Shown here piece by piece: positions 1 through 64,000 of a stretch of 64,000 nucleotides of DNA (position 1 is its first letter; each line of letters opens with the position of its first letter). Both the position numbers and the translations under genes were made by a program. Under the pieces are notes generated by a model. The model did not search any database and was not told where the DNA came from. It saw nothing but the letters and a program-made list of their open reading frames with translations. Source of the stretch: Actinomycetes bacterium (GTDB taxonomy: Bacteria; Actinomycetota; Thermoleophilia; BMS3ABIN01); contig JAJYLW010000014.1 in assembly GCA_021787475.1 (NCBI GenBank), positions 1-64,000 of the forward strand, in the 5' to 3' direction.

Positions 1-74
1 GGCCGCGAAATCGCCCCCCCCAAACCCCGGCAGGTAATCTCAACTTTTGCCAACATTCGTTAACCTGTCCTAAC

Positions 75-103
75 TTGACTTAAGTGACGCCGGCGGCTAG
101 TTT
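75..103 (+). promoter_or_regulatory. Putative sigma70-type promoter of the first gene
   Basis: TTGACT (75-80) and TAGTTT (98-103) are separated by 17 nt, about 105 nt upstream of the start codon. The -35 box is good and the -10 box is weak. A ribosome site (TAGGAG, about 199-204) precedes the ATG at 209. Prediction from sequence only. Confidence 0.4.
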
Positions 104-208
104 AGGCTGGTCGTCGTTTTTGTTTCCCTTCCTGTAAAAAGCCTTGTTTTTTGCTAACCTTTGAAGTGTTAAGGCAGAGACGGGCGTACATTAATTCTAG
201 GAGTAATA

Positions 209-2431
209 ATGAGAAAAGTCTTTTCCCCCCGGGTCCTGTTTGCGCTGCCGGCAACGGCGGCGGCATTCCTGGCGCTGGCAATTTTTCCATCCGTGTCAAT
301 GGCGGCTTCGTGGAACCCCGAACCAAGCGGCACAAACAGTACGCTTGTCGGTGTCAGCTTTGTAGATCAAAACCACGGCTGGGCCGTTGGGGGTAACGTG
401 CCGCTTGTCGGAGGCGGTGGCAGCGGCATTTTCGCCACTTCAAATGGAGGCTCCAGTTGGAGCCCCCAGACAAGCCCCGTATCTGACAGGTTTAACGGCG
501 TCAGCTTTGTCGATCAAAATCATGGCTGGGTGGTCGGCGGAGCCGTAGGCAGCCCGCTCGCCGGCGCCATACTTGCCACGACAAACGGCGGCGCCAGCTG
601 GAGCCTCCAGACAAGTCCGCCCGGCACACCCGATCTTTACAGTGTCAAGTTTGTCGACCAGAGCCACGGCTGGGCGGTGGGAGCCGGCGGCACTATCATT
701 GCCACAACAGACGGCGGCGCTACCTGGACCTCTCAGACAAGCGGCACGACCAACGATCTTTACCGCGTCTTTTTCCTGGGTCAGAACGACGGCTACGCGG
801 TGGGACAAAATGGCACTATCCTTTCCACAACAGACGGCGGCGCCACCTGGACCTCTCAGACAAGCGGCACCAGCAATTTGCTCTACGGCGTCAGCTTCGT
901 GGACCAGAACCGCGGCTGGGCGGTGGGAGCCGGCGGCACCATCCTGCACACTGTAGACGGCGGCGCCGGCTGGAGCCCTCAGGCGAGCGGCACAGCCAAT
1001 GATCTTTACCGCGTCTTTTTCCTGGACCAGTACCACGGCTGGGCCGTGGGACAAAGTGGCACTATCCTGGTCACCACAAACGGCGGCGCCAACTGGAGCC
1101 CTCAGGCAAGCGGCACGGGCAACTGGCTTGCCGACGTCGACTTCACAGACCTGAGCCACGGCTGGATAGTGGGCACCGGCGACACCATCCTGGCCACCAC
1201 GAACACCTCTTACTGGACCTGGTACGATGATGTCGGCGGCAGCAACTGGGTGTTGATCGCCAATCCGGCTTCGGCACCGGGCAGCCTGGTTACCTCCCAG
1301 CTTTCGATTGGCGGCAGGGCCATGAGTCTCGCCGGTTATAATAATGGCGTTGTCGCTCCGGGGCACTCCATTACTCCCATCTTCCCGGGAGTCATGAACG
1401 GCCCGGTAAAAGCCGTCACCTGGGCGCCCGCCGGCGGCATCCTCAGCCAGCGCAGCCTTTGGCCGCACGGAGGCAGCTCCATGGAAGAAGTCAACGGCAC
1501 CGAGCGGGGCCGGCTCTCCAATCATTTCTACTGGACCTGGTACGACATGCAAAGCCCCGGTTACTCTGATTGGGTCCTCGTCTCCAACCCGGGCCAGGAC
1601 CATAATGGCAATCCCCAGGGCACGGTGTCGGCGACGGTCAAGATTGGCGGCGCTGCTGTCTGGTCCGGCGCCATTGCCCCCGGCGGAAGAGTTACTCCTA
1701 CCTTCCCCGGCAGGATGGGCGGCCCCGTGGAGGTCATCTCCAGCGGTGGCGACGTGCTCGCCTCCCAGCGCGTCCTCTCAAATTACGGCACCGCCTTTAA
1801 CGAGGTGCCCGGCATCCCGGCGGCCGAACTTTCCGACCGCTACTTCTGGACCTGGTATGACATGCAGTCGGCCGGAGCCAAGGACTGGGTGCTTGTCGCC
1901 AATCCCAATTCAACAGCAGTGACCGCCCATATCTGGATAGCGGGCCACCAATGGAATGGAACTATCGGTCCAGGCCAGCACGTTACCCCCACCTTCCCGG
2001 GCCTGATTGGCGGCCCGGTGGAGGTCTGGACCGACGGGGGCGCCAAGGTGATCGCCACCCAGCGCTCGATTTTCGGCCCCTCCTTCGAGGAGGTGCCGGG
2101 CCTGGCTGCCTCAACATCAGGCAATTACTACGCGCTTGCCTCTGACTACAACTGGACCTGGTACGACCAGCGGAGCCCCGGCATGACCAACTGGGTGCTT
2201 GTCGCCAATCCCGGGTGGAAGCAGGACGGCAGTCCGCAGGGCACGGTGACGGCCACGGTAAAGATCGGCGGCGTTCCGGTCTGGAGCGGCACAATCGCTC
2301 CCGGCGCGAACAAAACTCCCACTTTCGCGGGAAAGATGGGCGGCCCGGTGGAGGTTAGCGCCAACGGTAATGTCATTGCCTCCCAGCGCGTCCTTTACAA
2401 CGGTTATTTCAATGAGGTGCTGGGGCAATAG
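209..2431 (+). CDS. Secreted Ycf48/BNR-type beta-propeller protein with four C-terminal WTWYD modules
   Basis: 740 aa. The signal peptide (about residues 1-32, ending SMAA) predicts export. Residues about 44-330 hold seven repeats of a blade motif (F-V-D-Q-N-H-G-W-A-V-G followed by T-x-D-G-G-A-T-W), i.e. a seven-bladed propeller like the photosystem assembly factor Ycf48/BNR family. Residues about 333-740 hold four modules of roughly 95-105 aa, each beginning with WTWYD, then WVL(I/V)ANP, a GxVTPTFPG turn, GGPVEV, (A)SQR and ending F(N/E)EV(P/L)G. The same module recurs at 33.4-35.4 kb and 39.0-39.6 kb. No catalytic residues are evident, so a surface binding, adhesion or structural role is only inferred. 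An ATG with an upstream TAGGAG supports the start. Confidence 0.8.
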   Translation: MRKVFSPRVLFALPATAAAFLALAIFPSVSMAASWNPEPSGTNSTLVGVSFVDQNHGWAVGGNVPLVGGGGSGIFATSNGGSSWSPQTSPVSDRFNGVSFVDQNHGWVVGGAVGSPLAGAILATTNGGASWSLQTSPPGTPDLYSVKFVDQSHGWAVGAGGTIIATTDGGATWTSQTSGTTNDLYRVFFLGQNDGYAVGQNGTILSTTDGGATWTSQTSGTSNLLYGVSFVDQNRGWAVGAGGTILHTVDGGAGWSPQASGTANDLYRVFFLDQYHGWAVGQSGTILVTTNGGANWSPQASGTGNWLADVDFTDLSHGWIVGTGDTILATTNTSYWTWYDDVGGSNWVLIANPASAPGSLVTSQLSIGGRAMSLAGYNNGVVAPGHSITPIFPGVMNGPVKAVTWAPAGGILSQRSLWPHGGSSMEEVNGTERGRLSNHFYWTWYDMQSPGYSDWVLVSNPGQDHNGNPQGTVSATVKIGGAAVWSGAIAPGGRVTPTFPGRMGGPVEVISSGGDVLASQRVLSNYGTAFNEVPGIPAAELSDRYFWTWYDMQSAGAKDWVLVANPNSTAVTAHIWIAGHQWNGTIGPGQHVTPTFPGLIGGPVEVWTDGGAKVIATQRSIFGPSFEEVPGLAASTSGNYYALASDYNWTWYDQRSPGMTNWVLVANPGWKQDGSPQGTVTATVKIGGVPVWSGTIAPGANKTPTFAGKMGGPVEVSANGNVIASQRVLYNGYFNEVLGQ

Positions 2432-2436
2432 GCAGA

Positions 2437-2470
2437 CGGTGGATGGTGGATAACACCTGAAACCGAGAAC
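2437..2470 (+). repeat. Heptamer repeat arm after the propeller gene
   Basis: Units GGTGGAT, GGTGGAT, AACACCT, GAAACCG follow the stop codon with a 7-nt period. This is one arm of the dispersed heptamer element; no complementary arm is obvious before the next gene. Confidence 0.6.
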
Positions 2471-2500
2471 ATAAAACAGATCCGCATGACTGTCGGGGCG

Positions 2501-2534
2501 CGGGCCGCAGCGTGCCAAAGCACGCTGCGGCCCG
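2501..2534 (+). terminator. Strong hairpin, possible terminator without U-tract
   Basis: A perfect 15-bp stem (2501-2515 with 2520-2534) closes a CAAA loop about 70 nt after the stop codon of the propeller gene. No T-run follows, so it would be a U-less terminator or an mRNA-stabilising structure. Confidence 0.5.
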
Positions 2535-2866
2535 TATGCTGCGCCCGATGCGGGCATAACGTCCATTAAGGGATAGGGGCCCGCCGGAGGCGCGTCCCCA
2601 TCCCTGTCATTGACATGACGCAACTTTTGTAGGGGAGTACGGCCGTGCTCTCTCGGAGGATTAAGCGGCCCGCACCCGAAGAAGAAAAAGCCGGCAAAAT
2701 GCGGAAATAACAACGCCCGGGCCAAGTTGGCGCTTGCAAATGGCAGGCGGGGCGGATAACCTGTAAAATCGGATTCTGGAATTTGGACCTTGGGTTTTGG
2801 TTCAACCTGGCTTCAGTAGCAGCCCGCGAAGCTTTAAGACCAGTTTCCGCGAGGGGCATGAGGCAA
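2535..2866. other. Intergenic region with further inverted repeats, no gene seen
   Basis: No credible coding frame was found. A second stem can form between AGGGATAGGGG (about 2570-2580) and CCCCATCCCT (about 2597-2606), then GTCATTGACATGAC (2607-2620) and a near-palindrome AGTACGGCCGTGCT (about 2637-2650). These could be folded RNA or decayed repeats. They do not match the riboswitch consensus motifs I know. The last 100 nt contain loose GGA-type words. Confidence 0.35.
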
Positions 2867-3370
2867 ATGGATTCCAGGAAAGCCAAAAAAGAGCATCTTT
2901 CTCCAGTTCAGATCCCCCGCCGCACCGCGCGTCCTTCCTGGGACGAATACTTTTTCCAGATCGCTGAGCAGGTGGCGACGCGCTCGACCTGCATGCGGCG
3001 GCAGGTTGGGGCAGTGCTGGTCAAGGACAAGCGGATACTGTCCACGGGCTATAACGGCGCCCCGCGCGGGATCAGCCATTGCACCGAGGCCGGCTGCCTG
3101 AGGGAGGAGTTGGGCATCCCCTCGGGGGAGCGGCACGAGCTCTGCCGGGCGCTTCACGCAGAGCAAAACGCCATCGTCCAGGCCGCCCTCCACGGCGTCA
3201 AGATCGAAGGGGCGTCGCTTTACTGCACGCACCAACCCTGCTCGCTCTGCGCCAAGATGATTATCAATTCCGGCATCGTGGAAGTTTATTTTAACGAGGG
3301 CTATCCAGATGAGCTGGCGACGTCTTTCTTTGCCGAGGCCGGCGTCAAGCTGCACCGGACGGGTGGTTGA
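2867..3370 (+). CDS. comEB: dCMP deaminase (ComEB/cytidine-deoxycytidylate deaminase family)
   Basis: Deaminates dCMP to dUMP, feeding thymidylate synthesis, with a catalytic zinc. In the 167-aa product the zinc and catalytic motif HAE is at 97-99 and PCSLC at 124-128; between them is the family insert with C and H residues (SHCTEAGC...GERHELC) that binds a second zinc in dCMP deaminases. The open frame extends upstream to 2783, but the family-like N-terminus and a GAGGGG site at 2851-2856 favour the ATG at 2867 (or 2858). Its stop overlaps the next start (TGATG), indicating co-translation with the WecA-like gene. Confidence 0.9.
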
Positions 3371-4437
3371 TGGACTTCATCCAGAACCCCCTGGGAGGGA
3401 CGAACATTGCGTTGATGGCGTTTGTGGTCGCGGCCGCCATCGTTTTTATTGTCACGCCCACGGTCGGCTCGATTGCCCGCTTTGTCGGCGCCATGGACGA
3501 GCCCGACTACCGCAAGATCCACGAGGACCCGGTGCCGCGCCTCGGGGGGCTGGCAATATTCTTCGGCTTTATCATCCCGGCGCTTTGGTTCCTGGAGCTG
3601 ACCCCGCAGATGAAAGGCGTGCTTCTCGGCGCTTCCGTCATCACCCTCTTTGGCGCCGTCGATGATTTCCGGCCCACCGGTCCGGCGGTAAAATTTACGG
3701 GGCAGTTCCTGGCGGCGGCTTTCCTGGTTGGCTACGGCGTCCGCATCGATTATCTGACCCTGCCGATGGTTGGCGTCATCAACCTGGGCGCCTCGCTGGC
3801 GATATTGCTAACGCTGATATGGGTAGTCACCCTGATCAATATTGTCAACTTTATTGACGGCATGGACGGCCTTGCCGCCGGCGTCTGCAGCATCGCTGCC
3901 GGCACTTTTGCCGTGATCGCCATCTCCCTCGGCCGTCCCGGCGCCGGGATCCTGGCGGCGATCCTTGCCGGCACGACGCTCGGCTTCCTGCGTCACAATT
4001 TTTTCCCGGCCAAGATTTTTATGGGCGATTCCGGCTCGATGCTGCTCGGCTTCCTGCTGGCGGCGGTCACGGTGCACGGCGTGCTCAAGAGCATCGCCGC
4101 CGTCACCCTGATCATACCGCTGCTCATCCTCGGCGTCCCCATCTTTGACCTTTCCTTCGCCATCCTCAGGCGCATCAAGAACAAGCGGTCGATCTTCAGA
4201 CCCGACCGCGGCCACCTGCACCATCGGCTTTTCAACATCGGCTTTACCCAGCGCAAGGCGGTGCTGATCCTTTACGCTTGGTGCACGCTGATGAGTTCGC
4301 TCGCGCTTTCGATGCGGTTCGCGCCCGGCTTTATCACGGTGATATTAGCAGGCCTGGCCATAGGGGTCAGTTTGTATCTGGTTTACTTATTGGAAATATT
4401 AAAAATCAGGACTAGACGCAGCCCCCGCTTAAGGTGA
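3370..4437 (+). CDS. wecA: Undecaprenyl-phosphate GlcNAc-1-phosphate transferase (WecA/TagO family)
   Basis: 355-aa polytopic membrane enzyme of the MraY/WecA/TagO family. It transfers a UDP-linked HexNAc-1-phosphate to undecaprenyl phosphate to start teichoic acid, arabinogalactan-linker or other wall glycan synthesis. Motifs are in family order: VDDFRPTGP near 97-105, NFIDGMDG at 150-157, MGDSGS at 218-223 and the cytoplasmic DRGHLHHRL near 281-289 that distinguishes WecA/TagO from MraY. About ten hydrophobic segments are visible. The ATG overlaps the comEB stop by one base; an in-frame TTG lies one codon upstream. The sugar specificity is not readable from sequence. Confidence 0.9.
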   Translation: MDFIQNPLGGTNIALMAFVVAAAIVFIVTPTVGSIARFVGAMDEPDYRKIHEDPVPRLGGLAIFFGFIIPALWFLELTPQMKGVLLGASVITLFGAVDDFRPTGPAVKFTGQFLAAAFLVGYGVRIDYLTLPMVGVINLGASLAILLTLIWVVTLINIVNFIDGMDGLAAGVCSIAAGTFAVIAISLGRPGAGILAAILAGTTLGFLRHNFFPAKIFMGDSGSMLLGFLLAAVTVHGVLKSIAAVTLIIPLLILGVPIFDLSFAILRRIKNKRSIFRPDRGHLHHRLFNIGFTQRKAVLILYAWCTLMSSLALSMRFAPGFITVILAGLAIGVSLYLVYLLEILKIRTRRSPRLR

Positions 4438-4459
4438 TATTATTTCAAGATTGTTACTC

Positions 4460-4489
4460 TTGTAGCGATTATACCTGTAATGGTATACT
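4460..4489 (+). promoter_or_regulatory. Putative promoter of the atp operon
   Basis: TTGTAG (4460-4465) and TATACT (4484-4489) are 18 nt apart, 15 nt before the first atp-associated start codon. This is the only promoter-like pair between wecA and the atp genes. Confidence 0.45.
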
Positions 4490-4504
4490 GACGCGGTTTA
4501 TTAT

Positions 4505-4717
4505 TTGCCTCCTAGGAAGGCGAAACCAAAAGGTCGCCGGGTCAACTTCGCCAGTTGGGAATGGGTGGCTCTTTACCTGCTTGGCGGGGTTCTGTTAGGC
4601 ACCGCCTGCGGACTGGGGCTGGATCACTTTTTAAAGACCACCCCGCTTTTTTTAATCCTGGGCGTCTTTGGCGGCTTTGCCGCCGGTCTTTACGGGATTT
4701 ACAAGACTGTTCTCTGA
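4505..4717 (+). CDS. atpZ: AtpZ/AtpI-family small membrane protein
   Basis: 70 aa with a basic N-terminus (KAKPKGRR) and two transmembrane helices (about 20-42 and 47-67) with the G-rich pattern of the ATPase_gene1 (AtpZ) family. Family members sit at the head of atp operons and are linked to Mg2+ handling or Fo assembly. The start is a TTG with no clear ribosome site; no ATG or GTG lies in frame before the first helix. Confidence 0.7.
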   Translation: MPPRKAKPKGRRVNFASWEWVALYLLGGVLLGTACGLGLDHFLKTTPLFLILGVFGGFAAGLYGIYKTVL

Positions 4718-4747
4718 CGGACGGCCCGGCGGGTTTTTTCCCGGCAG

Positions 4748-4799
4748 ACAGCGGCGAGGGGCGCCGCTGTTGCCGACCGGGCGGTGAAGCAGCCGCCCG
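4748..4799 (+). promoter_or_regulatory. Tandem hairpins between atpZ and atpI
   Basis: ACAGCGGCG (4748-4756) pairs with CGCCGCTGT (4762-4770) over a 5-nt loop, and CGGGCGG (4778-4784) pairs with CCGCCCG (4793-4799). They lie in the 133-nt atpZ-atpI gap and have no U-tract, so an mRNA processing or stability role is more likely than termination. Confidence 0.4.
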
Positions 4800-4850
4800 A
4801 GCCAACCCCCGCGTTGTCATCTTAAAGCCGTAAAAAAGGATCTTTGATAT

Positions 4851-5237
4851 ATGATAGGAAAATTGGCAACATTGATGACGGCAGTTATTGCGGTTGGCCT
4901 GCTGCTGGGGCTTGCCGTCAGGCCCCTGCTGGCGCCCTGGGCGCTGGCGGCGGCGGTCTTCATCCTTAACTACGGGCTGTCGCTGCCGTTCATGCCAATG
5001 ATCGGGCGGCTCAGCGCCGCGGCCGCTGCCGGCCTGGCCATGATCAGCTTCCTCATCCGCTTCGGGCTCATCGGCCTCGGCCTGCTGCTGGTGGCGTTGG
5101 CGCTGCCGCACTATTTTGTCTCGACGGCTGTTTGTTTCCTCGTTATTTATACCGCTTTCCTGGGCCTGGAGATCATCGTGGGCCTAAGAGGCCGGACCGG
5201 CTTCGGGCGGGAGGTGAAGCGTGAGCGGGCAGCTTAA
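4851..5237 (+). CDS. atpI: ATP synthase subunit I (AtpI-like)
   Basis: 128-aa protein that is almost wholly hydrophobic, with four predicted membrane helices and a short basic C-terminal tail. Position directly upstream of atpB and size match AtpI, an assembly factor thought to help form the c-ring. ATG with an AAAAAAGGA site 10-15 nt upstream. The 3' end overlaps atpB by 17 nt, implying translational coupling. Identification rests on size, topology and position rather than a strong motif. Confidence 0.75.
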   Translation: MIGKLATLMTAVIAVGLLLGLAVRPLLAPWALAAAVFILNYGLSLPFMPMIGRLSAAAAAGLAMISFLIRFGLIGLGLLLVALALPHYFVSTAVCFLVIYTAFLGLEIIVGLRGRTGFGREVKRERAA

Positions 5238-6048
5238 TCCTGCCGAGGATTTCACCCAGGTGCTGCAGCCGCTTGACATTGGCGGCCACAAGCTGTCTTT
5301 TCAGCTTGGTCCCCTGGACATGTCCATTAACCGGGTGGTTGTTTACCTGTTCCTGGCCGCGGTGGCCACGGCGGTTATCTGCATCGGCCTCTCCAAAGTC
5401 GCCCGCATGCTGCCGGGCCGCAAGCAGGCAGCCTGGGAAGGGCTGTACGAGTACGTGCGCGACATCCTGGTGGGAGCAGTCATGCCGGGCGGCGCGGCGG
5501 CATCCTGGTTCCCTTACATCGCCTCCCTGTTCCTGTTCATCATGATCAGCAACCTGATGGGGTTGATCCCGCTGCCGTTCGACCTGGCCGCCGGCTTCCA
5601 CAATATCCCCGAGTTCAAAACATATTCCGCCACTGCCAACATCAACGTCACCGTCGCCCTGGCGCTGCTGACGTTTGTGCTGACGCACTACGCCGGCATG
5701 CGGGCCAATGGCGTGTTAAAGTATTTCAAGGGCTGGATGCCGTCCACGGCCCCGCCCGTGCTTAAACAGGTGCTCTTCGGCCTGCACGGCATCAGCGAGA
5801 TCTTCCGCATTGTCTCGCTCTCTGTCCGTCTCTTTGCCAATATGGCCTCCGGTGAGCTCGTGCGAATGGTCTTCTACACCATGATCCTGTTGATCCAGAG
5901 CTGGGCCATCGCCGTGCTGATTCTGCCGATGGAGGTCAGCGTCATTGTCGTCAGCGCTTTTGAGATATTTGTCGCCTTGATCCAAGCGTATATCTTTGCC
6001 ATTCTCTCCGCCGTTTACATCGGTGGGGCAATCCATCAGGAGCACTAA
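5221..6048 (+). CDS. atpB: F1Fo ATP synthase subunit a
   Basis: 275-aa integral Fo subunit providing the two half-channels for ion translocation. The diagnostic segment SVRLFANM carries the essential arginine (R203), and the GELVRM stretch follows. Five to six membrane helices are visible. The GTG start has a strong GGGAGGTGA site inside the end of atpI. Downstream, heptamer repeats separate it from atpE. Confidence 0.95.
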   Translation: MSGQLNPAEDFTQVLQPLDIGGHKLSFQLGPLDMSINRVVVYLFLAAVATAVICIGLSKVARMLPGRKQAAWEGLYEYVRDILVGAVMPGGAAASWFPYIASLFLFIMISNLMGLIPLPFDLAAGFHNIPEFKTYSATANINVTVALALLTFVLTHYAGMRANGVLKYFKGWMPSTAPPVLKQVLFGLHGISEIFRIVSLSVRLFANMASGELVRMVFYTMILLIQSWAIAVLILPMEVSVIVVSAFEIFVALIQAYIFAILSAVYIGGAIHQEH

Positions 6049-6179
6049 AAGCGGACATTGGACATTAGACTCTGGACATTGGACAAATGCCGTAATAAAA
6101 ATGCAGTTTAAACTGCAAACCATAATATCCGGGTTTTGGTGTTTATCCAATGTCAAAAATCGAACATCTAACGTCTGGT
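6049..6179 (+). repeat. Paired heptamer repeat element, atpB-atpE spacer
   Basis: After the atpB stop: AAAAGC then units GGACATT, GGACATT, AGACTCT, GGACATT (period 7). Before atpE: the complementary words TTATCCA, ATGTC and AACATCT, AACGTCT. The inner edge GGGTTTTGGTGTTTATCC (about 6130-6148) is the reverse complement of the GGATAAACACC edge seen elsewhere. A perfect 16-bp palindrome lies between the arms. Confidence 0.7.
6102..6117. promoter_or_regulatory. Perfect 16-bp palindrome before atpE
   Basis: TGCAGTTTAAACTGCA reads identically on both strands. It sits in the centre of the repeat element in the atpB-atpE spacer. It could be a protein-binding site or simply the tip of the folded element. 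Confidence 0.4.
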
Positions 6180-6196
6180 TACTGAAAGGAGGTTGA

Positions 6197-6433
<237 letters not shown>

Positions 6434-6509
6434 GAAGGTTCCGGGCGTGGCGCTTTTCTGATTCCGGCGCCACTCCCGCCTTGACGCTTTAGGAGGTGCT
6501 TCTGGCACA

Positions 6510-7016
6510 ATGCTGAACATACAACCCGGACTGATGATATACACCCTGATCACCTTCGGGATCCTCCTGTGGGTGCTGAAACGGTATGCATTCGGTCCAC
6601 TGCAAAAGATCATCGACCAGCGCCGCGACGCGATTGAGTCGAGCATCAGGGCGGCGGAAGAGACGCGGAGCGAGGCCGACCGGCTGCTGGCCGAATACCG
6701 GCAGAGCATCGCCGACGCCAAGAACGAGGCCGAGGACATCATTGAGCGGGCCCGCAAAGTGGGTGAGGACCAGAAGGCCGAGATTATCGGCGAGGCCCAC
6801 GCGCATGCGCAGAAAGAGGTCGAAAGCGCCCGCGGCCAGATCCAGCGCGAGACCCGCAAGGCTGTGCAGGAGATCAAGGACCAGGTAGCGGATCTGACCA
6901 TCATGGCCGCCGGCAAGGTGGCAGGCAAGGCGATCACGAAGGAAGATCACCTGCGCCTCGTTGACGAGGCGATGGCGGAAGTTGATTTCGATCAGCTGGC
7001 AGCGGGAGGGCAGTAG
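6510..7016 (+). CDS. atpF: F1Fo ATP synthase subunit b
   Basis: 168-aa peripheral stalk subunit. One N-terminal membrane helix (about 7-25, ending in WVLKRYAFGPL, family-typical) is followed by a long charged, heptad-rich helix that forms the dimeric stator. AGGAGG lies 11-17 nt upstream of the ATG. Only three nucleotides separate its stop from atpH. Confidence 0.95.
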   Translation: MLNIQPGLMIYTLITFGILLWVLKRYAFGPLQKIIDQRRDAIESSIRAAEETRSEADRLLAEYRQSIADAKNEAEDIIERARKVGEDQKAEIIGEAHAHAQKEVESARGQIQRETRKAVQEIKDQVADLTIMAAGKVAGKAITKEDHLRLVDEAMAEVDFDQLAAGGQ

Positions 7017-7019
7017 GGC

Positions 7020-7556
7020 TTGGCCGACACGCGGATAGCAAACGTTTACGCCCGAGCCCTTTTCGAAGCCGCTGAGGACGCGGGCACGCTTGAGGCTACT
7101 GGCGCCGACCTGGCAGCCTTCGTGGCCGCCATGCGCGGATCCCGCGACCTGACCGCGGTGCTTTACAATCCCAAGATCAGCTCGGGGAAGAAGAAGCAAA
7201 TCGTCGCCGAGCTGACGGAAGACGGAGACCGGATTTTTATCAACGGGCTCAACCTCTTGATGGACAAGCTGCACGCCGATTTGATCCCGGACGTCCAGGC
7301 GGGCTTTGCCGGCCTGCTCCGGAAGGCGAACAAGGTTATCGAAGTTGAGATTGTCTCGGCCGTTGATCTGCCGGAAGGAACCAGGGCAAAGATAAGAAGC
7401 CGGATCGAGGCGGCGACCGGCAAAAAGATCGAGATGAAAGCGACCGTGAGCAAGGACATCATCGGCGGGCTGATCCTCAAGGTTGGCGACCTGATTGTGG
7501 ACGACAGCCTGAAGGCAAAGCTGGCGCAGTTGCGCGGCAGGCTTGTCCAGGCGTGA
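7020..7556 (+). CDS. atpH: F1Fo ATP synthase subunit delta
   Basis: 178-aa OSCP/delta subunit linking the stator stalk to the top of F1. The N-terminus ADTRIANVYARALFEAA is family-typical, as is the C-terminal GGLILKVGDLIVDDSLKAKL. The start is TTG, placed just after the atpF stop with a GGGAGGG site in the atpF 3' end. Confidence 0.93.
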   Translation: MADTRIANVYARALFEAAEDAGTLEATGADLAAFVAAMRGSRDLTAVLYNPKISSGKKKQIVAELTEDGDRIFINGLNLLMDKLHADLIPDVQAGFAGLLRKANKVIEVEIVSAVDLPEGTRAKIRSRIEAATGKKIEMKATVSKDIIGGLILKVGDLIVDDSLKAKLAQLRGRLVQA

Positions 7557-7674
7557 TTAGGCTTTTCGGACATGATAAGCGAGCGCAGCGAGCACCGTGT
7601 CCCCGGTCAAAGAGGATTTTAAGCATGATAAACGAGGATTCGCATCGTTTCATGGAACTAACTGGAGGAATGTT

Positions 7675-9243
<1,569 letters not shown>

Positions 9244-9310
9244 TATAAAAAAAACAAACCGTCAAGGAAACATATGAGTCAATTTTTTTGTGAAGAGGCG
9301 TTGGATTCGA

Positions 9311-9336
9311 AATCCACCATCAACCATCCACCATTC
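9311..9336 (+). repeat. Heptamer repeat arm before atpG
   Basis: Units TCCACCA, TCAACCA, TCCACCA, TTC run to 7 nt before the atpG TTG. No complementary arm follows atpA. The spacer has no ribosome site. Confidence 0.6.
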
Positions 9337-9342
9337 TGATTT

Positions 9343-10236
9343 TTGGCCGCTTTTAGGGACATAGCACGCCGGATCAATTCGGTCAAAAATACGCGCAAGA
9401 CGACCAAGGCGATGGAAATGGTGGCCGCTGCCCGCCTGCGCCGCGCCCAGGCGCGGATCGAGGCGCTCAGGCCCTACGCCGAGCGAATGATGGAGCTGAT
9501 GCAGGAAGTGGCCAGGCGCGCCGAGGGCGGCGAGCGGTATCCGCTGCTTGACGTCCATGACGAGGAGAAGTGCGTCGCCATCGTTATGCTCACCGGCGAC
9601 CGCGGCCTCGCCGGCGCTTTTAACGCCAATATCATCCGGCATTCGCTTGCTATTCACGATCAGGCGCGGGCCGGGGGCAAGGAGGTGGTCTGGGCGGCGA
9701 TTGGCCGCAAGGGCGTGGGAACGATGCGCTTCCGCGGCTTTGATGTCAGGGAGGCGATCACCGGCATCACCGACCGGCCCAAGTTCACCGACGCCGAGGA
9801 CATTGCCCACCGGATCGTGCGTTTGTACATTGCCGGGAATGTGGACCGGGTCTACCTGGTCTACAACCACTTCAAATCTCCGATGGAGCAACTCGTGACC
9901 GAGGAAGTGATCCTGCCGCTGGGTGAGGAAGTCGTCACCACCGAGCCGGAAGTCTCCGACGAGGAGCGCAAGCTCCAGGGCGATTTCATTTACGAGCCCA
10001 GCGCCGGCGCCATCCTCCAGGGGCTGCTCCCCAGCTATGTTGACAACGTCATCTACCGCGCCCTGCTGGAATCCACCGCTTCCGAGCACGGCGCCCGCAT
10101 GACGGCGATGCGAAACGCCTCCGAAAACGCGGAGGAGATGATTGGAAAGCTCACCCTGGCGATGAACAAGGCCCGCCAGGCGGCGATCACCCAGGACATC
10201 CTCGAAGTGGTGGCGGGGGCGGAAGCATTGGGATAA
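9343..10236 (+). CDS. atpG: F1Fo ATP synthase subunit gamma
   Basis: 297-aa central rotor shaft. The N-terminal RRINSVKNTRKTTKAMEMVA and the C-terminal ASENAEEMIGKLTLAMNKAR helices that form the coiled coil are both present. The TTG start is set by an in-frame TGA at 9337-9339, six nucleotides before it. It has no Shine-Dalgarno sequence; a TCCACCA repeat abuts it instead, so initiation may depend on the repeat or on coupling. Confidence 0.93.
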   Translation: MAAFRDIARRINSVKNTRKTTKAMEMVAAARLRRAQARIEALRPYAERMMELMQEVARRAEGGERYPLLDVHDEEKCVAIVMLTGDRGLAGAFNANIIRHSLAIHDQARAGGKEVVWAAIGRKGVGTMRFRGFDVREAITGITDRPKFTDAEDIAHRIVRLYIAGNVDRVYLVYNHFKSPMEQLVTEEVILPLGEEVVTTEPEVSDEERKLQGDFIYEPSAGAILQGLLPSYVDNVIYRALLESTASEHGARMTAMRNASENAEEMIGKLTLAMNKARQAAITQDILEVVAGAEALG

Positions 10237-10237
10237 A

Positions 10238-10304
10238 CGCGTTTCGCGTTTCGTGTTTGGCGTTGAACCTGGAATTTTATCAACGCGAAACGCCAAACGA
10301 AAAC
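10238..10304 (+). repeat. Paired heptamer repeat, atpG-atpD spacer
   Basis: Units CGCGTTT, CGCGTTT, CGTGTTT, GGCGTTG directly after the stop face the complementary words CAACGCG, AAACGCC, AAACGAA about 16 nt later. The arms can fold into an imperfect hairpin of about 24 bp. Confidence 0.65.
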
Positions 10305-10333
10305 ATTGCAAATGAAAACTTTAATAGCTGTAA

Positions 10334-11827
<1,494 letters not shown>

Positions 11828-11861
11828 AGTTGAGTTCCCGGGAAGGAAGTAGCGGGCTGGT

Positions 11862-12284
11862 ATGGAAGAAAATAAAAAAAGGCTCAAGTGCGAGATAGTA
11901 ACGCCCGAAGGGCTCCTGGTCAGCGAGGACGTGGCCATGGTGGTGGTGCCGGGTGAGATGGGGGAGCTGGGGGTTCTGCCCCGGCACACGCCGATTGTCT
12001 CCAAGACGGTGATCGGTGAGGCTCGCATCAAGCACCTCCGGAATGAGCAGTGGGAGCACCTGGCGGTGGGGAACGGCTACGTCAAGATGCAGTTTGACCG
12101 CCTGCTGCTACTCGTGGATACGGCCGAGAAGGCCACGGACATTGATACCGGTCGGGCCCGGGAGGCGCTCAGCCGGGCAGAGAAGTGGCTGTCCCGCACC
12201 GGCGAGCCCGAAGCCGATGCCGACCGGGCGGAGCAGTCCCGGCGGCGGGCGCTCAACCGGCTCAAGGTAGCCGGAGGGAAGTGA
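11862..12284 (+). CDS. atpC: F1Fo ATP synthase subunit epsilon
   Basis: 140-aa subunit with the N-terminal beta-sandwich (C-E-I-V-T-P-E-G-L-L, PGEMGELGVLPRHTPIV) and the C-terminal helical pair that can inhibit ATP hydrolysis. It is the last gene of the atp operon and is followed by murA, an arrangement common in Actinobacteria. Confidence 0.94.
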   Translation: MEENKKRLKCEIVTPEGLLVSEDVAMVVVPGEMGELGVLPRHTPIVSKTVIGEARIKHLRNEQWEHLAVGNGYVKMQFDRLLLLVDTAEKATDIDTGRAREALSRAEKWLSRTGEPEADADRAEQSRRRALNRLKVAGGK

Positions 12285-12287
12285 TCC

Positions 12288-12392
12288 AATATTAGACATT
12301 GGACTTTCGATAGGTAATTCTGGTTCAATATCCGAAGTTGGATTTCCCGCTTGACGGGGTATCCAGTATCCATGGTCCAGCACCCAACATCC
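12288..12392 (+). repeat. Heptamer repeat region, atpC-murA spacer
   Basis: The clearest block, 12361-12392, reads ATCCAGT, ATCCATG, GTCCAGC, ACCCAAC, ATCCG in strict 7-nt phase and ends 5 nt before the murA ATG. The left part (12288-12345) has looser words such as AGACATT, GGACTTT and AATATCCG. Confidence 0.6.
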
Positions 12393-12397
12393 GTTTT

Positions 12398-13681
12398 ATG
12401 AATTCTTTTTTGATAAACGGCGGCATTCCGCTGGCAGGCAGCGTCAGGATATCGGGAGCCAAGAACTCCGCCCTGAAGCTGATGGCCGCCTCCCTCCTCA
12501 CTGAAGAAAAAACCGTGCTGCACAACGTGCCGCTCATCCAGGATGTCCTGACGATGGCGGAAGTGCTGCGGGAGCTGGGGGCCGTGGTCACGTTCGAGGA
12601 CGGCCGGGTCGAGATTGACCCCGGGGCGGAGCTGTCCCACACGGCTCCCTACGAGCTGGTGCGCAAGATGCGCGCCTCGATAATCGTGATGGGCCCGCTG
12701 GTGGCGCGGCTGGGCCGGGCGCGGGTGGCGCTGCCCGGCGGCTGCAATATTGGCCCGCGCAAGATTGATTTCCATTTAAACGGCCTGGAGAAGCTGGGGG
12801 CGAGCATTAACGTTGAGCATGGCTTCATCAACGTGGAGTCGGCGGGTCTGACTGGCGACATCATTTGCCTTGATTATCCCAGCGTCGGCGCCACCGAGAA
12901 CCTGATGATGGCCGCGGCAACGGCCCGGGGCCGCACCGTGATCGAATCGGCCGCCCGGGAGCCGGAGATCATCGACCTTGCCAAGTTCCTCACCTCGATG
13001 GGAGCCCGCATCAGCGGCGCCGGCTCCGACACGATCATCATTGACGGCGTCAGCGGGCTTGCCGGAGCCGCGCATACGGTCATGCCGGACCGCATCGAGG
13101 CTGGCACGTTTATGGCCGCGGCTGCGGTCACCGGCGGGGATATCGTCATCGAGGATCTCAATCCCCTCCACCTTGAGATATTCATCAGCAAGATGCGCGC
13201 CATCGGCGTTGAAGTCAACGAGTTTGATCACAAGGTGCGTTGCCGGGGCGGGGAAACGTATCACAGCACCGACATTGCTACCCTTCCGCATCCGGGCTTC
13301 CCCACCGATTTGCAGGCGCCGGTGATGGTGCTGCTGTCGCTGGCCCGTGGCCACAGCATCGTCACCGAGAACGTTTTTGAGAACCGGTTTGTTTTTGTTG
13401 ATGAGATAAACAGGCTCGGCGCCGATATCCGCACCAGCGGCCATCACGCCGTCGTTCATGGCGGCTGCCGGCTGGAGGGCGCCATTGTCGAGGCCCCGGA
13501 CTTGCGCGCCGGCGCCGCCCTGGTGCTGGCCGGCCTGGCGTCGGCGGGAACTACCGAAGTCAGGCGTATCGGCCACATCGACCGCGGCTATGAGAATTTC
13601 GAGCAGAAGTTGCGGGCGCTGGGGGCGGATATTCAGCGGACGCAGTCAAATGACCGTACCCCGTCGGCGGCCACCGTCTAG
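12398..13681 (+). CDS. murA: UDP-N-acetylglucosamine 1-carboxyvinyltransferase
   Basis: 427 aa. Catalyses the first committed step of peptidoglycan synthesis, enolpyruvyl transfer to UDP-GlcNAc in the cytosol. The N-terminal G-x-I-P-L-x-G-x-V-x-x-SGAKNSALKLM is conserved. The active-site loop reads LPGGCNIGPRKIDFH, containing the Cys that fosfomycin alkylates. The ATG at 12398 begins at the conserved N-terminus; the frame opens 20 codons earlier inside repeats. No ribosome site is seen, only the repeat ending CATCCG. Confidence 0.94.
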   Translation: MNSFLINGGIPLAGSVRISGAKNSALKLMAASLLTEEKTVLHNVPLIQDVLTMAEVLRELGAVVTFEDGRVEIDPGAELSHTAPYELVRKMRASIIVMGPLVARLGRARVALPGGCNIGPRKIDFHLNGLEKLGASINVEHGFINVESAGLTGDIICLDYPSVGATENLMMAAATARGRTVIESAAREPEIIDLAKFLTSMGARISGAGSDTIIIDGVSGLAGAAHTVMPDRIEAGTFMAAAAVTGGDIVIEDLNPLHLEIFISKMRAIGVEVNEFDHKVRCRGGETYHSTDIATLPHPGFPTDLQAPVMVLLSLARGHSIVTENVFENRFVFVDEINRLGADIRTSGHHAVVHGGCRLEGAIVEAPDLRAGAALVLAGLASAGTTEVRRIGHIDRGYENFEQKLRALGADIQRTQSNDRTPSAATV

Positions 13682-13711
13682 GAGCGCCGGCCAGACAAAG
13701 GAACGGTAGCG

Positions 13712-14830
13712 CTGGCAACCATCTTCGTTGTCAAATTCGGCAGCAACACCCTCACCGATGAGCAGGGCTGTCTGCGCGAGGAGGAGCTGTCGCGCAGAGT
13801 CCGGGAGATTGCGGCGCTCGTCGCGGCCGGCGCCAGGGCGCTGGTAGTAACATCGGGGGCGATTTCCTGCGGCGCCGGCCTGGTTCCAGGCGGCAGGCCC
13901 GTGGAAACCGTGGAGTTGCAGGCGGCGTCGGCCGTCGGCCAGGGGCTGCTTTATAACCGCTACCGGCGGCTGTTTGCCGGCGCCGGCATCACCACGGCCC
14001 AGGTCCTGTTAACCTCATTTGACATCGAGGCCCGCAGCCAGTATCTGAGCGCGCGCGGGACACTGGCGAAGCTGCTCGAGTGGGGCATCGTCCCCATTAT
14101 TAATGAAAACGACACGACTTCCCCCGAAGAAATCCGCTACGGCGACAACGATTTCCTGGCGGCGCAGGTGGCCATCCTCGCCAGAGCCGGCATGCTGTTG
14201 TTGCTCACCGATACAGAAGGGTTGTATACTAGTGACCCCGCCATGCACCCCAACGCCAGGCTAGTCGAAGAAGTGAGCGACTGGTCCCTGCTTGAGCAGA
14301 TTGAGGCGGGCGGAGCCGCAAGCAGCATCGGCTCCGGCGGCATGAAAAGCAAGGTCGTGGCCGCGGAGATGGCGACATCGGCCGGCATCGAGGTCGTCAT
14401 CGCCAGCGGCCTGAAGCCCGGCGCGATTACGGCCGCGGCAGCGGGTGAAAAGGTCGGCACCAGGTTCCATCCCCTCAAGTCATCCATCAGCAGCTTTAAG
14501 CTGTGGCTGAAATACGGCCGGCCCAGCAGCGGCGTCGTCATTGTGGATGCCGGCGCGGCCGCGGCCCTTCGGGAGCGGGGCGGGAGCCTGCTGGCGGCAG
14601 GGATAACCACAGTCGAGGGGGATTTTGCCGCAGGTGAAGCGGTTGACGTTTTCCGCGCCGGCGGCAGCACCCGCATCGGCAAGGGCATCAGCTCTTATTC
14701 AGCGGCGGAGCTGGAGCAGATCAAGGGCATGCAGAGCGGTGAGGTCGCCCGTCTGATGCCGCATGGGAGCGAGGAAGTTATCCACCGCGATTATTTTGTG
14801 CTGGAGACTGTTGCAAAAGGCTGCTCGTAG
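13712..14830 (+). CDS. proB: Glutamate 5-kinase, apparent CTG start
   Basis: 372 aa, normal length for a two-domain ProB: kinase domain (VVKFGSNTLTD at the N-terminus, TSGAISCGAG, NENDTTSPEEIRYGDNDFLAA, LLLLTDTEGLYT) plus a C-terminal PUA domain. It makes gamma-glutamyl phosphate for proline synthesis. No ATG, GTG or TTG exists in frame between the murA stop (13681) and 13901, and a start at 13901 would delete the nucleotide-binding strand. CTG at 13712, nine nucleotides after AAAGGA (13697-13702), is the likely initiation codon. A start-lost gene is the alternative. Confidence 0.88.
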   Translation: MATIFVVKFGSNTLTDEQGCLREEELSRRVREIAALVAAGARALVVTSGAISCGAGLVPGGRPVETVELQAASAVGQGLLYNRYRRLFAGAGITTAQVLLTSFDIEARSQYLSARGTLAKLLEWGIVPIINENDTTSPEEIRYGDNDFLAAQVAILARAGMLLLLTDTEGLYTSDPAMHPNARLVEEVSDWSLLEQIEAGGAASSIGSGGMKSKVVAAEMATSAGIEVVIASGLKPGAITAAAAGEKVGTRFHPLKSSISSFKLWLKYGRPSSGVVIVDAGAAAALRERGGSLLAAGITTVEGDFAAGEAVDVFRAGGSTRIGKGISSYSAAELEQIKGMQSGEVARLMPHGSEEVIHRDYFVLETVAKGCS

Positions 14831-14871
14831 CGCGGCCGCTACGTTGAGATGTGTTTAAGGAAGGATAAAAA

Positions 14872-16152
14872 TTGTCACCAGTTAAACCGAAGGATCAGCC
14901 GCCGGTAAAGGATCTGTGCGTCAGGGCGCAGCAGGCCTCCCGCCGGCTGGCCGGCATGTCCGGCAAGCAGAAGAACCGTGCCCTCAAGGAGATTGCTGCG
15001 GCGCTGGAGCGGCGCACAAGCGAAATCCTGCGGGAAAACCGCGATGACGTCAAAGAAGGCAAGGCTGCCCGCTTAAGCGGGGCGCTCATGGACCGGCTGA
15101 TGCTGGACGAGGACCGGATCAAGGAGATGGCCGCCGGCCTGCGCCAACTGGCCGGCCTGCCGGATCCGGTGGGGGAGGTCGTGGAGGGCAGACGGCTTCC
15201 CAATGGGCTTGAGCTTACAAAGATCCGGGTGCCGTTTGGCGTTGTTGCCGTTATTTACGAAGCGAGGCCCAATGTCACCACCGATGCCGCCGGGCTTTGC
15301 ATCAAAACCGGCAACGCCGTGATCCTCAGGGGAGGCAGCGCCTCGCTGCATTCGATTCGGATGCTGACAGAGGTGATCAGCGGCGCCCTGATTGACGCCG
15401 GTTTTCCTCCCGATACGGTGCAGTTGATTGAATCGCGTGACCGCGCCCCTTTAAAGAAGCTTCTCTCGATGAGAGAGTACGTCGATATCGTCATACCCCG
15501 CGGCGGCGAGGCGCTGAAAGAGTTTCTGATCAAGAATTCCACTATCCCGGTGATCTACGCGGCCGGCGGCAACTGCCACGTTTATGTTGACGCCAGCGCC
15601 GACCTGGAGAAAGCAGCCGCCATCGTTGTCAATGCGAAAGCGCAGCGGCCTGGAGTCTGCAACGCTGCCGAGACGCTGCTTGTCCACAAGGACGTTGCCC
15701 CTGCGTTTGCGCCCTTGATCGCCGCGGAACTGGCCGCCCGGGGTGTGAAGCTGTTTGTGACGCCGGAGTTCAGGCGGCTAGCGGGAGAAAAGACCGCGAT
15801 GGAAAAGGCGACCGACGAGCATTTCGCCACCGAGTTTCTCGATTTGAAGATAGCCGTGAAGGTTGTTGACAGCCTCGATGAAGCCGTTGAGCACATTGCC
15901 AGGTACGGCACCGGCCACTCCGAGGCGATTGTGACAGAAGAGCTGGCTGCCGCGCGCGCCTTCGCGGCGCGGGTCGATGCCGCCTGCGTTTACATCAACG
16001 CCTCCACCCGGTTCACCGACGGCGGCCAGTTCGGCATGGGCGCCGAGATTGGCATCAGCACGCAGAAGCTGCATGCCCGCGGCCCCCTCGGTTTGCGCGC
16101 GCTGACAACCACGAAATATGTGGTGATGGGGGAGGGGCAGATAAGGACATAG
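14872..16152 (+). CDS. proA: Gamma-glutamyl phosphate reductase
   Basis: 426 aa, NADPH-dependent second enzyme of proline synthesis, aldehyde dehydrogenase fold. The catalytic Cys lies in AQRPGVCNAAETLLVH; the ending GLRALTTTKYVVMGEGQIR is typical. The TTG start follows AAGGAAGGA. The stop codon TAG overlaps the first unit (AGTTCAA) of a heptamer repeat. Confidence 0.94.
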   Translation: MSPVKPKDQPPVKDLCVRAQQASRRLAGMSGKQKNRALKEIAAALERRTSEILRENRDDVKEGKAARLSGALMDRLMLDEDRIKEMAAGLRQLAGLPDPVGEVVEGRRLPNGLELTKIRVPFGVVAVIYEARPNVTTDAAGLCIKTGNAVILRGGSASLHSIRMLTEVISGALIDAGFPPDTVQLIESRDRAPLKKLLSMREYVDIVIPRGGEALKEFLIKNSTIPVIYAAGGNCHVYVDASADLEKAAAIVVNAKAQRPGVCNAAETLLVHKDVAPAFAPLIAAELAARGVKLFVTPEFRRLAGEKTAMEKATDEHFATEFLDLKIAVKVVDSLDEAVEHIARYGTGHSEAIVTEELAAARAFAARVDAACVYINASTRFTDGGQFGMGAEIGISTQKLHARGPLGLRALTTTKYVVMGEGQIRT

Positions 16153-16221
16153 TTCAAAGTCCGAGTTCAAAGTTGTTAAAATGTTTCGCCGGCCATAACT
16201 CGAAACTCGGAACTCGGGACT
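16151..16221 (+). repeat. Paired heptamer repeat, proA-nadD spacer
   Basis: AGTTCAA, AGTCCGA, GTTCAAA begins within the proA stop codon; the complementary arm AACTCGA, AACTCGG, AACTCGG, GACT (16197-16221) ends 9 nt before the nadD ATG. Both arms keep a 7-nt period. Confidence 0.65.
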
Positions 16222-16230
16222 GAGGGGTTT

Positions 16231-16830
16231 ATGAAGCTAGCCATCATGGGCGGGACCTTCAACCCGATTCATATCGGCCACCTGGTCTGCGCCGAGGAGG
16301 CCGTTTCCCAGTACGGGCTGGACCAGGTCCTGTTCATGCCCACCGGACTGCCGCCCCACAAGGAGATCCTGAATGGCGCCGGCCTGGAGGACCGCTACCG
16401 GATGTGCGCAATTGCCATTTCCGGGAACCCCCGCTTTGAAATCTCCCGGTACGAGATTGAAAAAAAGCGGGTCAGTTACACAGTTGGGACGGTCCGCCAT
16501 TTCCGCGAGCGGATGCCCGAGACCGAGCTTTTCTTCATCACGGGCGCTGATGCGGTGCTGGAGATTCTGGAATGGAAGGATCCCCGGGAGTTGCTCGCGA
16601 TGGCGACCCTGATCGCCGCCACCCGTCCCGGTTATCCCCTGAACCGGGTATCGAAGCCGCTGAGCCGGTTCCTGATAGAAAACAGGGTGAAGATCATGGA
16701 AATACCCGGAATAGGCGTCTCATCAACCATGATCAGAGGCCGTGTCTCTGGGCAAAAGTCAATCCGGTATCTCGTGTCCGAGGGCGTCCGGCAGTATATT
16801 GAGAGTGAAGGTCTCTACCGTCAAGGATAA
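16231..16830 (+). CDS. nadD: Nicotinate-nucleotide adenylyltransferase
   Basis: 199 aa, adenylates nicotinate mononucleotide in NAD synthesis. The nucleotidyltransferase signature GGTFNPIHIGHL is at 8-19 and the second motif SSTMIRGR near the C-terminus (ISSTxIR class). GAGGGG precedes the ATG. Its end overlaps the next gene by 26 nt. Confidence 0.94.
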   Translation: MKLAIMGGTFNPIHIGHLVCAEEAVSQYGLDQVLFMPTGLPPHKEILNGAGLEDRYRMCAIAISGNPRFEISRYEIEKKRVSYTVGTVRHFRERMPETELFFITGADAVLEILEWKDPRELLAMATLIAATRPGYPLNRVSKPLSRFLIENRVKIMEIPGIGVSSTMIRGRVSGQKSIRYLVSEGVRQYIESEGLYRQG

Positions 16831-18037
16831 GCGGCCTCGCAGGCATCCCGGCGCAGGCGGCCTTGCCGCCAGTCCGGTTTCGCGGAGTTCCCGCTACCGC
16901 AGCGAGAGGCTGGCCAGGCGGCGCCGGGCCAGGCAGCGGCGGCTCACTCTCTATATTCTCCTTGCCGGGTTTGCGGTTTCCGCCGCCGCGTTTGCGGCCA
17001 TATTCCTGCTGGCAAGATCAAGAGCCGCCAGCCAGGCGCCGCTTCCTGCCGCGGGCGGCGGCGGAAACGTGATTGTGACCGGCGCAGGCGCCGACGGCAA
17101 GCCAAGCCAGATCCTGCTCATGTCTCCCGGCAGCCAGGGCGGCTACAGCATTTACACGCTCCCCGTCCGGACAGTAGCCGATGCCCCCGGCCACGGCTTT
17201 CAGCTGCTGGGGGCGGTCGCCGGCCTGGGAGGTCAGCCGCTGCTCGATCAGACCGTGGCCAATCTGCTGGGTACGCCCATCCGCTACCATTTGAGTTTTG
17301 ACTGGAGCGTGGTGGAGTTTCTGGCGGCGCAAGCGGGCAGCGTTGATTTTAAAACAGACCGTCCTGTAAGCAGCGCCGACGGCTCCATCAACCTGGCTAC
17401 GGGCGACAATAACAAAGACGGCCAGGAAGCGGTATCCTGGCTGAACGCTGCCGTAAGTGACGGCAACGCCGGCCCCCGGATTCAGGCCCTCTTTTACCGC
17501 GGCCTCCATGACGCGATCATGGCCAGGACCGAGGCCGAGCGCCGCCGCCTCGCCCGGGAACTGTACCGGCGAGTCAGGACGGACATGAGCGAAGACGATT
17601 TTACCGCCTTGTTCATGGCCATGACAGAGCCCGGCAGGCCTTTCGGCGTCTGGCCCCTGCCGGTGCGGCAGGCGGGCAGCGGCGCCTCGTGGTATCTTGA
17701 GCCCCTGCCTGATGAGCTTCGGGCGCTCATGTCCGGCTCACCCGAAAACTCGACTTTCACGCTGGAAGTGCGCGGAGCCGGCGACCGGGAACTGGCCGAT
17801 GCGGTTGCCGCCCGGCTGGCGCCGCTTCGCTTCACCATGATGCCCGGAAACGGCCAGTCCGGCGCCGGTTTCGACAATACCCAGATCAGGTGCGGCAGCG
17901 ACGCGATCGGCCCCGGCAACCAGATCCACGACTTGTTGGGCAAAGGAATCGTTATCAAGGACGACACTCTCCAAAAACGGCAAATCATTGTTATTATTGG
18001 AAGTGACCTCAGTTTGCCGGACCTCCAGAAACAATAG
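16805..18037 (+). CDS. LytR-CpsA-Psr family wall protein with LytR_C domain
   Basis: About 410 aa. A very basic cytoplasmic tail (RLARRRRARQRRL), one membrane helix, then an extracytoplasmic part. LLGAVAGLGGQPLLDQTVANLLG and the following HLSFDWSVVEFLAAQ stretch resemble the LCP core that ligates glycopolymers to peptidoglycan; the C-terminal 100 residues (VRGAGDRELADAVAARL, IRCGSDA, IVIIGSDLS) match a LytR_C domain. The core is weakly conserved and some phosphate-binding arginines are not recognisable, so activity is uncertain. Position between nadD and rsfS is the usual one for LCP genes. Start GTG 16805 is a choice; the frame opens at 16742. Confidence 0.65.
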   Translation: MKVSTVKDKRPRRHPGAGGLAASPVSRSSRYRSERLARRRRARQRRLTLYILLAGFAVSAAAFAAIFLLARSRAASQAPLPAAGGGGNVIVTGAGADGKPSQILLMSPGSQGGYSIYTLPVRTVADAPGHGFQLLGAVAGLGGQPLLDQTVANLLGTPIRYHLSFDWSVVEFLAAQAGSVDFKTDRPVSSADGSINLATGDNNKDGQEAVSWLNAAVSDGNAGPRIQALFYRGLHDAIMARTEAERRRLARELYRRVRTDMSEDDFTALFMAMTEPGRPFGVWPLPVRQAGSGASWYLEPLPDELRALMSGSPENSTFTLEVRGAGDRELADAVAARLAPLRFTMMPGNGQSGAGFDNTQIRCGSDAIGPGNQIHDLLGKGIVIKDDTLQKRQIIVIIGSDLSLPDLQKQ

Positions 18038-18050
18038 CCGGGGAAAAGTA

Positions 18051-18407
18051 CTGAAAAGCGAGAAACTGATCAAAGAGATTGCCGCCGCCGCTGCCGAAAA
18101 AAAAGCGGAAGAAATCGTCATCCTGACAATGAAGGATGTTTGCTCCTTTACTGATTTCTTTGTCATCCTTACCGCCGGCAATCCCCGCCAGGCCAGAGCG
18201 ATTGCCGCAGATGTGCGCCGGCAGATGAAAAAAGCGGGCTGCTCACCGCTTCATCTAGAAGGCGAGGCCCGCAGCGACTGGATTTTGATGGATTATTTAA
18301 GCGTGGTAGTTCATATTTTCTCGCCGGCGGCACGTGATTTTTACCGCTTGGAAGTCTTGTGGAAAGACGCACCCCGCCTGGAAGTCACCGGCGTGACGGC
18401 AGGGTGA
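18051..18407 (+). CDS. rsfS: Ribosomal silencing factor RsfS
   Basis: About 118 aa from a CTG at 18051. RsfS binds L14 (uL14) and blocks 30S-50S joining in poor nutrient conditions. Visible family features are the N-terminal helix IAAAAAEKKAEEIVIL, CSFTDFFVILTAGNPRQARAIA and the WILMDYLSVVVHIF(S) core. Upstream ATG/GTG/TTG codons in frame (17988, 17997, 18003) overlap the LCP gene and would add an unrelated tail; the CTG follows GGGGA at about 8 nt and gives the family N-terminus. Confidence 0.88.
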   Translation: MKSEKLIKEIAAAAAEKKAEEIVILTMKDVCSFTDFFVILTAGNPRQARAIAADVRRQMKKAGCSPLHLEGEARSDWILMDYLSVVVHIFSPAARDFYRLEVLWKDAPRLEVTGVTAG

Positions 18408-18410
18408 GGC

Positions 18411-19421
18411 ATGAATTCGCGTGAGCGCTTCCTGGCGGTTCTCGCCGGCGAGACGCCTGACATGGTCCCGGTGGTTCCCGTCCTCGACGGCTATTTTGCG
18501 CCGAAGCTCATCGGTCGCCGCAATGACGACTGCTGGGCTGACGGCAACTGCCTGGCGGAGGCGCTGGCCGCCGCGCAACGGCAGTTTGACCACGACGGGG
18601 TGGTGGCGGAGATGGGTTTGGGGCCTGATCCCGACGTGCTGGGGTGCCGGGTCGAAATTGAGGGCAATCAGGTGCCGCTCGTGGTTGAGACGCTGGTCGA
18701 GGACGCCGGCGACCTGGCTAAAATTCCGATCCCCGATCCCTGGCGGGACGGCAAGATGGAGCCGGTCCGGCGGCTGGCGGAGCAGGTCGGCCGGGAGGCC
18801 GCCATTCTGGGATCGGTCCGCTCCCCGTTTGAGTATGCCGCCACCGTGCGCGGGCTGGCTGGTTTTTTTGCCGATTTTTACCGGGACCCTGAATTTGCGC
18901 ATCAGCTGATCGCAGCCTGCCTGCCGGCGACGCTGGCGGTGGGCAAGGCGCTGGTCCGCGCCGGGGCCGATGCGATTGTGATCAAGGATTCGTTTGCCTC
19001 CACCAGCATGATCTCCCCGGCTCATTACCGCGAATTTGCCTATCCGGCGGAAGCTGAGGCAATCGCAGCGCTGAAGGAGACAGCCCCGGTCATCCTTCAT
19101 ATCTGCCGTAACAGCCTGCCGATCTTGCCGGAAATGGCTCGCACCGGCGCCGCCGCGCTCGAGATTGACTCGCCGGTAGACCTGGAGCAGGCGCGGCAGG
19201 CGGTGGACGGAAAAGTGGTTCTTAAGGGAAACATCGACGCCGTCGCGGTCATGGAGAAGGGATCGCCTGCCGATGTGGAGAGGGCGGTGAAAGTCGCCAT
19301 GGCGGCCGCCAAGGCGGGAGGGCGGTTTATCTTAAGCACCGGCGACTCGATTCCCGCCGGTGCGCCGCTGGAAAACGTGGCCGCCCTCGTGGAGTTTGGC
19401 AGAGCGTACGGAAAGTATTAA
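18411..19421 (+). CDS. Uroporphyrinogen decarboxylase-family corrinoid methyltransferase
   Basis: 336 aa of the UroD fold in the MtaA/MtbA/CmuA-like branch. These zinc enzymes move methyl groups between a cobalamin protein and a thiol or tetrahydrofolate acceptor. HICRN (His and Cys zinc ligands), the LKGNIDAV strand and the STGDSIPAGAPLENVAAL ending are characteristic. The adjacent corrinoid protein, two nucleotides downstream, makes a methyltransferase rather than a haem decarboxylase the likely role. The methyl donor is unknown; no substrate-specific MtxB-type gene is in the window. GTGAGG precedes the ATG. Confidence 0.78.
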   Translation: MNSRERFLAVLAGETPDMVPVVPVLDGYFAPKLIGRRNDDCWADGNCLAEALAAAQRQFDHDGVVAEMGLGPDPDVLGCRVEIEGNQVPLVVETLVEDAGDLAKIPIPDPWRDGKMEPVRRLAEQVGREAAILGSVRSPFEYAATVRGLAGFFADFYRDPEFAHQLIAACLPATLAVGKALVRAGADAIVIKDSFASTSMISPAHYREFAYPAEAEAIAALKETAPVILHICRNSLPILPEMARTGAAALEIDSPVDLEQARQAVDGKVVLKGNIDAVAVMEKGSPADVERAVKVAMAAAKAGGRFILSTGDSIPAGAPLENVAALVEFGRAYGKY

Positions 19422-19423
19422 CG

Positions 19424-20059
19424 TTGGAGCTTCTGGACAGATTCAGACAGGTTTTGGTGGAGGGCGACGCCGATCAGGCCGCCCGCCTGGGCGGCGAGAT
19501 TACCGCCGCCGACCTTTCGGCGGACAGCATCCTGTCTACCCTGTCGGCGGCGATGGAGGAGGTGGGCGCCCGGTACGAGACGGGGGAATACTTCATCCCG
19601 GAGATGCTGCGCTCAGCCGCCGCCGTGGAGGCGGCGCTGCAGGTGCTGGATCCTTTCCTGTTCGAGCGAAGGGCGGACCAGGCCGGCGTCGTCGTAATCG
19701 GCACCGTCAGGGGCGACGTTCACAATATCGGCAAGAACATCATCGTCTCCGCGCTGCGGGCAGGCGGCTACAAGGTTTATGACCTGGGCGTAAATGTCTC
19801 GGCGGCGAAGTTTGCCGCCAAGGTCGGGGAGGTTGACGCCGACCTGCTGCTGCTCTCCGCCTTCACCACCTCGACAAAGCAGTCGCTCCTGGATGTGATT
19901 TCCGCCCTCGAGGCGGCCGGCCTCCGCGACCGGGTCAAAGTGGTCTCCGGCGGCGCGGCGCACTCGCCGGAGCTGGCCCGCGAGGTGGGCGTAGACGCCT
20001 TTGCCGGCGATGTCAAAAGCACGCTGGCCGTCTGCCGGGAGCTGATGGGTGGCAGTTGA
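19424..20059 (+). CDS. Corrinoid-binding protein of a methyltransferase system (MtaC/MtbC-like)
   Basis: 211 aa. Residues 1-85 form the helical cap domain (B12-binding_2 type: AMEEVGARYETGEYFIPEMLRSAA). Residues about 90-211 form the Rossmann-like cobalamin domain with GTVRGDVHNIGKNI, i.e. the DxHxxG motif whose His is the lower cobalt ligand. It would shuttle the methyl group for the UroD-type enzyme immediately upstream. TTG start, two nucleotides after that gene, so the pair is translationally linked. Confidence 0.88.
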   Translation: MELLDRFRQVLVEGDADQAARLGGEITAADLSADSILSTLSAAMEEVGARYETGEYFIPEMLRSAAAVEAALQVLDPFLFERRADQAGVVVIGTVRGDVHNIGKNIIVSALRAGGYKVYDLGVNVSAAKFAAKVGEVDADLLLLSAFTTSTKQSLLDVISALEAAGLRDRVKVVSGGAAHSPELAREVGVDAFAGDVKSTLAVCRELMGGS

Positions 20060-20142
20060 AATTGTGTGTATGCGGCGCAATTTAACTCAATTAGAGTATT
20101 GTTTATAGCATTAGTATAAGAACAGGTTTCCTGGATAAATAT

Positions 20143-20158
20143 TTGACAGCGCAGTCAA
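20143..20158. promoter_or_regulatory. Near-palindrome upstream of radical SAM gene
   Basis: TTGACAGCGCAGTCAA is a 14/16 match to its reverse complement, 25 nt before the start codon. It could be an operator, or its TTGACA a -35 box, though no good -10 follows. The spacer 20060-20182 is markedly AT-rich and holds no other feature I can support. Confidence 0.3.
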
Positions 20159-20182
20159 GGTGGAAGTTAGGGTCAGCAATAT

Positions 20183-21610
20183 ATGGTCAAGTTGAATGAT
20201 GCGACCGCGGACGCGGCATTGAGAGTGCTGCTAATCACGCCTCCATCCGGTCTTTGGAAAGGCTCAATTGAACGTCCCTGGATCTCTACGCAGCCGCTGG
20301 GGTTGGCGTACATTGCCGCGGCAGTTCGCCAGAAACATCATAATGTGATGATGCTCGACGCCTTCTCGATGGGATTATCAGCCGAGAAAATCAAGGCAGC
20401 GGTCCGGTCTTTCCGGCCCCAGGTAGTTGGCATCTCTGCCCTGACGCCCCAATGGCCCGATGCTGCCGCGGCGGCCGGGCTTGTCAAAGACGAAAGCGCT
20501 GACATGTTAATTGTAGCCGGAGGACCGCACGTCACCGCATTGCCGGAGGCAGCAGCGAGCCATCCTGCAGTTGACGTCGCTGTAGTGGGAGAGGGCGAGG
20601 AGACGATGCAGGAAATCTGCGAAGCTGTTGCGGTCGGCTCTACCGTTGACAGTATTGCCGGCACCGTCCTTGGCAGCGGCGATTCCCTGAAGCGGAATCC
20701 CCCACGCGCCCGGAATATGGACCTTGATAATCTGCCATTCCCTGCGCATGACCTGTTGCCGAAGCCGGCAATGTATAACCCATACCCGGCTTGGGGGAGG
20801 CGGGGGAAATTTTCCTGCATAATCAGCGGGCGCGGTTGCCCTTATGGCTGCAGTTTTTGTGATGTTACCACGCAGCAGGGCAAGCGCTACCGCCTGCGGA
20901 GCGCTGAAAATATCGTTAAAGAGATTATTTGGCTCAATCGGGACTTTGGTGTTTCGATGTTCTCGTTCCGCGACCCATCGATGATTTGTAACCGGAAGCG
21001 GCTGATGGAAATATGCCGGCTTATCAAGAAGCACAAACTTGACATCGCCTGGACTTGTAGCGCCCGCGCCAACGAGGTGGATCTGGAGATGCTGATACAA
21101 ATGAGAGGCGCAGGTTGCCGGTTGATCCAATACGGAATCGAAGTTGGAAACGCGGAGATGCTCTTGAGGATTAAAAAAATCACAAAAGAGCGTGTGATTG
21201 AAGCAGTGCGGCAGACCCACGCTGCAGGCATTCTGGCGCATGGTTATTTCCTTTTTGGCTTTTTGGATGAAACCAGGGAAACTCTGGCTGAGACAATTTC
21301 TTTCGCCAAGGAATTGAGGTTGGATAGCGCCGGGTTTGCGGCAATGGTTCCTTTCCCCGGCACGGAGGAATTTGAGAAACATAAGCGTGAAGGGCTGCTG
21401 ATAAGTCAGGACTGGCGCGATTATGTTCCAACCGGAAGGCCGGTATACCGCCGCCAGAATATCACAGATGACGAATTGGTAAAAGCGATCAGACGGGCTT
21501 ACCGGGAGTTTTATCTCCGGCCGCGGATTATCGCCACGCACTTGCGGCTGGTGACGAATTATCACACACTTCACAATTATTTCCGGAGCGCGCGGCAGTT
21601 CCTGGTCTGA
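20183..21610 (+). CDS. B12-binding-domain radical SAM protein
   Basis: 475 aa. An N-terminal B12-binding-like domain (about 12-150: LLITPP, QPLGLAYIAAAVRQ, GGPHVTALP, VVGEGEE) precedes a radical SAM core with the cluster motif CPYGCSFCD near 219-227 and an oxygen-independent coproporphyrinogen-like C-terminal half (YFLFGFLDET). Class B members are often C- or P-methylases, or act in lipid and natural product pathways; the substrate is unknown. The gene looks less GC-rich than its neighbours, hinting at transfer. It converges on the minus-strand radical SAM/glycosyltransferase operon. Confidence 0.85.
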   Translation: MVKLNDATADAALRVLLITPPSGLWKGSIERPWISTQPLGLAYIAAAVRQKHHNVMMLDAFSMGLSAEKIKAAVRSFRPQVVGISALTPQWPDAAAAAGLVKDESADMLIVAGGPHVTALPEAAASHPAVDVAVVGEGEETMQEICEAVAVGSTVDSIAGTVLGSGDSLKRNPPRARNMDLDNLPFPAHDLLPKPAMYNPYPAWGRRGKFSCIISGRGCPYGCSFCDVTTQQGKRYRLRSAENIVKEIIWLNRDFGVSMFSFRDPSMICNRKRLMEICRLIKKHKLDIAWTCSARANEVDLEMLIQMRGAGCRLIQYGIEVGNAEMLLRIKKITKERVIEAVRQTHAAGILAHGYFLFGFLDETRETLAETISFAKELRLDSAGFAAMVPFPGTEEFEKHKREGLLISQDWRDYVPTGRPVYRRQNITDDELVKAIRRAYREFYLRPRIIATHLRLVTNYHTLHNYFRSARQFLV

Positions 21611-21689
21611 TTTGTGGCTGGGATGGATATGCGGAAATGATGCGCCCCAGAGACAAGCAAAAGCCTGCTATCTACTAAGAAAGCCGCCC

Positions 21690-21712
21690 AAAAACAGGCT
21701 GGCAAGCCTGCC
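21690..21712 (-). terminator. Rho-independent terminator of the minus-strand operon
   Basis: On the minus strand CAGGCT, loop TGCC, AGCCTG is followed by TTTTT, starting about 13 nt after the GT39-like stop. Coordinates are 21695-21710 for the stem and 21690-21694 for the T-run complement. Confidence 0.65.
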
Positions 21713-21724
21713 ATCCGCCGCGCT

Positions 21725-23521
21725 TTAACTGCTTACCGTGTAAACCTTAAACCGCTCCAGTGGCCGGCTGGTGATCGAAAAGGGCAACCGCCCCCAGTAA
21801 GTGCCGTAAAAGCCGGCGTCGGCCGGCGGGCTCATTACCCGCACCGGCATCGACCAGTCTGCCGCCGGGGCATCCGCCAGTCGCACGCGCTTTAGCAGGG
21901 ACGGCGCCACGGGTCTCTGCATCAAGCCAGGCTCGATGATCAGATCGCCCTTTTTCGGTTCGGCGCTGTCCGCGGGCAAGTACCGGTACCCTTCCTGCTC
22001 CATGTAATGGCGGAAGCCCCACTCTCCCACAAACCAGACCGTGCCGGTCGGGTGGTAGCGGGAATTGACCGATAGGGCAAAATCCTTGTAAGCCTGAGCC
22101 AGCCGGTAGTCGGCAGCCGACAGCCACAGGCCCGCCACAAATGACATTCCGATGGCAGCCAGCGCCAGGCCCGTCAGCAGCCGCCGCGATGAAATTGCCG
22201 CTTCCGCTTCCCGGAACATAAGAAGAACCATCGGCGCAAAGACGGGCAGATAGTATCTTGTAGTTGCGTCCGGCAGGAGGACGACAACGGCCGCCAGAAT
22301 CGAGACAAGCCAGAGGGCGAGGAACAAGAAGTCGCGGTCCGGGGGCCGGCCCCTGATGCGGCTTATTGCCTGGGCCAGCCCCTCTGAAAATACGCCAATC
22401 AGTAAACAGGCGCCGGTGAAGATAAAAATGGCGAAAAGAATCGCGCTGGCAGGCGGGTAGGCCGGTGAAAGCTGGCGCCAGCCAAGCAGCGCCGCTCCTG
22501 CCGCCACGGCCGGAAGCGCCAGGTACCGCCGCCGCCGCAGCATGAAAGCGCCGGCCAGAAATGGAGGAAACACCGACGCGCCGCTCAGCTGCAGGATCAT
22601 TCCCTGAAACCGTGAGACAAGGCTGTATCCCTGGACGCTGAGACCCTGGGCGTGGGAAAATCGCGGCAGCGCCCCGTAATGGGCAAGGTTAAACCAGGTA
22701 AAGGCGGCAAAAGCCACCACCGGCAGGACGGCTGGCAGGACCGCCTCCCGCCGCAGCCGCCCCGTCTGAATCCAGGCGTATGCCGGCAGCAGCAGGATCA
22801 AGGCCAGCCCCTGATAGCCGGTGAAAACCGTCAGCGTTGTCAGTATGCTCGCGAGCGCCAGCAACGGCGGGCTGCGGCGGTCAGTTCCGTATATGTAGGC
22901 GGCGGTCGCCGCCAGCCAGAAGGCGGTCATGGGCAGATCGCCCATCAGGGTATGGGAAAGGACCATCACCGCCGGCGTGGACAGCAGCAGCAGCGCCGCC
23001 GGCAGCGCCCCCCGGGTGAAACGGCTGCCAAGGAAGAACATGGAGGCCCCGGCGATGAGCGGGAAAATTATAAAGCCGAGGTGAAACAGCGCCTCCGGCG
23101 CGCCGACCCCGCCCGCCAGCATGAAAAGGGAGATGTAGAGCTCGTCAAAGGCGGGGTGGGTATCTCTGAACGCGCCAAATTGCCTGCCCATTAAAAAATA
23201 GTTGGGAATGTGCTGCTGGAACGGGTGCGACAGGTTGTTGCGGGCAAAGTCCCAGAAAATGGCGTCGTCCAGGTGAAGCGCCTGGCCGATGAACGGCACG
23301 GTGATGGCGAGGACAAACAGAAAGATGGCGGCGAGGCTGGCCGCCAGCCCCAGCCGCGTCCGGGAAACCGACGCTGCGGCCCGGGCGCTTTCAGATCGCT
23401 GGCCCTCGAAGGCTACCCGCTTGTTTGCGGCAGCGCCATCAGCTGTTTCATCAGCCGTCCGTACATCAGTGGATTGAAAAGAATGTTGGTGACGAAATAA
23501 CACTCGTGTGAACAGTAGCAT
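21725..23521 (-). CDS. GT39-like (PMT/ArnT) membrane glycosyltransferase
   Basis: Up to 598 aa with about twelve hydrophobic segments and a C-terminal soluble domain of about 130 residues. The first periplasmic loop carries LDDAIFWDFARNN, matching the acidic DD/DE pair that is catalytic in lipid-linked sugar transferases of the GT-C fold. It would transfer a sugar from a polyprenyl phosphate carrier outside the membrane. The 5' end is uncertain: ATG 23521 or GTG 23503 overlap the upstream gene by about 100 nt, and no ATG, GTG or TTG follows that gene's stop before the first helix. Last gene of a four-gene minus-strand operon. Confidence 0.75.
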   Translation of the reverse strand: MLLFTRVLFRHQHSFQSTDVRTADETADGAAANKRVAFEGQRSESARAAASVSRTRLGLAASLAAIFLFVLAITVPFIGQALHLDDAIFWDFARNNLSHPFQQHIPNYFLMGRQFGAFRDTHPAFDELYISLFMLAGGVGAPEALFHLGFIIFPLIAGASMFFLGSRFTRGALPAALLLLSTPAVMVLSHTLMGDLPMTAFWLAATAAYIYGTDRRSPPLLALASILTTLTVFTGYQGLALILLLPAYAWIQTGRLRREAVLPAVLPVVAFAAFTWFNLAHYGALPRFSHAQGLSVQGYSLVSRFQGMILQLSGASVFPPFLAGAFMLRRRRYLALPAVAAGAALLGWRQLSPAYPPASAILFAIFIFTGACLLIGVFSEGLAQAISRIRGRPPDRDFLFLALWLVSILAAVVVLLPDATTRYYLPVFAPMVLLMFREAEAAISSRRLLTGLALAAIGMSFVAGLWLSAADYRLAQAYKDFALSVNSRYHPTGTVWFVGEWGFRHYMEQEGYRYLPADSAEPKKGDLIIEPGLMQRPVAPSLLKRVRLADAPAADWSMPVRVMSPPADAGFYGTYWGRLPFSITSRPLERFKVYTVSS

Positions 23522-24528
23522 CCCGAACTGTTGATTTGCGCCCTGACGGCGCCGGCGTTCCCGGAACGCAACACCTCCATTAAATCATAGCCGCTCTCGC
23601 GCACGTTTCCCATCCGGGAATCAAGAATCTCACAGGGAAAGACGTCCCCGACCTCGTTCATCACGGCGGCAATGCGGCCGGCCAGGCAGGGCAGCTGCCG
23701 CCGTCCCTGGCGGACGGTCTCGTAAATCAGGCGCCGCTGGACCAGGTCCTGGGCGGATTTTAGCCGCGCTAGGCTAAAATGGTACATCCTCGGGCGAGGC
23801 CCCTTCAGGTCCGTCTCCAGCCGCTCGATCGCGCATAAGTATTTTGCCAGGTCGATGCCTTTGCCGTTTCCGTCCGCCGGGCTGCCGCGAACCAGCGAGA
23901 TGGTATGGGTCTCGCACCCGGGCAGACCGTTGACAAAATCGATGATCTTTTCAATGTCGTCCTGGTTCTGGCGCAGAAAAACGGTGTTGACGCCTGTCTG
24001 CAGGTTTTGATGCCGGCGCCGCAGCCGCCGCAGTTCTTCCCACGTCTCCATGGCCTTGTCAAAACTGCCGGGCGTGTTGCGGATGCGGTCGTGTTCAGCG
24101 CCAATCCCGTCGATCGAGACCTTGATCACCACGGCGCTCTCCGGCGAGCGGGAAAGAATCTCGTCCGCTTGGGGAATGATCAGGTCTGGCGCCAGGCCGT
24201 TGGTGGGCAGCGTGATGACGACCGGCCGGCAGCTGCGGTAAAAGGCGTCAACGATATCCGCCAGGTCCCGGCGCAAGAAAATTTCCCCGCCGGAAAAGAG
24301 CAGCCACAGGAGCCCGCCCATCGAACCGGCCACCCGGCCGATCTCATCGAGGTCAAGCTCGTCGCGGCGGCTGTGCCGGTCCTGCCAGTAGAAGCAGAAC
24401 GGGCAGCGGGCATTGCAGCGCGAAGTCACAAAAAAAGTGAACTGAACCAACCTGTTCTTCAGAAAGATCTGGGGGATGTATTTTATTGGCGAGTGCATAA
24501 GGAGTTTCGCGTTCGGCGTTTCGCGCAT
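23413..24528 (-). CDS. Radical SAM/SPASM-type protein
   Basis: About 371 aa from the ATG at 24528 (alternative ATG 24498). The cluster motif CNARCPFC lies just after TFFVTSR; LLFSGGEIFLRRDL and VSIDGIGAEHDRIR are typical of the peptide- or lipid-modifying SPASM group. The C-terminal Cys-rich part (PCEILD, SGCYCSHECYF) suggests an auxiliary Fe-S site. The frame continues 79 codons upstream into the GT2 gene, which is judged spurious. CGAAACG-type heptamers span the start codon region. Substrate unknown; neighbours point to a glycan or lipid carrier. Confidence 0.83.
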   Translation of the reverse strand: MRETPNAKLLMHSPIKYIPQIFLKNRLVQFTFFVTSRCNARCPFCFYWQDRHSRRDELDLDEIGRVAGSMGGLLWLLFSGGEIFLRRDLADIVDAFYRSCRPVVITLPTNGLAPDLIIPQADEILSRSPESAVVIKVSIDGIGAEHDRIRNTPGSFDKAMETWEELRRLRRRHQNLQTGVNTVFLRQNQDDIEKIIDFVNGLPGCETHTISLVRGSPADGNGKGIDLAKYLCAIERLETDLKGPRPRMYHFSLARLKSAQDLVQRRLIYETVRQGRRQLPCLAGRIAAVMNEVGDVFPCEILDSRMGNVRESGYDLMEVLRSGNAGAVRAQINSSGCYCSHECYFVTNILFNPLMYGRLMKQLMALPQTSG

Positions 24529-24550
24529 GACCTCCGGAACGCGGAATGGC
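24497..24550 (-). repeat. Heptamer words across the radical SAM/SPASM start
   Basis: Between the GT2 stop and the downstream gene the minus strand reads CGCCATT, CCGCGTT, CCGGAGG then, after the first ATG, CGCGAAA, CGCCGAA, CGCGAAA. If 24528 is the start, the repeat encodes the residues RETPNAKLL. Confidence 0.45.
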
Positions 24551-24551
24551 G

Positions 24552-25592
24552 TTACCCGTACCGGCGCAGGATCTTCACTTCCCAAAGGTATTTTAACGTG
24601 CCAACGGCCGATCCGTAAGCGACGGCGGCGGGATAAACAAGCTGGTAATAAAGCAGCGAGCGGACCAGGAACCACCAGCCGCGCTCGCGCTTGATTAGCT
24701 GAAACAGGCTGAAGCTGGCGCCAACGTTGAGGGCGTAAAGCAGGGGGATGGGCAGCAGCAGCCACCAGATGCCCGACGCCAGCGCCGCGGCAACCAGGAT
24801 CAGGTTGAACGCCTGGGTGCCGGTGTTGACTTTCAGCTGATGTGAGGCGGCGCCGGAGTCCTTGAGCACGTCGCGGTTCTTGAGCGAGTACATCGTCCAG
24901 TACTTGCTTTTCTTGACGGCGTTCCTGATCGACCTGTTGAAATTAAAGCCAAACATGTGCCGCACCTGGATGCTGGCCGGGCGCAGCAGGCGGTGGCCGG
25001 CCTGGATCAGGCGGTGCGAGAACTCGACATCCTCGACGCTGGCCTGGTGGCCGATGAATGAATTCTCGACAAACCCGCCGAACTCTTGAAAGAGATCCTT
25101 GCGGATCGCCATGCAGTGGGTGGCGATATAATCGGGGTGCTCATTCTTGGTTTCGACGTAATGAATGTAAAGGGACTGGAAGTTGCTGAAAAAGTCCTCG
25201 TCCCAGGCGTCCTTGGTGTAGGCGCCGCCAACGCAACTGGCGCCGCTGCCGCTCAGCTTCTCAACGCAGCGCGCCATTGTCTCCGGCATAATGATGCAAT
25301 CGGCGTCAATAAAAAGAATGATCTCCCCGGCAGCCTTGCCGGAGCCAATATTACGCGCTTTCGACACCCCCATGTTTTCTTTCAGGGCGACAAGCCGGTG
25401 AGGATACCTGCCGGCAAACCCCCGCAGCACTTCCATGCAGTTGTCGGTGGAGCAATCGTTGACCAGGACAACCTCGAAATTGGGGTAGGTTGAATTGTAG
25501 ACTGCCTCAAGGACAGGACCGATGGTTTCAGCCTTGTTGTAGACTGGGATGACCACCGAGACCATCGGCGCGGAAGAAGCGGCTTTGTTCAT
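24552..25592 (-). CDS. Family 2 glycosyltransferase, membrane-anchored
   Basis: 346 aa. GT-A domain at 10-230 with VSVVIPVYNKAETI, LVNDCSTDN and the metal-binding FIDADC, then EDVEFSHRL as the acceptor-side acidic motif. Two to three C-terminal membrane helices (about 265-325). It would move a sugar from a nucleotide donor to a lipid or glycan at the inner membrane face. The ATG overlaps the upstream stop by 4 nt (ATGA), so it is co-translated. Confidence 0.87.
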   Translation of the reverse strand: MNKAASSAPMVSVVIPVYNKAETIGPVLEAVYNSTYPNFEVVLVNDCSTDNCMEVLRGFAGRYPHRLVALKENMGVSKARNIGSGKAAGEIILFIDADCIIMPETMARCVEKLSGSGASCVGGAYTKDAWDEDFFSNFQSLYIHYVETKNEHPDYIATHCMAIRKDLFQEFGGFVENSFIGHQASVEDVEFSHRLIQAGHRLLRPASIQVRHMFGFNFNRSIRNAVKKSKYWTMYSLKNRDVLKDSGAASHQLKVNTGTQAFNLILVAAALASGIWWLLLPIPLLYALNVGASFSLFQLIKRERGWWFLVRSLLYYQLVYPAAVAYGSAVGTLKYLWEVKILRRYG

Positions 25593-27058
25593 TTCACCTT
25601 CGCGGGCTGGCTTTGGTCCGGCGGCGCCGGCTTCATGGCGAGGCTGTCGCGCCTGGCCCAGAGCCAGAAGAAGCTCGCCGCTCCCTTGATTACGGTTCTG
25701 AAATCGTAGATGCTGCGCACTCCCAGCAGCCGCCGGAGGATGAAACCGGGACGGGAATAGAAGCGGCGGAAGGCGATTGTGCGCACTGCTTCGATCTGCT
25801 CCCGCGTCATCGAATAAGGGACGAATGCGCCGCCTTCGAAAGTGTAGTCATCCGTGTTTGTTGACATTGTGCCATATTTGTCAACATTGTCGTAAAGCTC
25901 AGTCCCGGGGAAAGGCGTCATCGTGTGAAAGTTTGCGTAATGCGGGTTAAGCTCAACGGCAAAGTCCACCGTTTTCAGCGCTTCTTCGTACGTCTCCCCC
26001 GGAATGCCGATGATGAAGGGCGTATAGACCTTCAGCCCCGCTTTTTTTGCCGCCGCCACGGCGGCGCGCGTCTGGTCAAGAGTCACGCCCTTGCGGAGCG
26101 TGTTCAAGTTTTTCTGGACGCCGCTTTCGGCGCCAAAGAGGATTGCCCAACAGCCGGCTTTTTTCAACTCACGAAGCAACTCAAAGTCAACGGTGTTCAC
26201 GCGCGAGGAGACATAAAAGCTAAAATCAAGTTTGAGCTCCCGGAACCGGCCGAGCAACTGCATGACCCGCTCCCGGTCGGCAGTGAAAGTCTCGTCCAGG
26301 AACCTGATCTCCCTGAAACCGTAGCGGTTCACCAGTTCCTCGACTTCACTGGCGACGTTCTCGACGCTGCGGAAGCGGATGCGGCGCTCGCCATTCATCT
26401 GGAAACAGTAAATGCAGCGGGCCTTGCAGCCACGCGAGGTCATCACGATCGCGATCGGCTTGCGCTTGTAACTCCCCGGCGGCGACTCGTACTTGTCAAA
26501 ATCCCCCAGCAGTTCCCGCCGCGGGATGGGGATGGCGTCCAGGTCCTCGATCAGCGGCCGGGGTTCGTTCTTGACAATGGCGCCGTCCCGGGACCGGAAA
26601 GCAGTCCCCGCCACTCCGGCAAGGCTGCAGCCATTTATTAACTTGTCAATCATCTCCGGGACGGTCTGCTCGCCCTCGCCGATGACAATCGAATCGAGGC
26701 TGGGGCAGTCCTGAAGGCACTTCTCTTCCACTGCGGACGGGTAAGGGCCGGCGGCAGTGACGTGGACGGATGGGTCGATGGCCTTGATGCCGGCGGCTGT
26801 TTTCTTTGCCTTGCTCCACATGGCGGCGTTGGCGGAAATGCCGACGAACCCGGGCGCAAACCGGCGCACCTGGTCGATGATCTCGGCGTGGGTCCAGAAA
26901 GCGCCGTCCACCAGCCTGACCTCGTGCCCGGCGGCCTGAATGCAGGTAGCGATATAAAGCAGTCCGAGCGGGTGCTGGTAGCTGACCGCCGATCTGGCCA
27001 CCCTGGAAGGATAGATGTCATCCGGCTTCCAGGACGGCAGGATAACCATTGATTTCAA
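25589..27058 (-). CDS. B12-binding-domain radical SAM protein, operon head
   Basis: 489 aa. N-terminal B12-binding-like domain (SYQHPLGLLYIATCIQ, VVIGEGEQT-type IVIGEGEQTVPEM), then the radical SAM motif CKARCIYC near 215-222 and a C-terminal part with FIIGIPGETYEEALKT and MTPFPGTELYD. It resembles the forward-strand radical SAM protein in architecture but is clearly divergent. It starts the four-gene minus-strand operon. The DxHxxG cobalamin motif is not visible, as is common in this class. Product unknown. Confidence 0.85.
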   Translation of the reverse strand: MKSMVILPSWKPDDIYPSRVARSAVSYQHPLGLLYIATCIQAAGHEVRLVDGAFWTHAEIIDQVRRFAPGFVGISANAAMWSKAKKTAAGIKAIDPSVHVTAAGPYPSAVEEKCLQDCPSLDSIVIGEGEQTVPEMIDKLINGCSLAGVAGTAFRSRDGAIVKNEPRPLIEDLDAIPIPRRELLGDFDKYESPPGSYKRKPIAIVMTSRGCKARCIYCFQMNGERRIRFRSVENVASEVEELVNRYGFREIRFLDETFTADRERVMQLLGRFRELKLDFSFYVSSRVNTVDFELLRELKKAGCWAILFGAESGVQKNLNTLRKGVTLDQTRAAVAAAKKAGLKVYTPFIIGIPGETYEEALKTVDFAVELNPHYANFHTMTPFPGTELYDNVDKYGTMSTNTDDYTFEGGAFVPYSMTREQIEAVRTIAFRRFYSRPGFILRRLLGVRSIYDFRTVIKGAASFFWLWARRDSLAMKPAPPDQSQPAKVK

Positions 27059-27469
27059 GCCGGCCGCCTCCTCAAAGGGCAGTTACGGAAGTGATGCTAC
27101 GTCAAAAGCATTAGCCTTTCGGCCTGGCAGTTGAGCAAGCTGGATTATTAATTAAGAAAATGAGACGCGTCATCGGGCGGAAAAAAGCAAACAAATCCCC
27201 ACGGACCTCTTTAGTAAAGTTTAGCAGAGGAGTGTAACTGTTTCTATCAGCCGAACCCAGGGACATGATCTCAATTTCCTTTGGGAAATGGATCATGTCC
27301 CTGGCTGTTGCGGCAGGCGGCAGCGAACTCATGTCCACGGGCGGTTGCTTGTCCTCCATATATCTGCTATGCTGTCTTTGCCAGCTCTCTGGCGCTGCCG
27401 GTGTGCATCTTCCGCGCGGTGCGGTATTTGTCCGGTTTTTATGGTTGACCACATTTCTATTATCATCCC
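27059..27469. other. Divergent intergenic region, no gene seen
   Basis: This 411-nt spacer lies between the minus-strand radical SAM operon and the plus-strand RACo-like gene, so it must hold both promoters. No convincing coding frame, tRNA or -35/-10 pair was found. I looked specifically for a detached ferredoxin domain upstream of the RACo-like gene and saw none. The main structure is the inverted repeat described separately. Confidence 0.5.
27257..27304. repeat. Long inverted repeat with nested stem
   Basis: CCAGGGACATGATC (27257-27270) is the exact reverse complement of 27291-27304; inside, ATTTCC (27274-27279) pairs with GGAAAT (27284-27289). The result is a hairpin of about 20 bp with a 4-nt loop. 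It resembles REP/MITE-type palindromes rather than a terminator, since no T-run follows. Confidence 0.6.
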
Positions 27470-28681
27470 TTGACCAGCGCTGAAATAATCAACCCGGCTT
27501 CAGCCGGTTACGGAGCCGCTGTCGATGTTGGCACTTCAAGCATCTGGTCGCGGCTGGTCCGGCTGGGCGACGGCGGCGCGCTTGGCACCAGGGTAATTGC
27601 CAACCCGCAGCAGGAATACGGCGCCGACATCGCCAGCCGTCTCGGAATCGCCGCCGAGCAGCCTGCGGTCAGGACGCGCCTGCACGTCCTCCTCACCCAG
27701 GCCATCAGCGATTCGCTCACCGGACTTTGCCGGGAGGCCGGCATTGACGTTGAAGAGATAGTTGACATTGTGGCGGTGGGCAACTCGGCCATGTATGCGT
27801 TTCTGCTGGATGTTGATCCGGCGCCGCTTTGCGGCACGCCTTACAACCTCAAAGAAGCGGGTGACTATGCCGGCCCCGCCACGGGACTCGGCATTGCCGC
27901 TCCCGCGGCAAACCTGTTCGTGCCCCGTCCCGTTTTCGGCTTTGTCGGCGCCGATGCGCTCGCCGATATCTTGGCGGTGGGCATGGCCGGCAGCGCCGGG
28001 ACGGAGCTGACGGTGGACGTCGGCACCAATTGCGAGATCGCGCTGGGGGGACGCGACCGAATACTGGTGGCCTCCACGCCTGCCGGCCCCGCCTACGAGG
28101 ATGCGCACATGTCTTTCGGCCTCTCGGCGACCCGGGGCGCCATTTACAAGGCCCGCCTTGAAGGGGAAAAGTTTGTTTATGAAGTGGTTGGCGGCGGCAA
28201 AGCGAAAGGAATCTGCGGCTCCGGCCTCATTGACATCATTGCAGAGATGAGACGATATAGCTGGGTGGATGGGAGCGGCCGTCTGCTGAAGCAGGGGCCG
28301 GTGGTGATAGCCGGCGGCGAGGAGCCGATCAGTATGGACCAGCATGACATCCGCTCCTTCCAGCTGGTCAAGGCCTCCGTCCATGCCGCCATCTCCGTGT
28401 TGCAAAAGAAGCGGGGGGGGGCGCAACCGGAGCGGATGCTAATCACAGGCACGTTCGGCAGTTATATCAACTTGGACAATGCCCGCCTGCTGAAGATGTT
28501 CCCGGATCTGCCCGATGACCGCGTCGAGGTGTCTGCCGACGCGGCCTGCCGGGGCGCCGCCCTGATGCTGACGCCGGCGCACCGGCGCAGCCTGGAGGAG
28601 ATCAGGTCAAAAATCAGGCATGTTCCACTGCCGCTCAACAAATCATTCCAGGATGAATTTATCCGGTTGATGGAAATGTAA
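27470..28681 (+). CDS. RACo-like corrinoid reactivating ATPase (ASKHA domain only)
   Basis: 403 aa matching the C-terminal region of RACo/DUF4445 proteins, which use ATP to reduce inactive Co(II) corrinoid proteins to Co(I). AAVDVGTSS at 15-23 is the first phosphate loop, TVDVGTNCEIAL the second and LITGTFGSYINL the third. The usual N-terminal [2Fe-2S] ferredoxin and linker domains are absent: the protein starts almost directly at the ASKHA fold. An electron donor would therefore be a separate protein. It probably services the corrinoid protein at 19.4 kb. TTG start, no ribosome site. Confidence 0.8.
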   Translation: MTSAEIINPASAGYGAAVDVGTSSIWSRLVRLGDGGALGTRVIANPQQEYGADIASRLGIAAEQPAVRTRLHVLLTQAISDSLTGLCREAGIDVEEIVDIVAVGNSAMYAFLLDVDPAPLCGTPYNLKEAGDYAGPATGLGIAAPAANLFVPRPVFGFVGADALADILAVGMAGSAGTELTVDVGTNCEIALGGRDRILVASTPAGPAYEDAHMSFGLSATRGAIYKARLEGEKFVYEVVGGGKAKGICGSGLIDIIAEMRRYSWVDGSGRLLKQGPVVIAGGEEPISMDQHDIRSFQLVKASVHAAISVLQKKRGGAQPERMLITGTFGSYINLDNARLLKMFPDLPDDRVEVSADAACRGAALMLTPAHRRSLEEIRSKIRHVPLPLNKSFQDEFIRLMEM

Positions 28682-28734
28682 AAAAGCGGATATTGGATGC
28701 TGGATTCTGGATAACCCAATATCCAATATCCGTT
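28682..28734 (+). repeat. Paired heptamer repeat after the RACo-like gene
   Basis: AAAAAGC then GGATATT, GGATGCT, GGATTCT, GGATAAC leads into the complementary ATCCAAT, ATCCG. The outer 12 bp (28687-28698 with 28721-28732) pair perfectly. The AAAGCGGA edge and GGATAAccc inner edge are both present, making this the most compact complete element. Confidence 0.7.
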
Positions 28735-28892
28735 TATTGGTTTTGTAGCGCCGCCGGAAAAAGGCTAAGATGAATTTGAACTTACACCGACTGATTTAAC
28801 AGGAATTTGCGCTCCCGTGCCTCGCTCTCTGGCTGCAGGTTGCTCTTGATCACGGACAGGAACGCTGATATCGGAAATGGAATATCAAATCG

Positions 28893-29633
28893 GTGCCTGA
28901 ATCAGGCGACGAAAACGAAACTGGAGACGCCCCCCAGCGGCAGGTTCCGCCGGACTGGCTGGGCGAGCCTTCCGGCGGCAGCGGCTGGATAACGCCGCCG
29001 CCGGACAACTGGAGCTGGGACACTGACCGTCCTGCCCCGGAGTCCAGCCTGGAAGCGGCCCCGGCCGACCTGCCGGCGGAGCTGGGGGAAGTGGCTCCTC
29101 CGGGCAAGAAGCGCAGGCTCGCGCGCTGGCTGCTTCGCGATCTGGTGATCCCGCTGGCCGTCGCTTTTGGCGTGGCGATGGCGTTTCAGGCTACCGTCGC
29201 CAAGCCATACCAGATTCCAACCGGCTCGATGATACCGACCATCCAGGAGAATGACCGCATCCTGGCTGACCGCCTCATCTATCACTTCCGCGCGATCCAT
29301 CGCGGCGACGTGATTGTCTTTAACCCGCCCGCCGATCTTCATCAGGACACGCCCTTTGTCAAGCGCGTGATCGGCCTTCCGGGGGATACGGTTGAGATCA
29401 AGCACGGCGAGGTGTTGGTAAACGGCAAGCCGTTTGTTGTCCCAAACGCGCGGAAAACGGATTACACGATGCCGGCGGAGACAGTGCCCGGCGGGCAGTT
29501 GTTTGTCCTGGGCGACAACCGCGACGAGAGCTATGACAGCCACCGCTGGGGGTTTGCCCCCATCAGTAACGTCATCGGCCGCGCCGAGATCGTCTACTGG
29601 CCGCTCAGCCACCTGCAGTTTTTGGGGAACTGA
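28893..29633 (+). CDS. lepB: Signal peptidase I
   Basis: 246 aa. A Pro/acidic-rich cytoplasmic N-terminus of about 80 residues is followed by one membrane helix (about 83-101) and the catalytic domain. Nucleophile S112 lies in PTGSMIPT and the general base K157 in VKRVIGLPGD; the GDNRDESYDSHRWG box is intact. It cleaves exported preproteins such as the WTWYD proteins here. GTG start; the GTG at 28893 has no strong ribosome site. Confidence 0.93.
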   Translation: MPESGDENETGDAPQRQVPPDWLGEPSGGSGWITPPPDNWSWDTDRPAPESSLEAAPADLPAELGEVAPPGKKRRLARWLLRDLVIPLAVAFGVAMAFQATVAKPYQIPTGSMIPTIQENDRILADRLIYHFRAIHRGDVIVFNPPADLHQDTPFVKRVIGLPGDTVEIKHGEVLVNGKPFVVPNARKTDYTMPAETVPGGQLFVLGDNRDESYDSHRWGFAPISNVIGRAEIVYWPLSHLQFLGN

Positions 29634-29640
29634 AAGCTTC

Positions 29641-29722
29641 GGGTTAAGCCGGCATCTGAGTCTGGAATCCAGCACCCGGTTTGTTGGTTTTATCCAGGAT
29701 CCAGCATCTAGAATCAAGCAAC
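29641..29722. repeat. Heptamer repeats between convergent lepB and guaB3
   Basis: Words such as ATCCAGG, ATCCAGC, ATCTAGA, ATC (about 29694-29717) keep the 7-nt period, with CGGGTT and GGTTTTATCC edges. The region serves the 3' ends of both genes. Confidence 0.55.
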
Positions 29723-29726
29723 CGGT

Positions 29727-30884
29727 TTACCCCATCCCCACGTCCTGTTCACGCTGCAGCTTCTTGCCCTCAGTCTGCAGCGCCGGCGCGACCATCACCT
29801 CCGCCTTCTGGAACGCCTGGATGTTCTCATAACCACAAGTCGCAAGCGATGTCTTAAGAGCGCCGAACAGGTTCAGCGTGCCGTCGTTCTCACGCGCCGG
29901 TCCCACGAGGATCTCTTCCAGGGAGGCTACCTGGTTTGTCTTCACGCGCGTGCCCCGTGGCAGCTGCGGATGGAAGGTGGCCATGCCCCAGTGATAGCCG
30001 CGCCCGGGGGCTTCGTAGGCGCGCGACAGCGGCGAGCCGATCATGACGCCGTCGGCGCCGCAGGCAATCGCCTTGGCGATGTCGCCGCCGGTGCGCATGC
30101 CGCCATCAGCGATCACGTTGACATATTGCCCCGTTTCCAGCAGGTGCTGCACCCGGGCGGCGGAGGCGTCGGCGACCGCGGTCGCCTGGGGAACGCCGAT
30201 GCCGAGGACGGCGCGGGTGGTGCAGGCGGCCCCAGGGCCGACACCGACAAGGACACCGACGGCGCCGGTGCGCATCAGGTGCAGCGCCGTGGTGTAGGAA
30301 GCGCAGCCGCCGACGATCACCGGCAGCGGCACCTCGGCGATAAACTTCTTCAGGTTGAGCGGCTCCACCACTGAGCTGACGTGCTCGGCGCTGACGACCG
30401 TCCCCTGGATGATGAGCACGTCGAGACCGGCGTCGAGGACCAACTGGTAATAGCGGGTGACCTTCTGCGGCGTCAGCGAAGCCGCCGCCAGCACGCCCCC
30501 CTCTTTGATCTCCTTGATCCTTTGTGTTATCAATTCTTCCTTGATCGGCTCCTGATAGATCTCCTGGAGCCCGTGAGTGGCCTGGTCGACCGGCAGGGCG
30601 GCAATTTTTTTGAGTTCTCCCTCGGCATCCTCGAAACGGGTCTGGATTCCTTCCAGGTTAAGCACCGCCATACCGCCGATTTTGCCCATCGCCACGGCGA
30701 ATTTGGGGTCGACGACCCCATCCATAGCCGAAGCCAGGCAGGGAATCTCCAGCCGGTGCGGACCAAGCTGCCAGCTGATGTCGATATCCTCGATGTCACG
30801 CGTCCGCCGGCTGGGAACGATGGCGATATCGTCCAGCCCGTAGGCGCGCCTCCCCTTCTTGCCACGGCCGATCTCTACTTCCAT
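29727..30884 (-). CDS. guaB3: GuaB3-type IMP dehydrogenase/GMP reductase family protein
   Basis: 385-aa TIM-barrel of the IMPDH/GMPR family without the CBS insertion. The catalytic cysteine is C221 in GPGAACTTR, followed by ADGGMRTGGDIAKAIACGAD (phosphate-binding) and GSPLSRAYEAPGRG. GuaB3 proteins occur beside the classical GuaB in Actinobacteria and cyanobacteria and their exact reaction is less certain. The ATG is preceded by GGAGG and, upstream, by a TCCACCA repeat in the same gene-relative orientation as elsewhere. Confidence 0.85.
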   Translation of the reverse strand: MEVEIGRGKKGRRAYGLDDIAIVPSRRTRDIEDIDISWQLGPHRLEIPCLASAMDGVVDPKFAVAMGKIGGMAVLNLEGIQTRFEDAEGELKKIAALPVDQATHGLQEIYQEPIKEELITQRIKEIKEGGVLAAASLTPQKVTRYYQLVLDAGLDVLIIQGTVVSAEHVSSVVEPLNLKKFIAEVPLPVIVGGCASYTTALHLMRTGAVGVLVGVGPGAACTTRAVLGIGVPQATAVADASAARVQHLLETGQYVNVIADGGMRTGGDIAKAIACGADGVMIGSPLSRAYEAPGRGYHWGMATFHPQLPRGTRVKTNQVASLEEILVGPARENDGTLNLFGALKTSLATCGYENIQAFQKAEVMVAPALQTEGKKLQREQDVGMG

Positions 30885-30893
30885 GAAACCTCC

Positions 30894-30950
30894 AAAAGCG
30901 GATGGTGGATGGTGGACGGTAGATGGTGGATAAACACCAAGACCTAACCC
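30894..30950 (-). repeat. Heptamer repeat arm upstream of guaB3
   Basis: On the plus strand AAAAGC, GGATGGT, GGATGGT, GGACGGT, AGATGGT, GGATAAACACC in strict phase; relative to guaB3 it is the TCC-type arm just before the ribosome site. Both fixed edges are present. Confidence 0.7.
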
Positions 30951-31025
30951 CTGAAATTTATTGGGATTTTATACCCTGCGTTGAAAAGCCACAACCAAAG
31001 CCTGAACTATCCCCCTCCGCTTTTT

Positions 31026-31040
31026 GATAAACTGTTTATC
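31026..31040. promoter_or_regulatory. Inverted repeat in the pdxS leader
   Basis: GATAAAC-T-GTTTATC is a perfect 7-bp inverted repeat with a 1-nt centre, 20 nt upstream of the pdxS start. It may be an operator. No regulator gene is adjacent. Confidence 0.35.
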
Positions 31041-31059
31041 TAATTCGAGGAGGTTTTGG

Positions 31060-31935
31060 ATGAAGATCGGCACGATGACAGTCAAAACCGGCTTGGCGGA
31101 GATGCTCAAAGGCGGCGTCATCATGGACGTTACCAACGCCGGGCAAGCGAAGATTGCCGAGGAGGCGGGAGCCTGCGCGGTGATGGCGCTGGAGCGGGTG
31201 CCGTCCGACATCCGCGCCGCCGGCGGCGTCGCCCGGATGGCGGACCCGGAGAAAATCCGGGAGATCCAGGAGACGGTGTCCATTCCGGTCATGGCCAAGG
31301 CCCGCATCGGCCACTTTGTTGAAGCGCAGATCCTGGAGGCGCTTGAGGTTGATTACGTTGACGAGTCCGAGGTGCTCACCCCTGCTGATGAGTCCAATCA
31401 TATCAACAAGTGGAGCTTCAAGGTGCCGTTTGTTTGCGGGGCGATTAACCTGGGAGAGGCGCTGAGGCGCATCGCTGAGGGGGCGGCGATGATCCGGACA
31501 AAGGGCGAGGCCGGCACCGGCAACGTCGTCGAGGCCGTGCGGCACATGCGCACGATTTCCAGCGAGATCCGGCGGCTGGCGAACATGGACGGAAATGAGC
31601 TGTTCATGGCGGCCAAAGATCTGCGCGCCCCGTATGAGCTGGTTAAGTGGGTGGCGGAAAATGGTGGGCTGCCGGTGGTGAACTTTTCCGCCGGTGGGCT
31701 GGCGACGCCGGCTGACGCGGCCCTGATGATGCAGTTGGGCGCCGACGGCGTCTTTGTCGGCTCCGGCATCTTCAAGAGCGCCGACCCGGCCGCGCGCGGC
31801 AAGGCGATCGTCGAGGCGACCACCCATTTTAACGACCCGCATATCCTTGCCAAAGTATCCGCGGGCCTGAAAGAGGCAATGGCCGGCCTTGATATCAAGG
31901 AAATTGGCGAAGAGAACCTGATCCAATTCCGGTAA
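31060..31935 (+). CDS. pdxS: Pyridoxal 5'-phosphate synthase subunit PdxS
   Basis: 291 aa. Synthase half of the DXP-independent vitamin B6 pathway, building PLP from ribose 5-phosphate, glyceraldehyde 3-phosphate and ammonia. D24 (IMDV) and the ribose Schiff-base K80 ([11 protein letters not shown]) are present, as is [19 protein letters not shown] 31060 follows GAGGAGG; the frame opens 12 codons earlier without support. Pairs with PdxT downstream. Confidence 0.96.
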
Positions 31936-31952
31936 CCTGAATAAACTCACGA

Positions 31953-32066
31953 GCGTTTCACGTTTAACACGGAAAAAGCGAAGAGGTTTTACGCGAAACG
32001 TTAAACGGCCGGCGGTTTAACTTGGAACGGGGAAAATCCACCATCCACCATCCACCATCCACCATC
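31953..32066 (+). repeat. Two heptamer families between pdxS and pdxT
   Basis: GCGTTTC, ACGTTTA, ACACGG after pdxS faces CGCGAAA, CGTTAAA, CGG (about 31992-32008); then TCCACCA repeats four times (32037-32066). The TCCACCA block is in frame with pdxT. Confidence 0.7.
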
Positions 32067-32684
32067 GGGGTTCTGGCCCTGCAGGGCGCTTTTCGCGAGC
32101 ATTGCCGGGCGCTGGGAAGAGCCGGGGCGGCCGCGCGCGAGGTGCGCCGCTGGCGCGAGTTGGAGGGGCTTGACGCCCTGGTGATCCCGGGGGGCGAGAG
32201 TACGACCATCGGCAAGCTTATGGTCGGCTATCAACTGCTTGAGCCGGTGCGCGAGCTGGCCGCCGCCGGCTTGCCCGTCTTCGGTACTTGCGCCGGGCTG
32301 GTGATGCTGGCGCGCGAGGTGACCGAAGGCAATCAACCGCTGCTGGGGTTGATGGACATCACGGCGCGCCGGAACGCTTTCGGCCGCCAAGTGAAGAGTT
32401 TTGAGGCCGACCTTGAAGCGCCGCTTGTTGGCAAGAAGCCGTTTCATGGCATTTTTATCCGCGCCCCCTGGATCGAGTCGGCGGGCGTCGACGTTGAAGT
32501 TCTGGCTGAGTACGACGGGCATCCTGTCGCCGCCCGCCAGGGCAACATGATCGTGACCGCATTCCATCCGGAGCTGACAGACGATCTCAGACTGCACCGG
32601 CTTTTTTTGACAATGGTGTCTTCTTCCTTTCCTGAAATGCGCCGGGCAAAGGCAAGCGGCCCCGCCGGCAGCCGGCAGGTTTAA
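32022..32684 (+). CDS. pdxT: Pyridoxal 5'-phosphate synthase glutaminase PdxT
   Basis: 220 aa. Class I amidotransferase supplying ammonia to PdxS. IGVLALQGAF, GGESTTIGKL, the Cys of FGTCAGLVMLA and FHPELTDD (His-x-Glu) give the triad. The conserved N-terminus begins at I15; the preceding residues (MERGKSTIHHPPST) are encoded by the TCCACCA repeat, from the only in-frame start, TTG 32022. The C-terminus also extends about 20 residues beyond the family end. Confidence 0.92.
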   Translation: MERGKSTIHHPPSTIGVLALQGAFREHCRALGRAGAAAREVRRWRELEGLDALVIPGGESTTIGKLMVGYQLLEPVRELAAAGLPVFGTCAGLVMLAREVTEGNQPLLGLMDITARRNAFGRQVKSFEADLEAPLVGKKPFHGIFIRAPWIESAGVDVEVLAEYDGHPVAARQGNMIVTAFHPELTDDLRLHRLFLTMVSSSFPEMRRAKASGPAGSRQV

Positions 32685-32736
32685 CGGGCGGCAAACCGGC
32701 CATAATCCTTGTACAGGACCCGACAAGGAGGGCATC

Positions 32737-33168
32737 ATGGCCGAGAACATTGCCGCAATCAACACCACCGTTGAAAAAACCAACCGCATTCTTGCCGAGA
32801 TCGAGAGGGAGATGGGCTGGCAGGAGCGCCCCGATCAGGCGCTATCGGCCCTGAGGGTAGTTTTGCACACGCTCCGGGACAGGCTGCCGGTCAATGAAGC
32901 CGCCAACCTGGGCGCGCAGTTGCCGGAGCTGATCCGGGGCGTCTATTACGAGGGCTGGGAGCCATCGCGGGTGCCTGTCAAGATGAGCCGGGAAGAGTTC
33001 CTGGAAGCCATCAGGCGCCGTTTCATCTACGCCCGCGAAGCGGAGTTCGACCTGGAGCAGATGGTCAACGTGGTGCTGGAGACGGTTACCTTGCACATGG
33101 ACCATGGAGAGGTCGAGAAGATCAAGGCCTCGCTGCCAAAGGCCATCGCAGCGCTGATTCCGGGATAA
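32737..33168 (+). CDS. DUF2267 domain protein
   Basis: 143 aa, all-helical. Two similar halves carry the DUF2267 pattern (ALSALRVVLHTLRDRLPVNEAANLGAQLPELIRGVYYEGW and a second FLEAIRR/VVLETVTLHM half). Function is unknown. The ATG has an excellent AAGGAGGG site. Stands alone between pdxT and the convergent WTWYD gene. The 3' spacer (33169-33299) has a T7 run at about 33190 without a good stem. Confidence 0.85.
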   Translation: MAENIAAINTTVEKTNRILAEIEREMGWQERPDQALSALRVVLHTLRDRLPVNEAANLGAQLPELIRGVYYEGWEPSRVPVKMSREEFLEAIRRRFIYAREAEFDLEQMVNVVLETVTLHMDHGEVEKIKASLPKAIAALIPG

Positions 33169-33299
33169 GGCCAGCGGCGAGAGCTCCCCCTTTTTTTGGC
33201 ATATACCCTTTTTGAGATGTAGTCACATTTTGCGACCGCGTCCGGATTCTGCCATTTTTTAATCGGTCAAGCAGTTACCCTGAGCCGGGAAAGGCAAAA

Positions 33300-33329
33300 G
33301 GCAAAGGCGCCCGCATGGGCGCCTTTGCC
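33300..33329 (-). terminator. Hairpin terminator of the second WTWYD gene
   Basis: A perfect 13-bp stem (33300-33312 with 33317-33329, loop GCAT) followed on the minus strand by TTTTGCCTTT. It lies about 43 nt after the stop of the minus-strand gene; the plus strand lacks a T-run. Confidence 0.65.
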
Positions 33330-33371
33330 GCGCGCACGAATTGCTCCGTGCCTGTCATGATCTCGTTTTCG

Positions 33372-35414
33372 TCAGTTCAGTACCGTTCCCAGCACCTCAT
33401 TGAAGTAGCCGTTCCAGGTAACCCGCTGGGAGGCCATAACGACGCCGCCTGTGGAGGACACCTCCACCGGGCCGTTCATCACGCCGGGGAAAACAGGCGT
33501 AACACGGCCGCCGGCGGGAATGGTGCCGCTGCCTTTGATAACTCCGGCGATCTTGATTTGATAGCTAACCGCTGTGTTATTCGGGTTTGCAATCAGGATC
33601 CAGTTTGCCGCGCCGGGACTTTGCATGTCGTACCAGGTCCAGTTGTAGTCGCTGGCGAGCGCATCCTTGCCATAACCGGGAACCTCTTCAAACGATGGCC
33701 CCCAGGTCGTGCGCTGCGAGGCAATCACATCGCCTGCGTCTGTCCAGACCTCCACCGGGCCGCCCATCATGCCCGGGAATGTGGGAGTTACCCTTTGACC
33801 AGCGCCGATGTTATACGTCCCGACGACGGTATTTCCTATCTTGACATGGGCGGTCACCGTCCCTTGAGGATTGCCGCTATGGTCGAAGCCGGCATTGGCG
33901 ATCAGCACCCAGTCGGTTGCGCCGGGAGAGGCGTTGTCGTACCACGTCCAGAGATAGTCGGACTTCAGCTCGCGGGACGGAATTCCCGGAACCTCGTTAA
34001 AGGCCGCCCCGAAGTTGGAGAGCACTCTCTGGGAAGCAATTACGTCACGCGGATTTGCCACCCAGGTGCCACCCTTCAGATAGGCTTTCACTTCCACCGG
34101 GCCGCCAATCCTGCCGGCGAAAGTCGGCGTCCATCTCTGCCCGGGGGCGATATCGTTTTGGGAAATCAGTTGATTGGCAATCGAGATTTCAACGTGCACC
34201 GTCTCGGTGGCGGACGGATTGGCCACCAGCACCCAGTTTTGGAAGCCGGGGCTCTGCTGATCGTACCAGGTCCAGTAGAAATGATCCGAGAGCGTGCTGG
34301 CGTCTGTTCCCAGGACCTCCTCGAAGGAATTGCCCATCAGGCTCCTCTGGCTGACAATGGCGCTGTCTCCCGTCTTTGATGTCGCCTCGACGGGGCCGCC
34401 AATAATGCCGGGATAGATGGCCGTCAGGGTCTTGCCCGCGTTGACGACGCCGGGAGCGCCGCCCGCCGCCATCGACAGTCCGTATGGCTTGCCGGCAATC
34501 GAAAGGCCAAAGCTGAGGGTGGCGTGCCCAGCCGGATTGGCCATCAGCACCCAGTCGCGCATGCCGACGTTATCGTACCAGGTCCAGTAGTAATTCTTGG
34601 CGGCTGCCGAGTTTACGTGTGGCAGCCCGTCAGGATTCCAGGGCTGCTGCAGCTCCTGCAGCCAGATCTTCTGCAGGCCCGGGTCAGTAAAAATGAAATC
34701 GGTATCCAAACCGTTATAAATGACCAGGCCGCTGCCGAGGGTGGCATAAGTATGCACCGGCCCATGCACCCCGTTGGCGTTGACCGCCGCCATGTTGACG
34801 TACCAGTTCATGTTGTGGGTAACCATTACGTTCGCGTCCCCGACGGCATCCGTGTTGGTTGTGATGCTTCCCGTGTCGATGTAGTAAGGCGAAGACGGAT
34901 CGGCACTGGCAAGGGAATCGTTTTCCACCACGCTCAGGGAGCCGCTGTTGGAACCCAGCTGGCCGGGATTATTGGTAGCAAAAGGAAACGCCAGCCAGCT
35001 CCAGTCCGGCGTTGTGCCGTCCGTGGCATTGCATGAATCAGAGTCATAGATGATCAGCTTGTGCCCGTTCGACACCCAGTTATTCAGATCGCTTTTTTGA
35101 GATGGTGTCAAATCTGCGGCAAGCGTGCAATCCTGATAAAGGACGACGGTGTCATACGGGGCCAAATTGGTGGCGTTGATGCTGGCTATGGGCAGATCAG
35201 AGAAAGTAAATGCGCTGAAAGCGCCCCCCGATGTTGGCAGCTCACTGGTGGAACCGTAATAGGCTGTGGACGGCACTATCGCCACCTGGGTGCTGTGGCT
35301 GTAGGACGTTGCCATCGCCGCCGCGGGAATGAACGCCAGGATGACCACCGCCACTGCTGCGGCTGCCGGGAGCAAAAGCAGCTTTTTCGAGAACGGCCTG
35401 CTTGTTTTCTTCAT
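33372..35414 (-). CDS. Secreted protein with amidotransferase-like N-domain and four WTWYD modules
   Basis: 680 aa. Signal peptide at about 1-36 (basic start, hydrophobic core, AMA cleavage region). Residues about 40-275 look like a class I glutamine amidotransferase/ThuA-type flavodoxin-like fold (YDTVVLYQDC, LNNWVSNGHKLIIYDSD, GSGLVIYNGLDTD) without an evident catalytic triad. Residues about 285-680 hold four WTWYD modules, the last ending GYFNEVLG as in the propeller protein. A GGGGAGGAG site precedes the ATG; GTGACA and TAAAAT 16 nt apart, about 60-90 nt upstream, may be its promoter. Likely cell-surface; function unknown. Confidence 0.8.
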   Translation of the reverse strand: MKKTSRPFSKKLLLLPAAAAVAVVILAFIPAAAMATSYSHSTQVAIVPSTAYYGSTSELPTSGGAFSAFTFSDLPIASINATNLAPYDTVVLYQDCTLAADLTPSQKSDLNNWVSNGHKLIIYDSDSCNATDGTTPDWSWLAFPFATNNPGQLGSNSGSLSVVENDSLASADPSSPYYIDTGSITTNTDAVGDANVMVTHNMNWYVNMAAVNANGVHGPVHTYATLGSGLVIYNGLDTDFIFTDPGLQKIWLQELQQPWNPDGLPHVNSAAAKNYYWTWYDNVGMRDWVLMANPAGHATLSFGLSIAGKPYGLSMAAGGAPGVVNAGKTLTAIYPGIIGGPVEATSKTGDSAIVSQRSLMGNSFEEVLGTDASTLSDHFYWTWYDQQSPGFQNWVLVANPSATETVHVEISIANQLISQNDIAPGQRWTPTFAGRIGGPVEVKAYLKGGTWVANPRDVIASQRVLSNFGAAFNEVPGIPSRELKSDYLWTWYDNASPGATDWVLIANAGFDHSGNPQGTVTAHVKIGNTVVGTYNIGAGQRVTPTFPGMMGGPVEVWTDAGDVIASQRTTWGPSFEEVPGYGKDALASDYNWTWYDMQSPGAANWILIANPNNTAVSYQIKIAGVIKGSGTIPAGGRVTPVFPGVMNGPVEVSSTGGVVMASQRVTWNGYFNEVLGTVLN

Positions 35415-35758
35415 TAAAACTCCTCCCCGGTAATCTTTAATAATAGCAAGCCTGAATGTTGCTATTTTACCTTTTTGCCAAATATTGTCACATATAAGAA
35501 ATGAACAGCTAATGTTTTTTTAGCGGCCGGCCGGGTTCACCTCCTCTGCACATGTCTCCGTTGATGGGCAAGGCTAGCATAGAATCCACCTTCCGGTCAA
35601 ACATTGAAAACTGGCCAGGAATGGAACCGGAATGCTCATTCCCATCGTCCGGATCGACCTGCCCGGTATGCACGTTTAAAGTCTCTGTTGTATGATTACT
35701 GCTGGGTTTTTTTCCGGCGGGGAAGCCGCTGGGCGGCAAATACAACCCGGAGGAGACA
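35415..35758. other. Divergent intergenic region before yebC
   Basis: This 344-nt spacer carries the promoters of the minus-strand WTWYD gene and of yebC. No coding frame, RNA gene or heptamer array was found. T-runs occur at about 35515 and 35704 without clear stems. The yebC ribosome site is GGAGGAG at about 35750. Confidence 0.4.
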
Positions 35759-36505
35759 GTGTCCGGACATTCCAAGTGGTCATCCATCAAGCACAAGAAG
35801 GGCGCCGCTGACGCCAAGCGCGGCAAGCTCTTTTCCAAGCTTTCGCGCGCCATCACCGTTGCGGTCAAGGAGGGTGGCCCCGACCCGTCGGGTAACGCCA
35901 CGCTGGCGACGGCCATCCAGAAGGCGAAGGACAACTCAATGCCGAAGGACAACATCGAGCGCGCCATCGCCAAGGGCGCTGGCGGCGGCGATGGCGAGTC
36001 CTATGAAACCGTCACCTATGAGGGCTACGGGCCGGCGGGCGTCGCGGTGCTGGTCGAGGCCATGACCGACAACCGCAACCGCACTGCATCCGACGTCCGC
36101 AATATCTTTAACAAGACGGGCGGCAAGCTTGGGGAGACCGGATCGGTGGCCTGGCTGTTCGAGCGCAAGGGATCAATCGTGGTGGACGCGAATACCATTG
36201 GTGAGGACGAGCTGATGGCCGCCGCCATTGACGCCGGCGCCGAAGACGTCAACCAGGACGAGAGCGCCTATGAGATCGTCACCGATCCCTCGGATTTTAT
36301 GCGCGTACGCGGGGCGCTCGAAGCGGCCGGGATCAAATATGCGTCCGCCGAGCTTGCTATGCTTCCCAAGAGCACGGTCAGGCTGGAGCAGAGCGACGCC
36401 AAAAAGATGATGCGGCTAATGGACGCCCTCGAAGACAACGATGACGTCCAGGAAGTGCACGCCAACTTTGACATTGATGAAGAGGTGCTGGAAAGCGGAT
36501 GGTAG
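35759..36505 (+). CDS. yebC: YebC/PmpR family DNA-binding regulator
   Basis: 248 aa. [31 protein letters not shown] is the hallmark N-terminus; [26 protein letters not shown] and the C-terminal ferredoxin-like segments complete the family. Members are transcriptional regulators or translation factors. GTG start after GGAGGAGACA. The final residues SGW and the stop are encoded by a GGATGGT heptamer, so the 3' end has been set by the repeat. Heads a yebC-ruvC-ruvA-ruvB cluster. Confidence 0.94.
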
Positions 36506-36677
36506 ATGGTGGATGGTAGATGGCAGATAAAATTCAAACCAAAGAAAAAAGGAAATGATTTGACGAATGGTAAATAATCGATATGATTTTCGGAACTCGA
36601 AACCTTGAACTTGGAACTTTGAATTGGGAACTGAAACAGTGAAATCCACCACCCACCACCCACCACCCACCATCCGC
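36494..36677 (+). repeat. Composite heptamer element, yebC-ruvC spacer
   Basis: Left arm 36497-36531: GGATGGT, AGATGGT, GGATGGT, AGATGGC, AGATAAA, containing the yebC stop TAG (36503-36505). Middle: a promoter-like box (36560-36587). Then 36592-36633: GGAACTC, GAAACCT, TGAACTT, GGAACTT, TGAATTG, GGAACTG. Right arm 36645-36677: TCCACCA, CCCACCA three times, TCCGC, translated as the RuvC N-terminus. The most complete example of the architecture. Confidence 0.75.
36560..36587 (+). promoter_or_regulatory. Shared promoter-like box, copy 1 (ruvC)
   Basis: TTGACG, 16-nt spacer, TATGAT. The spacer contains GTAAATAATCGA, conserved in two other spacers (37870 and 53434), so the whole unit is repeated rather than only the hexamers. 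Confidence 0.6.
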
Positions 36678-37211
36678 ATTTTGGGAATTGACCCGGGTAT
36701 CGCCGCCACCGGCTGGGGCGTGATTGACAAGGCTGGCGAGAAATTGAGGCTGGTGGAACATGGCGCCATTATCACCTCGGCCGGGGACGCTCACCACGAG
36801 CGTCTTTTTCATATTTACTGTCAACTGCTAGAGGTAATCGACGCGCTTAAGCCCGATGCCGCCGCCGTCGAGGAGCTTTTTGGAGGCGTGAACATTAAGA
36901 CGGCGCTCTCCGTCGGCCAGGCGCGCGGGGTGGCCGTGCTGGCCTGCGCCGGGCGCGGCCTGGCGCCTCATGACTACACGCCGCTCAGGATCAAGCAGGC
37001 GGTGGCCGGCTACGGGCGGGCCGGCAAGGGCCAGGTGCAGCAGATGGTCAAGGCGCTGCTGGGGCTGGCGCGGGCGCCGGAGCCCGACCACGCCGCCGAC
37101 GCGCTGGCGGTGGCGATATGTCACGCCCATTCCGCGCATCCAAGCGCGATCGTGGCGGCGCGAGACCGCGCCGTGTCCGGCAGGCGGAAGGACCTGGCCT
37201 TTCCGGCGTGA
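36639..37211 (+). CDS. ruvC: Holliday junction resolvase RuvC
   Basis: 190 aa from GTG 36639 (TTG 36624 possible). Resolves Holliday junctions with RuvAB. ILGIDPGIAATGWGVI carries the first catalytic Asp, AAVEELF the Glu, and PDHAADALAVAICH the terminal acidic pair. The conserved strand starts only after KSTTHHPPPTIR, which is encoded by the heptamer repeat; no canonical start exists closer. Stop is 7 nt before ruvA. Confidence 0.93.
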   Translation: MKSTTHHPPPTIRILGIDPGIAATGWGVIDKAGEKLRLVEHGAIITSAGDAHHERLFHIYCQLLEVIDALKPDAAAVEELFGGVNIKTALSVGQARGVAVLACAGRGLAPHDYTPLRIKQAVAGYGRAGKGQVQQMVKALLGLARAPEPDHAADALAVAICHAHSAHPSAIVAARDRAVSGRRKDLAFPA

Positions 37212-37218
37212 GGATGTC

Positions 37219-37797
37219 ATGATTGCCTCGCTGACGGGAAAGATCCAGTCACGCGACGCCGGCGGCGTCGTCCTCGATGTGGGCGGCGTCGGCTACCGCC
37301 TCAGCATGTCCGGGCGCAGCCTCTCCTTTCTGGAAAATGCCGCAAACGAGGTGTTTGTCTACACTTCCCTGCATGTGCGCGAGGACGCCCTCAGCCTGTT
37401 CGGTTTCGTCGAAGCAGAGGAGCGCGAGTTTTTTGAAATCCTCAAGGGCGTGCCGGGCGTGGGGCCAAAGGTGGCAATAGCCGTTCTTTCCGCCTATGCC
37501 CCCGATGATCTCAGGCGGGCGGTAATTAACAAGGATGTGGCTTTATTTCAAAGCATTGCCGGCATCGGCAAAAAGACAGCCGAGCGGCTGGTGCTGGAAC
37601 TGAAGGACAAGGTGGCCGGGCCGGCGGCCGCGGCCGCCGGCCCGGCAGCCGCTGGCAACGGCGGCTACCTGCTGGCGCGCGAGGCGCTCATCAGCCTTGG
37701 CTACAACTTCACCGAGGCGGAGGCGGCGCTGGCGGGCGCCGATCCGGAAGCGGAAGTGGAGGATCTTGTTAGGGGCGCGCTGAAGAAGATGAAATAA
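37219..37797 (+). CDS. ruvA: Holliday junction DNA helicase subunit RuvA
   Basis: 192 aa. Tetramer that binds the four-way junction and loads RuvB. N-terminal OB fold (MIASLTGKI, VGGVGYRL), tandem HhH motifs (LKGVPGVGPKVAIAVLS, IAGIGKKTAERLVLELKDK) and the C-terminal domain III (AREALISLGYNFTEAEAAL) after an Ala-rich linker. ATG after GTGAGGATGTC. Open frame extends upstream in the ruvC shadow but is spurious. Confidence 0.95.
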   Translation: MIASLTGKIQSRDAGGVVLDVGGVGYRLSMSGRSLSFLENAANEVFVYTSLHVREDALSLFGFVEAEEREFFEILKGVPGVGPKVAIAVLSAYAPDDLRRAVINKDVALFQSIAGIGKKTAERLVLELKDKVAGPAAAAAGPAAAGNGGYLLAREALISLGYNFTEAEAALAGADPEAEVEDLVRGALKKMK

Positions 37798-37858
37798 CGG
37801 ATGGTAGATTATGGATGGTAGATGCTGGATTAAACCCGGAGCCGAAACCCGAAACAAA
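37798..37858 (+). repeat. Heptamer repeat arm after ruvA
   Basis: GGATGGT, AGATTAT, GGATGGT, AGATGCT, GGATTAA then ACCCGGA, GCCGAAA, CCCGAAA directly after the stop. Followed by promoter copy 2 and by TTGGGAC, TTGGGAC, ATTGAAC before ruvB. Confidence 0.65.
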
Positions 37859-37869
37859 CAAATATCAGA

Positions 37870-37897
37870 TTGACAAATAGTAAATAATCAATGTAAT
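37870..37897 (+). promoter_or_regulatory. Shared promoter-like box, copy 2 (ruvB)
   Basis: TTGACA, 16-nt spacer with AGTAAATAATCAA, TGTAAT; 26 nt before the ruvB ATG. Would allow ruvB transcription independent of ruvCA. Confidence 0.6.
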
Positions 37898-37922
37898 TTC
37901 TTGGGACTTGGGACATTGAACC

Positions 37923-38948
37923 ATGCCTGATGATCTTCGTTTATCAGACCCAGCCGTGCAGCTGGAGGAACGTGAGCTGGAGGTGTCGCTGCGGCCGCGA
38001 AGTTTTGGCGAGTTCATCGGCCAGAACGGCGTCAGGGAGCAGCTGGCTATCTTCATCGAGGCGGCGCAGGCGCGCCGCGAAGCTCTCGACCACGTGCTGC
38101 TGGTGGGCCCGCCCGGGCTGGGCAAGACGACGCTGGCCGGCATCATCGCCGGCGAGATGGGCGTTTCCATTCGCACCACCTCCGGCCCCGCCCTGGAGCG
38201 CAAGGCCGACATTGCCGCCATCCTCACCAACCTCCAGGAGGGCGACATCCTCTTCATCGACGAGATCCACAGGCTGGGCCGCTCCGTCGAGGAGGTGCTC
38301 TATCCCGCCATGGAGGACTACCAGCTGGACATCATCATCGGCCAGGGACCGAGCGCCCGCACCATCCGCCTTGACGTGCCGCCGTTCACGCTGGTGGGAG
38401 CCACCACCCGCACCGGCCTGATAACAACACCCTTGCGCGACCGGTTTGGCGTCACGCACCGGCTTGATTATTACAACACAAAAGAGCTGGCGAGGATCGC
38501 AGCGCGCTCGGCGTCAATCCTGGGGGTTGCGGCAGAGGCGGCCGGCCTGGAGGAGATCGCCGGCCGTTCCCGGGGCACGCCGCGCGTCTGCAACCGGCTG
38601 CTCAAGCGCGTGCGCGACTATGCCCAGGTAAAAAGCGACGGCCGCATCTCCCGCGAGCTGGCCCGAAGCGCCCTTGGCCTGCTTGAAGTTGACGAAGCCG
38701 GCCTGGACAAGGTTGACCGCGAGATCCTCAGGTTGATAATCGAGAAGTTTGATGGCGGCCCCGTCGGCCTGGGCACGCTGGCGGTAGCCGTGGGCGAGGA
38801 GCGCGACACGGTCGAGGACGTTTATGAGCCTTACCTGCTGCAGCGGGGCCTGCTGCAAAGGACCCCGCGTGGCCGCGTCGTCACCCGGCTGGCTTACGAG
38901 CACCTCGGCTGCGCTGCGCCCGGCCCGGCCGGCGGCCAGCTCTTTTAA
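37923..38948 (+). CDS. ruvB: Holliday junction branch migration ATPase RuvB
   Basis: 341-aa AAA+ motor. Walker [12 protein letters not shown] near 60-70, Walker [12 protein letters not shown], sensor 1 [18 protein letters not shown] and the arginine-finger region, then a winged-helix C-terminus ([15 protein letters not shown]). No ribosome site precedes the ATG; a GGGAC heptamer tract does. Confidence 0.95.
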
Positions 38949-39003
38949 ACTCGCAGCCGCAGCCGGTCTATCTGCCAGGGCTTGAATTCCTCCCAGACTG
39001 CCA

Positions 39004-39566
39004 GCGCGCTTCCAAGTGCCCATTGACACAAGCGCCTCTAATGGCAAAAATCTCTACTACCACATTGCGATAAATGGCAAAACGGTGCAAGATGGCGGGC
39101 CGGTTGCCCCGGGAGGCAAGGTAACTCCTCAGTTTGGCGGGCTGATCGGCGGGCCGGTGGAAGTGCAAACATATGCAGACGCCGCGCACACCCAGTTCCT
39201 CAGGTCCATCTGCTCCCAGCGTGTCACATGGGGGCTTCATTTGAAGAGGTCCCCGGCTATCCCACGTCCATGCTTTCCAGCAATTACAACTGGACCTGGT
39301 ATGACATGCAATCCTCCGGCTCGTCCGACTGGGTGCTGATTGCAAACCTGAACAATGTACCGGTTTCTTATCAGGTCAAGTTTGGCGGCGTCGTTCCACC
39401 CGGCGGCACGGGCACGATCCCGGCGCATGGGCGGGTGACGGCGACATTTCCGGGCATAATGAACGGACCTGTCGAAGTCACCTCTACCGGCGGGCCGGTG
39501 ATGGCTTCCCAGCGCGTTCTCTGGAACGGATATTTCAATGAGACACTGGGGATGGTGCTGTCATAA
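39004..39566 (+). pseudogene. Truncated, frameshifted WTWYD-module gene remnant
   Basis: The first part (39004-39235) encodes the second half of a module (GGPVEV, SQRVTWG) in one frame; the second part (from 39228) continues in another frame with SFEEVPGY, a full WTWYD module and the terminal GYFNETLG. The frame changes at a run of five G (39232-39236 area, after CACAT): one extra base would restore WG-x-SFEEVPGY as in the 33-kb paralogue. No signal peptide or start lies upstream; an in-frame TGA is at 38983. This is a 5'-truncated third copy. A sequencing indel could explain only the frameshift, not the truncation. Confidence 0.7.
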
Positions 39567-39626
39567 GGTTCAAATGTGGCGGGCTTCGCCGAACTGCTCG
39601 TTTTTTTTGGGATGGCCGACCCTCTT

Positions 39627-39658
39627 TTTACACAGGCTTAACAATTCCTGTCTATAAT
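39627..39658 (+). promoter_or_regulatory. Possible promoter before the MMPL gene
   Basis: A consensus TATAAT at 39653-39658; the only -35 candidate TTTACA (39627-39632) has a long 20-nt spacer. A strong AAGGAGGG (39676-39683) precedes a 38-codon frame starting GTG 39696 that ends at 39813, overlapping the preferred MMPL start by 6 nt, so a leader peptide is possible. Confidence 0.35.
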
Positions 39659-39807
39659 GCCTGGGAGTTGTCTTTAAGGAGGGTTTTCGGAAATCGTGAA
39701 ATATTCCGTGCTGCAGGCAGGGCATTATTTTTTTGGGGCGAATCCTGTTCGGCGGCCTCAGCCGGCCGCGCCTTCAGGGCGTTTTTCCAACAGCGGGCAG
39801 GGCGCCC

Positions 39808-42174
39808 GTGTTTAGCGCCCTCGCCCGGTTTTCCGTCCGTTTCCGCTGGTTGGTGATCGCCGCCTGGATCATCGCCGTCCCGGTCGCTCTCAAGACGCTG
39901 CCGTCGCTGGCCAGTGTCAGCCAATCCAGCAATTCGCAGTTCCTGCCCGCCGATTCGCCCAGCATGGAGGCGGCAAAGCTGGCGGCGCCCTTTCAGGGCA
40001 AGCAAACCACTACAACTGCCACCATAGTCATGGAGCGGAGTTCCGGTCCCCTGACCGCGGCCGATCAACAGGCCGCGGCGCGCCTGGAGCAGGCGGTGGC
40101 GAAGATTCCCGGCGTCAGCACCGTCCGCGACCAAGGCCTTTCTTCCGACGGGCAGGCCGGCGAGATCATGGTTGGCGTCAGCTCCGGCTCCGGTTCCGGT
40201 GGCGGCGCCAAGACCGTTGTCTCTGATATCCGCGCCGCCTTCGGTCAGGCCGGCGCCCCGCCCGGGCTGACTTTCCACCTGACCGGCCGTCTGGCCCAGT
40301 CAGTGGACGCGGACGCCTCTGGCCAGCACTCCCGCTCCGCCGCTCAGAATTATTCCATCATCTTGATCATCGTCCTTTTGCTGTTCGTTTACGGCTCGCT
40401 GCTGGCGCCGCTGGTGACGCTCCTTCCCGCCGGCGTCTCGTTGACTCTCGCCGGCCCACTGATAGCCGAGTCCACCAAGCTGGGGCTGCAGGCGTCTGAG
40501 ATAACGCAAATACTTCTGATCGTGCTGATTCTGGGCGCCGGCACGGATTACGGCCTCTTTCTGGTTTTCCGAATGCGCGAAGAGCTGCGCCGCGGCCTGG
40601 CGCCCAGGGACGCTGTAATCAAGGCGATGTCGCGCGTCGGCGAGTCGATCACATTTTCGGCGTTTACGGTGATGGCGGCGCTGCTCAGTCTGCTGCTGGC
40701 CACCTTCGGCATTTACAAGGGGATTGGTCCCGGGCTGACCATAGGGCTGGCGGTGATGCTGCTGGCGGCGCTCACCTTCCTGCCGGCGCTGCTGGCGGTG
40801 TTCGGCCGGGCGGTCTTTTGGCCGTCCAATCTGCGCAAGGAGCAGAAAAACGGCCTCTGGGGACGGCTTGCCCGGCGCATCGTCAAGCGGCCCCTGACGA
40901 CGCTGCTTATCGGCGTGGTCCTGTTTGGCGCCCTGGCGGCGGGAGTCACCGGCTACCAGACCGTTGGTTTCTCGGACAACAGCTCAAGCAGCTCGGGCAG
41001 TGATTCGGCGCAGGGAACTGCGGTGATTACCAAGCATTTCCCGGCGGCTAACAATAACCCGGAGTTGCTGCTGCTGAAATTCGATCAGCCGGTCTGGAAC
41101 AATCTTGCCGCCGTGGCCGCGACCGAAAAGGAATTGTCCGCCTCGCCGTTGTACAGCACCGTTGGCGGGCCTTTCGCTGACGGCAGGGCGTCGTTTTCGC
41201 CGGCGCAGCTGGCCCGGCTGCAAAGCCTGCTGGGACCGGCCGCGTCACTGCCGCCAGCGCCGCCGGCAGGGCTGCAGGCGCTGGCGGGGCTGAAACCGGC
41301 CGGCGGACTGAAGCTGCCTCCCGGCCTGACTCCCGCTCGGGTCTACCAGCTCTACCGCTCGACGGCGCAGTTTATCAGCCCGGGCGGGCGGACAGTGCAA
41401 TTTTACGCCCAGCTTAGCGCCGGCGCCTCCGGTTCCAATGAAGCCATGCACGCGGTGCCGGCCGTGCGGGGCGAACTGGCGAGGGTCGCCGGAACAGCGG
41501 GCGCGTCAAAAAGCGGCGTCGCCGGCCTGGATTCAGCCGCTTACGACGTCAGCAGCGCCGCCACCTCGGACCTGTGGCGCATCGTCCCCATCGTGCTGGT
41601 GATTATCGCCGCACTGCTGGCGGTGATGCTAAGGAGCCTGATCGCACCTTGGTACCTTATCGCCACCGTGGGCCTTTCCTATCTCTCCTCGCTCGGGTTC
41701 GCCATGATCGTTTTCGTGCACTGGGGCGGCCAGGACGGATTAAACTTCATCCTGCCGTTTTTGATGTTTGTTTTTTCCATGGCATTGGGCGAGGATTACA
41801 ACATCCTCGTGATGAGCCGCATCCGCGAGGAGGCCCACGGCCACGCTTCCTTGCGTGAAGCAGTGGCCCGGGCCGTCGGGGTCACCGGCGGCACGGTAAC
41901 CTCCGCCGGGCTGATCCTGGCGGGCACCTTCGCCGTTCTTGGCGTCAGCGGCGGCAATGCCCAGATCGAGCAGATCGGCTTCTCCATCGCCTTCGGCATC
42001 ATGCTCGACACCTTCTTCGTCCGCACTCTCCTTGTGCCATCAGTCGCGGTGCTACTGGACAGGTGGAACTGGTGGCCGTCCCGGTTATTTCGCAGCCGGA
42101 CCCTGACCCTTGTCCCGGGAGGGCTTGATCAGGAAGCCGACAGGTCGTCAGCGAGACCGGAAATGGAGAATTAG
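39808..42174 (+). CDS. MMPL family transporter
   Basis: About 788 aa, RND superfamily MmpL type. Two repeats, each with one membrane helix, a large extracytoplasmic domain and a five-helix bundle. GTDYGLFLVFRMREEL (about residue 250) and GEDYNILVMSRIREE (second half) are the paired proton-relay motifs of the family. Such proteins export lipids, siderophores or membrane-active compounds. GTG 39808 gives MFSALARFSVRFRWLVIAAW, the usual family start; a TTG at 39733 would add 25 residues. Confidence 0.88.
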   Translation: MFSALARFSVRFRWLVIAAWIIAVPVALKTLPSLASVSQSSNSQFLPADSPSMEAAKLAAPFQGKQTTTTATIVMERSSGPLTAADQQAAARLEQAVAKIPGVSTVRDQGLSSDGQAGEIMVGVSSGSGSGGGAKTVVSDIRAAFGQAGAPPGLTFHLTGRLAQSVDADASGQHSRSAAQNYSIILIIVLLLFVYGSLLAPLVTLLPAGVSLTLAGPLIAESTKLGLQASEITQILLIVLILGAGTDYGLFLVFRMREELRRGLAPRDAVIKAMSRVGESITFSAFTVMAALLSLLLATFGIYKGIGPGLTIGLAVMLLAALTFLPALLAVFGRAVFWPSNLRKEQKNGLWGRLARRIVKRPLTTLLIGVVLFGALAAGVTGYQTVGFSDNSSSSSGSDSAQGTAVITKHFPAANNNPELLLLKFDQPVWNNLAAVAATEKELSASPLYSTVGGPFADGRASFSPAQLARLQSLLGPAASLPPAPPAGLQALAGLKPAGGLKLPPGLTPARVYQLYRSTAQFISPGGRTVQFYAQLSAGASGSNEAMHAVPAVRGELARVAGTAGASKSGVAGLDSAAYDVSSAATSDLWRIVPIVLVIIAALLAVMLRSLIAPWYLIATVGLSYLSSLGFAMIVFVHWGGQDGLNFILPFLMFVFSMALGEDYNILVMSRIREEAHGHASLREAVARAVGVTGGTVTSAGLILAGTFAVLGVSGGNAQIEQIGFSIAFGIMLDTFFVRTLLVPSVAVLLDRWNWWPSRLFRSRTLTLVPGGLDQEADRSSARPEMEN

Positions 42175-42280
42175 CGGCGGCTTCGCCTTCGGCTCAAAGC
42201 TTCCCTGCGCGCAGTGAAGGGATGACAGCGGAGCAAGTCGTACGTTAAATGTGAGACATTAAAGGCAAAACGGAGACCCG

Positions 42281-43318
42281 TCAGTTCCAGCTGGCCTGGA
42301 AGTCGGTGGGCACGACTTCGATCCATGTCTGGCCGACGTCGAGCGGGATCGGGTTGGCATTGGCGTCAATGTAGGTCGTAATCGCTTTTTTTGACTGGCG
42401 CTCCCACTGGCCGCTGACAGCCTGGCCGTCGCGGAAGATCTCGACCTTGCCCGAGCCGGTGAGAGTAAACTGAAGGCCGTGCTCGCCGCTGGCGTCCTCA
42501 ACTATGCCGCTGTCCAGCACCTGCACGTACTGGATGATCACGTTCTTGGGAGCGATCTGCTTTCCCGTCAGGGCGTCGGTGTCAGGCTTGCCGCCGTTGA
42601 AACGGAGCCAGCTGTTTGAGCCGGGGTCATAGGTATAAGTGATGTCTGCCCAGGGGGAATAGTCCACCTTGATAGTCTTGATCGCCGCCTGCCCGGGAGA
42701 CTCGGCCTTGAACTCGGGCCCCTCAAGATTGGCCTGCGTCGGCACGCCGGCGGCGGCAACCGCCTGCCTTATGGCAACCGTGCTCGTGATCAGGTTATGG
42801 GGGGCGTAGCGGTCGGTGGTGCGGTGATAGGCCGAAGGATATGAGCTGTCAGTGACGTTCGGAATGTCGGGCGCCGCCTCCAGGTTCGCAGTCACTCCCT
42901 GGCTGGAGCCGGAATCGGATAGAAGAGCGCCGTATTCGGGCGCCAGCTCCAGGTCGATCATCCGGGCGCTCCGCACCGGACCCACCGTGTTGGCGTCGTG
43001 ACAGGCAAAAACTGCCGAGAAGCGGGTTATCTGGCCCTCCGCCATCTCTTCGTAAACAATGTCCGCCTGGCTCAGGCCCCACTGCGGCCGCGCATCGGGG
43101 GCGTTGTCGATTTGGACAACGATGGGACGGTTTAGCGTGCTCGCCTTGTTCGTCTGCTGGGTGCCGTCAAGAGGGCAGCTATAGGTCAGCGGCGGCGGTG
43201 GCGCAGCCGTCTGGGTCGGCGCCTGGGCAACCGTGGCCGGCGGGGGGGCCGGCTGCTGCCGGGACCGCCAGAAGGCCCAGCCGGCAAAGGCAAGCGCCAG
43301 AACGAGCAGGGCAATCAG
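42281..43318 (-). CDS. DUF3048 (YerB-like) membrane-anchored protein, start unclear
   Basis: About 345 aa. One N-terminal membrane helix (IALLVLALAFAGWAFW), a Pro/Ala-rich linker, then the DUF3048 N-domain (RPIVVQIDNAPDARPQWGLSQADIVYEEMAEG split here by the first ATG) and C-domain (WLRFNGG, GSGKVEIFRDGQAVSGQW). Function unknown; extracytoplasmic. The frame is open from 43360, but the first ATG/GTG/TTG is at 43045, inside the conserved domain. CTG 43318 just before the helix is proposed; a frameshift joining ATG near 43334 is the alternative. Confidence 0.72.
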   Translation of the reverse strand: MIALLVLALAFAGWAFWRSRQQPAPPPATVAQAPTQTAAPPPPLTYSCPLDGTQQTNKASTLNRPIVVQIDNAPDARPQWGLSQADIVYEEMAEGQITRFSAVFACHDANTVGPVRSARMIDLELAPEYGALLSDSGSSQGVTANLEAAPDIPNVTDSSYPSAYHRTTDRYAPHNLITSTVAIRQAVAAAGVPTQANLEGPEFKAESPGQAAIKTIKVDYSPWADITYTYDPGSNSWLRFNGGKPDTDALTGKQIAPKNVIIQYVQVLDSGIVEDASGEHGLQFTLTGSGKVEIFRDGQAVSGQWERQSKKAITTYIDANANPIPLDVGQTWIEVVPTDFQASWN

Positions 43319-43455
43319 CCCGCCGGCGACCCATCGATTGTTAGAGCTGAGATCCGAGGCTTACTTTTCTTTCGGGGGCACTGCAAACCTAGGAGAGATT
43401 ACCTGACCCTGACGAAAAAGTCAAAGCAACAAACCTGCTAGAATCTTGAATTGAA

Positions 43456-43490
43456 CGGAAACGCCAAACGTGAAACGTAAAACGTGAAAC
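43456..43490 (+). repeat. Heptamer repeat containing the queH start codon
   Basis: CGCCAAA, CGTGAAA, CGTAAAA, CGTGAAA in strict phase from 43462. The GTG of the last unit (43484-43486) is the initiation codon of queH. Confidence 0.7.
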
Positions 43491-44068
43491 TTCTGCTTCA
43501 CATCTGTTGCGCTCCCTGCGCGACTGCTACCGTCGAAGCCTGGAGACAGGAAGGCGTCGAAGTGGCGGGCACTTTTTTCAATCCAAATATCCATCCGGTC
43601 TCTGAGTACAGCCGCCGCCATGAGACGCTGCTTGCTTATGCCGGCAAGATCGGGCTGCCCCTGGTTGGCGGGCCCGGGTATGACGTTGCCGGCTGGCTGA
43701 GGCGGATTGGCGGCATCGACGATAGGCCGGACCGCTGCCGCATCTGCATTTCCCAGCGGCTTGACCGTACGGCCCGGCTCGCCGCCACATTCGGTTTTAA
43801 TGCCTTCAGCACCTCGTTGCTTGTCAGCCCTTACCAGGAGCATGAGATCGTCAGGGCCGAGGGAGAGAAAGCGGCCGCGACCGCCGGCATAGAGTTTGTC
43901 TACCACGACCTTCGCTCCCGCTACCGGCGCAGCATCGAGCTTTCCCGGGAGGCGGGCCTGTACCGCCAGAAGTACTGCGGCTGCATTTACAGTGACGCCG
44001 AAGCCGCCGCCGGCCGCGCCGACGCCGCCAGGCGCCGGCAAGAGAGGCGTGCCGCGCAGCGGGCTTGA
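43484..44068 (+). CDS. queH: Epoxyqueuosine reductase QueH
   Basis: 194 aa, DUF208 family. Last step of queuosine synthesis in tRNA, the non-cobalamin alternative to QueG. Cys motifs: HICCAPC at 7-13, CRIC in the middle and QKYCGCIYS near 162-170, which bind a [4Fe-4S] cluster and iron. The GTG start is inside a CGTGAAA repeat unit and has no Shine-Dalgarno site. queA follows after 9 nt. Confidence 0.93.
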   Translation: MKLLLHICCAPCATATVEAWRQEGVEVAGTFFNPNIHPVSEYSRRHETLLAYAGKIGLPLVGGPGYDVAGWLRRIGGIDDRPDRCRICISQRLDRTARLAATFGFNAFSTSLLVSPYQEHEIVRAEGEKAAATAGIEFVYHDLRSRYRRSIELSREAGLYRQKYCGCIYSDAEAAAGRADAARRRQERRAAQRA

Positions 44069-44077
44069 GCAGGCGCA

Positions 44078-45139
44078 ATGCTAGCCGGCGAGCTTGAATA
44101 TGATCTTCCCGGAGAGCTGATCGCGCAGCATCCGGTCAGCCCCAGAGATGGCAGCCGGCTGCTGGTTTACGACTGCGCCGACGGACGGACGGAGCACCGC
44201 CGCTTCGCGGACCTGCTTCATTTCTTGCGCCCCGGCGACTTGCTTGTGTATAACAACTCGCGCGTGCTCAAGGCACGCATAAATGCCAAGAGGTCAACAG
44301 GCGGCAGGGCGGAGCTGCTTTTTCTGAGCAGGCGGGAGAATCACATCTGGGAGGTCCTCGCCCGCCCTTCTGCCCGGCTGAAGCCCGGTGAGGCCCTGTC
44401 GCTTCGGCGGCGGCCTGAAGATGCAGCCGTCCCGGCGCAGGACGCCGGAACCGGCGGCGCGCCGGTTTTCTTCCTCAGGGAAAATCTGGGAAGCGGTCGC
44501 TGGCTGGTAGAGAATATCAGCCGCCTGGGGACCATGGACCTGCTGGAGCAGGCGGGCGAGATGCCGCTGCCGCCCTACATTAACGAAAAACTGGACCGGC
44601 CGGAGCGCTACCAGACGATATTTGCCCGCGAGTACGGTTCGGCGGCGGCGCCGACTGCCGGGCTTCATTTTACGTCATCGCTGATAGATGGCGTAAAAGC
44701 CACCGGCGCCCGGGTGGAACCGTTGACGCTTCACATCGGCCTCGGCACATTCCGCCCGATTAGCGCCGCGAGGCTGGCCGGGCACAGAATGCACGCGGAA
44801 AGCTATCGCCTCCCGGCGCATACACTCGCGGCAGTGGAGGAGACAAGGCGGAGCGGCGGCCGTGTAATTGCCGTGGGGACGACCACCGTGCGGGTGCTGG
44901 AGACCGTTTTCGGCGAGCCTCCCGGTCCACTTGCCGGGACTGCCGACCTGTTCATTACCCCGGGATTCAGGTTCGGCGCCGTCGACTGCTTATTGACTAA
45001 CTTTCATCTACCTAGGTCAACGTTGCTGGCGCTGGTGATGGCCTTTGCCGGCGTCGAGGAAACCCGCCGGCTTTACCGGGAAGCGGTCCGCGAGAGGTAC
45101 CGCTTCTACAGTTTTGGCGACGCAATGCTGCTTTTGTAA
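44078..45139 (+). CDS. queA: S-adenosylmethionine:tRNA ribosyltransferase-isomerase
   Basis: 353 aa. Adds and rearranges the ribosyl part of SAM onto preQ1-tRNA to give epoxyqueuosine-tRNA, the substrate of QueH upstream. LAGELEYDLPGELIAQHPVSPRDGSRLLV, the RAELLFL strand, PTAGLHF and LHIGLGTFRPI are family landmarks. ATG start; no strong ribosome site. Confidence 0.95.
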   Translation: MLAGELEYDLPGELIAQHPVSPRDGSRLLVYDCADGRTEHRRFADLLHFLRPGDLLVYNNSRVLKARINAKRSTGGRAELLFLSRRENHIWEVLARPSARLKPGEALSLRRRPEDAAVPAQDAGTGGAPVFFLRENLGSGRWLVENISRLGTMDLLEQAGEMPLPPYINEKLDRPERYQTIFAREYGSAAAPTAGLHFTSSLIDGVKATGARVEPLTLHIGLGTFRPISAARLAGHRMHAESYRLPAHTLAAVEETRRSGGRVIAVGTTTVRVLETVFGEPPGPLAGTADLFITPGFRFGAVDCLLTNFHLPRSTLLALVMAFAGVEETRRLYREAVRERYRFYSFGDAMLLL

Positions 45140-45155
45140 AGGCAAGGCATGCGCC

Positions 45156-45686
45156 TTAGGAGTTCTTCTCTGCCAGGTCTTTGAGGATCTCCATCTGCTC
45201 CTGCTGCAGCTGCAGCAGCTCCTTGACGCGCTCCTCATTGAGGAGGTCAAGCTTGTTGTGCATGTGGTCAAGCTTGCGATGCAGCCGCTCCAGTTCCGCT
45301 TCCGCCTTCACGTTTATGTGGTAATCAGCATCCGCCTCCAGCCGGTCCCGCGCCTCCTGCCGGTTCTGGCTCATCATGATAACCGGCGCCTGGATGGCGG
45401 CCAGACAGGAGAGCACCAGGTTCAGGAGGATGAAGGGGTAGGGATCCCAGTTTTTAATGAAGGCGACGCTGTTTAACGCCATCCAGACGACCAGGATGAT
45501 CATGAAGCCAGAAATAAATCCCCAACTGCCTGCCTGCTTGGCAAGCCCGTCCGCCGCCCGCTGCCCGAACGTTAACCTTTCCGCATGTACCTTGTTGACA
45601 TTGATCGAGACTTTTTCCGGAATCGCCGGGCCTTGCAGCTCCAGGTGCTCAGCGTTGCCGCCATTGCCTTGCCCGCTGTCTTTCAT
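45156..45686 (-). CDS. DUF1003 membrane protein
   Basis: 176 aa. Two membrane helices (about 54-74 and 85-105) with the DUF1003 pattern (GSWGFISGFMIILVVWMALN, DPYPFILLNLVLSCLAAIQAPVIMMSQNRQ), then a charged coiled-coil tail (about 118-172, AEAELERLHRKLDHMHNKLD). Function unknown; sometimes annotated as related to CorA-like or cyclic nucleotide proteins without proof. Convergent with queA. Confidence 0.85.
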   Translation of the reverse strand: MKDSGQGNGGNAEHLELQGPAIPEKVSINVNKVHAERLTFGQRAADGLAKQAGSWGFISGFMIILVVWMALNSVAFIKNWDPYPFILLNLVLSCLAAIQAPVIMMSQNRQEARDRLEADADYHINVKAEAELERLHRKLDHMHNKLDLLNEERVKELLQLQQEQMEILKDLAEKNS

Positions 45687-45721
45687 GGCCTCTCCTTTCC
45701 ATTCCGTCTACTCGGGGGTCT

Positions 45722-45819
45722 ACTCGGGGACACAATACTATTTATTTGCAGGATATTTGCAAGTGCATTATTAAAGGGGAGAAAAAATCCTGCAAATAAA
45801 TAGTATTGTGTCCCCGAGT
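45722..45819. repeat. Perfect 33-bp inverted repeat (REP/MITE-like)
   Basis: Positions 45722-45754 and 45787-45819 are exact reverse complements, separated by 32 nt. Arms start ACTCGGGGACACAATACT and are AT-rich inside. The right arm's final base is the first base of the caspase-like gene's stop triplet. No transposase is present. The GGGGACACAATACT type of terminus resembles REP sequences mobilised by Y1 transposases in other bacteria (inference). Confidence 0.8.
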
Positions 45820-46667
45820 TAAAGGTGGCCTCCGGGGGCCTCGTCGGCGATCTGGGGCGTCTGCGAATATGGCAGCGAGCGGACGCTGGCGAAGTTAAAA
45901 GCCTGCTCGATCGACATTCCGCGGGCGATCCCTTCGTTGACCATGAAATCGGTAAAGACGCCCTGCTGCGCCCGGGGCAACTCGTTGGAAAGCTGGTCTG
46001 CCTGGCTGGAAGCGGTCACTACACGGTTGGGGCCGGCGATTCCCGGCTGGATGAACCCGCCAGAAAAGCAGCTGTCAATTGACACCCACATCATGCCCGG
46101 ATGGATCCGGGAGAGTGCCGCCGCCAACTCCCAGTTCCAGATGAGGCCCGCACCCTGTTTCCAGTTATAATTGAAGAAATCAAACGGAACGAGTGCGTAG
46201 CCGGGCGCCACCCCGGGGATGTCAAGGCCGTCCCCCGGTCCGTTGCGGAGGCCGTGGCCACTGTAGAAAAAGACGACTTCCGAATTTGAGTTAACTGCGG
46301 GGTTTGCCGCCAACCGGCTGAGGGCGGCGAGAATGTTGCCACGGCTGGCCTTGCCGTTCCTGAGCATGACAATGTTTCCCGGAGGGAAGCCCTTCTGCCG
46401 GGTAAGCACGTTGTAAATCGAGTCCGCATCCCGATCGGCGTACTTGACCACGCCGAAATCAGTGTGGTCATAGTCAATGCCGATGATCACCGCGAACTTG
46501 TGAACCTGAGGCGGCGCCGGAGAGCTGCCCCAAGCCGCAGCGGGGCGGTTGCCAGCCGGCGCCCTCCCGCTTTGGCTGTCTACCGATGAGATTGTTGCGG
46601 CGATGCCGGCTACAGCGGCCACGAGGGCGAAAAAGATGATGAGTGTCTTGCTGAGGAGGGCGTGCAT
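45819..46667 (-). CDS. Secreted caspase-like (C14 family) protease
   Basis: 282 aa. Signal peptide or anchor at 1-29, short linker, then a caspase/metacaspase p20-type domain: KFAVIIGIDYDHTDF, catalytic H138 in FYSGHGLR, catalytic C200 in SIDSCFSGG. Metacaspases cleave after basic residues; gingipain-like relatives differ. The mature form would act outside the membrane. Its stop codon abuts the 33-bp inverted repeat. Substrate unknown; the DUF1003 gene downstream in the same orientation may be co-expressed. Confidence 0.83.
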   Translation of the reverse strand: MHALLSKTLIIFFALVAAVAGIAATISSVDSQSGRAPAGNRPAAAWGSSPAPPQVHKFAVIIGIDYDHTDFGVVKYADRDADSIYNVLTRQKGFPPGNIVMLRNGKASRGNILAALSRLAANPAVNSNSEVVFFYSGHGLRNGPGDGLDIPGVAPGYALVPFDFFNYNWKQGAGLIWNWELAAALSRIHPGMMWVSIDSCFSGGFIQPGIAGPNRVVTASSQADQLSNELPRAQQGVFTDFMVNEGIARGMSIEQAFNFASVRSLPYSQTPQIADEAPGGHL

Positions 46668-46719
46668 CTTTCGGTTGATTTTAACAGCTCCGGAGGAGTT
46701 GGGAAACCCGCAACCCCAA

Positions 46720-46761
46720 CCCGGAACCTGGAACCCGGAATTTGAAACCGGGAACCGGAAA
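46720..46761 (+). repeat. Heptamer repeat in the caspase-tgt divergent spacer
   Basis: CCCGGAA, CCTGGAA, CCCGGAA, TTTGAAA, CCGGGAA, CCGGAAA in strict 7-nt phase. The spacer must also hold promoters for both genes. Confidence 0.65.
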
Positions 46762-46786
46762 CAAATTCCGGATCGGAGATTTGTGA

Positions 46787-47887
<1,101 letters not shown>

Positions 47888-47909
47888 GAGGCTTAGGAAA
47901 GGAGCGGGT

Positions 47910-48284
47910 TTGAACTCAGTAATCGCTTTTCTGCTGGCGCAGGCCGGAGCCGGAAGCGGCTTTGCGACGATAGGAATTTTTGCGCTCTTTGTAATCGTTT
48001 TTTACTTCTTGCTTATCCGGCCAAACCAGAAGCAGAGGAAGCAGCATGACGCGCTGGTGCGGGCGCTTAAAAAAGGCGACACGGTCATGACCGCCGGCGG
48101 CATCTTCGGCAGAGTCACGCAGTTGAAAGAAGATTATGTGCTCCTGGAAATTGCCAAAAAGACGGAAATCAAGGTGGCGCGCAGCTCCATCTCCCGCCGC
48201 GAGGAAGGCGCCGCCGGGCAGGGCAAGCAGGGCAGGCAGACCGAGGCTCCGGAAGCGGAGCCGGAAGAAAGCGGCGAAGCCTGA
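47910..48284 (+). CDS. yajC: Sec translocon accessory protein YajC
   Basis: 124 aa. One N-terminal membrane helix (about 17-37, FALFVIVFYFLLIRPNQKQRKQ) and the conserved cytoplasmic part (LKKGDTVMTAGGIFGRVTQLKEDYVLLEIA). Associates with SecDF. TTG start after AAAGGAG. The C-terminal 30 residues are polar and low-complexity. Confidence 0.93.
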   Translation: MNSVIAFLLAQAGAGSGFATIGIFALFVIVFYFLLIRPNQKQRKQHDALVRALKKGDTVMTAGGIFGRVTQLKEDYVLLEIAKKTEIKVARSSISRREEGAAGQGKQGRQTEAPEAEPEESGEA

Positions 48285-48508
48285 CGCGGCTGCGTCCTTG
48301 ATTGTGCCGGCGGGGCTCAAGCCAAGGCGGCCGCCGGCCGACACCCTTTGCGGGCGCGCGGGCTGTGTTAAAATAGTTCTGTAACTGCAATTATTTTGAC
48401 ACTCCCTCCCCTTTCACTTATTCTCAAAAGGATGTCCGGCTGCGGCCGGCTGCAAGGGTTACGCAAGGAGTGTGTTAAGGAGGCGATTGGATATGGATTT
48501 TGAGCAAA

Positions 48509-48544
48509 AAATCCAAAGTCCAAAATCCAAAGTCCAAAGTCCGG
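48509..48544 (+). repeat. Heptamer repeat abutting the secD start
   Basis: AATCCAA, AGTCCAA, AATCCAA, AGTCCAA, AGTCCGG in strict phase, ending 4 nt before the TTG. A loose GGATATGGATTTTGAGC arm (48490-48505) precedes it. Confidence 0.7.
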
Positions 48545-48548
48545 TTTT

Positions 48549-50048
48549 TTGACAGACAGACAGAAACATCTACTGGTGTTGGGCATAATGGTGGTCCTGC
48601 TGGCGGCGTCGGTTTTTATCATCTATCCGCCGGCGAAAAAAACCAAGCTCGGGCTTGACCTCCAGGGAGGGCTGGAAGTGATCCTGCAGGCGCAGGGCAA
48701 CGTCACCAGCAACCAGATGGATCAGGCGGAGTTGGTGATCCGCAACCGCGTTGACAAGTTGGGAATCTCTGAGCCTGCCATCAGCACCCAGGGAAGCAAC
48801 GAGATCTCGGTGGCCCTGCCTGGAGTCAAGAACCCCGACCAGGCAATAAGCGTGATCGGCAAAACGGCGCTGCTGCAGTTCATGCATGTGGACCCGGAGC
48901 TGACCGGTCAGGTGGCCTCCGGGGAAATTGCCATTCCTCCGGTTGGGCCGCACGAAGAAACAACCGGGCTAATGGTCACTGCTTCCGGCGCAACGGTTCC
49001 CATCCCCAAAGATCTTTCCAAGGTTAAGATCCCCGCGGACAAGCTGCTGCTTTTCCAGACGGAAAGGGACAAGGACGGCAACGTCGTCAAGAAAAACGGG
49101 AAGGAAGTGCAAATCCCGGAGGTGGTTGACAAGACGCCGTTGCTGACCGGCGACGCCCTCAGCGGCGCCTCGATCGGCTACGACCAGTACAACCGGCCCA
49201 AGGTGAACATGAGCTTTAATGACGCCGGCGCCAAGAAATTTGAGAACGTCACCGACCAGCTGGCCACCCAGGGGGCGATCACCGGCCAGGTGCAGCAGAT
49301 GGCGATCGTGCTGGATAACGAGGTCCAGTCGGCGCCGACGGTGAAGACCAAGATCAGCGGCGGCCAGGCGGAGATCACCGGCAACATGTCCCTGCAGGAA
49401 GTCAAGGACACGGTGCTGGTGCTGCAGACGGGCGCCCTGCCGGTGACGCTCAATATTGTTAACCAGAACCAGGTGAGCGCCACGCTGGGCGCCGATTCGC
49501 TCCGCCAGGGTCTGATCGCCGGCGCCATCGGTCTGGCGGTGGTGATGATTTTCCTCATCTTTTATTACCGCCTGCTGGGAGTGGTCGCCGACCTGGCGCT
49601 GGCAATCTATGGGGTGTTTTTCTACGCCGCTCTCACCAACCCTTGGCATCCGGCGACGCTGACTCTGCCCGGAATCGCCGGCATGATCCTGACCGTGGGG
49701 GTGGCCGCCGACGCCAACGTCGTCATCTTCGAGCGCATCAAGGAAGAGGTGCGCAAAGGCAAGACGATCCGCTCCGCGGTCAACTCCGGCTACAGCAAGG
49801 GGTTCAAGACCATTCTTGATGCCAACGTGGTTACGATCGTCACGGCGTTGATCATATTCAGCCTCGCGACCGCCGGCGTCAAGGGCTTTGCGCTGACGCT
49901 GATTATTGGCGTAATCATCAGCATGTTTACGGCCGTGCTGGCCACCCGGGCGATGCTGGGCTTGTTGGCAAACATGCGGCTTTTTAACAACCCCGCGATG
50001 ATGGGCCTGAAACTGAAAAAGGCGGAAGCATCGGCGGAGGCATCATGA
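48549..50048 (+). CDS. secD: Protein translocase subunit SecD
   Basis: 499 aa. Proton-driven partner of SecYEG on the outer face. LGLDLQGGLEVIL in the first periplasmic domain, the P1 domain to about residue 310, then the C-terminal RND half-bundle with GMILTVGVAADANVVIFERIKEE. TTG start with no ribosome site, directly after an AATCCAA repeat. Its end overlaps secF (ATGA). Confidence 0.95.
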   Translation: MTDRQKHLLVLGIMVVLLAASVFIIYPPAKKTKLGLDLQGGLEVILQAQGNVTSNQMDQAELVIRNRVDKLGISEPAISTQGSNEISVALPGVKNPDQAISVIGKTALLQFMHVDPELTGQVASGEIAIPPVGPHEETTGLMVTASGATVPIPKDLSKVKIPADKLLLFQTERDKDGNVVKKNGKEVQIPEVVDKTPLLTGDALSGASIGYDQYNRPKVNMSFNDAGAKKFENVTDQLATQGAITGQVQQMAIVLDNEVQSAPTVKTKISGGQAEITGNMSLQEVKDTVLVLQTGALPVTLNIVNQNQVSATLGADSLRQGLIAGAIGLAVVMIFLIFYYRLLGVVADLALAIYGVFFYAALTNPWHPATLTLPGIAGMILTVGVAADANVVIFERIKEEVRKGKTIRSAVNSGYSKGFKTILDANVVTIVTALIIFSLATAGVKGFALTLIIGVIISMFTAVLATRAMLGLLANMRLFNNPAMMGLKLKKAEASAEAS

Positions 50049-50983
50049 TCGAGAAGCTGCGCATAGACCTGATGGGGAAAAAATACTGGTGGTTTGCCTT
50101 TTCCGGCCTAATCATCATCGTCGGCTTGATCAGCCTGGCGACGCGCGGACTTAATCTGAGCATTGATTTCAAAGGCGGCAGCCGCCTGACGACCAAATTC
50201 GTGAGCGCCCCAAATGTGGACCAGGTGCGCAATATTGTCGGCGCCGCCGGTTATCCCGACGCTGTCGTGCAGACAGTCAGCGGCGGCCGCTATCAGGTGA
50301 CCCTGCCGGCCCTGCAGGAAAACCAGCAACAGGCGCTGGTCAAAACGCTCGACAGCAAGTTGCATGTGACCGAGACGTCATGGGATGTCGTCGGTCCCAC
50401 CTTCGGCCGGCAGGTGGCCGACGCCATGCTCAAAGCGGTCTTTCTTGCCTGGGCGATTATCATTATCTACGTCTCTTTCCGGTTCGAGTTCAAATCGTCG
50501 GTGGCGACGCTGGTGGCGCTAATCCACGACCTGCTGATCACTGTGGGCGTCTATTCCATCGTCGGGCGCGAGGTCACCACGGCGACGGTCGCCGCCGTCC
50601 TCACCATTCTCGGCTATTCGCTCTACGACACGATTATTGTCTTTGACCGCATCCGGGAGAATGCGCCCAAGGCCCGCCGCGGCGCCTACGCGGACATGGT
50701 CAACAACTCCGTATGGGAAGTGATGACCCGCTCCATCATCACCAGCCTGCTGACGCTGATGCCGGTCATCGCCCTGCTTATCTTTGGCGGCCAGACCCTG
50801 AAGGACTTCGCCTTCGCCCTCCTGGTGGGCATCAGTTCCGGCGCCTACTCCTCGATCTTCGTGGCCGCTCCCCTGCTGACGCTGTGGAAGGAGCGGGAAA
50901 AGCGCTACCGCCCGCCGGTCCCAAAGGCCAAAAAGGCCAAGGCGAAAGCCAAGTCAAAAGTCAAGACAGCCAAAGCCCGGTAG
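50045..50983 (+). CDS. secF: Protein translocase subunit SecF
   Basis: 312 aa. ISLATRGLNLSIDFKGGSRL is the SecF counterpart of the SecD motif; YVSFRFEFKSSVATLVALIHDLLI and LTILGYSLYDTIIVFDRIREN mark the RND bundle. Basic Lys/Ala-rich tail. Translationally coupled to secD. Confidence 0.95.
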   Translation: MIEKLRIDLMGKKYWWFAFSGLIIIVGLISLATRGLNLSIDFKGGSRLTTKFVSAPNVDQVRNIVGAAGYPDAVVQTVSGGRYQVTLPALQENQQQALVKTLDSKLHVTETSWDVVGPTFGRQVADAMLKAVFLAWAIIIIYVSFRFEFKSSVATLVALIHDLLITVGVYSIVGREVTTATVAAVLTILGYSLYDTIIVFDRIRENAPKARRGAYADMVNNSVWEVMTRSIITSLLTLMPVIALLIFGGQTLKDFAFALLVGISSGAYSSIFVAAPLLTLWKEREKRYRPPVPKAKKAKAKAKSKVKTAKAR

Positions 50984-51206
50984 CACCTTCCGCGCTGCTG
51001 CGCCGGCGCGTAATTCACTCGCCTTCCGCATCCCGATTAGGGAAAATATCTCCGGGGTAGAATTTATTCCCGCCCGGGGTTAATCTTCTGCCTGACAAAG
51101 CCGTTATTTAAGTTGCCAACCGCGAAGGCCGGGCCTGAATGCTATCTTTGAAAATTCATAAGGTTTTGGGTTTAACTGAAACGTTAAACGTTTAAGGAGG
51201 CGCAGC
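50984..51206. other. Intergenic region before the phasin-like gene
   Basis: 223 nt without a coding frame. Short GGGTTTAACTGAAACGTTAAACGTTT words (about 51167-51194) belong to the CGAAACG heptamer family. No convincing terminator for the sec operon is visible. Confidence 0.4.
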
Positions 51207-51563
51207 ATGTCAAACTTTCTCGAGCGGAGCATTCTGATGACGATTGGCGCCGCCTCCCTCACCCGGGACATGGCGGAGGCAGCCATCGGCGACTTCATCA
51301 ACCGGGGGCAGGAGGCCAGGACTGAGGGCCGGGAGGCGGTAAATGAGCTGGTCGGGAAAGCCAGGGATGAGACCCGCGCCGCCCGGGGCCGCATCGACGC
51401 CAGCCTGCAGCGGACCTTCCGCGACCTGGGCCTGGCCACGGGCGAGCAACTGGAAGAGCTGGAGCTGAAGCTGGCACAACTGGAGCACCGCATCTCACTG
51501 CTGGAAGAAGAGCAGGCCGGGGAGGCGGCAGAGGACAATAATAAAAGTAGTAAAAAAGAATAA
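51207..51563 (+). CDS. Phasin-like/coiled-coil polyhydroxyalkanoate granule family protein
   Basis: 118 aa, almost entirely helical: an N-terminal amphipathic part (FLERSILMTIGAASLTRDMAEAAIGDFINRGQEAR) and a C-terminal coiled coil (EQLEELELKLAQLEHRISLLEEE). This matches small PhaF/PhaI-type phasin family proteins, which are also often found next to ABC1/UbiB kinases without a PHA synthase. GGAGG site 7 nt before the ATG. A PHA role is not shown by this window. Confidence 0.6.
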   Translation: MSNFLERSILMTIGAASLTRDMAEAAIGDFINRGQEARTEGREAVNELVGKARDETRAARGRIDASLQRTFRDLGLATGEQLEELELKLAQLEHRISLLEEEQAGEAAEDNNKSSKKE

Positions 51564-51594
51564 TCGGGGAGGATGTTTCCACGATATCTACGAC

Positions 51595-51674
51595 GCACAG
51601 GCCTGGAGGCCTGTGCCTACCGATAGAAGGTAGATGGCAGGCTTTGTAAATGGCAGGCTTTCCAGCCTGCCTTT
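51595..51674 (+). terminator. Tandem hairpins between the phasin-like gene and ubiB
   Basis: First stem GCACAGGCC (51595-51603), loop TGGA, GGCCTGTGC (51608-51616), 9 bp perfect. Second stem GGCAGGCT (51652-51659), loop TTCC, AGCCTGCC (51664-51671), followed by TTT. The second shares CAGGCT/AGCCTG with the terminator at 21695, suggesting a dispersed hairpin family as much as a terminator. Confidence 0.5.
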
Positions 51675-51719
51675 GGGAGGTTTATCTCATAAACCGGTTG
51701 AAACGCGGGGCGAAATAAG

Positions 51720-53381
51720 ATGAGGCTCTCCAGCGTCAGAAACGTGGACCGGATGCGGCGCATCACCGAGATCGCCGTCAAGCACGGGTTTGGCTATTTC
51801 TTCGAGCGCCATAACCTCCGCAACCTGATGCCGCGGGTGCGCCGGCGGGCGGCGCCGCGGCCGGCGGGTACGCGCGGCGTGCATATCAGGAACATGCTCG
51901 AGGAGATGGGCCCCACCTTCATCAAGTTCGGCCAACTCCTCAGCACAAGGCCGGACCTGGTTCCAGCGGACATCCTGACGGAGCTGCGCAAGCTGCAGGA
52001 CGAGGTGCGCGCCTTCCCGGTCGAGCAGGCTTACGAAACGATCGAGTCAGAGCTGAAGCTGACGATAAAGCGCCTGTTTCTTTCCTTTGACGAGACCCCG
52101 ATCGCGGCGGCTTCCATCGGCCAGGTGCACCGGGCCGTGCTTCCCAACGGCGATCACGTGATCGTCAAGGTGCAGCGGCCCAGAGCGGAAGCGCTCATCA
52201 AGGCCGACATCGATCTTCTTTACCAGTTCGCCCATCTGCTCAGCGATCACCTGCGCCAGGAGATCCTTGTCGATCCGGTGGGGGTTGTTGACCAGTTCGC
52301 CCGCAGCATCAGGGCCGAGCTTGACTACCGCATCGAGGCCCGGAACGCGGAGCGGTTCGCGCAGCTGTTCGATCTCGACCACAGCGTCGCCATCCCAAAG
52401 GTCTACTGGCAGTACAGCACCACCCGTGTGCTGACGCTCGAGTACCTGGAAGGGACGCAGCTGGTTGACATCGACACCGATGCAATGACGATGGCGGAGC
52501 GCAAGGCGCTGGCGGCCCTCATCACCGAGTGCTGGCTGAAGCAGATCTTCATCCACGGCTTCTTTCACGGCGACCCTCACCCGGCTAACATCCTGGTGAT
52601 GAAGGACGGCACCATCGGCCTGGTTGACTTCGGGATGGCCGGCGTCCTCACAGCCGCCGACCGCCAGAGCATCATCAACCTGTTTGTCGATGTCACCAAT
52701 CAGAAACTGGAGAACATCCCCCGGCGGCTGGCGGCCCTCGGGGTCGAGTTCCCGCGGGAGATGGAGCCGGAGTTCGTCAGCGAACTCAGGGACATGTTCG
52801 CCAAGTATTACGGCGTCCGCTTAAGCGAGCTGGAGCCGGTTTCCGTGTTCAAGGACATTTTCGGGGCCATCTTCCGGCTGAAGCTGAAGCTGCCCGCCCA
52901 GTACCTGCTGCTGGACAAGGCGGTGGCCACCCTGGAAGGCATCACGAGCCAGCTCTACCCTTCCTTTAACGTGCTCGAGTTCGCGCGGCCTTACGCGCGC
53001 GAGTTTATCAGCAGCCGCTACTCGCCCGCGAGCCTGGCCAGTCGCGGCGGCCGCGAGGTTCAGAACCTGCTGGGCGTGCTGATGGATTATCCTTACCAGC
53101 TTCACGATGCCCTGGACCAGGTGCGGATGGGAGATGTAAAAATCAACTTCGTCCACCGCAACCTCGAGGACATGGCCCGCCGCCTGACAGTTTTGACAAA
53201 CAGGCTTGTCGTTGCAATAGTGCTGGCGTCGCTGATCCTGGGCTCCTCGATCATTGGGCTGTTTGCGCAAGGCGGGCCGCGCCTGCTGGGCATCTCCCTG
53301 TTTGCCCTGCTTGGCTTCATGATCTCCGGCTTTTTCGGCCTCTGGCTGGTGGGAGGGATATTGCGCTCCGGCAGGCATTGA
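51720..53381 (+). CDS. UbiB/ABC1/ADCK family atypical kinase
   Basis: 553 aa. KxGQ signature KFGQLLSTRPDLVP near 62-75, the Ala-rich A-loop AAASIGQVHRA, VKVQRP (Lys), ECWLKQIFIHGFFHGDPHPANI (catalytic-loop-like) and GLVDFGMAG (DFG-like). Two C-terminal membrane helices (about 495-545). Family members support isoprenoid quinone or lipid metabolism. The ATG has no strong ribosome site. The repeat arm AAAAGCGGATGG follows its stop. Confidence 0.9.
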   Translation: MRLSSVRNVDRMRRITEIAVKHGFGYFFERHNLRNLMPRVRRRAAPRPAGTRGVHIRNMLEEMGPTFIKFGQLLSTRPDLVPADILTELRKLQDEVRAFPVEQAYETIESELKLTIKRLFLSFDETPIAAASIGQVHRAVLPNGDHVIVKVQRPRAEALIKADIDLLYQFAHLLSDHLRQEILVDPVGVVDQFARSIRAELDYRIEARNAERFAQLFDLDHSVAIPKVYWQYSTTRVLTLEYLEGTQLVDIDTDAMTMAERKALAALITECWLKQIFIHGFFHGDPHPANILVMKDGTIGLVDFGMAGVLTAADRQSIINLFVDVTNQKLENIPRRLAALGVEFPREMEPEFVSELRDMFAKYYGVRLSELEPVSVFKDIFGAIFRLKLKLPAQYLLLDKAVATLEGITSQLYPSFNVLEFARPYAREFISSRYSPASLASRGGREVQNLLGVLMDYPYQLHDALDQVRMGDVKINFVHRNLEDMARRLTVLTNRLVVAIVLASLILGSSIIGLFAQGGPRLLGISLFALLGFMISGFFGLWLVGGILRSGRH

Positions 53382-53384
53382 AAA

Positions 53385-53420
53385 AGCGGATGGCGGATGG
53401 TGGATTAAACCCGAAACCAT
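53385..53420 (+). repeat. Heptamer repeat arm after the UbiB-family gene
   Basis: AAAGC, GGATGGC, GGATGGT, GGATTAA, ACCCGAAACC; fixed outer and inner edges as at ruvA-ruvB. Promoter copy 3 follows 14 nt later. Confidence 0.65.
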
Positions 53421-53433
53421 CCAAAGAAATATC

Positions 53434-53461
53434 TTGTCAAGTAGTAAATAATCGCTATAAT
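53434..53461 (+). promoter_or_regulatory. Shared promoter-like box, copy 3 (diguanylate cyclase)
   Basis: TTGTCA, 16-nt spacer with AGTAGTAAATAATCGC, TATAAT. The best -10 of the three copies. Transcription should begin near 53468, about 87 nt before the gene. Confidence 0.65.
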
Positions 53462-53480
53462 GTTTCGGAAACCGGAAACC

Positions 53481-53532
53481 GGAGTTTGGGCAACTCCGAT
53501 GGCGTCAATATCATTTGGTGACGCCTTTTTTT
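53481..53532 (+). terminator. Tandem-hairpin attenuator in the diguanylate cyclase leader
   Basis: Hairpin 1: GGAGTT (53481-53486), loop, AACTCC (53492-53497). Hairpin 2: GGCGTCA (53501-53507), 11-nt loop, TGACGCC (53519-53525) followed at once by seven T (53526-53532). Lying between the promoter (53434-53461) and the start codon (53555), this is a canonical intrinsic terminator inside a leader, i.e. an attenuator or riboswitch expression platform. It does not match the GEMM, ZTP, fluoride or preQ1 consensus as I know them. Confidence 0.65.
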
Positions 53533-53554
53533 CTTCCGGAAGCTGCAATAGTTT

Positions 53555-55456
53555 ATGAAACTTGGCACCAAGCTTTACCTGTTTTTTGCCGGGATAGTGG
53601 TTTTGCCGCTGCTGCTGGTCGCGTTTGTTTCCAGTCTGGTGCTGAGCCGCTCCAGCGATGAAACCTACCGGGGCAGAATGGAGAGCGGCCTTGCGGCTGT
53701 GTCGGCAATAATCTCCGGACAGGACCAGTTCCTGGAGACAGCCCTGGGCATATCGGCCCGCAGCGCTGGCGCCGGGTCTCTGGTTTCAGCGGATACGGCG
53801 CGGCGTGCGGCCGTGCTGGCGGCAATCAGAAGCGATGTCGGGGCTGCAAGCGTCACTCTTACGGATGCTGAGGGAAAGGCGCAGGGACAGGCGGGCGCCG
53901 CCGGCGCGGCGCCGCAGCTGAGGGCGGTCGTGAACATTAACGCGGCCGGCGCCCAGTGGCGTTTGACCGCGCTTAAGGCAATTGACACATCGGCAATCGC
54001 AAACGTTTTTTCGCTGCAAGAGGTTGACTGGGGGATTGTGTCCGGCGGCGGCGTCATCGCCGGCTCCCTGCCGGCGGGACCGTTTCAGATTCCCGGCCAG
54101 CCTGGCGCAGCCTCGGCCAGGAATACATTCACTGCCCGGGCCGGAGGCCAGGACCAGGACGTGATGGCCCTGGCGCTCCCGGCTCAGATCGCTGATAAAC
54201 AATTGATCGTCGTTGCGGCCGTGCCGTCCGCCACCGTTAGCGCCGCATCTCACAAGGTGCTTGAGGCAGGGCTGGCGCTGGCCGCTCTCGCGCTTGTCCT
54301 GGCGGGAGCGCCGGGATTTCTGCTGACAAGAACCATCACCAAGCCGCTGAGAAAGTTAAGAGACGCCGCCGGAGTTGGCGCGGCAGGAAACCTGGAGCGG
54401 CAGGTTGAGGTCAGGTCGCGCGATGAAGTGGGCGAACTCGCAGCTTCATTTAACATCATGCAGGCTAGCCTGCGCGGCTATATTTCCGAGCTGGAGGAGT
54501 CGCGCACCCGGCTGCGGCTGGCCCTTTCGTACACCGGCGACATTCTTGGCTCCACATCTGACAGGAACCGGCTGGTAAGGACCACCGCCGAGGCGGCGCG
54601 CTTGGCTGCCGGGGCCCTGGGCGTGTGGGTGGAAGTGCCGGCTGCATACGATCCCGCCCCGCACGGCGCTTTCGCCGTCGGCGTTCCTGCCGGCTACTTT
54701 GAGAATGGCCTGGCCAAGGAGGCGGCCAGCCTGGCGGTGACAGCCAGAGAAGATGTTTCTGGCGCAAACCGGATCCAAAACTTCGGCCCCGAGGCCATCG
54801 CCATTGCCTACCCCCTTGCTCACGGTGAAAATATTCTCGGCTCCCTGGTGGCGGTGTTTGACAGACGCCAGCCGCCGGAGCAGGGTATGCGCGGCATTCT
54901 AAGCTCCCTGGCTGCCCAGGCGGCCAGCGCGCTGGAAAACGTCAGCTTCGGCGAGCTGCAGCAGCAGCTGGTGGTTACCGATCCGATGACCGGGCTCGCC
55001 AATTTCCGCTCATTTCAGAAAAGCCTGGAGCAGGAAGTTGGCAAGAGCCGGCGTTACGGCCGCCAGATGTCGCTGGCCATGGTCGACCTGGATGATTTCA
55101 AGGCGGTTAACGACAACTTTGGGCATCAGGCCGGTGATGAGGTCCTGAAAAGAGTGGCAAGCGCGATGTCCCGGCGCGCGCGCGGCTCCGACATCGTGGC
55201 CCGCTATGGAGGGGAAGAGTTTGCCCTGGTGCTTCCGGAAACGGCAAAGGCGGCCGCCGTCAAGGCTGCCGAGAGCATGCGCGAGGCCATTGCCACCGTT
55301 AAGCTGACGGTGGCGCCGGGCGCGGGCATCACTGCCAGCATCGGCGTCGCTTCGTTTCCTGACGACGCCGATGACGAGAGCAGCCTTATCAGCCGGGCGG
55401 ACGCCGCCCTGTACCGTGCCAAGGAGGGCGGGAAAAACAGGGTAATCGGGTTTTAA
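53555..55456 (+). CDS. Membrane diguanylate cyclase with HAMP, GAF and GGDEF domains
   Basis: 633 aa. Membrane helix at about 8-29, extracytoplasmic sensor at about 30-225, second helix about 235-258, HAMP about 256-310, GAF about 325-465, GGDEF about 475-633. The active site GGEEF is at 552-556 and the inhibitory I-site RGSD at 543-546, so it should make c-di-GMP with product inhibition. No EAL domain. Expression may be controlled by the leader attenuator. Convergent with a histidine kinase operon. Confidence 0.9.
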   Translation: MKLGTKLYLFFAGIVVLPLLLVAFVSSLVLSRSSDETYRGRMESGLAAVSAIISGQDQFLETALGISARSAGAGSLVSADTARRAAVLAAIRSDVGAASVTLTDAEGKAQGQAGAAGAAPQLRAVVNINAAGAQWRLTALKAIDTSAIANVFSLQEVDWGIVSGGGVIAGSLPAGPFQIPGQPGAASARNTFTARAGGQDQDVMALALPAQIADKQLIVVAAVPSATVSAASHKVLEAGLALAALALVLAGAPGFLLTRTITKPLRKLRDAAGVGAAGNLERQVEVRSRDEVGELAASFNIMQASLRGYISELEESRTRLRLALSYTGDILGSTSDRNRLVRTTAEAARLAAGALGVWVEVPAAYDPAPHGAFAVGVPAGYFENGLAKEAASLAVTAREDVSGANRIQNFGPEAIAIAYPLAHGENILGSLVAVFDRRQPPEQGMRGILSSLAAQAASALENVSFGELQQQLVVTDPMTGLANFRSFQKSLEQEVGKSRRYGRQMSLAMVDLDDFKAVNDNFGHQAGDEVLKRVASAMSRRARGSDIVARYGGEEFALVLPETAKAAAVKAAESMREAIATVKLTVAPGAGITASIGVASFPDDADDESSLISRADAALYRAKEGGKNRVIGF

Positions 55457-55466
55457 CGTGCGGGTT

Positions 55467-56219
55467 TTAACGTGCGTTATCCTGGGGGGTGTGGGAAGCT
55501 GTCAAGCTTGCGCCGGCGCCGCTTCCGGTTCCCCCCCAGTCGTTTGCCTTTAGCTGGAGATGTACGCTCGCGGCGGCCTTCAGTTCTGCTTCGGCTTTTT
55601 CAGCCTGTGCAGCACTCCCGGTCAGGCTGGCCTCTACGGACAGCAGGTCTGTCTCCCGGCGGCGGCCCTTTGGGGCCGGTGCGGGCGCCGGCTTTGTTCC
55701 TGCTACCGGTCCGGTGGCAGGCGCCGCTGACGCTGGCGCCGGCGCCGAAAGCGGCGGTCCTGCCTGAAAGCCCGGAAGCGCCAGTTGGCCGGCCGGTGAG
55801 GCAGCGCCAGGCAACGGTACAATCCTCGGCGCCGGACCGCCCCTCCCCGGCGGCAGCGGCGCCATCGAAAGCGGGCTGGCTGCGACGGGCGGGCGCGCTG
55901 ACAGGAGCCCCGGCAGCAGCGCCCTGCCAGCAATCAGCGCCAGGTACAGGGATAACCCGAGCACCAGCAACGCCAACAGCATCGAGGCGGCGATGGAAAA
56001 GCCCGGCTGCAGCGCCTTACCCAGGGTTGTTGAGCCGGGAGGTTTCCCCGTGATGAAAGAATTCGGTAATAGTTTCTTTCTGAAAATCAATGGAATTTGC
56101 CACAGTTGTTTTTTAAGAGCTGGGGAATAAAGCTGGGGAACTGCTAAGCTTTTATCGGCTTCTTCCTGCTTTAACTTTAGCGCAGGCACCGGCACAACGC
56201 CAGTAAATAAAGGCTGCAT
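55467..56219 (-). CDS. Hypothetical single-pass protein with Pro/Ala-rich region
   Basis: 250 aa, not recognised. A basic cytoplasmic N-terminus (about 1-70), one strong membrane helix (about 73-98, SIAASMLLALLVLGLSLYLAL), a Pro/Ala/Gly-rich stretch (about 105-185) and a polar C-terminus. It is the third gene of the minus-strand kinase-receiver set. A 193-codon frame on the opposite strand overlaps it, but it has no recognisable features. Coding status is moderately supported; no ribosome site is evident. Confidence 0.5.
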   Translation of the reverse strand: MQPLFTGVVPVPALKLKQEEADKSLAVPQLYSPALKKQLWQIPLIFRKKLLPNSFITGKPPGSTTLGKALQPGFSIAASMLLALLVLGLSLYLALIAGRALLPGLLSARPPVAASPLSMAPLPPGRGGPAPRIVPLPGAASPAGQLALPGFQAGPPLSAPAPASAAPATGPVAGTKPAPAPAPKGRRRETDLLSVEASLTGSAAQAEKAEAELKAAASVHLQLKANDWGGTGSGAGASLTASHTPQDNAR

Positions 56220-56301
56220 GTTTTCATTGCCGGCCGATGTGGCGTCATGCCCGTGCGTGAGGCATGTGAACGAATGGTTTACGTGAAACGTGAACCGTGG
56301 G

Positions 56302-56670
56302 TCATTTATTCAGGTGCCCCTCGATTATTGCCGCCAGCTCCCTCGTATTGATCGGTTTGGAAATGTAGCCTTCGCAGCCGGCGGCCCTGACCCTCTCTTG
56401 GTCGCCGTGCATCGCGTGGGCGGTGATGGCGACAATTGGAATGCGGGCGGTGGCCGGGTTATTCTTCAGCAGGCCGGTCGCCTCAAGTCCGTCCATTCCG
56501 GGAAGCTGCACATCCATCAGGATGATGTCGGGCCGCTCGCTCCCGGCAATGACGATAGCCTCCTCGGCGCTTTTTGAGACCAGCACCTCAAAGTTTTCTT
56601 GCTCCAGCACAAACTTGATCAACCGGGAATTCATTCTATTATCTTCAACTACAAGCGCCTTTATTTTCAT
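56302..56670 (-). CDS. Single-domain response regulator (CheY-like receiver)
   Basis: 122 aa, receiver domain only: acidic pair ED at 9-10 (VVEDNRMNSRLI), phosphoacceptor D53 in LMDVQLPGMDG, conserved T/A (AITAHAM) and K104 in ISKPIN. Probably phosphorylated by the hybrid kinase upstream and acting by protein contact, for example in a phosphorelay. AAGGAAATGATC precedes the ATG, after a TCC-type repeat arm. Confidence 0.9.
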   Translation of the reverse strand: MKIKALVVEDNRMNSRLIKFVLEQENFEVLVSKSAEEAIVIAGSERPDIILMDVQLPGMDGLEATGLLKNNPATARIPIVAITAHAMHGDQERVRAAGCEGYISKPINTRELAAIIEGHLNK

Positions 56671-56690
56671 CTGGCGATCATTTCCTTAAT

Positions 56691-56787
56691 GCGGAATGGG
56701 GAATGGTTTAAATGCGGAATGCGAATTTTGGATTTTGGAATGAAAAACCAAAGAGCCGATTTGTTTATTCATTCCGCATTCCCCATT
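56691..56787 (-). repeat. Paired heptamer repeat between the kinase and receiver genes
   Basis: On the plus strand GCGGAAT, GGGGAAT, GGTTTAA, ATGCGGA (56691 onward) and ATTCCGC, ATTCCCC, ATTCGGC, ATT (56770-56793) are reverse complements. Relative to the genes, the GGAATG arm follows the kinase stop and the TCC arm precedes the receiver. Confidence 0.7.
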
Positions 56788-56792
56788 CGGCA

Positions 56793-59630
56793 TTAAATTA
56801 ATTTGACCGCGTTCCCGCCGGCGCCGGCGAGCTCCTGCAGCGCTTTCTCCAACCTCAGCGTCAGCATGCTGGCGCTGGCCGAGCCCTGAGGGCAGTCGGT
56901 TACGGCAATGCTCACCGTCAGGCGGAAGGGATTGCCGGCGTCGTCCGTAAACTTCAGATAACGAATCATGTCAACTAACTTCTGCGCCACCTTGAGGCTG
57001 TCCTGGCGCGACGTTTCCGGCAGCAGAACGGCAAAGCGGGCGTCATCATAACGGGACAGCGCATCGGCGGCCCTGATGTTGCTGCGGAGCATGCCGGTCA
57101 AAGCGGCCAGCATCGCCCCTCGGGCTGCCGGGTCGTTCATTTCGTCAAGCCCTATCATCAGCACCGACAGATCAAGCTTGTAGCGCTCCGCCCTCCTGAT
57201 CTCCTCGGCGAGCCTCTTTTCAAAATAACGGCGGTTGAACAGCCCTGTCTCGGCGTCAACAAGCCGGGCCCGCTCCGGCTGCAGCTTTTCTAGCCGGAAG
57301 ACCTCGCTCAAGAGCCGCTGGCGGGAATCGCCTCCCTTGAAGATGACCCTGCGGACGTGCTTTTCATCAAGCAGCCGCGCTTCACCGGCTGACAGCTCCT
57401 TGCCCGACGTGACTATCACCGGGATGTCCATCGTCAACGGATGCCGCTGCAGGAAAGAAACAATATCAAAAATGGAGGCGCCCTCAATGTGAGCGTCCAG
57501 GATGATTACGTCGGGACTTTGCTCCAGCGCCATCTCCTTGGCCTGGGCGCCGTCGGCTGCTTCAAGCACAGTAAAGCCCTGCCGCTTCAGGATCGCCACC
57601 GTGGCGCCGGCAGCTTCGCCGTCGCTGTCCGCCACCAGGATCTGCGGCTGGGAGCGGCGGGCCGGGCTGACCTGCTTCAGATATTTAAGCTTGTCAAGCA
57701 GCGGCCGCCGGCTGAGCGGCTTGACGCAATAATCGGCGGCGCCGAGGGCGAAGCCGAGATCGGGGTTGTCAAGCGCGGAGCAGATGATGACGCCGATATC
57801 CGCGGTGAGGGGATCGCTCTTCAGCTGGTGCAGCACCTGCCAGCCGTCCTTGTCCGGCAGCATGATGTCGAGGCAGATGGCGAACGGGCGCACCGCCTTC
57901 GCTTTTTCAACCGCCTCGCCGCCCTCGGCGGCAAATTCGACGCCGTAACCGGCCTGCCCCAGCCAGTGGCCGATCAACTCCCTTGTCTTGGCGTCATCTT
58001 CGACCACGAGGATGCTTGTTTTTTTATTATTTGCCGAGGCGGCAGCCGGCGCCGGCGCACGCTCAATCTCCTGCGCCGCAGCGGGCCGGGAGGACGCCGC
58101 GGGGCGCTCGGCCGGAATTGCTGCCGGGAGGGTCGTCTTTGCCGGCAGTGGCAGCGTGAAATAAAAGTTGCTTCCCTTGCCCACCTGGCTCTCAACCCAG
58201 ATGCGTCCCCCGTGGAGCTCGACGAACTTGCGCGTCAGCGTCAGCCCCAGGCCCGTACCTTCATACTGGCGCGAAGACGATCCGTCCGCCTGTTGAAATT
58301 CGGAGAAAATCTTTTCCTGGTCGGCAGGGGCGATGCCGACTCCGGTGTCGCTGATCTCGAAGCGGGCGGCGTTGTCCATTACCGCCGTGCTGATGCTCAC
58401 CGCGCCGCCGGCGGGCGTAAATTTAATTGCGTTGCCAACAAGGTTATAGACAATCTGTTTGAATTTGTTAACGTCGGCGACAATCGATGAAAGCCGGCTG
58501 GAAACATCAACCGTCAGCCTGACATTCTTTTTTACCGCCAGCGGCTGCATTGTCGCGATTGTATCCTCGAGCACGGTGCCAACATAGAATTCTTCCCGAT
58601 CAAGCTGCATCTGCCCTGCCTCGACCTTGGCAAGGTCGAGAACATCGTTGATCAGCTCGAGCAGGTGATAGCCGCTGGTGATGATGTTTTCGCAGAACTC
58701 CTGCCTGTCTGCTTCCGCCAGCGCCTGCGGGTCGGAATCCCTGAGAACTTCCGAAAAGCCAATGATGATGTTCAGAGGGGTGCGGAGCTCGTGGCTCATG
58801 TTGGCCAGGAATTCCGATTTCATCCGGTTGGCCCGCTCCAGCTCCCGGTTGGCCTGCTCCAGCTCGCGGGTGTGCAGCTCGATCTGGTCGATCATGCCGT
58901 TGAAGGCCGCCGACATCGAGCCGAGCTCGTTCCTGCCCGACTCGACCGGCACCCGGACCGAGTAATCGCCGGCGGAGATGTGGCCGGCGGCCCTGGTCAT
59001 CCGCGTCAGGGGAGTAAGCACGGACCGGCGCAGCATCATCACGACCGTGCCGGAAACCAGCACGAAAATGAGGGCGCCAAATCCAAACATGACGTCGCGG
59101 CTGCCGGTGACGCTTTCATCGAGGGAGGCAGTGCTGATGTCAACCCGAATTGCTCCCAGGAGGCCACGCTGGTTGGGAGCAGGCGCAATGCGGCCATGGC
59201 ACTGCAGGCATGGGGTTTTGACCGGAATCGGCTCGGCCACGGAAATATAACCGTTTCCGGAGCCACTCCCCAGCGTCTGGACGCCGGAGCCAAGGAGCTT
59301 CTCCACGTCGGCGCTACCGCTGGCGCCGATCGCTTGCCTGTCTGTCGACGCCCAGATCCGGTCGCTGGCGGAGACGATGTCAACCTCGCCGACCGAGTCG
59401 CGCTGGCGCAAGCTGTCGAGCGTCTGCTGGATGTCGCCGCGCTGTCCCCGCAGCATGTCGTTTTCCAGCCCGTTCAGGATAGTTGCCGTCAGCGCCGAGG
59501 CCATCTGCTCGAAATGCCTGTTGTCGGCCCGGTTCTGGATGACAATGACGGCGATCACTCCGAGACTGCCGAGAATAAGCATGATCAGAACAACGTATAG
59601 GGGGATTTTGTTCTGTAGCTTCATAACCAC
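56793..59630 (-). CDS. Hybrid histidine kinase with haem-type CxxCH sensor, two receivers and a degenerate GGDEF
   Basis: 945 aa (GTG; an ATG lies two codons in). Helix 1 at about 11-32, extracytoplasmic sensor at 33-183 with CLQCH at 141-145, a c-type haem attachment motif; helix 2 at about 184-200; HAMP about 200-255; HisKA with H280 in SHELRTPL; HATPase with DTGVGIAPAD and GTGLGLTLTRKF; receiver 1 (CLDIMLPDKDG); receiver 2 (ILDAHIEG, less conserved); C-terminal GGDEF-like domain with YDDARF in place of GG(D/E)EF, so probably not a cyclase. A redox or gas sensor is inferred. Start of the kinase-receiver-hypothetical operon. Confidence 0.9.
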   Translation of the reverse strand: MVMKLQNKIPLYVVLIMLILGSLGVIAVIVIQNRADNRHFEQMASALTATILNGLENDMLRGQRGDIQQTLDSLRQRDSVGEVDIVSASDRIWASTDRQAIGASGSADVEKLLGSGVQTLGSGSGNGYISVAEPIPVKTPCLQCHGRIAPAPNQRGLLGAIRVDISTASLDESVTGSRDVMFGFGALIFVLVSGTVVMMLRRSVLTPLTRMTRAAGHISAGDYSVRVPVESGRNELGSMSAAFNGMIDQIELHTRELEQANRELERANRMKSEFLANMSHELRTPLNIIIGFSEVLRDSDPQALAEADRQEFCENIITSGYHLLELINDVLDLAKVEAGQMQLDREEFYVGTVLEDTIATMQPLAVKKNVRLTVDVSSRLSSIVADVNKFKQIVYNLVGNAIKFTPAGGAVSISTAVMDNAARFEISDTGVGIAPADQEKIFSEFQQADGSSSRQYEGTGLGLTLTRKFVELHGGRIWVESQVGKGSNFYFTLPLPAKTTLPAAIPAERPAASSRPAAAQEIERAPAPAAASANNKKTSILVVEDDAKTRELIGHWLGQAGYGVEFAAEGGEAVEKAKAVRPFAICLDIMLPDKDGWQVLHQLKSDPLTADIGVIICSALDNPDLGFALGAADYCVKPLSRRPLLDKLKYLKQVSPARRSQPQILVADSDGEAAGATVAILKRQGFTVLEAADGAQAKEMALEQSPDVIILDAHIEGASIFDIVSFLQRHPLTMDIPVIVTSGKELSAGEARLLDEKHVRRVIFKGGDSRQRLLSEVFRLEKLQPERARLVDAETGLFNRRYFEKRLAEEIRRAERYKLDLSVLMIGLDEMNDPAARGAMLAALTGMLRSNIRAADALSRYDDARFAVLLPETSRQDSLKVAQKLVDMIRYLKFTDDAGNPFRLTVSIAVTDCPQGSASASMLTLRLEKALQELAGAGGNAVKLI

Positions 59631-59906
59631 ATCGGTTGTAATTTGGGCGGCGCCGGAATTCGTTTATTTCCAGGCTTAATGACTATCTTACCTTGCAACC
59701 TGATTTTTGGCCACCCCAAAAAACCGCACCCTTGATCCTGGACGTTGGACTTTGGTCAACCAAAACCCGGGGTCCAAAGTCCAAGAGGCCGGTTATACAA
59801 GTCCAAACTCCAGTTTTCTTGTGCTAATATATTGGTTTCATGCGGCGGCCGCTTTGGCGATGCGCCGCTTTCAGGGATAGGTCACAGCTGAATTTGATTG
59901 ACTTGC
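59631..59906. other. Divergent spacer between kinase and ilvD
   Basis: 276 nt with both promoters. GGACGTT, GGACTTT (59741 onward) and GGTCCAA, AGTCCAA (59773 onward) are a small heptamer pair around ACCAAAACCC. A TAATAT about 59826 could be a -10 for ilvD, with no clear -35. No gene seen. Confidence 0.45.
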
Positions 59907-61571
59907 ATGGGTTTGCCAAGCGACAACATCAAGCAGGGGATTGCCAGGGCGCCGCACCGGTCGCTGCTTAAGGCGCTGGGGCTGAACGACGGCGATCTCA
60001 GGAAGCCGTTCATCGGCGTCGCCAATTCATTTAACGAGGTCATCCCCGGGCACCTGCACCTGCGCCAGATCGCGGCGGCGGTGAAGGACGGCATCTGGGC
60101 GGCCGGCGGCGTGCCTTTCGAGTTTGGCGGCATCGGCATCTGCGACGGCCTTGCCATGAATCACGAGGGGATGAACTTCTCGCTGGCCAGCCGCGAACTG
60201 ATCGCCGATGAAATCGAAGCGATGGCGCGGGCGCATGCTTTCGACGGCCTCGTGCTGATTCCAAACTGCGACAAGATCATTCCCGGAATGGTCATGGGGG
60301 CCCTCCGGGTCAACATCCCGGCAATCGTTGCCAGCGGCGGGCCAATGCTGGCCGGAGAGCTGGAAGGGGAGAAGATTGACTTAAACAGCGTCTTTGAGGC
60401 GGTGGGCGCGGCGCTTACGGGCAAGATCAGCGAGGAGCGCCTCGCCCGCATCGAAAGCTGCGCCTGTCCCGGCTGCGGCTCTTGCGCCGGGCTTTTTACA
60501 GCCAACTCGATGAACTGCCTCACCGAGGCGCTGGGGCTGGCGCTGCCGGGAAATGGCACCATTCCCGCGGTTGATGCGGCCCGCATCAGGCTGGCGCGCC
60601 GCGCCGGCGGGCGGGCCGTCGAGCTGGTCGGGGAAGACCTGAAGCCCCGTGACATAGTTACGCAGACGGCCATCGGCAACGCGCTGGCGGTTGACTCTTC
60701 GATGGGCTGCTCAACCAACACGGTGCTGCACCTGGCCGCGGTTGCCCACGAAGCGGGGCTGGATTTCAATCTTGCTTCGGTTAACGAAGTTACGGCGCGG
60801 ACGCCGCATCTCTGCTCGCTGAGGCCGGCAGGCTCCTATCACATGGAAGACCTGAACCGCGCCGGCGGCGTCCAGGCGCTGATGAAGGTATTGCTTGACG
60901 CCGGCAAGATTGATGGTTCCGCCGCGACTGTTTCCGGCCTGAGCATCGCCGAGCAGGTGAAGGACGCCAGAGTCCTTGATGCTGATGTCATTCGTGCTGT
61001 TGACGCCGCCTACCATCCCACCGGTGGCCTGGCGGTGCTGTCCGGCAACCTGGCTCCCAACGGCGCCGTGGTCAAGGAATCCGCGGTGCTGCCCGAAATG
61101 CTCAAGCACAGGGGGAGGGCTTCGGTGTTCGAGGCCGAGCAGGACCTGGTGCAAGCGATCGAGCAGGGCGCCATTGCGCCCGGCACTGTTGTGGTTATCC
61201 GCTATCAGGGCCCCAAGGGGGGCCCGGGGATGCCGGAGATGCTGACGCCGACCTCGGCGATTGCCGGCGCCGGCCTCGACAGCGAAGTGGCGCTGATAAC
61301 AGACGGGCGCTTTTCGGGCGCCACCCGGGGCGCCAGCATCGGCCATCTCTCGCCGGAGGCGTTTGCCGGCGGCCCGATTGCGCTGGTTGAGGACGGCGAC
61401 GAGATCGAGATAGATATTCCCGGCAGGAAGATCAACCTGCTGGTGGACAATGAGGAGCTGAAGCGGCGCGCCGCCGTCTGGCAGCCGCGCGAACCGCGCT
61501 ACCGGACAGGTCTGCTGTCAAGGTATATTAAGCTTGTCCAGGGTGCCGAGACGGGGGCGGTAACCGGATGA
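59907..61571 (+). CDS. ilvD: Dihydroxy-acid dehydratase
   Basis: 554 aa. Fe-S dehydratase of valine, leucine and isoleucine synthesis. [11 protein letters not shown] and [19 protein letters not shown] carry the cluster cysteines; [21 protein letters not shown] is the C-terminal signature. ATG 59907; a TTG three codons upstream is also open. The stop TGA (61569-61571) is inside a GGATGAT heptamer. Confidence 0.95.
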
Positions 61572-61716
61572 TGGACAGTCGACGGCAGATGCCGGATAAA
61601 CCCAAAAGGAGTAAATTTTGCATCTCGCGTGCATTTCATCACGTGAATTGACTGAAACGACAGGAACTCTTGGCCGATGGTTTAAATCCACCATCCACCA
61701 TCCACCATCCACCATC
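61566..61716 (+). repeat. Paired heptamer repeat, ilvD-ilvB spacer
   Basis: GGATGAT, GGACAGT, CGACGGC, AGATGCC, GGATAAA, CCC (61566-61603) begins inside ilvD, whose stop it supplies. TCCACCA repeats four times (61687-61714), ending 6 nt before the ilvB ATG. Same edges as at other loci. Confidence 0.75.
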
Positions 61717-61721
61717 TGTAT

Positions 61722-63404
61722 ATGAAGGGCTCTGAGATAATAATTGAATCGTTAAAGGCGGCCGGGGTTGACACCATCTTCGGTTTGCCGGGTGGCATGG
61801 TCATCCCGCTTTACGACGCTTTGTATGACTCGGACCTGCGCCACTTTCTGGCCCGTCACGAGCAGGGCGCGGCTCACATGGCCGATGGCTACGCCCGCGC
61901 CACCGGCAGGACGGGAGTCTGCATCGCCACGAGCGGTCCGGGCGCAACCAACCTGACAACCGGCATCGCCAATGCTTATATGGACTCGACGCCGATGGTC
62001 GCCATCACCGGCCAGGCAGTCAGCCCCCTGATCGGCACCGACGCCTTCCAGGAGGCGGACGTCACCGGCATTACCGAGCCGATCGTCAAGCACAGCTATT
62101 TGATTAAGGACACAAAGGATATCGCCCGGGTTTTCAAGGAGGCTTTTTACATCGCTTCAACCGGGCGGCCCGGGCCGGTGGTGATTGACATTCCGTCTGA
62201 CATACAGCTGGCGGACATCGAATACAAGCCGGCGGGCAGGCTTAATCTTCCCGGGTACAAGCCCACCTTAAAAGGAAATATGAAGCAGATCCGGTCGGCG
62301 GCGGGCGCCATTGCCGCCGCGGAGAGGCCGGTTATTTACGCCGGCGGCGGCGTCATCACCGCCGGCGCCGAAAAGGAACTGCTGGCGCTGGCGAAACTGA
62401 TGAAGATCCCGGTGACGACGACGCTGATGGGGCTGGGAGCCTTTCCCGAAAACAACGATCTGTCGTTGGGGATGCTGGGGATGCACGGTACCGGCTACGC
62501 CAATTATGCCGTTACCAACTGTGATCTCCTCATCGGCGTCGGCGCCCGCTTCGACGACCGCGTCACCGGCAAAATATCAACTTTCGCGCAGCATGCCAAA
62601 AAAATCCATGTTGACATGGACCCGGCCGAGATCAGCAAGAACGTGCCCATCGACATCCCCATTGTCGGCGACGCCCGTGACGTGCTTGGCGGGATCGTCG
62701 CCGAGTTGAAAAAGAAGAAGCGGAACCCGAAACAGACCGCTGCCTGGTTCGATCAGGTAATCGCCTGGAAGCAAAAGCATCCGCTTCATTACCGGGATCT
62801 GAAGGGGTCGATCATGCCTCAATATGTTATCGAAGAGGTTAATAAGATCACCAAGAGCGACGCCATCCTCTGCACCGACGTGGGGCAGCATCAGATGTGG
62901 TCCTGCCTCTTCTACACACATATCAAGCCGAGGCATTTCATCAGCTCGGGCGGTCTGGGGACAATGGGGTTTGGCTTCCCGGCCGCGATCGGCGCCAAGG
63001 TGGGCCGTCCCGACATGACCGTCATTGATATCGCCGGCGATGGCAGCTTCCAGATGAACATCCAGGAGCTGGCGACAGCGGTCTGTTATGACATACCCGT
63101 GGTCGTCTGTATCCTCAACAACGGGTTTCTGGGGATGGTGCGCCAGTGGCAGGAGTTGTTCTGGAACAAGCGCTATTCGGATACGGTCATCTCCTGTCAG
63201 CCTGATTTTGCCGCAGTGGCGGAAGCATATGGGGCCCTCGGCATGACGATCACGGACAAAAAAGACGTCGGCGAAGCGATTCGCACGGCGATCAAGGCAA
63301 AGAAGCCGGCGGTGCTGGACTTTCATGTCAAACGGGAAGAGAATGTATTCCCGATGGTGCCGGCGGGCAAGTCGATCGATGAGATGATCGGGGGGCACAA
63401 GTAA
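61722..63404 (+). CDS. ilvB: Acetolactate synthase large subunit
   Basis: 560 aa. ThDP-dependent carboligase for branched-chain amino acids. The catalytic Glu lies in RHEQGAAHMADGYAR, the FAD/middle domain at about 190-340, and the ThDP/Mg motif is GDGSFQMNIQELATAV...NN near 440-468. The ATG has no ribosome site, being preceded by TCCACCA repeats. Works with IlvN downstream. Confidence 0.96.
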   Translation: MKGSEIIIESLKAAGVDTIFGLPGGMVIPLYDALYDSDLRHFLARHEQGAAHMADGYARATGRTGVCIATSGPGATNLTTGIANAYMDSTPMVAITGQAVSPLIGTDAFQEADVTGITEPIVKHSYLIKDTKDIARVFKEAFYIASTGRPGPVVIDIPSDIQLADIEYKPAGRLNLPGYKPTLKGNMKQIRSAAGAIAAAERPVIYAGGGVITAGAEKELLALAKLMKIPVTTTLMGLGAFPENNDLSLGMLGMHGTGYANYAVTNCDLLIGVGARFDDRVTGKISTFAQHAKKIHVDMDPAEISKNVPIDIPIVGDARDVLGGIVAELKKKKRNPKQTAAWFDQVIAWKQKHPLHYRDLKGSIMPQYVIEEVNKITKSDAILCTDVGQHQMWSCLFYTHIKPRHFISSGGLGTMGFGFPAAIGAKVGRPDMTVIDIAGDGSFQMNIQELATAVCYDIPVVVCILNNGFLGMVRQWQELFWNKRYSDTVISCQPDFAAVAEAYGALGMTITDKKDVGEAIRTAIKAKKPAVLDFHVKREENVFPMVPAGKSIDEMIGGHK

Positions 63405-63438
63405 AGCGGATGGCGGTTGCTGGATGCTGGATAAACCC
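63405..63438 (+). repeat. Heptamer repeat arm after ilvB
   Basis: AAAGC then GGATGGC, GGTTGCT, GGATGCT, GGATAAA, CCC in strict phase directly after the stop, with both fixed edges. No complementary arm before ilvN; a different hairpin is there. Confidence 0.7.
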
Positions 63439-63450
63439 AATGAATCGTGG

Positions 63451-63502
63451 TCCTGAGCGACGCGAAGGATCTCAAGATCATGCGGAGCTTCGCGGCTCAG
63501 GA
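63451..63502 (+). repeat. Hairpin repeat between ilvB and ilvN
   Basis: TCCTGAGC (63451-63458) plus CGCGAAG (63461-63467) pair with CTTCGCG (63488-63494) plus GCTCAGGA (63495-63502), with a 2-nt bulge. No T-run. It may attenuate or protect the ilvB-ilvN transcript. Confidence 0.55.
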
Positions 63503-63525
63503 TGGAATATGTGGAAAAATAAAGC

Positions 63526-64000
63526 ATGAAGCATACGCTGTCAGTTCTGGTCGAGAACAAGCCGGGTGTGCTGGCCCGGATTTCCGGGCTGTTCTCACGC
63601 CGCGGTTTCAACATCGACAGCCTCGCCGTCGGCGTCACCGAGGACCCGGATGTCTCGCGGATGACAATCACCGTCGACGCCGCCGAGCATCCGATCGAGC
63701 AGGTGACCAAGCAGTTGCACAAGCTGATCAACGTCATCAAGATCACCGACCTCGACCCGGCCAACGCCGTCGCCCGGGAGCTGTCGCTGGTCAAGGTCAG
63801 CACTGACGCCAAAACCCGCGGCGAGGTGATGCAGATCGCCGAGATCTTCCGCGCCAACATTCTCGATGTCGGCAGGAAGTCAATGACGATCGAGGTTACC
63901 GGCACAACCGAGAAGATCGAGGCGCTCGAGCAACTGCTGAAGCCAAACGTGCTCGAGATTGTCCGCACCGGGCGCATCGCCATCGAGCGGGGAGGGAAAT
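63526..64000 (+). CDS. ilvN: Acetolactate synthase small subunit, 3' end cut by window
   Basis: 158 codons visible, open to the window end. N-terminal ACT domain (HTLSVLVENKPGVLARISGLFSRRGFNI) binding the feedback inhibitor valine, and the C-terminal regulatory domain (ELSLVKV, RTGRIAIERG). Family length is about 160-170 aa, so only a few residues are missing. The ATG has no strong ribosome site. Confidence 0.93.
   Translation, partial: MKHTLSVLVENKPGVLARISGLFSRRGFNIDSLAVGVTEDPDVSRMTITVDAAEHPIEQVTKQLHKLINVIKITDLDPANAVARELSLVKVSTDAKTRGEVMQIAEIFRANILDVGRKSMTIEVTGTTEKIEALEQLLKPNVLEIVRTGRIAIERGGK

Follow-up and report, generated by a model that had tools for sequence, protein, structure and literature searches.

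Heptanucleotide arrays with a GGA or GTT core and a common direction at gene ends in an Actinomycetes genome

The spacers of the stretch analysed here (64,000 nt of Actinomycetes bacterium contig JAJYLW010000014.1, GCA_021787475.1, hereafter the window) carry tandem words that keep a 7-nt period although the word itself differs from spacer to spacer, which raises the question of what these repeats are and what maintains them. The preliminary description took them for paired, gene-oriented arms filling most spacers and for a system distinct from the cyanobacterial STRRs, made of mobile elements, intercistronic RNA hairpins or both. The source genome is a 1.84-Mb draft in 36 contigs, and the window was analysed together with 20 further stretches, giving a larger sample of 438 kb (67.7 kb of spacers and 364 kb of coding sequence) in which genes were called by a codon-score script, leaving exact gene starts uncertain. 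Lag analysis of this sample, which is partly biased and non-random since several stretches were picked around GGATGGT matches, resulted in 79 period-7 tracts in spacers against 0.6 expected from dinucleotide shuffles, and in 10 tracts in the 364 kb of coding sequence; besides lag 7, a clear rise was found only at lags 14 and 21, with no other period comparably enriched. The figure for the window alone is unaffected by this choice of stretches: with a tract cut-off score of at least 8 and dinucleotide shuffles as the null, its 8.1 kb of spacers contain 25 period-7 tracts versus 0.2 in the shuffles, with 0–2 tracts at each of lags 5, 6, 8, 9, 10 and 11 and 12 tracts at lag 14. The tracts are real, consisting of exact 7-nt tandem units that lie mainly in spacers and exceed chance, as is characteristic of heptanucleotide repeats (STRRs, or long SSRs with a unit of 7), and every word listed in the preliminary description was found at, or few bases from, where it had been placed, the copy at 61566 being degenerate (GGATGATGGACAGTCGACGGCAGATGCCGGAT). 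That the repeats fill most spacers was too strong a statement, a tract being present in 61 of the 204 spacers of 50–350 bp. No known structured RNA was detected in the window with Rfam at gathering score.

The arrays fall into two classes, class B with a GGA core (unit GGAYNNT) and class A with a GTT core (unit GTTYNNN), the latter making up roughly half of them (e.g., GTTTCGC, GTTTCAC, GTTCAAA, GTTTAAC) and being devoid of G-runs. They are short and mixed, with 0.8 distinct words per unit; core columns are 85–96% fixed, while the final columns of the unit differ in 29–45% of comparisons between neighbouring units. This unequal variation is also significant when phase is left free (between-column variance 0.0267, null mean 0.0221 and maximum 0.0241 in 200 draws), and the conserved columns of the heptad are those of the core; a phase-free search for the most conserved triplet of each array gave a weak signal, the arrays being short. 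Class B arrays are bordered by an outer edge AAAA[G/C]C before GGAT and an inner edge GGATaAAacc (inner flank TAAAACC), so that shared edges do exist, but in another form than first described, the exact pair AAAGCGGA...GGATAAACCC occurring only twice in the genome, as in the class B trailer array at 63406–63432 (+), which carries both.

Both classes have a direction. When arrays no more than 60 nt from a gene end are read from that end into the spacer, the class B core appears as GGA in 63 cases and in the opposite sense in 6, and the class A core as GTT in 71 versus 14, i.e., 134 versus 20 for both classes together, which confirms the orientation proposed in the preliminary description. The first core follows the stop codon at a median of 6 nt (class B) or 5 nt (class A), the core before a start codon lies at a median of 15–17 nt from it, and arrays of the opposite sense are rarely found 15 nt or less from a gene end. 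The G+T-rich strand accordingly reads away from the gene in 109 arrays of the genus versus 22, and the sense RNA has G+U-rich trailers right after stops and A+C-rich leaders right before starts. As this polarity is strand-symmetric at starts and stops, it does not come from the direction of transcription alone; leaders and trailers may be kept complementary in kind, or a DNA process may be directed by the gene border.

Within the window, class B trailer arrays are located at 2435–2451 (+), 3 nt past the stop of a BNR-repeat gene (209–2431), and, in degenerate form, at 61566–61600 (+). Upstream of starts or close to them, class B is represented by a lone array at 9312–9334 (−; sense ATCCACC) in front of atpG, by two arrays with four copies of sense ATCCACC, one at 32036–32066 (−) near the start, itself of uncertain exact position, of gene 32022, and one at 61686–61716 (−), 5 nt upstream of an SD-less start, and by the leader array at 48508–48542 (−; sense AAAGTCC/AAAATCC). 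Class A leader arrays lie at 43459–43490 (−; sense GTGAAAC), 46705–46762 (−; sense GGAACCC) and 51179–51195 (−; sense AAACGTT). Arrays next to minus-strand genes include class B at 29692–29718 (−), in a convergent spacer at the stop of such a gene, and at 30900–30931 (+), in a divergent spacer on the start side, as well as class A at 56281–56299 (−), adjoining the stop of minus gene 56302. SD-like 4-mers are depleted at starts adjacent to arrays (23% versus 55%, p=8e-5).

Two modules exist, an intercistronic hairpin and a junction cassette at the borders of transcription units. In the hairpin module both ends of the spacer carry the same class, no cassette promoter is present and the arms pair. 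In the atpG–atpD spacer the 5' arm is a class A GTTTCGC array at the atpG stop (10238–10264, +) and the 3' arm lies at 10282–10299 (−; sense GCGAAAC), while downstream of a RACo-like gene a class B 5' arm of GGATATT/GGATGCT/GGATTCT (28688–28712, +) is followed by its 3' arm at 28716–28731 (−; sense CCAATATCC). Other paired arrangements comprise the atpB–atpE spacer, with a class B GGACATT array 4 nt past the atpB stop (6053–6085, +) and a degenerate partner arm with inner edge TTTATCC (6146–6175, −); a GTTCAAA-type class A trailer arm at 16154–16175 (+) followed by the class A leader array at 16197–16221 (−; sense AACTCGG) upstream of the cytidylyltransferase-like gene 16231; and GGA-core arrays (GGAATGC, GGATTTT) at 56688–56739 (+), on the start side of minus gene 56302–56670, with a partner GGAATGC array at 56770–56794 (−), at the stop of minus gene 56793. 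Among codirectional spacers seven are AA and two BB; same-class spacers have a median RNA fold z of −2.2, with 67% below −2, versus −0.16 for array-free spacers, and arms within one spacer are more alike than arms of different spacers (11.8 versus 9.0, p=0.008, n=25). The earlier proposals of paired arms and of intercistronic hairpins were thus each right for a part of the spacers: both arms are present in 29 array spacers and one in 84, and it is where both ends share a class that the spacer folds. As a general function the RNA hairpin was rejected, array spacers overall folding no better than array-free ones on the sense strand. Trailers were also considered as ordinary intrinsic terminators, a possibility set aside since terminator-like sites were near the shuffled level in a crude scan.

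In mixed-class spacers, class B stands at the stop and class A at the start in five of five; their folding is ordinary (z −0.07), and promoter cassettes are scored in two of the five. The cassette has a fixed order: a class B (GGA) trailer array, a near-constant promoter TTGACAnnnAGTAAATAATCnnTATAAT and a class A GGAAC/GAAAC leader array that sets in roughly 5 nt downstream of the −10 box. The window contains three. The first comprises a trailer array overlapping the 3' end of gene 35759–36505 (36498–36528, +), a promoter TTGACG-16-TATGAT (36560–36587, +) with the conserved spacer GTAAATAATC, and a leader array (36592–36632, −; sense GGAACTC/GAACTTG) starting about 5 nt past the −10 box, after which another class B array (36646–36675, −; sense CCACCAC) precedes a gene start at about 36681. 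In the second, a trailer array (37799–37830, +) and promoter TTGACAAATAGTAAATAATCAATGTAAT (37870–37897, +) are followed by a CTTGGGA leader array of no assigned strand (37900–37914) that adjoins the −10 box, and in the third a trailer array (53386–53405, +) and promoter TTGTCAAGTAGTAAATAATCGCTATAAT (53434–53461, +) by a class A leader array (53466–53483, −; sense CGGAAAC) 4 nt past the −10 box of the promoter of a GGDEF gene. With up to 3 mismatches, TTGACAnnnAGTAAATAATCnnTATAAT has 14 sites in this genome, 19 in G001, 7 in G002 and one each in G005 and G017; it is absent from G003, from G004 and from the remainder of the family, and a reversed control also gave none. Among the 30 promoter sites that were read, a period-7 tract lies within 60 nt downstream in 22 (0.75 expected) and upstream in 21.

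Comparison with related genomes indicates how the arrays change. In orthologous spacers the position is constant, the words differ and the class is usually kept. The atpB–atpE spacer has class B arrays with other words in G001, G005 and G008, while G004 retains only AAGGCGGATGC; the arms of the atpG–atpD spacer, GTTTCGC here, are GGATATT in G001, GTTTCCA in G005 and missing in G004; and the orthologs of the arm at 28688 have changed words in G001 and G002, edge and core being retained. The class agrees in 21 of 29 orthologous array-bearing ends (BB 18, AA 3, AB 8), which is suggestive of retention but not significant (Fisher p=0.10, the pairs being non-independent). In a comparison of G003 with G005, two close species, arrays were found to differ by the gain of a single 7-nt unit or by changed words at the free positions. 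Word and copy number thus vary among related genomes, as in other heptanucleotide repeats, and the three-base core, position and direction are constant while the word differs between genes and between species. Of the single element with a block-diversifying word that had been proposed, the block change is seen between species; the mobile element with fixed edges finds no support.

The distribution is all-or-none within the genus, with five carriers and one non-carrier, G004 (97% complete), which contains no array of either class genome-wide; whatever the arrays do is therefore dispensable. In the phylum as a whole, the class B pattern was found in only 12 of 397 genomes, suggesting a rare trait that comes and goes.

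The explanation we favour, with a confidence somewhat short of even, is unit-wise 7-nt turnover in place combined with selection on mRNA ends, i.e., on leaders, on trailers and on intercistronic stems. The heptad arrays, degenerate apart from a fixed GGA or GTT core, would be continually remade on the spot as 7-nt units are gained, lost or mutated, probably through polymerase slippage or unit-wise recombination, and core and polarity would be kept since they set the structure of mRNA ends, namely open SD-less leaders, trailers able to pair with leaders, and stems between cistrons. Where the same class stands at both ends and no promoter intervenes, the arms pair as an intercistronic hairpin. 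Several points run against this explanation: most array spacers are single-armed, with array spacers overall folding no better than array-free ones; the agreement of class at orthologous ends falls short of significance; a member of the same genus lacks arrays altogether; and the SD depletion may reflect arrays invading leaders that need no SD.

Turnover without selection is the strongest of the alternatives, though a rather unlikely one. Neutral heptanucleotide microsatellites would arise by a preference of the replicative polymerase for 7-nt slips, grow wherever DNA escapes selection and be excluded from coding frames, 7 not being a multiple of 3; the strict period, the rapid turnover, the extension of arrays up to the gene edge and the one congener without arrays all fit, and others have already made this proposal (cited in PMC4692102 and PMC4679880). 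It does not, however, predict inward polarity at both gene ends or cores common to different loci and phyla, and it leaves the unequal column variation and the fixed order of class B array, promoter and class A array unexplained. Polar array growth, which should make units more homogeneous toward one end, was rejected, no such gradient being found.

A less probable alternative takes the arrays for the termini, either as inverted repeats or solo, of non-autonomous MITE-like elements inserting at gene junctions, some with a promoter. The defined outer edge before GGAT and the inward polarity resemble transposon ends, the dispersed promoter cassette is almost confined to array-carrying genomes, and two G002 contigs share a 126-bp cassette that is 99% identical with different sequence downstream. 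Both copies of that pair lie at contig ends, however, and it may be an assembly or strain effect; all other cassettes within the genome are only about 67–88% alike and their comparison revealed no recent burst of copies. Positions persist among species of the genus, and the one clean array difference between G003 and G005 retains the outer flank, has no target duplication and looks like a simple deletion. No clean insertion with target duplication was found, and the mobile-element reading of the preliminary description is not supported. The arrays share with REP/BIME/REPIN sequences a dispersed intergenic distribution, singly or in inverted pairs, but single arms here are heptad arrays rather than individual hairpins and most carriers have no Y1 (RAYT/REP) transposase: none was found in G001, G002, G003 and G005, four of the five carriers in the genus, and one in G000. 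Reverse transcriptase (RVT_1) is likewise absent from all carriers in the genus and from G008. Neither enzyme, nor CsrA, is a likely driver, each being missing from the relevant genomes.

A dedicated DNA- or RNA-binding protein reading one GGA or GTT core every 7 nt, and lost together with the arrays in G004, would account for conserved cores among free flanking bases and for the all-or-none distribution within the genus. It would also suit the independence of the classes, which come and go separately, G008 having class B without class A and G013 class A without class B. We nevertheless give it little weight: no candidate was found, CsrA, the obvious GGA binder, is present in none of 19 genomes of the family, and transcripts would carry one strand of the array at one gene end and the opposite strand at the other.

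Cyanobacterial STRRs are heptanucleotide tandem arrays scattered through spacers, and the arrays described here are likewise dispersed in spacers; in the literature searched, polarity, paired arms or promoter linkage of STRRs were not found described. Closer parallels are GGGAATC in Xanthomonas and GGGGAYT in Anabaena/Nostoc, located no more than 50 bp from genes: past a stop they occupy the coding strand, ahead of a start the non-coding one (PMC4692102). They share with our arrays the period of 7, the intergenic position, the GGA core and the polarity, the G strand being sense after the stop and antisense before the start within 50 bp here too, as well as occupation of the same spacers in related species with varying length and sequence (PMC4692102). 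They differ in having one word per genome, read as G-quadruplexes (PMC4692102), where dozens of words in two core classes occur here, and in lacking the conserved flanks, promoter cassette and same-class hairpins. G-quadruplexes or i-motifs, as proposed for those heptamers, would suit the G-rich GGATGGT arrays and the published polarity (PMC4692102) but are very improbable as the common cause, since class A words, without G-runs in the lexicon here, cannot form quadruplexes yet show the same polarity and positions.

The TAACTGA direct repeats of Beggiatoaceae, some Cyanobacteria and Bacteroidetes vary by 7-nt-step indels between close strains; in Beggiatoaceae, 147 of 170 sets point toward starts, with an SD in about 10% (PMC4679880). 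Arrays here similarly lie a few nt upstream of starts where SD sites are rare, and TAACTGA taken inward becomes, by our own reading, GTTATCA, whose GTT core has the orientation of class A, although the word itself is absent from the lexicon here. A single Flexibacter set right after a stop is reversed, and a small Microcystis sample is mixed (PMC4679880); the Flexibacter reversal is what the direction rule predicts. TAACTGA is a single word found mainly in leaders, whereas the arrays here also form trailers and have a second class and a conserved promoter. In the P6b stem of the Nostoc trnL intron, Class I (TDNGATT) and Class II (NNTGAGT) heptads are swapped as whole classes with pairing kept (PMC4476775), so that degenerate words stand on both stem arms, as in our hairpins, but at one structural RNA locus rather than in a genome-wide set of spacers. 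With polarity (PMC4692102) and class-swapping stems (PMC4476775) already published, the claim of a system distinct from STRRs is weakened; the arrays are a multi-word variant of known heptanucleotide repeats and not clearly a separate mobile system. The Xanthomonas, Anabaena and Beggiatoaceae heptamers could, we infer, be joined under one direction rule, which was not found stated in the literature searched.

The direction rule also recurs in unrelated bacteria of other phyla. A 38-nt class B pattern was found in at least more than 118 stretches, including Bacteroidota, Chlorobi, Verrucomicrobia, Planctomycetes, Cyanobacteria, Desulfobacterales, Acidobacteria and Calditrichota, and in 33 stretches in viral contigs. 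Among the matches listed, 31 class B arrays lying 60 nt or less from a gene end are directed inward, versus 4 in the opposite sense. At these foreign loci, arrays outside the search pattern also point inward (GGA 16 versus 3, GTT 16 versus 4), and the control triplets GAA, GAC, TTC, CGA and CGT show no inward bias there. The common denominator across arrays is the G+T-rich strand reading away from the gene (45 versus 17 in unselected foreign arrays, compared with 225 versus 233 at array-free spacer ends there). As some of the foreign arrays share a locus, their counts are partly dependent. The recurrence of this polarity in other phyla is suggestive of a single cause.

Heptanucleotide repeats have been known for decades in scattered bacteria, word by word and without an assigned function, and the direction rule ties together several separately published families. 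A single genome holding the full range of words brings out rules that stay hidden where a genome has one word: the two cores, their single polarity and the pair of modules, together with the turnover of words in place and a presence that is all-or-none among members of the genus. In a wider reading, which we consider speculative and on balance doubtful, degenerate GGA/GTT heptad arrays, with the G+T-rich strand always directed away from the gene, would mark mRNA leaders and trailers in many unrelated lineages as a general gene-border code, read by a putative factor gained or lost as a unit; if so, the heptamers published as G-quadruplexes, as STRRs and as TAACTGA repeats would all belong to a single system as its dialects. 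The genus, with five carriers and one non-carrier, constitutes a natural experiment in which function can be tested through gene content and transcripts.

An inverted repeat with near-perfect arms, CTCGGGGACACAATACTATTTATTTGCAGGAT ... ATCCTGCAAATAAATAGTATTGTGTCCCCGAG, is located at window 45717-45817, flanked by two minus-strand genes, and a related hairpin, GGGGACACGATCCCAATTTCC, was found in two further spacers (stretches L013, 19318, and L016, 18679). The word GGGGACACNAT occurs 7 times in our 438-kb sample of this genome (the window and 20 further stretches, partly picked around GGATGGT hits) versus 0 times in ~300 kb of relatives, and marks a separate, species-specific element family. The words GGCAGGCT/AGCCTGCC, present at window 51630-51661, also recur across many spacers, with a count of 75 in the 438-kb sample, and their occurrences apparently include one more dispersed family of short hairpins. 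Spacers of G001, an array-carrying species of the same genus, contain another dispersed element, AATCTATC[C/T]C...GATAGATT (L039-L042), with 8 copies in 80 kb, one copy in the congener G005 and none in the 438 kb of the window's genome.

Two observations concern coding regions. A small ORF, LPPRKAKPKGRRVNFASWEWVALYLLGGVLLGTACGLGLDHFLKTTPLFLILGVFGGFAAGLYGIYKTVL, absent from the gene list and lying upstream of the ATP synthase genes (window about 4500-4720), probably encodes an AtpI-like assembly protein, judging by its sequence character; similar DNA occupies the equivalent place in G001, G005 and G008, the last a genome with class B (GGA core) arrays only. Tandem repeats of 123/246 bp (window 572-1197) are internal to the coding sequence of gene 209-2431, whose product has a Pfam PSII_BNR (YCF48-like) match in four stretches.

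In G002, a further array-carrying congener, a 126-bp cassette (class B array, promoter and leader array) is found on two contigs, C66:1-126 and C76:15035-15160, the copies being 99% identical with differing downstream sequences; this pair represents either a recent copy or a strain or assembly effect at contig ends. Outside the genus, paired heptad hairpins closely resembling those of the window, their GGA arms likewise pointing inward, were seen in four stretches (L073, L119, L169 and L172), whose sources are a contig of a viral collection, Chlorobaculum, Saprospiraceae and Verrucomicrobia.

Follow-up and report, generated by a model that had tools for sequence, protein, structure and literature searches.

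Here, we describe an operon of four minus-strand genes which, with a probability of about one half, encodes a pathway toward a membrane glycolipid or a lipid-linked glycan, where a lipid-bound sugar would be edited by radical chemistry. Its first three genes, encoding a B12-dependent radical SAM (rSAM) enzyme, a GT2 glycosyltransferase, and a SPASM-like rSAM enzyme (hereafter the trio), are best read, from comparisons of their sequences across genomes, as a unit. The substrate, the order of the steps, the chemistry, and the product, including its lipid nature, are what we infer from this gene set. The operon lies in a window of 64,000 nucleotides, the whole stretch of DNA analyzed, which spans nearly all of one 64,148-base contig from a MAG of 1.84 Mb that is 98.7% complete. 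In what follows, the home family is the family of this source MAG, whose relatives bear NCBI names including Thermoleophilia, Actinomycetes, and Gaiellales bacterium, and f29 is a family in another class of the phylum (hereafter the second class). The genes of the locus are the following:

25589–27058, minus strand: B12-binding-domain rSAM enzyme, 489 aa (PF02310 and PF04055)
24552–25592, minus strand: GT2 glycosyltransferase, 346 aa (Glycos_transf_2, PF00535)
23413–24528, minus strand: rSAM enzyme with a SPASM/twitch-like C-terminal domain, 371 aa (PF04055, NirJ2/AhbD similarity)
21725 to about 23503, minus strand: GT-C membrane glycosyltransferase of the ArnT/OST/PMT fold class, about 592 aa (predicted model)
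20183–21610, plus strand: facing B12-binding rSAM gene, judged to lie outside the unit

The four minus-strand ORFs at about 21725–27058 are transcribed in the order B12 rSAM, GT2, SPASM-like rSAM, and GT-C, with intergenic spacings of −4, +23, and about −91 bp, as expected from an earlier note that had described four overlapping or tightly spaced minus-strand genes on the basis of the sequence alone. Their GC3 ranges from 0.75 to 0.78 (window GC 61%) and their dN/dS against orthologues in the genome G001 from 0.10 to 0.19, the mark of purifying selection, which together indicate that all four are real and functional genes; the same note's identification of the first three is borne out by Pfam and NCBIfam domain matches. 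The “clear terminator” that it placed after the operon could not be recovered: we found just 5-pair stems there (21713–21686, minus strand), 12 terminator-like sites in the region against 8.9 ± 2.9 in shuffles, and intergenic RNA folding no better than that of shuffles (z = +0.4), and an Rfam search of 15000–30000 returned no match. On either side of the cassette, at 18411–20059 (plus strand) and 27470–28681 (plus strand), lie corrinoid genes present in nearly all family genomes, which encode an MtaA-like methyltransferase (URO-D), a methyltransferase-type corrinoid protein, and a RACo-type corrinoid activase, and which look like one methyltransferase system split by the cassette.

A third rSAM gene had also been noted as facing the operon, and it does so on the plus strand at a distance of 114 bp; it does not belong to the unit. 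It occurs in one to three tandem copies across relatives, as a single orthologue in some and, in others (L055, 5496–10099; L056, 11675–16251; L062), together with one or two additional copies, and is replaced by a paralogue of 33–36% identity in G001, G002, G003, and G007. Its GC3 is 0.62 against the 0.75–0.78 of the cassette genes, and its distances correlate with those of the trio at only 0.55–0.65 within the home family. We rejected it as a member on these four grounds, namely copy number, paralogue replacement, GC3, and weaker distance correlation. Against the HpnJ profile, it scores 194.9 bits for a cut-off of 577.6.

The first enzyme of the operon, whose start is either TTG at 27058 or ATG at 27049, combines an N-terminal B12-binding domain (PF02310, E 2e-21) with an rSAM domain (PF04055, E 4e-25) harboring a CX3CX2C cluster motif (C211/C215/C218) that is invariant in both classes, which makes it a B12-dependent rSAM enzyme. 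With a dN/dS of 0.10 (vs the G001 orthologue), it retains 76–88% identity in the home family and 53–56% in the second class. Its best solved relatives are AprD4 (E 2e-32, the nearest by sequence), then 9ccb and OxsB, a relatedness that leans towards a non-methylating chemistry. The likeness to AprD4 bears mainly on the rSAM barrel: the score against that family is 102 bits for a cut-off of 500, and aminoglycoside genes are absent nearby. The residues facing cobalt were compared with Asn186 of OxsB, Trp76 of TokK, and Arg69 of TsrM; N77, which aligns with Asn186 of OxsB, does not vary across the home family but is not preserved in the second class, and this lower-axial position was set aside as a predictor of methylation. 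The best NCBIfam match is HpnJ (TIGR03471), at 227.5 bits, far under the cut-off of 577.6. More generally, no cassette gene belongs to a family whose function is known, contrary to the possibility, raised alongside the earlier note, that each would be assigned to a known and unrelated one. The source genome holds about 11 B12 rSAM matches in total, and one of its clusters (L095, 4751–15927) brings together a GT2-like gene with another three B12 rSAM genes, of which two lie in tandem.

The GT2 gene overlaps the B12 rSAM gene upstream of it by 4 bp, and its product matches PF00535 (E 1.2e-31), with a DXD motif at D96/D98, an ED pair at E187-D188, and, from hydropathy, a hydrophobic C-terminal segment at 264–282. 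It retains 62–82% identity in the home family and 42% in the second class. The ED pair, together with the DADC motif, suggests that the acceptor may be a hydroxyl group. From a comparative perspective, a GT2 acting inside and a GT-C acting outside recall ArnC/ArnT and their undecaprenyl-phosphate-linked aminoarabinose; however, where polyprenyl-phosphate sugar synthases have a DXDxQ-like motif, the cassette GT2 has DADC, along with the ED pair, its GT-C partner resembles ArnT at the level of the fold only (15% identity), and the Arn pathway has no rSAM enzymes.

The next enzyme, most likely starting at ATG 24528 and not at 24765, matches PF04055 (E 1e-17) and shows NirJ2/AhbD similarity in NCBIfam, with its cluster motif at C38/C42/C45. 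The canonical SPASM motif comprises seven cysteines (CX9-15GX4C ... CX2CX5CX3C ... C). Here, the first half is present (C281-x12-G294-x4-C299) and the second half takes the form C337-x-C339-x3-C343, amounting to five cysteines in all instead of the full motif, and both halves are invariant in the two classes. On this basis, the protein reads as a SPASM/twitch-like rSAM enzyme. It has the rSAM barrel, the CX12GX4C motif, and additional invariant cysteines in common with NirJ, AhbD, BlsE, MoaA, and anSME, but differs from such enzymes by its five C-terminal invariant cysteines with a last CXCX3C group, and scores far under every equivalog cut-off. A low-confidence model (pLDDT 53) matched MoaA, NifB, and anSME folds, and the second-class proteins are 48–50% identical to that of the window. 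In two home relatives (G013 and G016), another locus holds a GT2 gene, 26–27% identical to that of the window, and immediately after it a SPASM rSAM gene (32%), with neither a B12 rSAM nor a GT-C gene, and G009 carries the same pair elsewhere, its GT2 frame being less clearly delimited (L140, 7970–10054; L141, 8512–10596; L142, 7457 onwards). This recurrence of stand-alone paralogous pairs argues that GT2 and the SPASM rSAM are likely the core of the system.

The ORF of the fourth gene opens at 23521, but where its translation truly begins is uncertain, since the SPASM gene, read in a different frame, covers the first ~30 codons. Its product matched no Pfam or NCBIfam profile at E 0.001, including those of PMT, PMT_2, and ArnT (GT39/GT83). 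Its predicted model (pLDDT 77) found as best solved match, with Foldseek, the undecaprenyl phosphate-bound form of ArnT of Cupriavidus (E 7.6e-7), and all matches at E ≤ 0.001, among which ArnT, AglB, OST, PMT, and ALG9, are GT-C enzymes or complexes containing one. Conserved HxDD and RDTHP motifs, with H83, D85, and D86 invariant, add to the predicted fold the early acidic pair expected of the class. The model thus supports a GT-C fold with ArnT as its best match; of the GT39-like transferase announced by the earlier note, the fold stands on this predicted structure, and the assignment to GT39 by sequence profile does not. Identity within the home family is 45–77%, and a scan of genome contigs returned matches in this family only; in the class sample, orthologues were found in 20 of the 299 genomes, that is 19 from the home family and one marginal match elsewhere. 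In three f29 genomes, the B12 rSAM gene has a PMT_2-type GT-C gene upstream of it; this GT-C gene is not orthologous to the window gene by BLAST, and with an hhalign probability of only 71% orthology between the classes was not demonstrable. The GT-C partner may therefore be a recurring but exchangeable component. The family, source genome included, also has GT-C paralogues at further loci, with as many as three arranged in tandem (L097, 2316–7417; L102, 8283–13344; L094, 5770–7404).

How could these enzymes work together? In the bacteriohopanetetrol cyclitol ether pathway, the glycosyltransferase HpnI loads a sugar on a lipid that HpnJ, a non-methylating cobalamin rSAM enzyme, then rebuilds (PMC12583986; PMC13142503), and the cassette likewise associates a glycosyltransferase that would act on a membrane lipid with a cobalamin rSAM enzyme, the SPASM-like rSAM and the GT-C being additional to it. 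By analogy with HpnI/HpnK/HpnJ, we propose that the GT2, anchored to the membrane through the hydrophobic segment at its C terminus, would transfer a sugar from a nucleotide donor onto the hydroxyl of a non-hopanoid lipid at the cytoplasmic face. The SPASM-like rSAM would then act on the loaded sugar or its product, through epimerization, oxidation, or dehydration, after which the B12 rSAM could carry out a more demanding reaction on that same group (deoxygenation, ring contraction, C–C bond formation, or methylation). Once flipped, the product might be extended or transferred on the outer face by the GT-C using a polyprenyl-phosphate sugar. Genes for sugar-nucleotide synthesis, a flippase, or a lipid backbone are not found in the operon. 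The earlier suggestion of a modified lipid-linked glycan or unusual membrane lipid is still the best reading, given the tightness of the operon and the presence of the trio in a second class, but a link to hopanoids or tetraether synthases is not supported. In its most specific form, with two rSAM enzymes rebuilding a lipid-bound sugar in succession and an ArnT-fold enzyme completing it outside, as an undescribed pathway toward a new class of glycolipids or lipid-linked glycans, we would place this proposal at somewhat less than even odds. The literature yielded no described pathway for this cassette, and nothing on the lineage.

Alternatively, the rSAM enzymes might modify the lipid part itself, by methylating its acyl or isoprenoid chains, forming rings in them, or cross-linking them, leaving the glycosyltransferases to decorate the head group only. 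B12 rSAM enzymes do modify lipids elsewhere, as in the GDGT ring synthase and the ladderane enzymes (PMC13142503; PMC8941075), and the cassette enzyme weakly matches a ladderane-type family. Yet its scores are far under the cut-offs of the lipid families in NCBIfam (100 of 650 bits for HpnR, 100 of 360 bits for ladderane), none of 19 genomes holds a tetraether synthase Tes (NF045702) over cut-off, the cassette SPASM gene reaching 31 bits, and the recurring GT2–SPASM pair favors the sugar over the tail, which leaves this explanation unlikely.

The substrates could also be soluble nucleotide sugars, in which case the cassette would provide one rare sugar destined for a surface polysaccharide or a glycoprotein. 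Such a role would agree with the match of the SPASM-like rSAM profile to cytosylglucuronate decarboxylase and with the proximity of the B12 rSAM to AprD4, an apramycin-pathway enzyme whose substrate is a free aminoglycoside intermediate. We nonetheless consider it decidedly unlikely, as sugar-nucleotide enzymes, a polymerase, and a flippase are absent from the operon and the recurrent neighbor of the SPASM rSAM is a GT2, not a nucleotide-sugar enzyme.

A further question is whether the genes belong together at all or have separate functions and stand side by side just through slow change of gene order. The cassette sits at one place in every home-family genome except G017 (an 85%-complete MAG), intact on one contig in 13 and cut by contig ends in five (G002, G006, G011, G012, and G014), and the SPASM enzyme is found in 18 of the 299 genomes of the class sample, all from this family. 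However, gene order is conserved there over tens of kb, and neighboring housekeeping genes (nadD, LCP, rsfS, signal peptidase, and a GuaB-like gene) keep their order as well, so home-family synteny is weak evidence of function, for the link to the GT-C gene included. The second class is more informative in this regard. Among 397 genomes of the phylum, strong orthologues of the SPASM enzyme were detected in 12 (seven from the home family and five from f29) and those of the B12 rSAM in 11, every one of which also has the SPASM enzyme. All f29 genomes with the B12 rSAM hold the GT2 and the SPASM enzyme nearby, in layouts that are convergent in G386 and G406 and colinear in G355, and with the B12 rSAM about 9 kb off in G344; G484 carries the SPASM gene with neither a B12 rSAM nor an adjacent GT2. 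The co-occurrence has a Fisher p of about 1e-20 when relatedness is ignored, and of 0.015 inside the patchy f29 alone. These reshuffled layouts imply that linkage of the trio in f29 is not merely inherited synteny. In addition, pairwise distances in the home family correlate at r = 0.83–0.91 within the trio and at r = 0.54–0.71 with the neighboring RACo gene. Taken together, co-occurrence, reshuffling, and distance correlation are what favor a functional unit; the trio has for the most part not separated in relatives, as it might have if the grouping seen in the earlier note were fortuitous, even though its layouts differ. Mere slowness of gene-order change is hence improbable as an overall explanation, mostly refuted for the trio and possible for the GT-C gene. 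In f29, a conserved block encoding DsrE-like proteins, a GT-C of the PMT_2 type, a YedE-type sulfur transporter, and TusA precedes the B12 rSAM gene (L122, 1184–7801; L126, 193–6587; L137, 3573–10039), and in G386 and G406 a PRK07208-type FAD oxidoreductase precedes it. Outside the phylum, no relative was found among viral contigs, and a plasmid collection gave only generic rSAM matches (25–31%), the best being a Parabacteroides plasmid gene next to one that resembles glycosyltransferases and carries a lipid glycosylation annotation, at a locus with neither a GT2 nor a B12 rSAM.

Both rSAM superfamilies include RiPP enzymes, and the two rSAM enzymes might thus mature a peptide that the GT2 glycosylates; this is very improbable, since no conserved precursor ORF lies in the flanking gaps, where the sole conserved small ORF is antisense to the start of the B12 rSAM gene, and a GT-C membrane enzyme would be unexpected in such a pathway. 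Lastly, a hopanoid head-group pathway of the HpnI/HpnK/HpnJ type, hinted at by HpnJ being the best match of the B12 rSAM, is practically eliminated, barring an uptake of hopanoids from outside, by a score of 227 bits for a cut-off of 577, by the lack of an HpnK-type deacetylase among the cassette genes, and by squalene-hopene cyclase (TIGR01507) exceeding its cut-off in 0 of 12 family genomes, with no match in the 98.7%-complete source genome, which, as far as the genomes show, rules out a self-made hopanoid as acceptor.

Returning to the radical editing of a lipid-bound sugar, such chemistry on lipid-bound sugars or head groups is, to our knowledge, established in very few cases, namely HpnJ and calditol synthase. 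The three-enzyme unit common to two uncultured actinobacterial classes offers a defined set to express and assay; its product could serve as a taxon-specific lipid biomarker and would provide one more function for the many cobalamin rSAM enzymes that are still unassigned.
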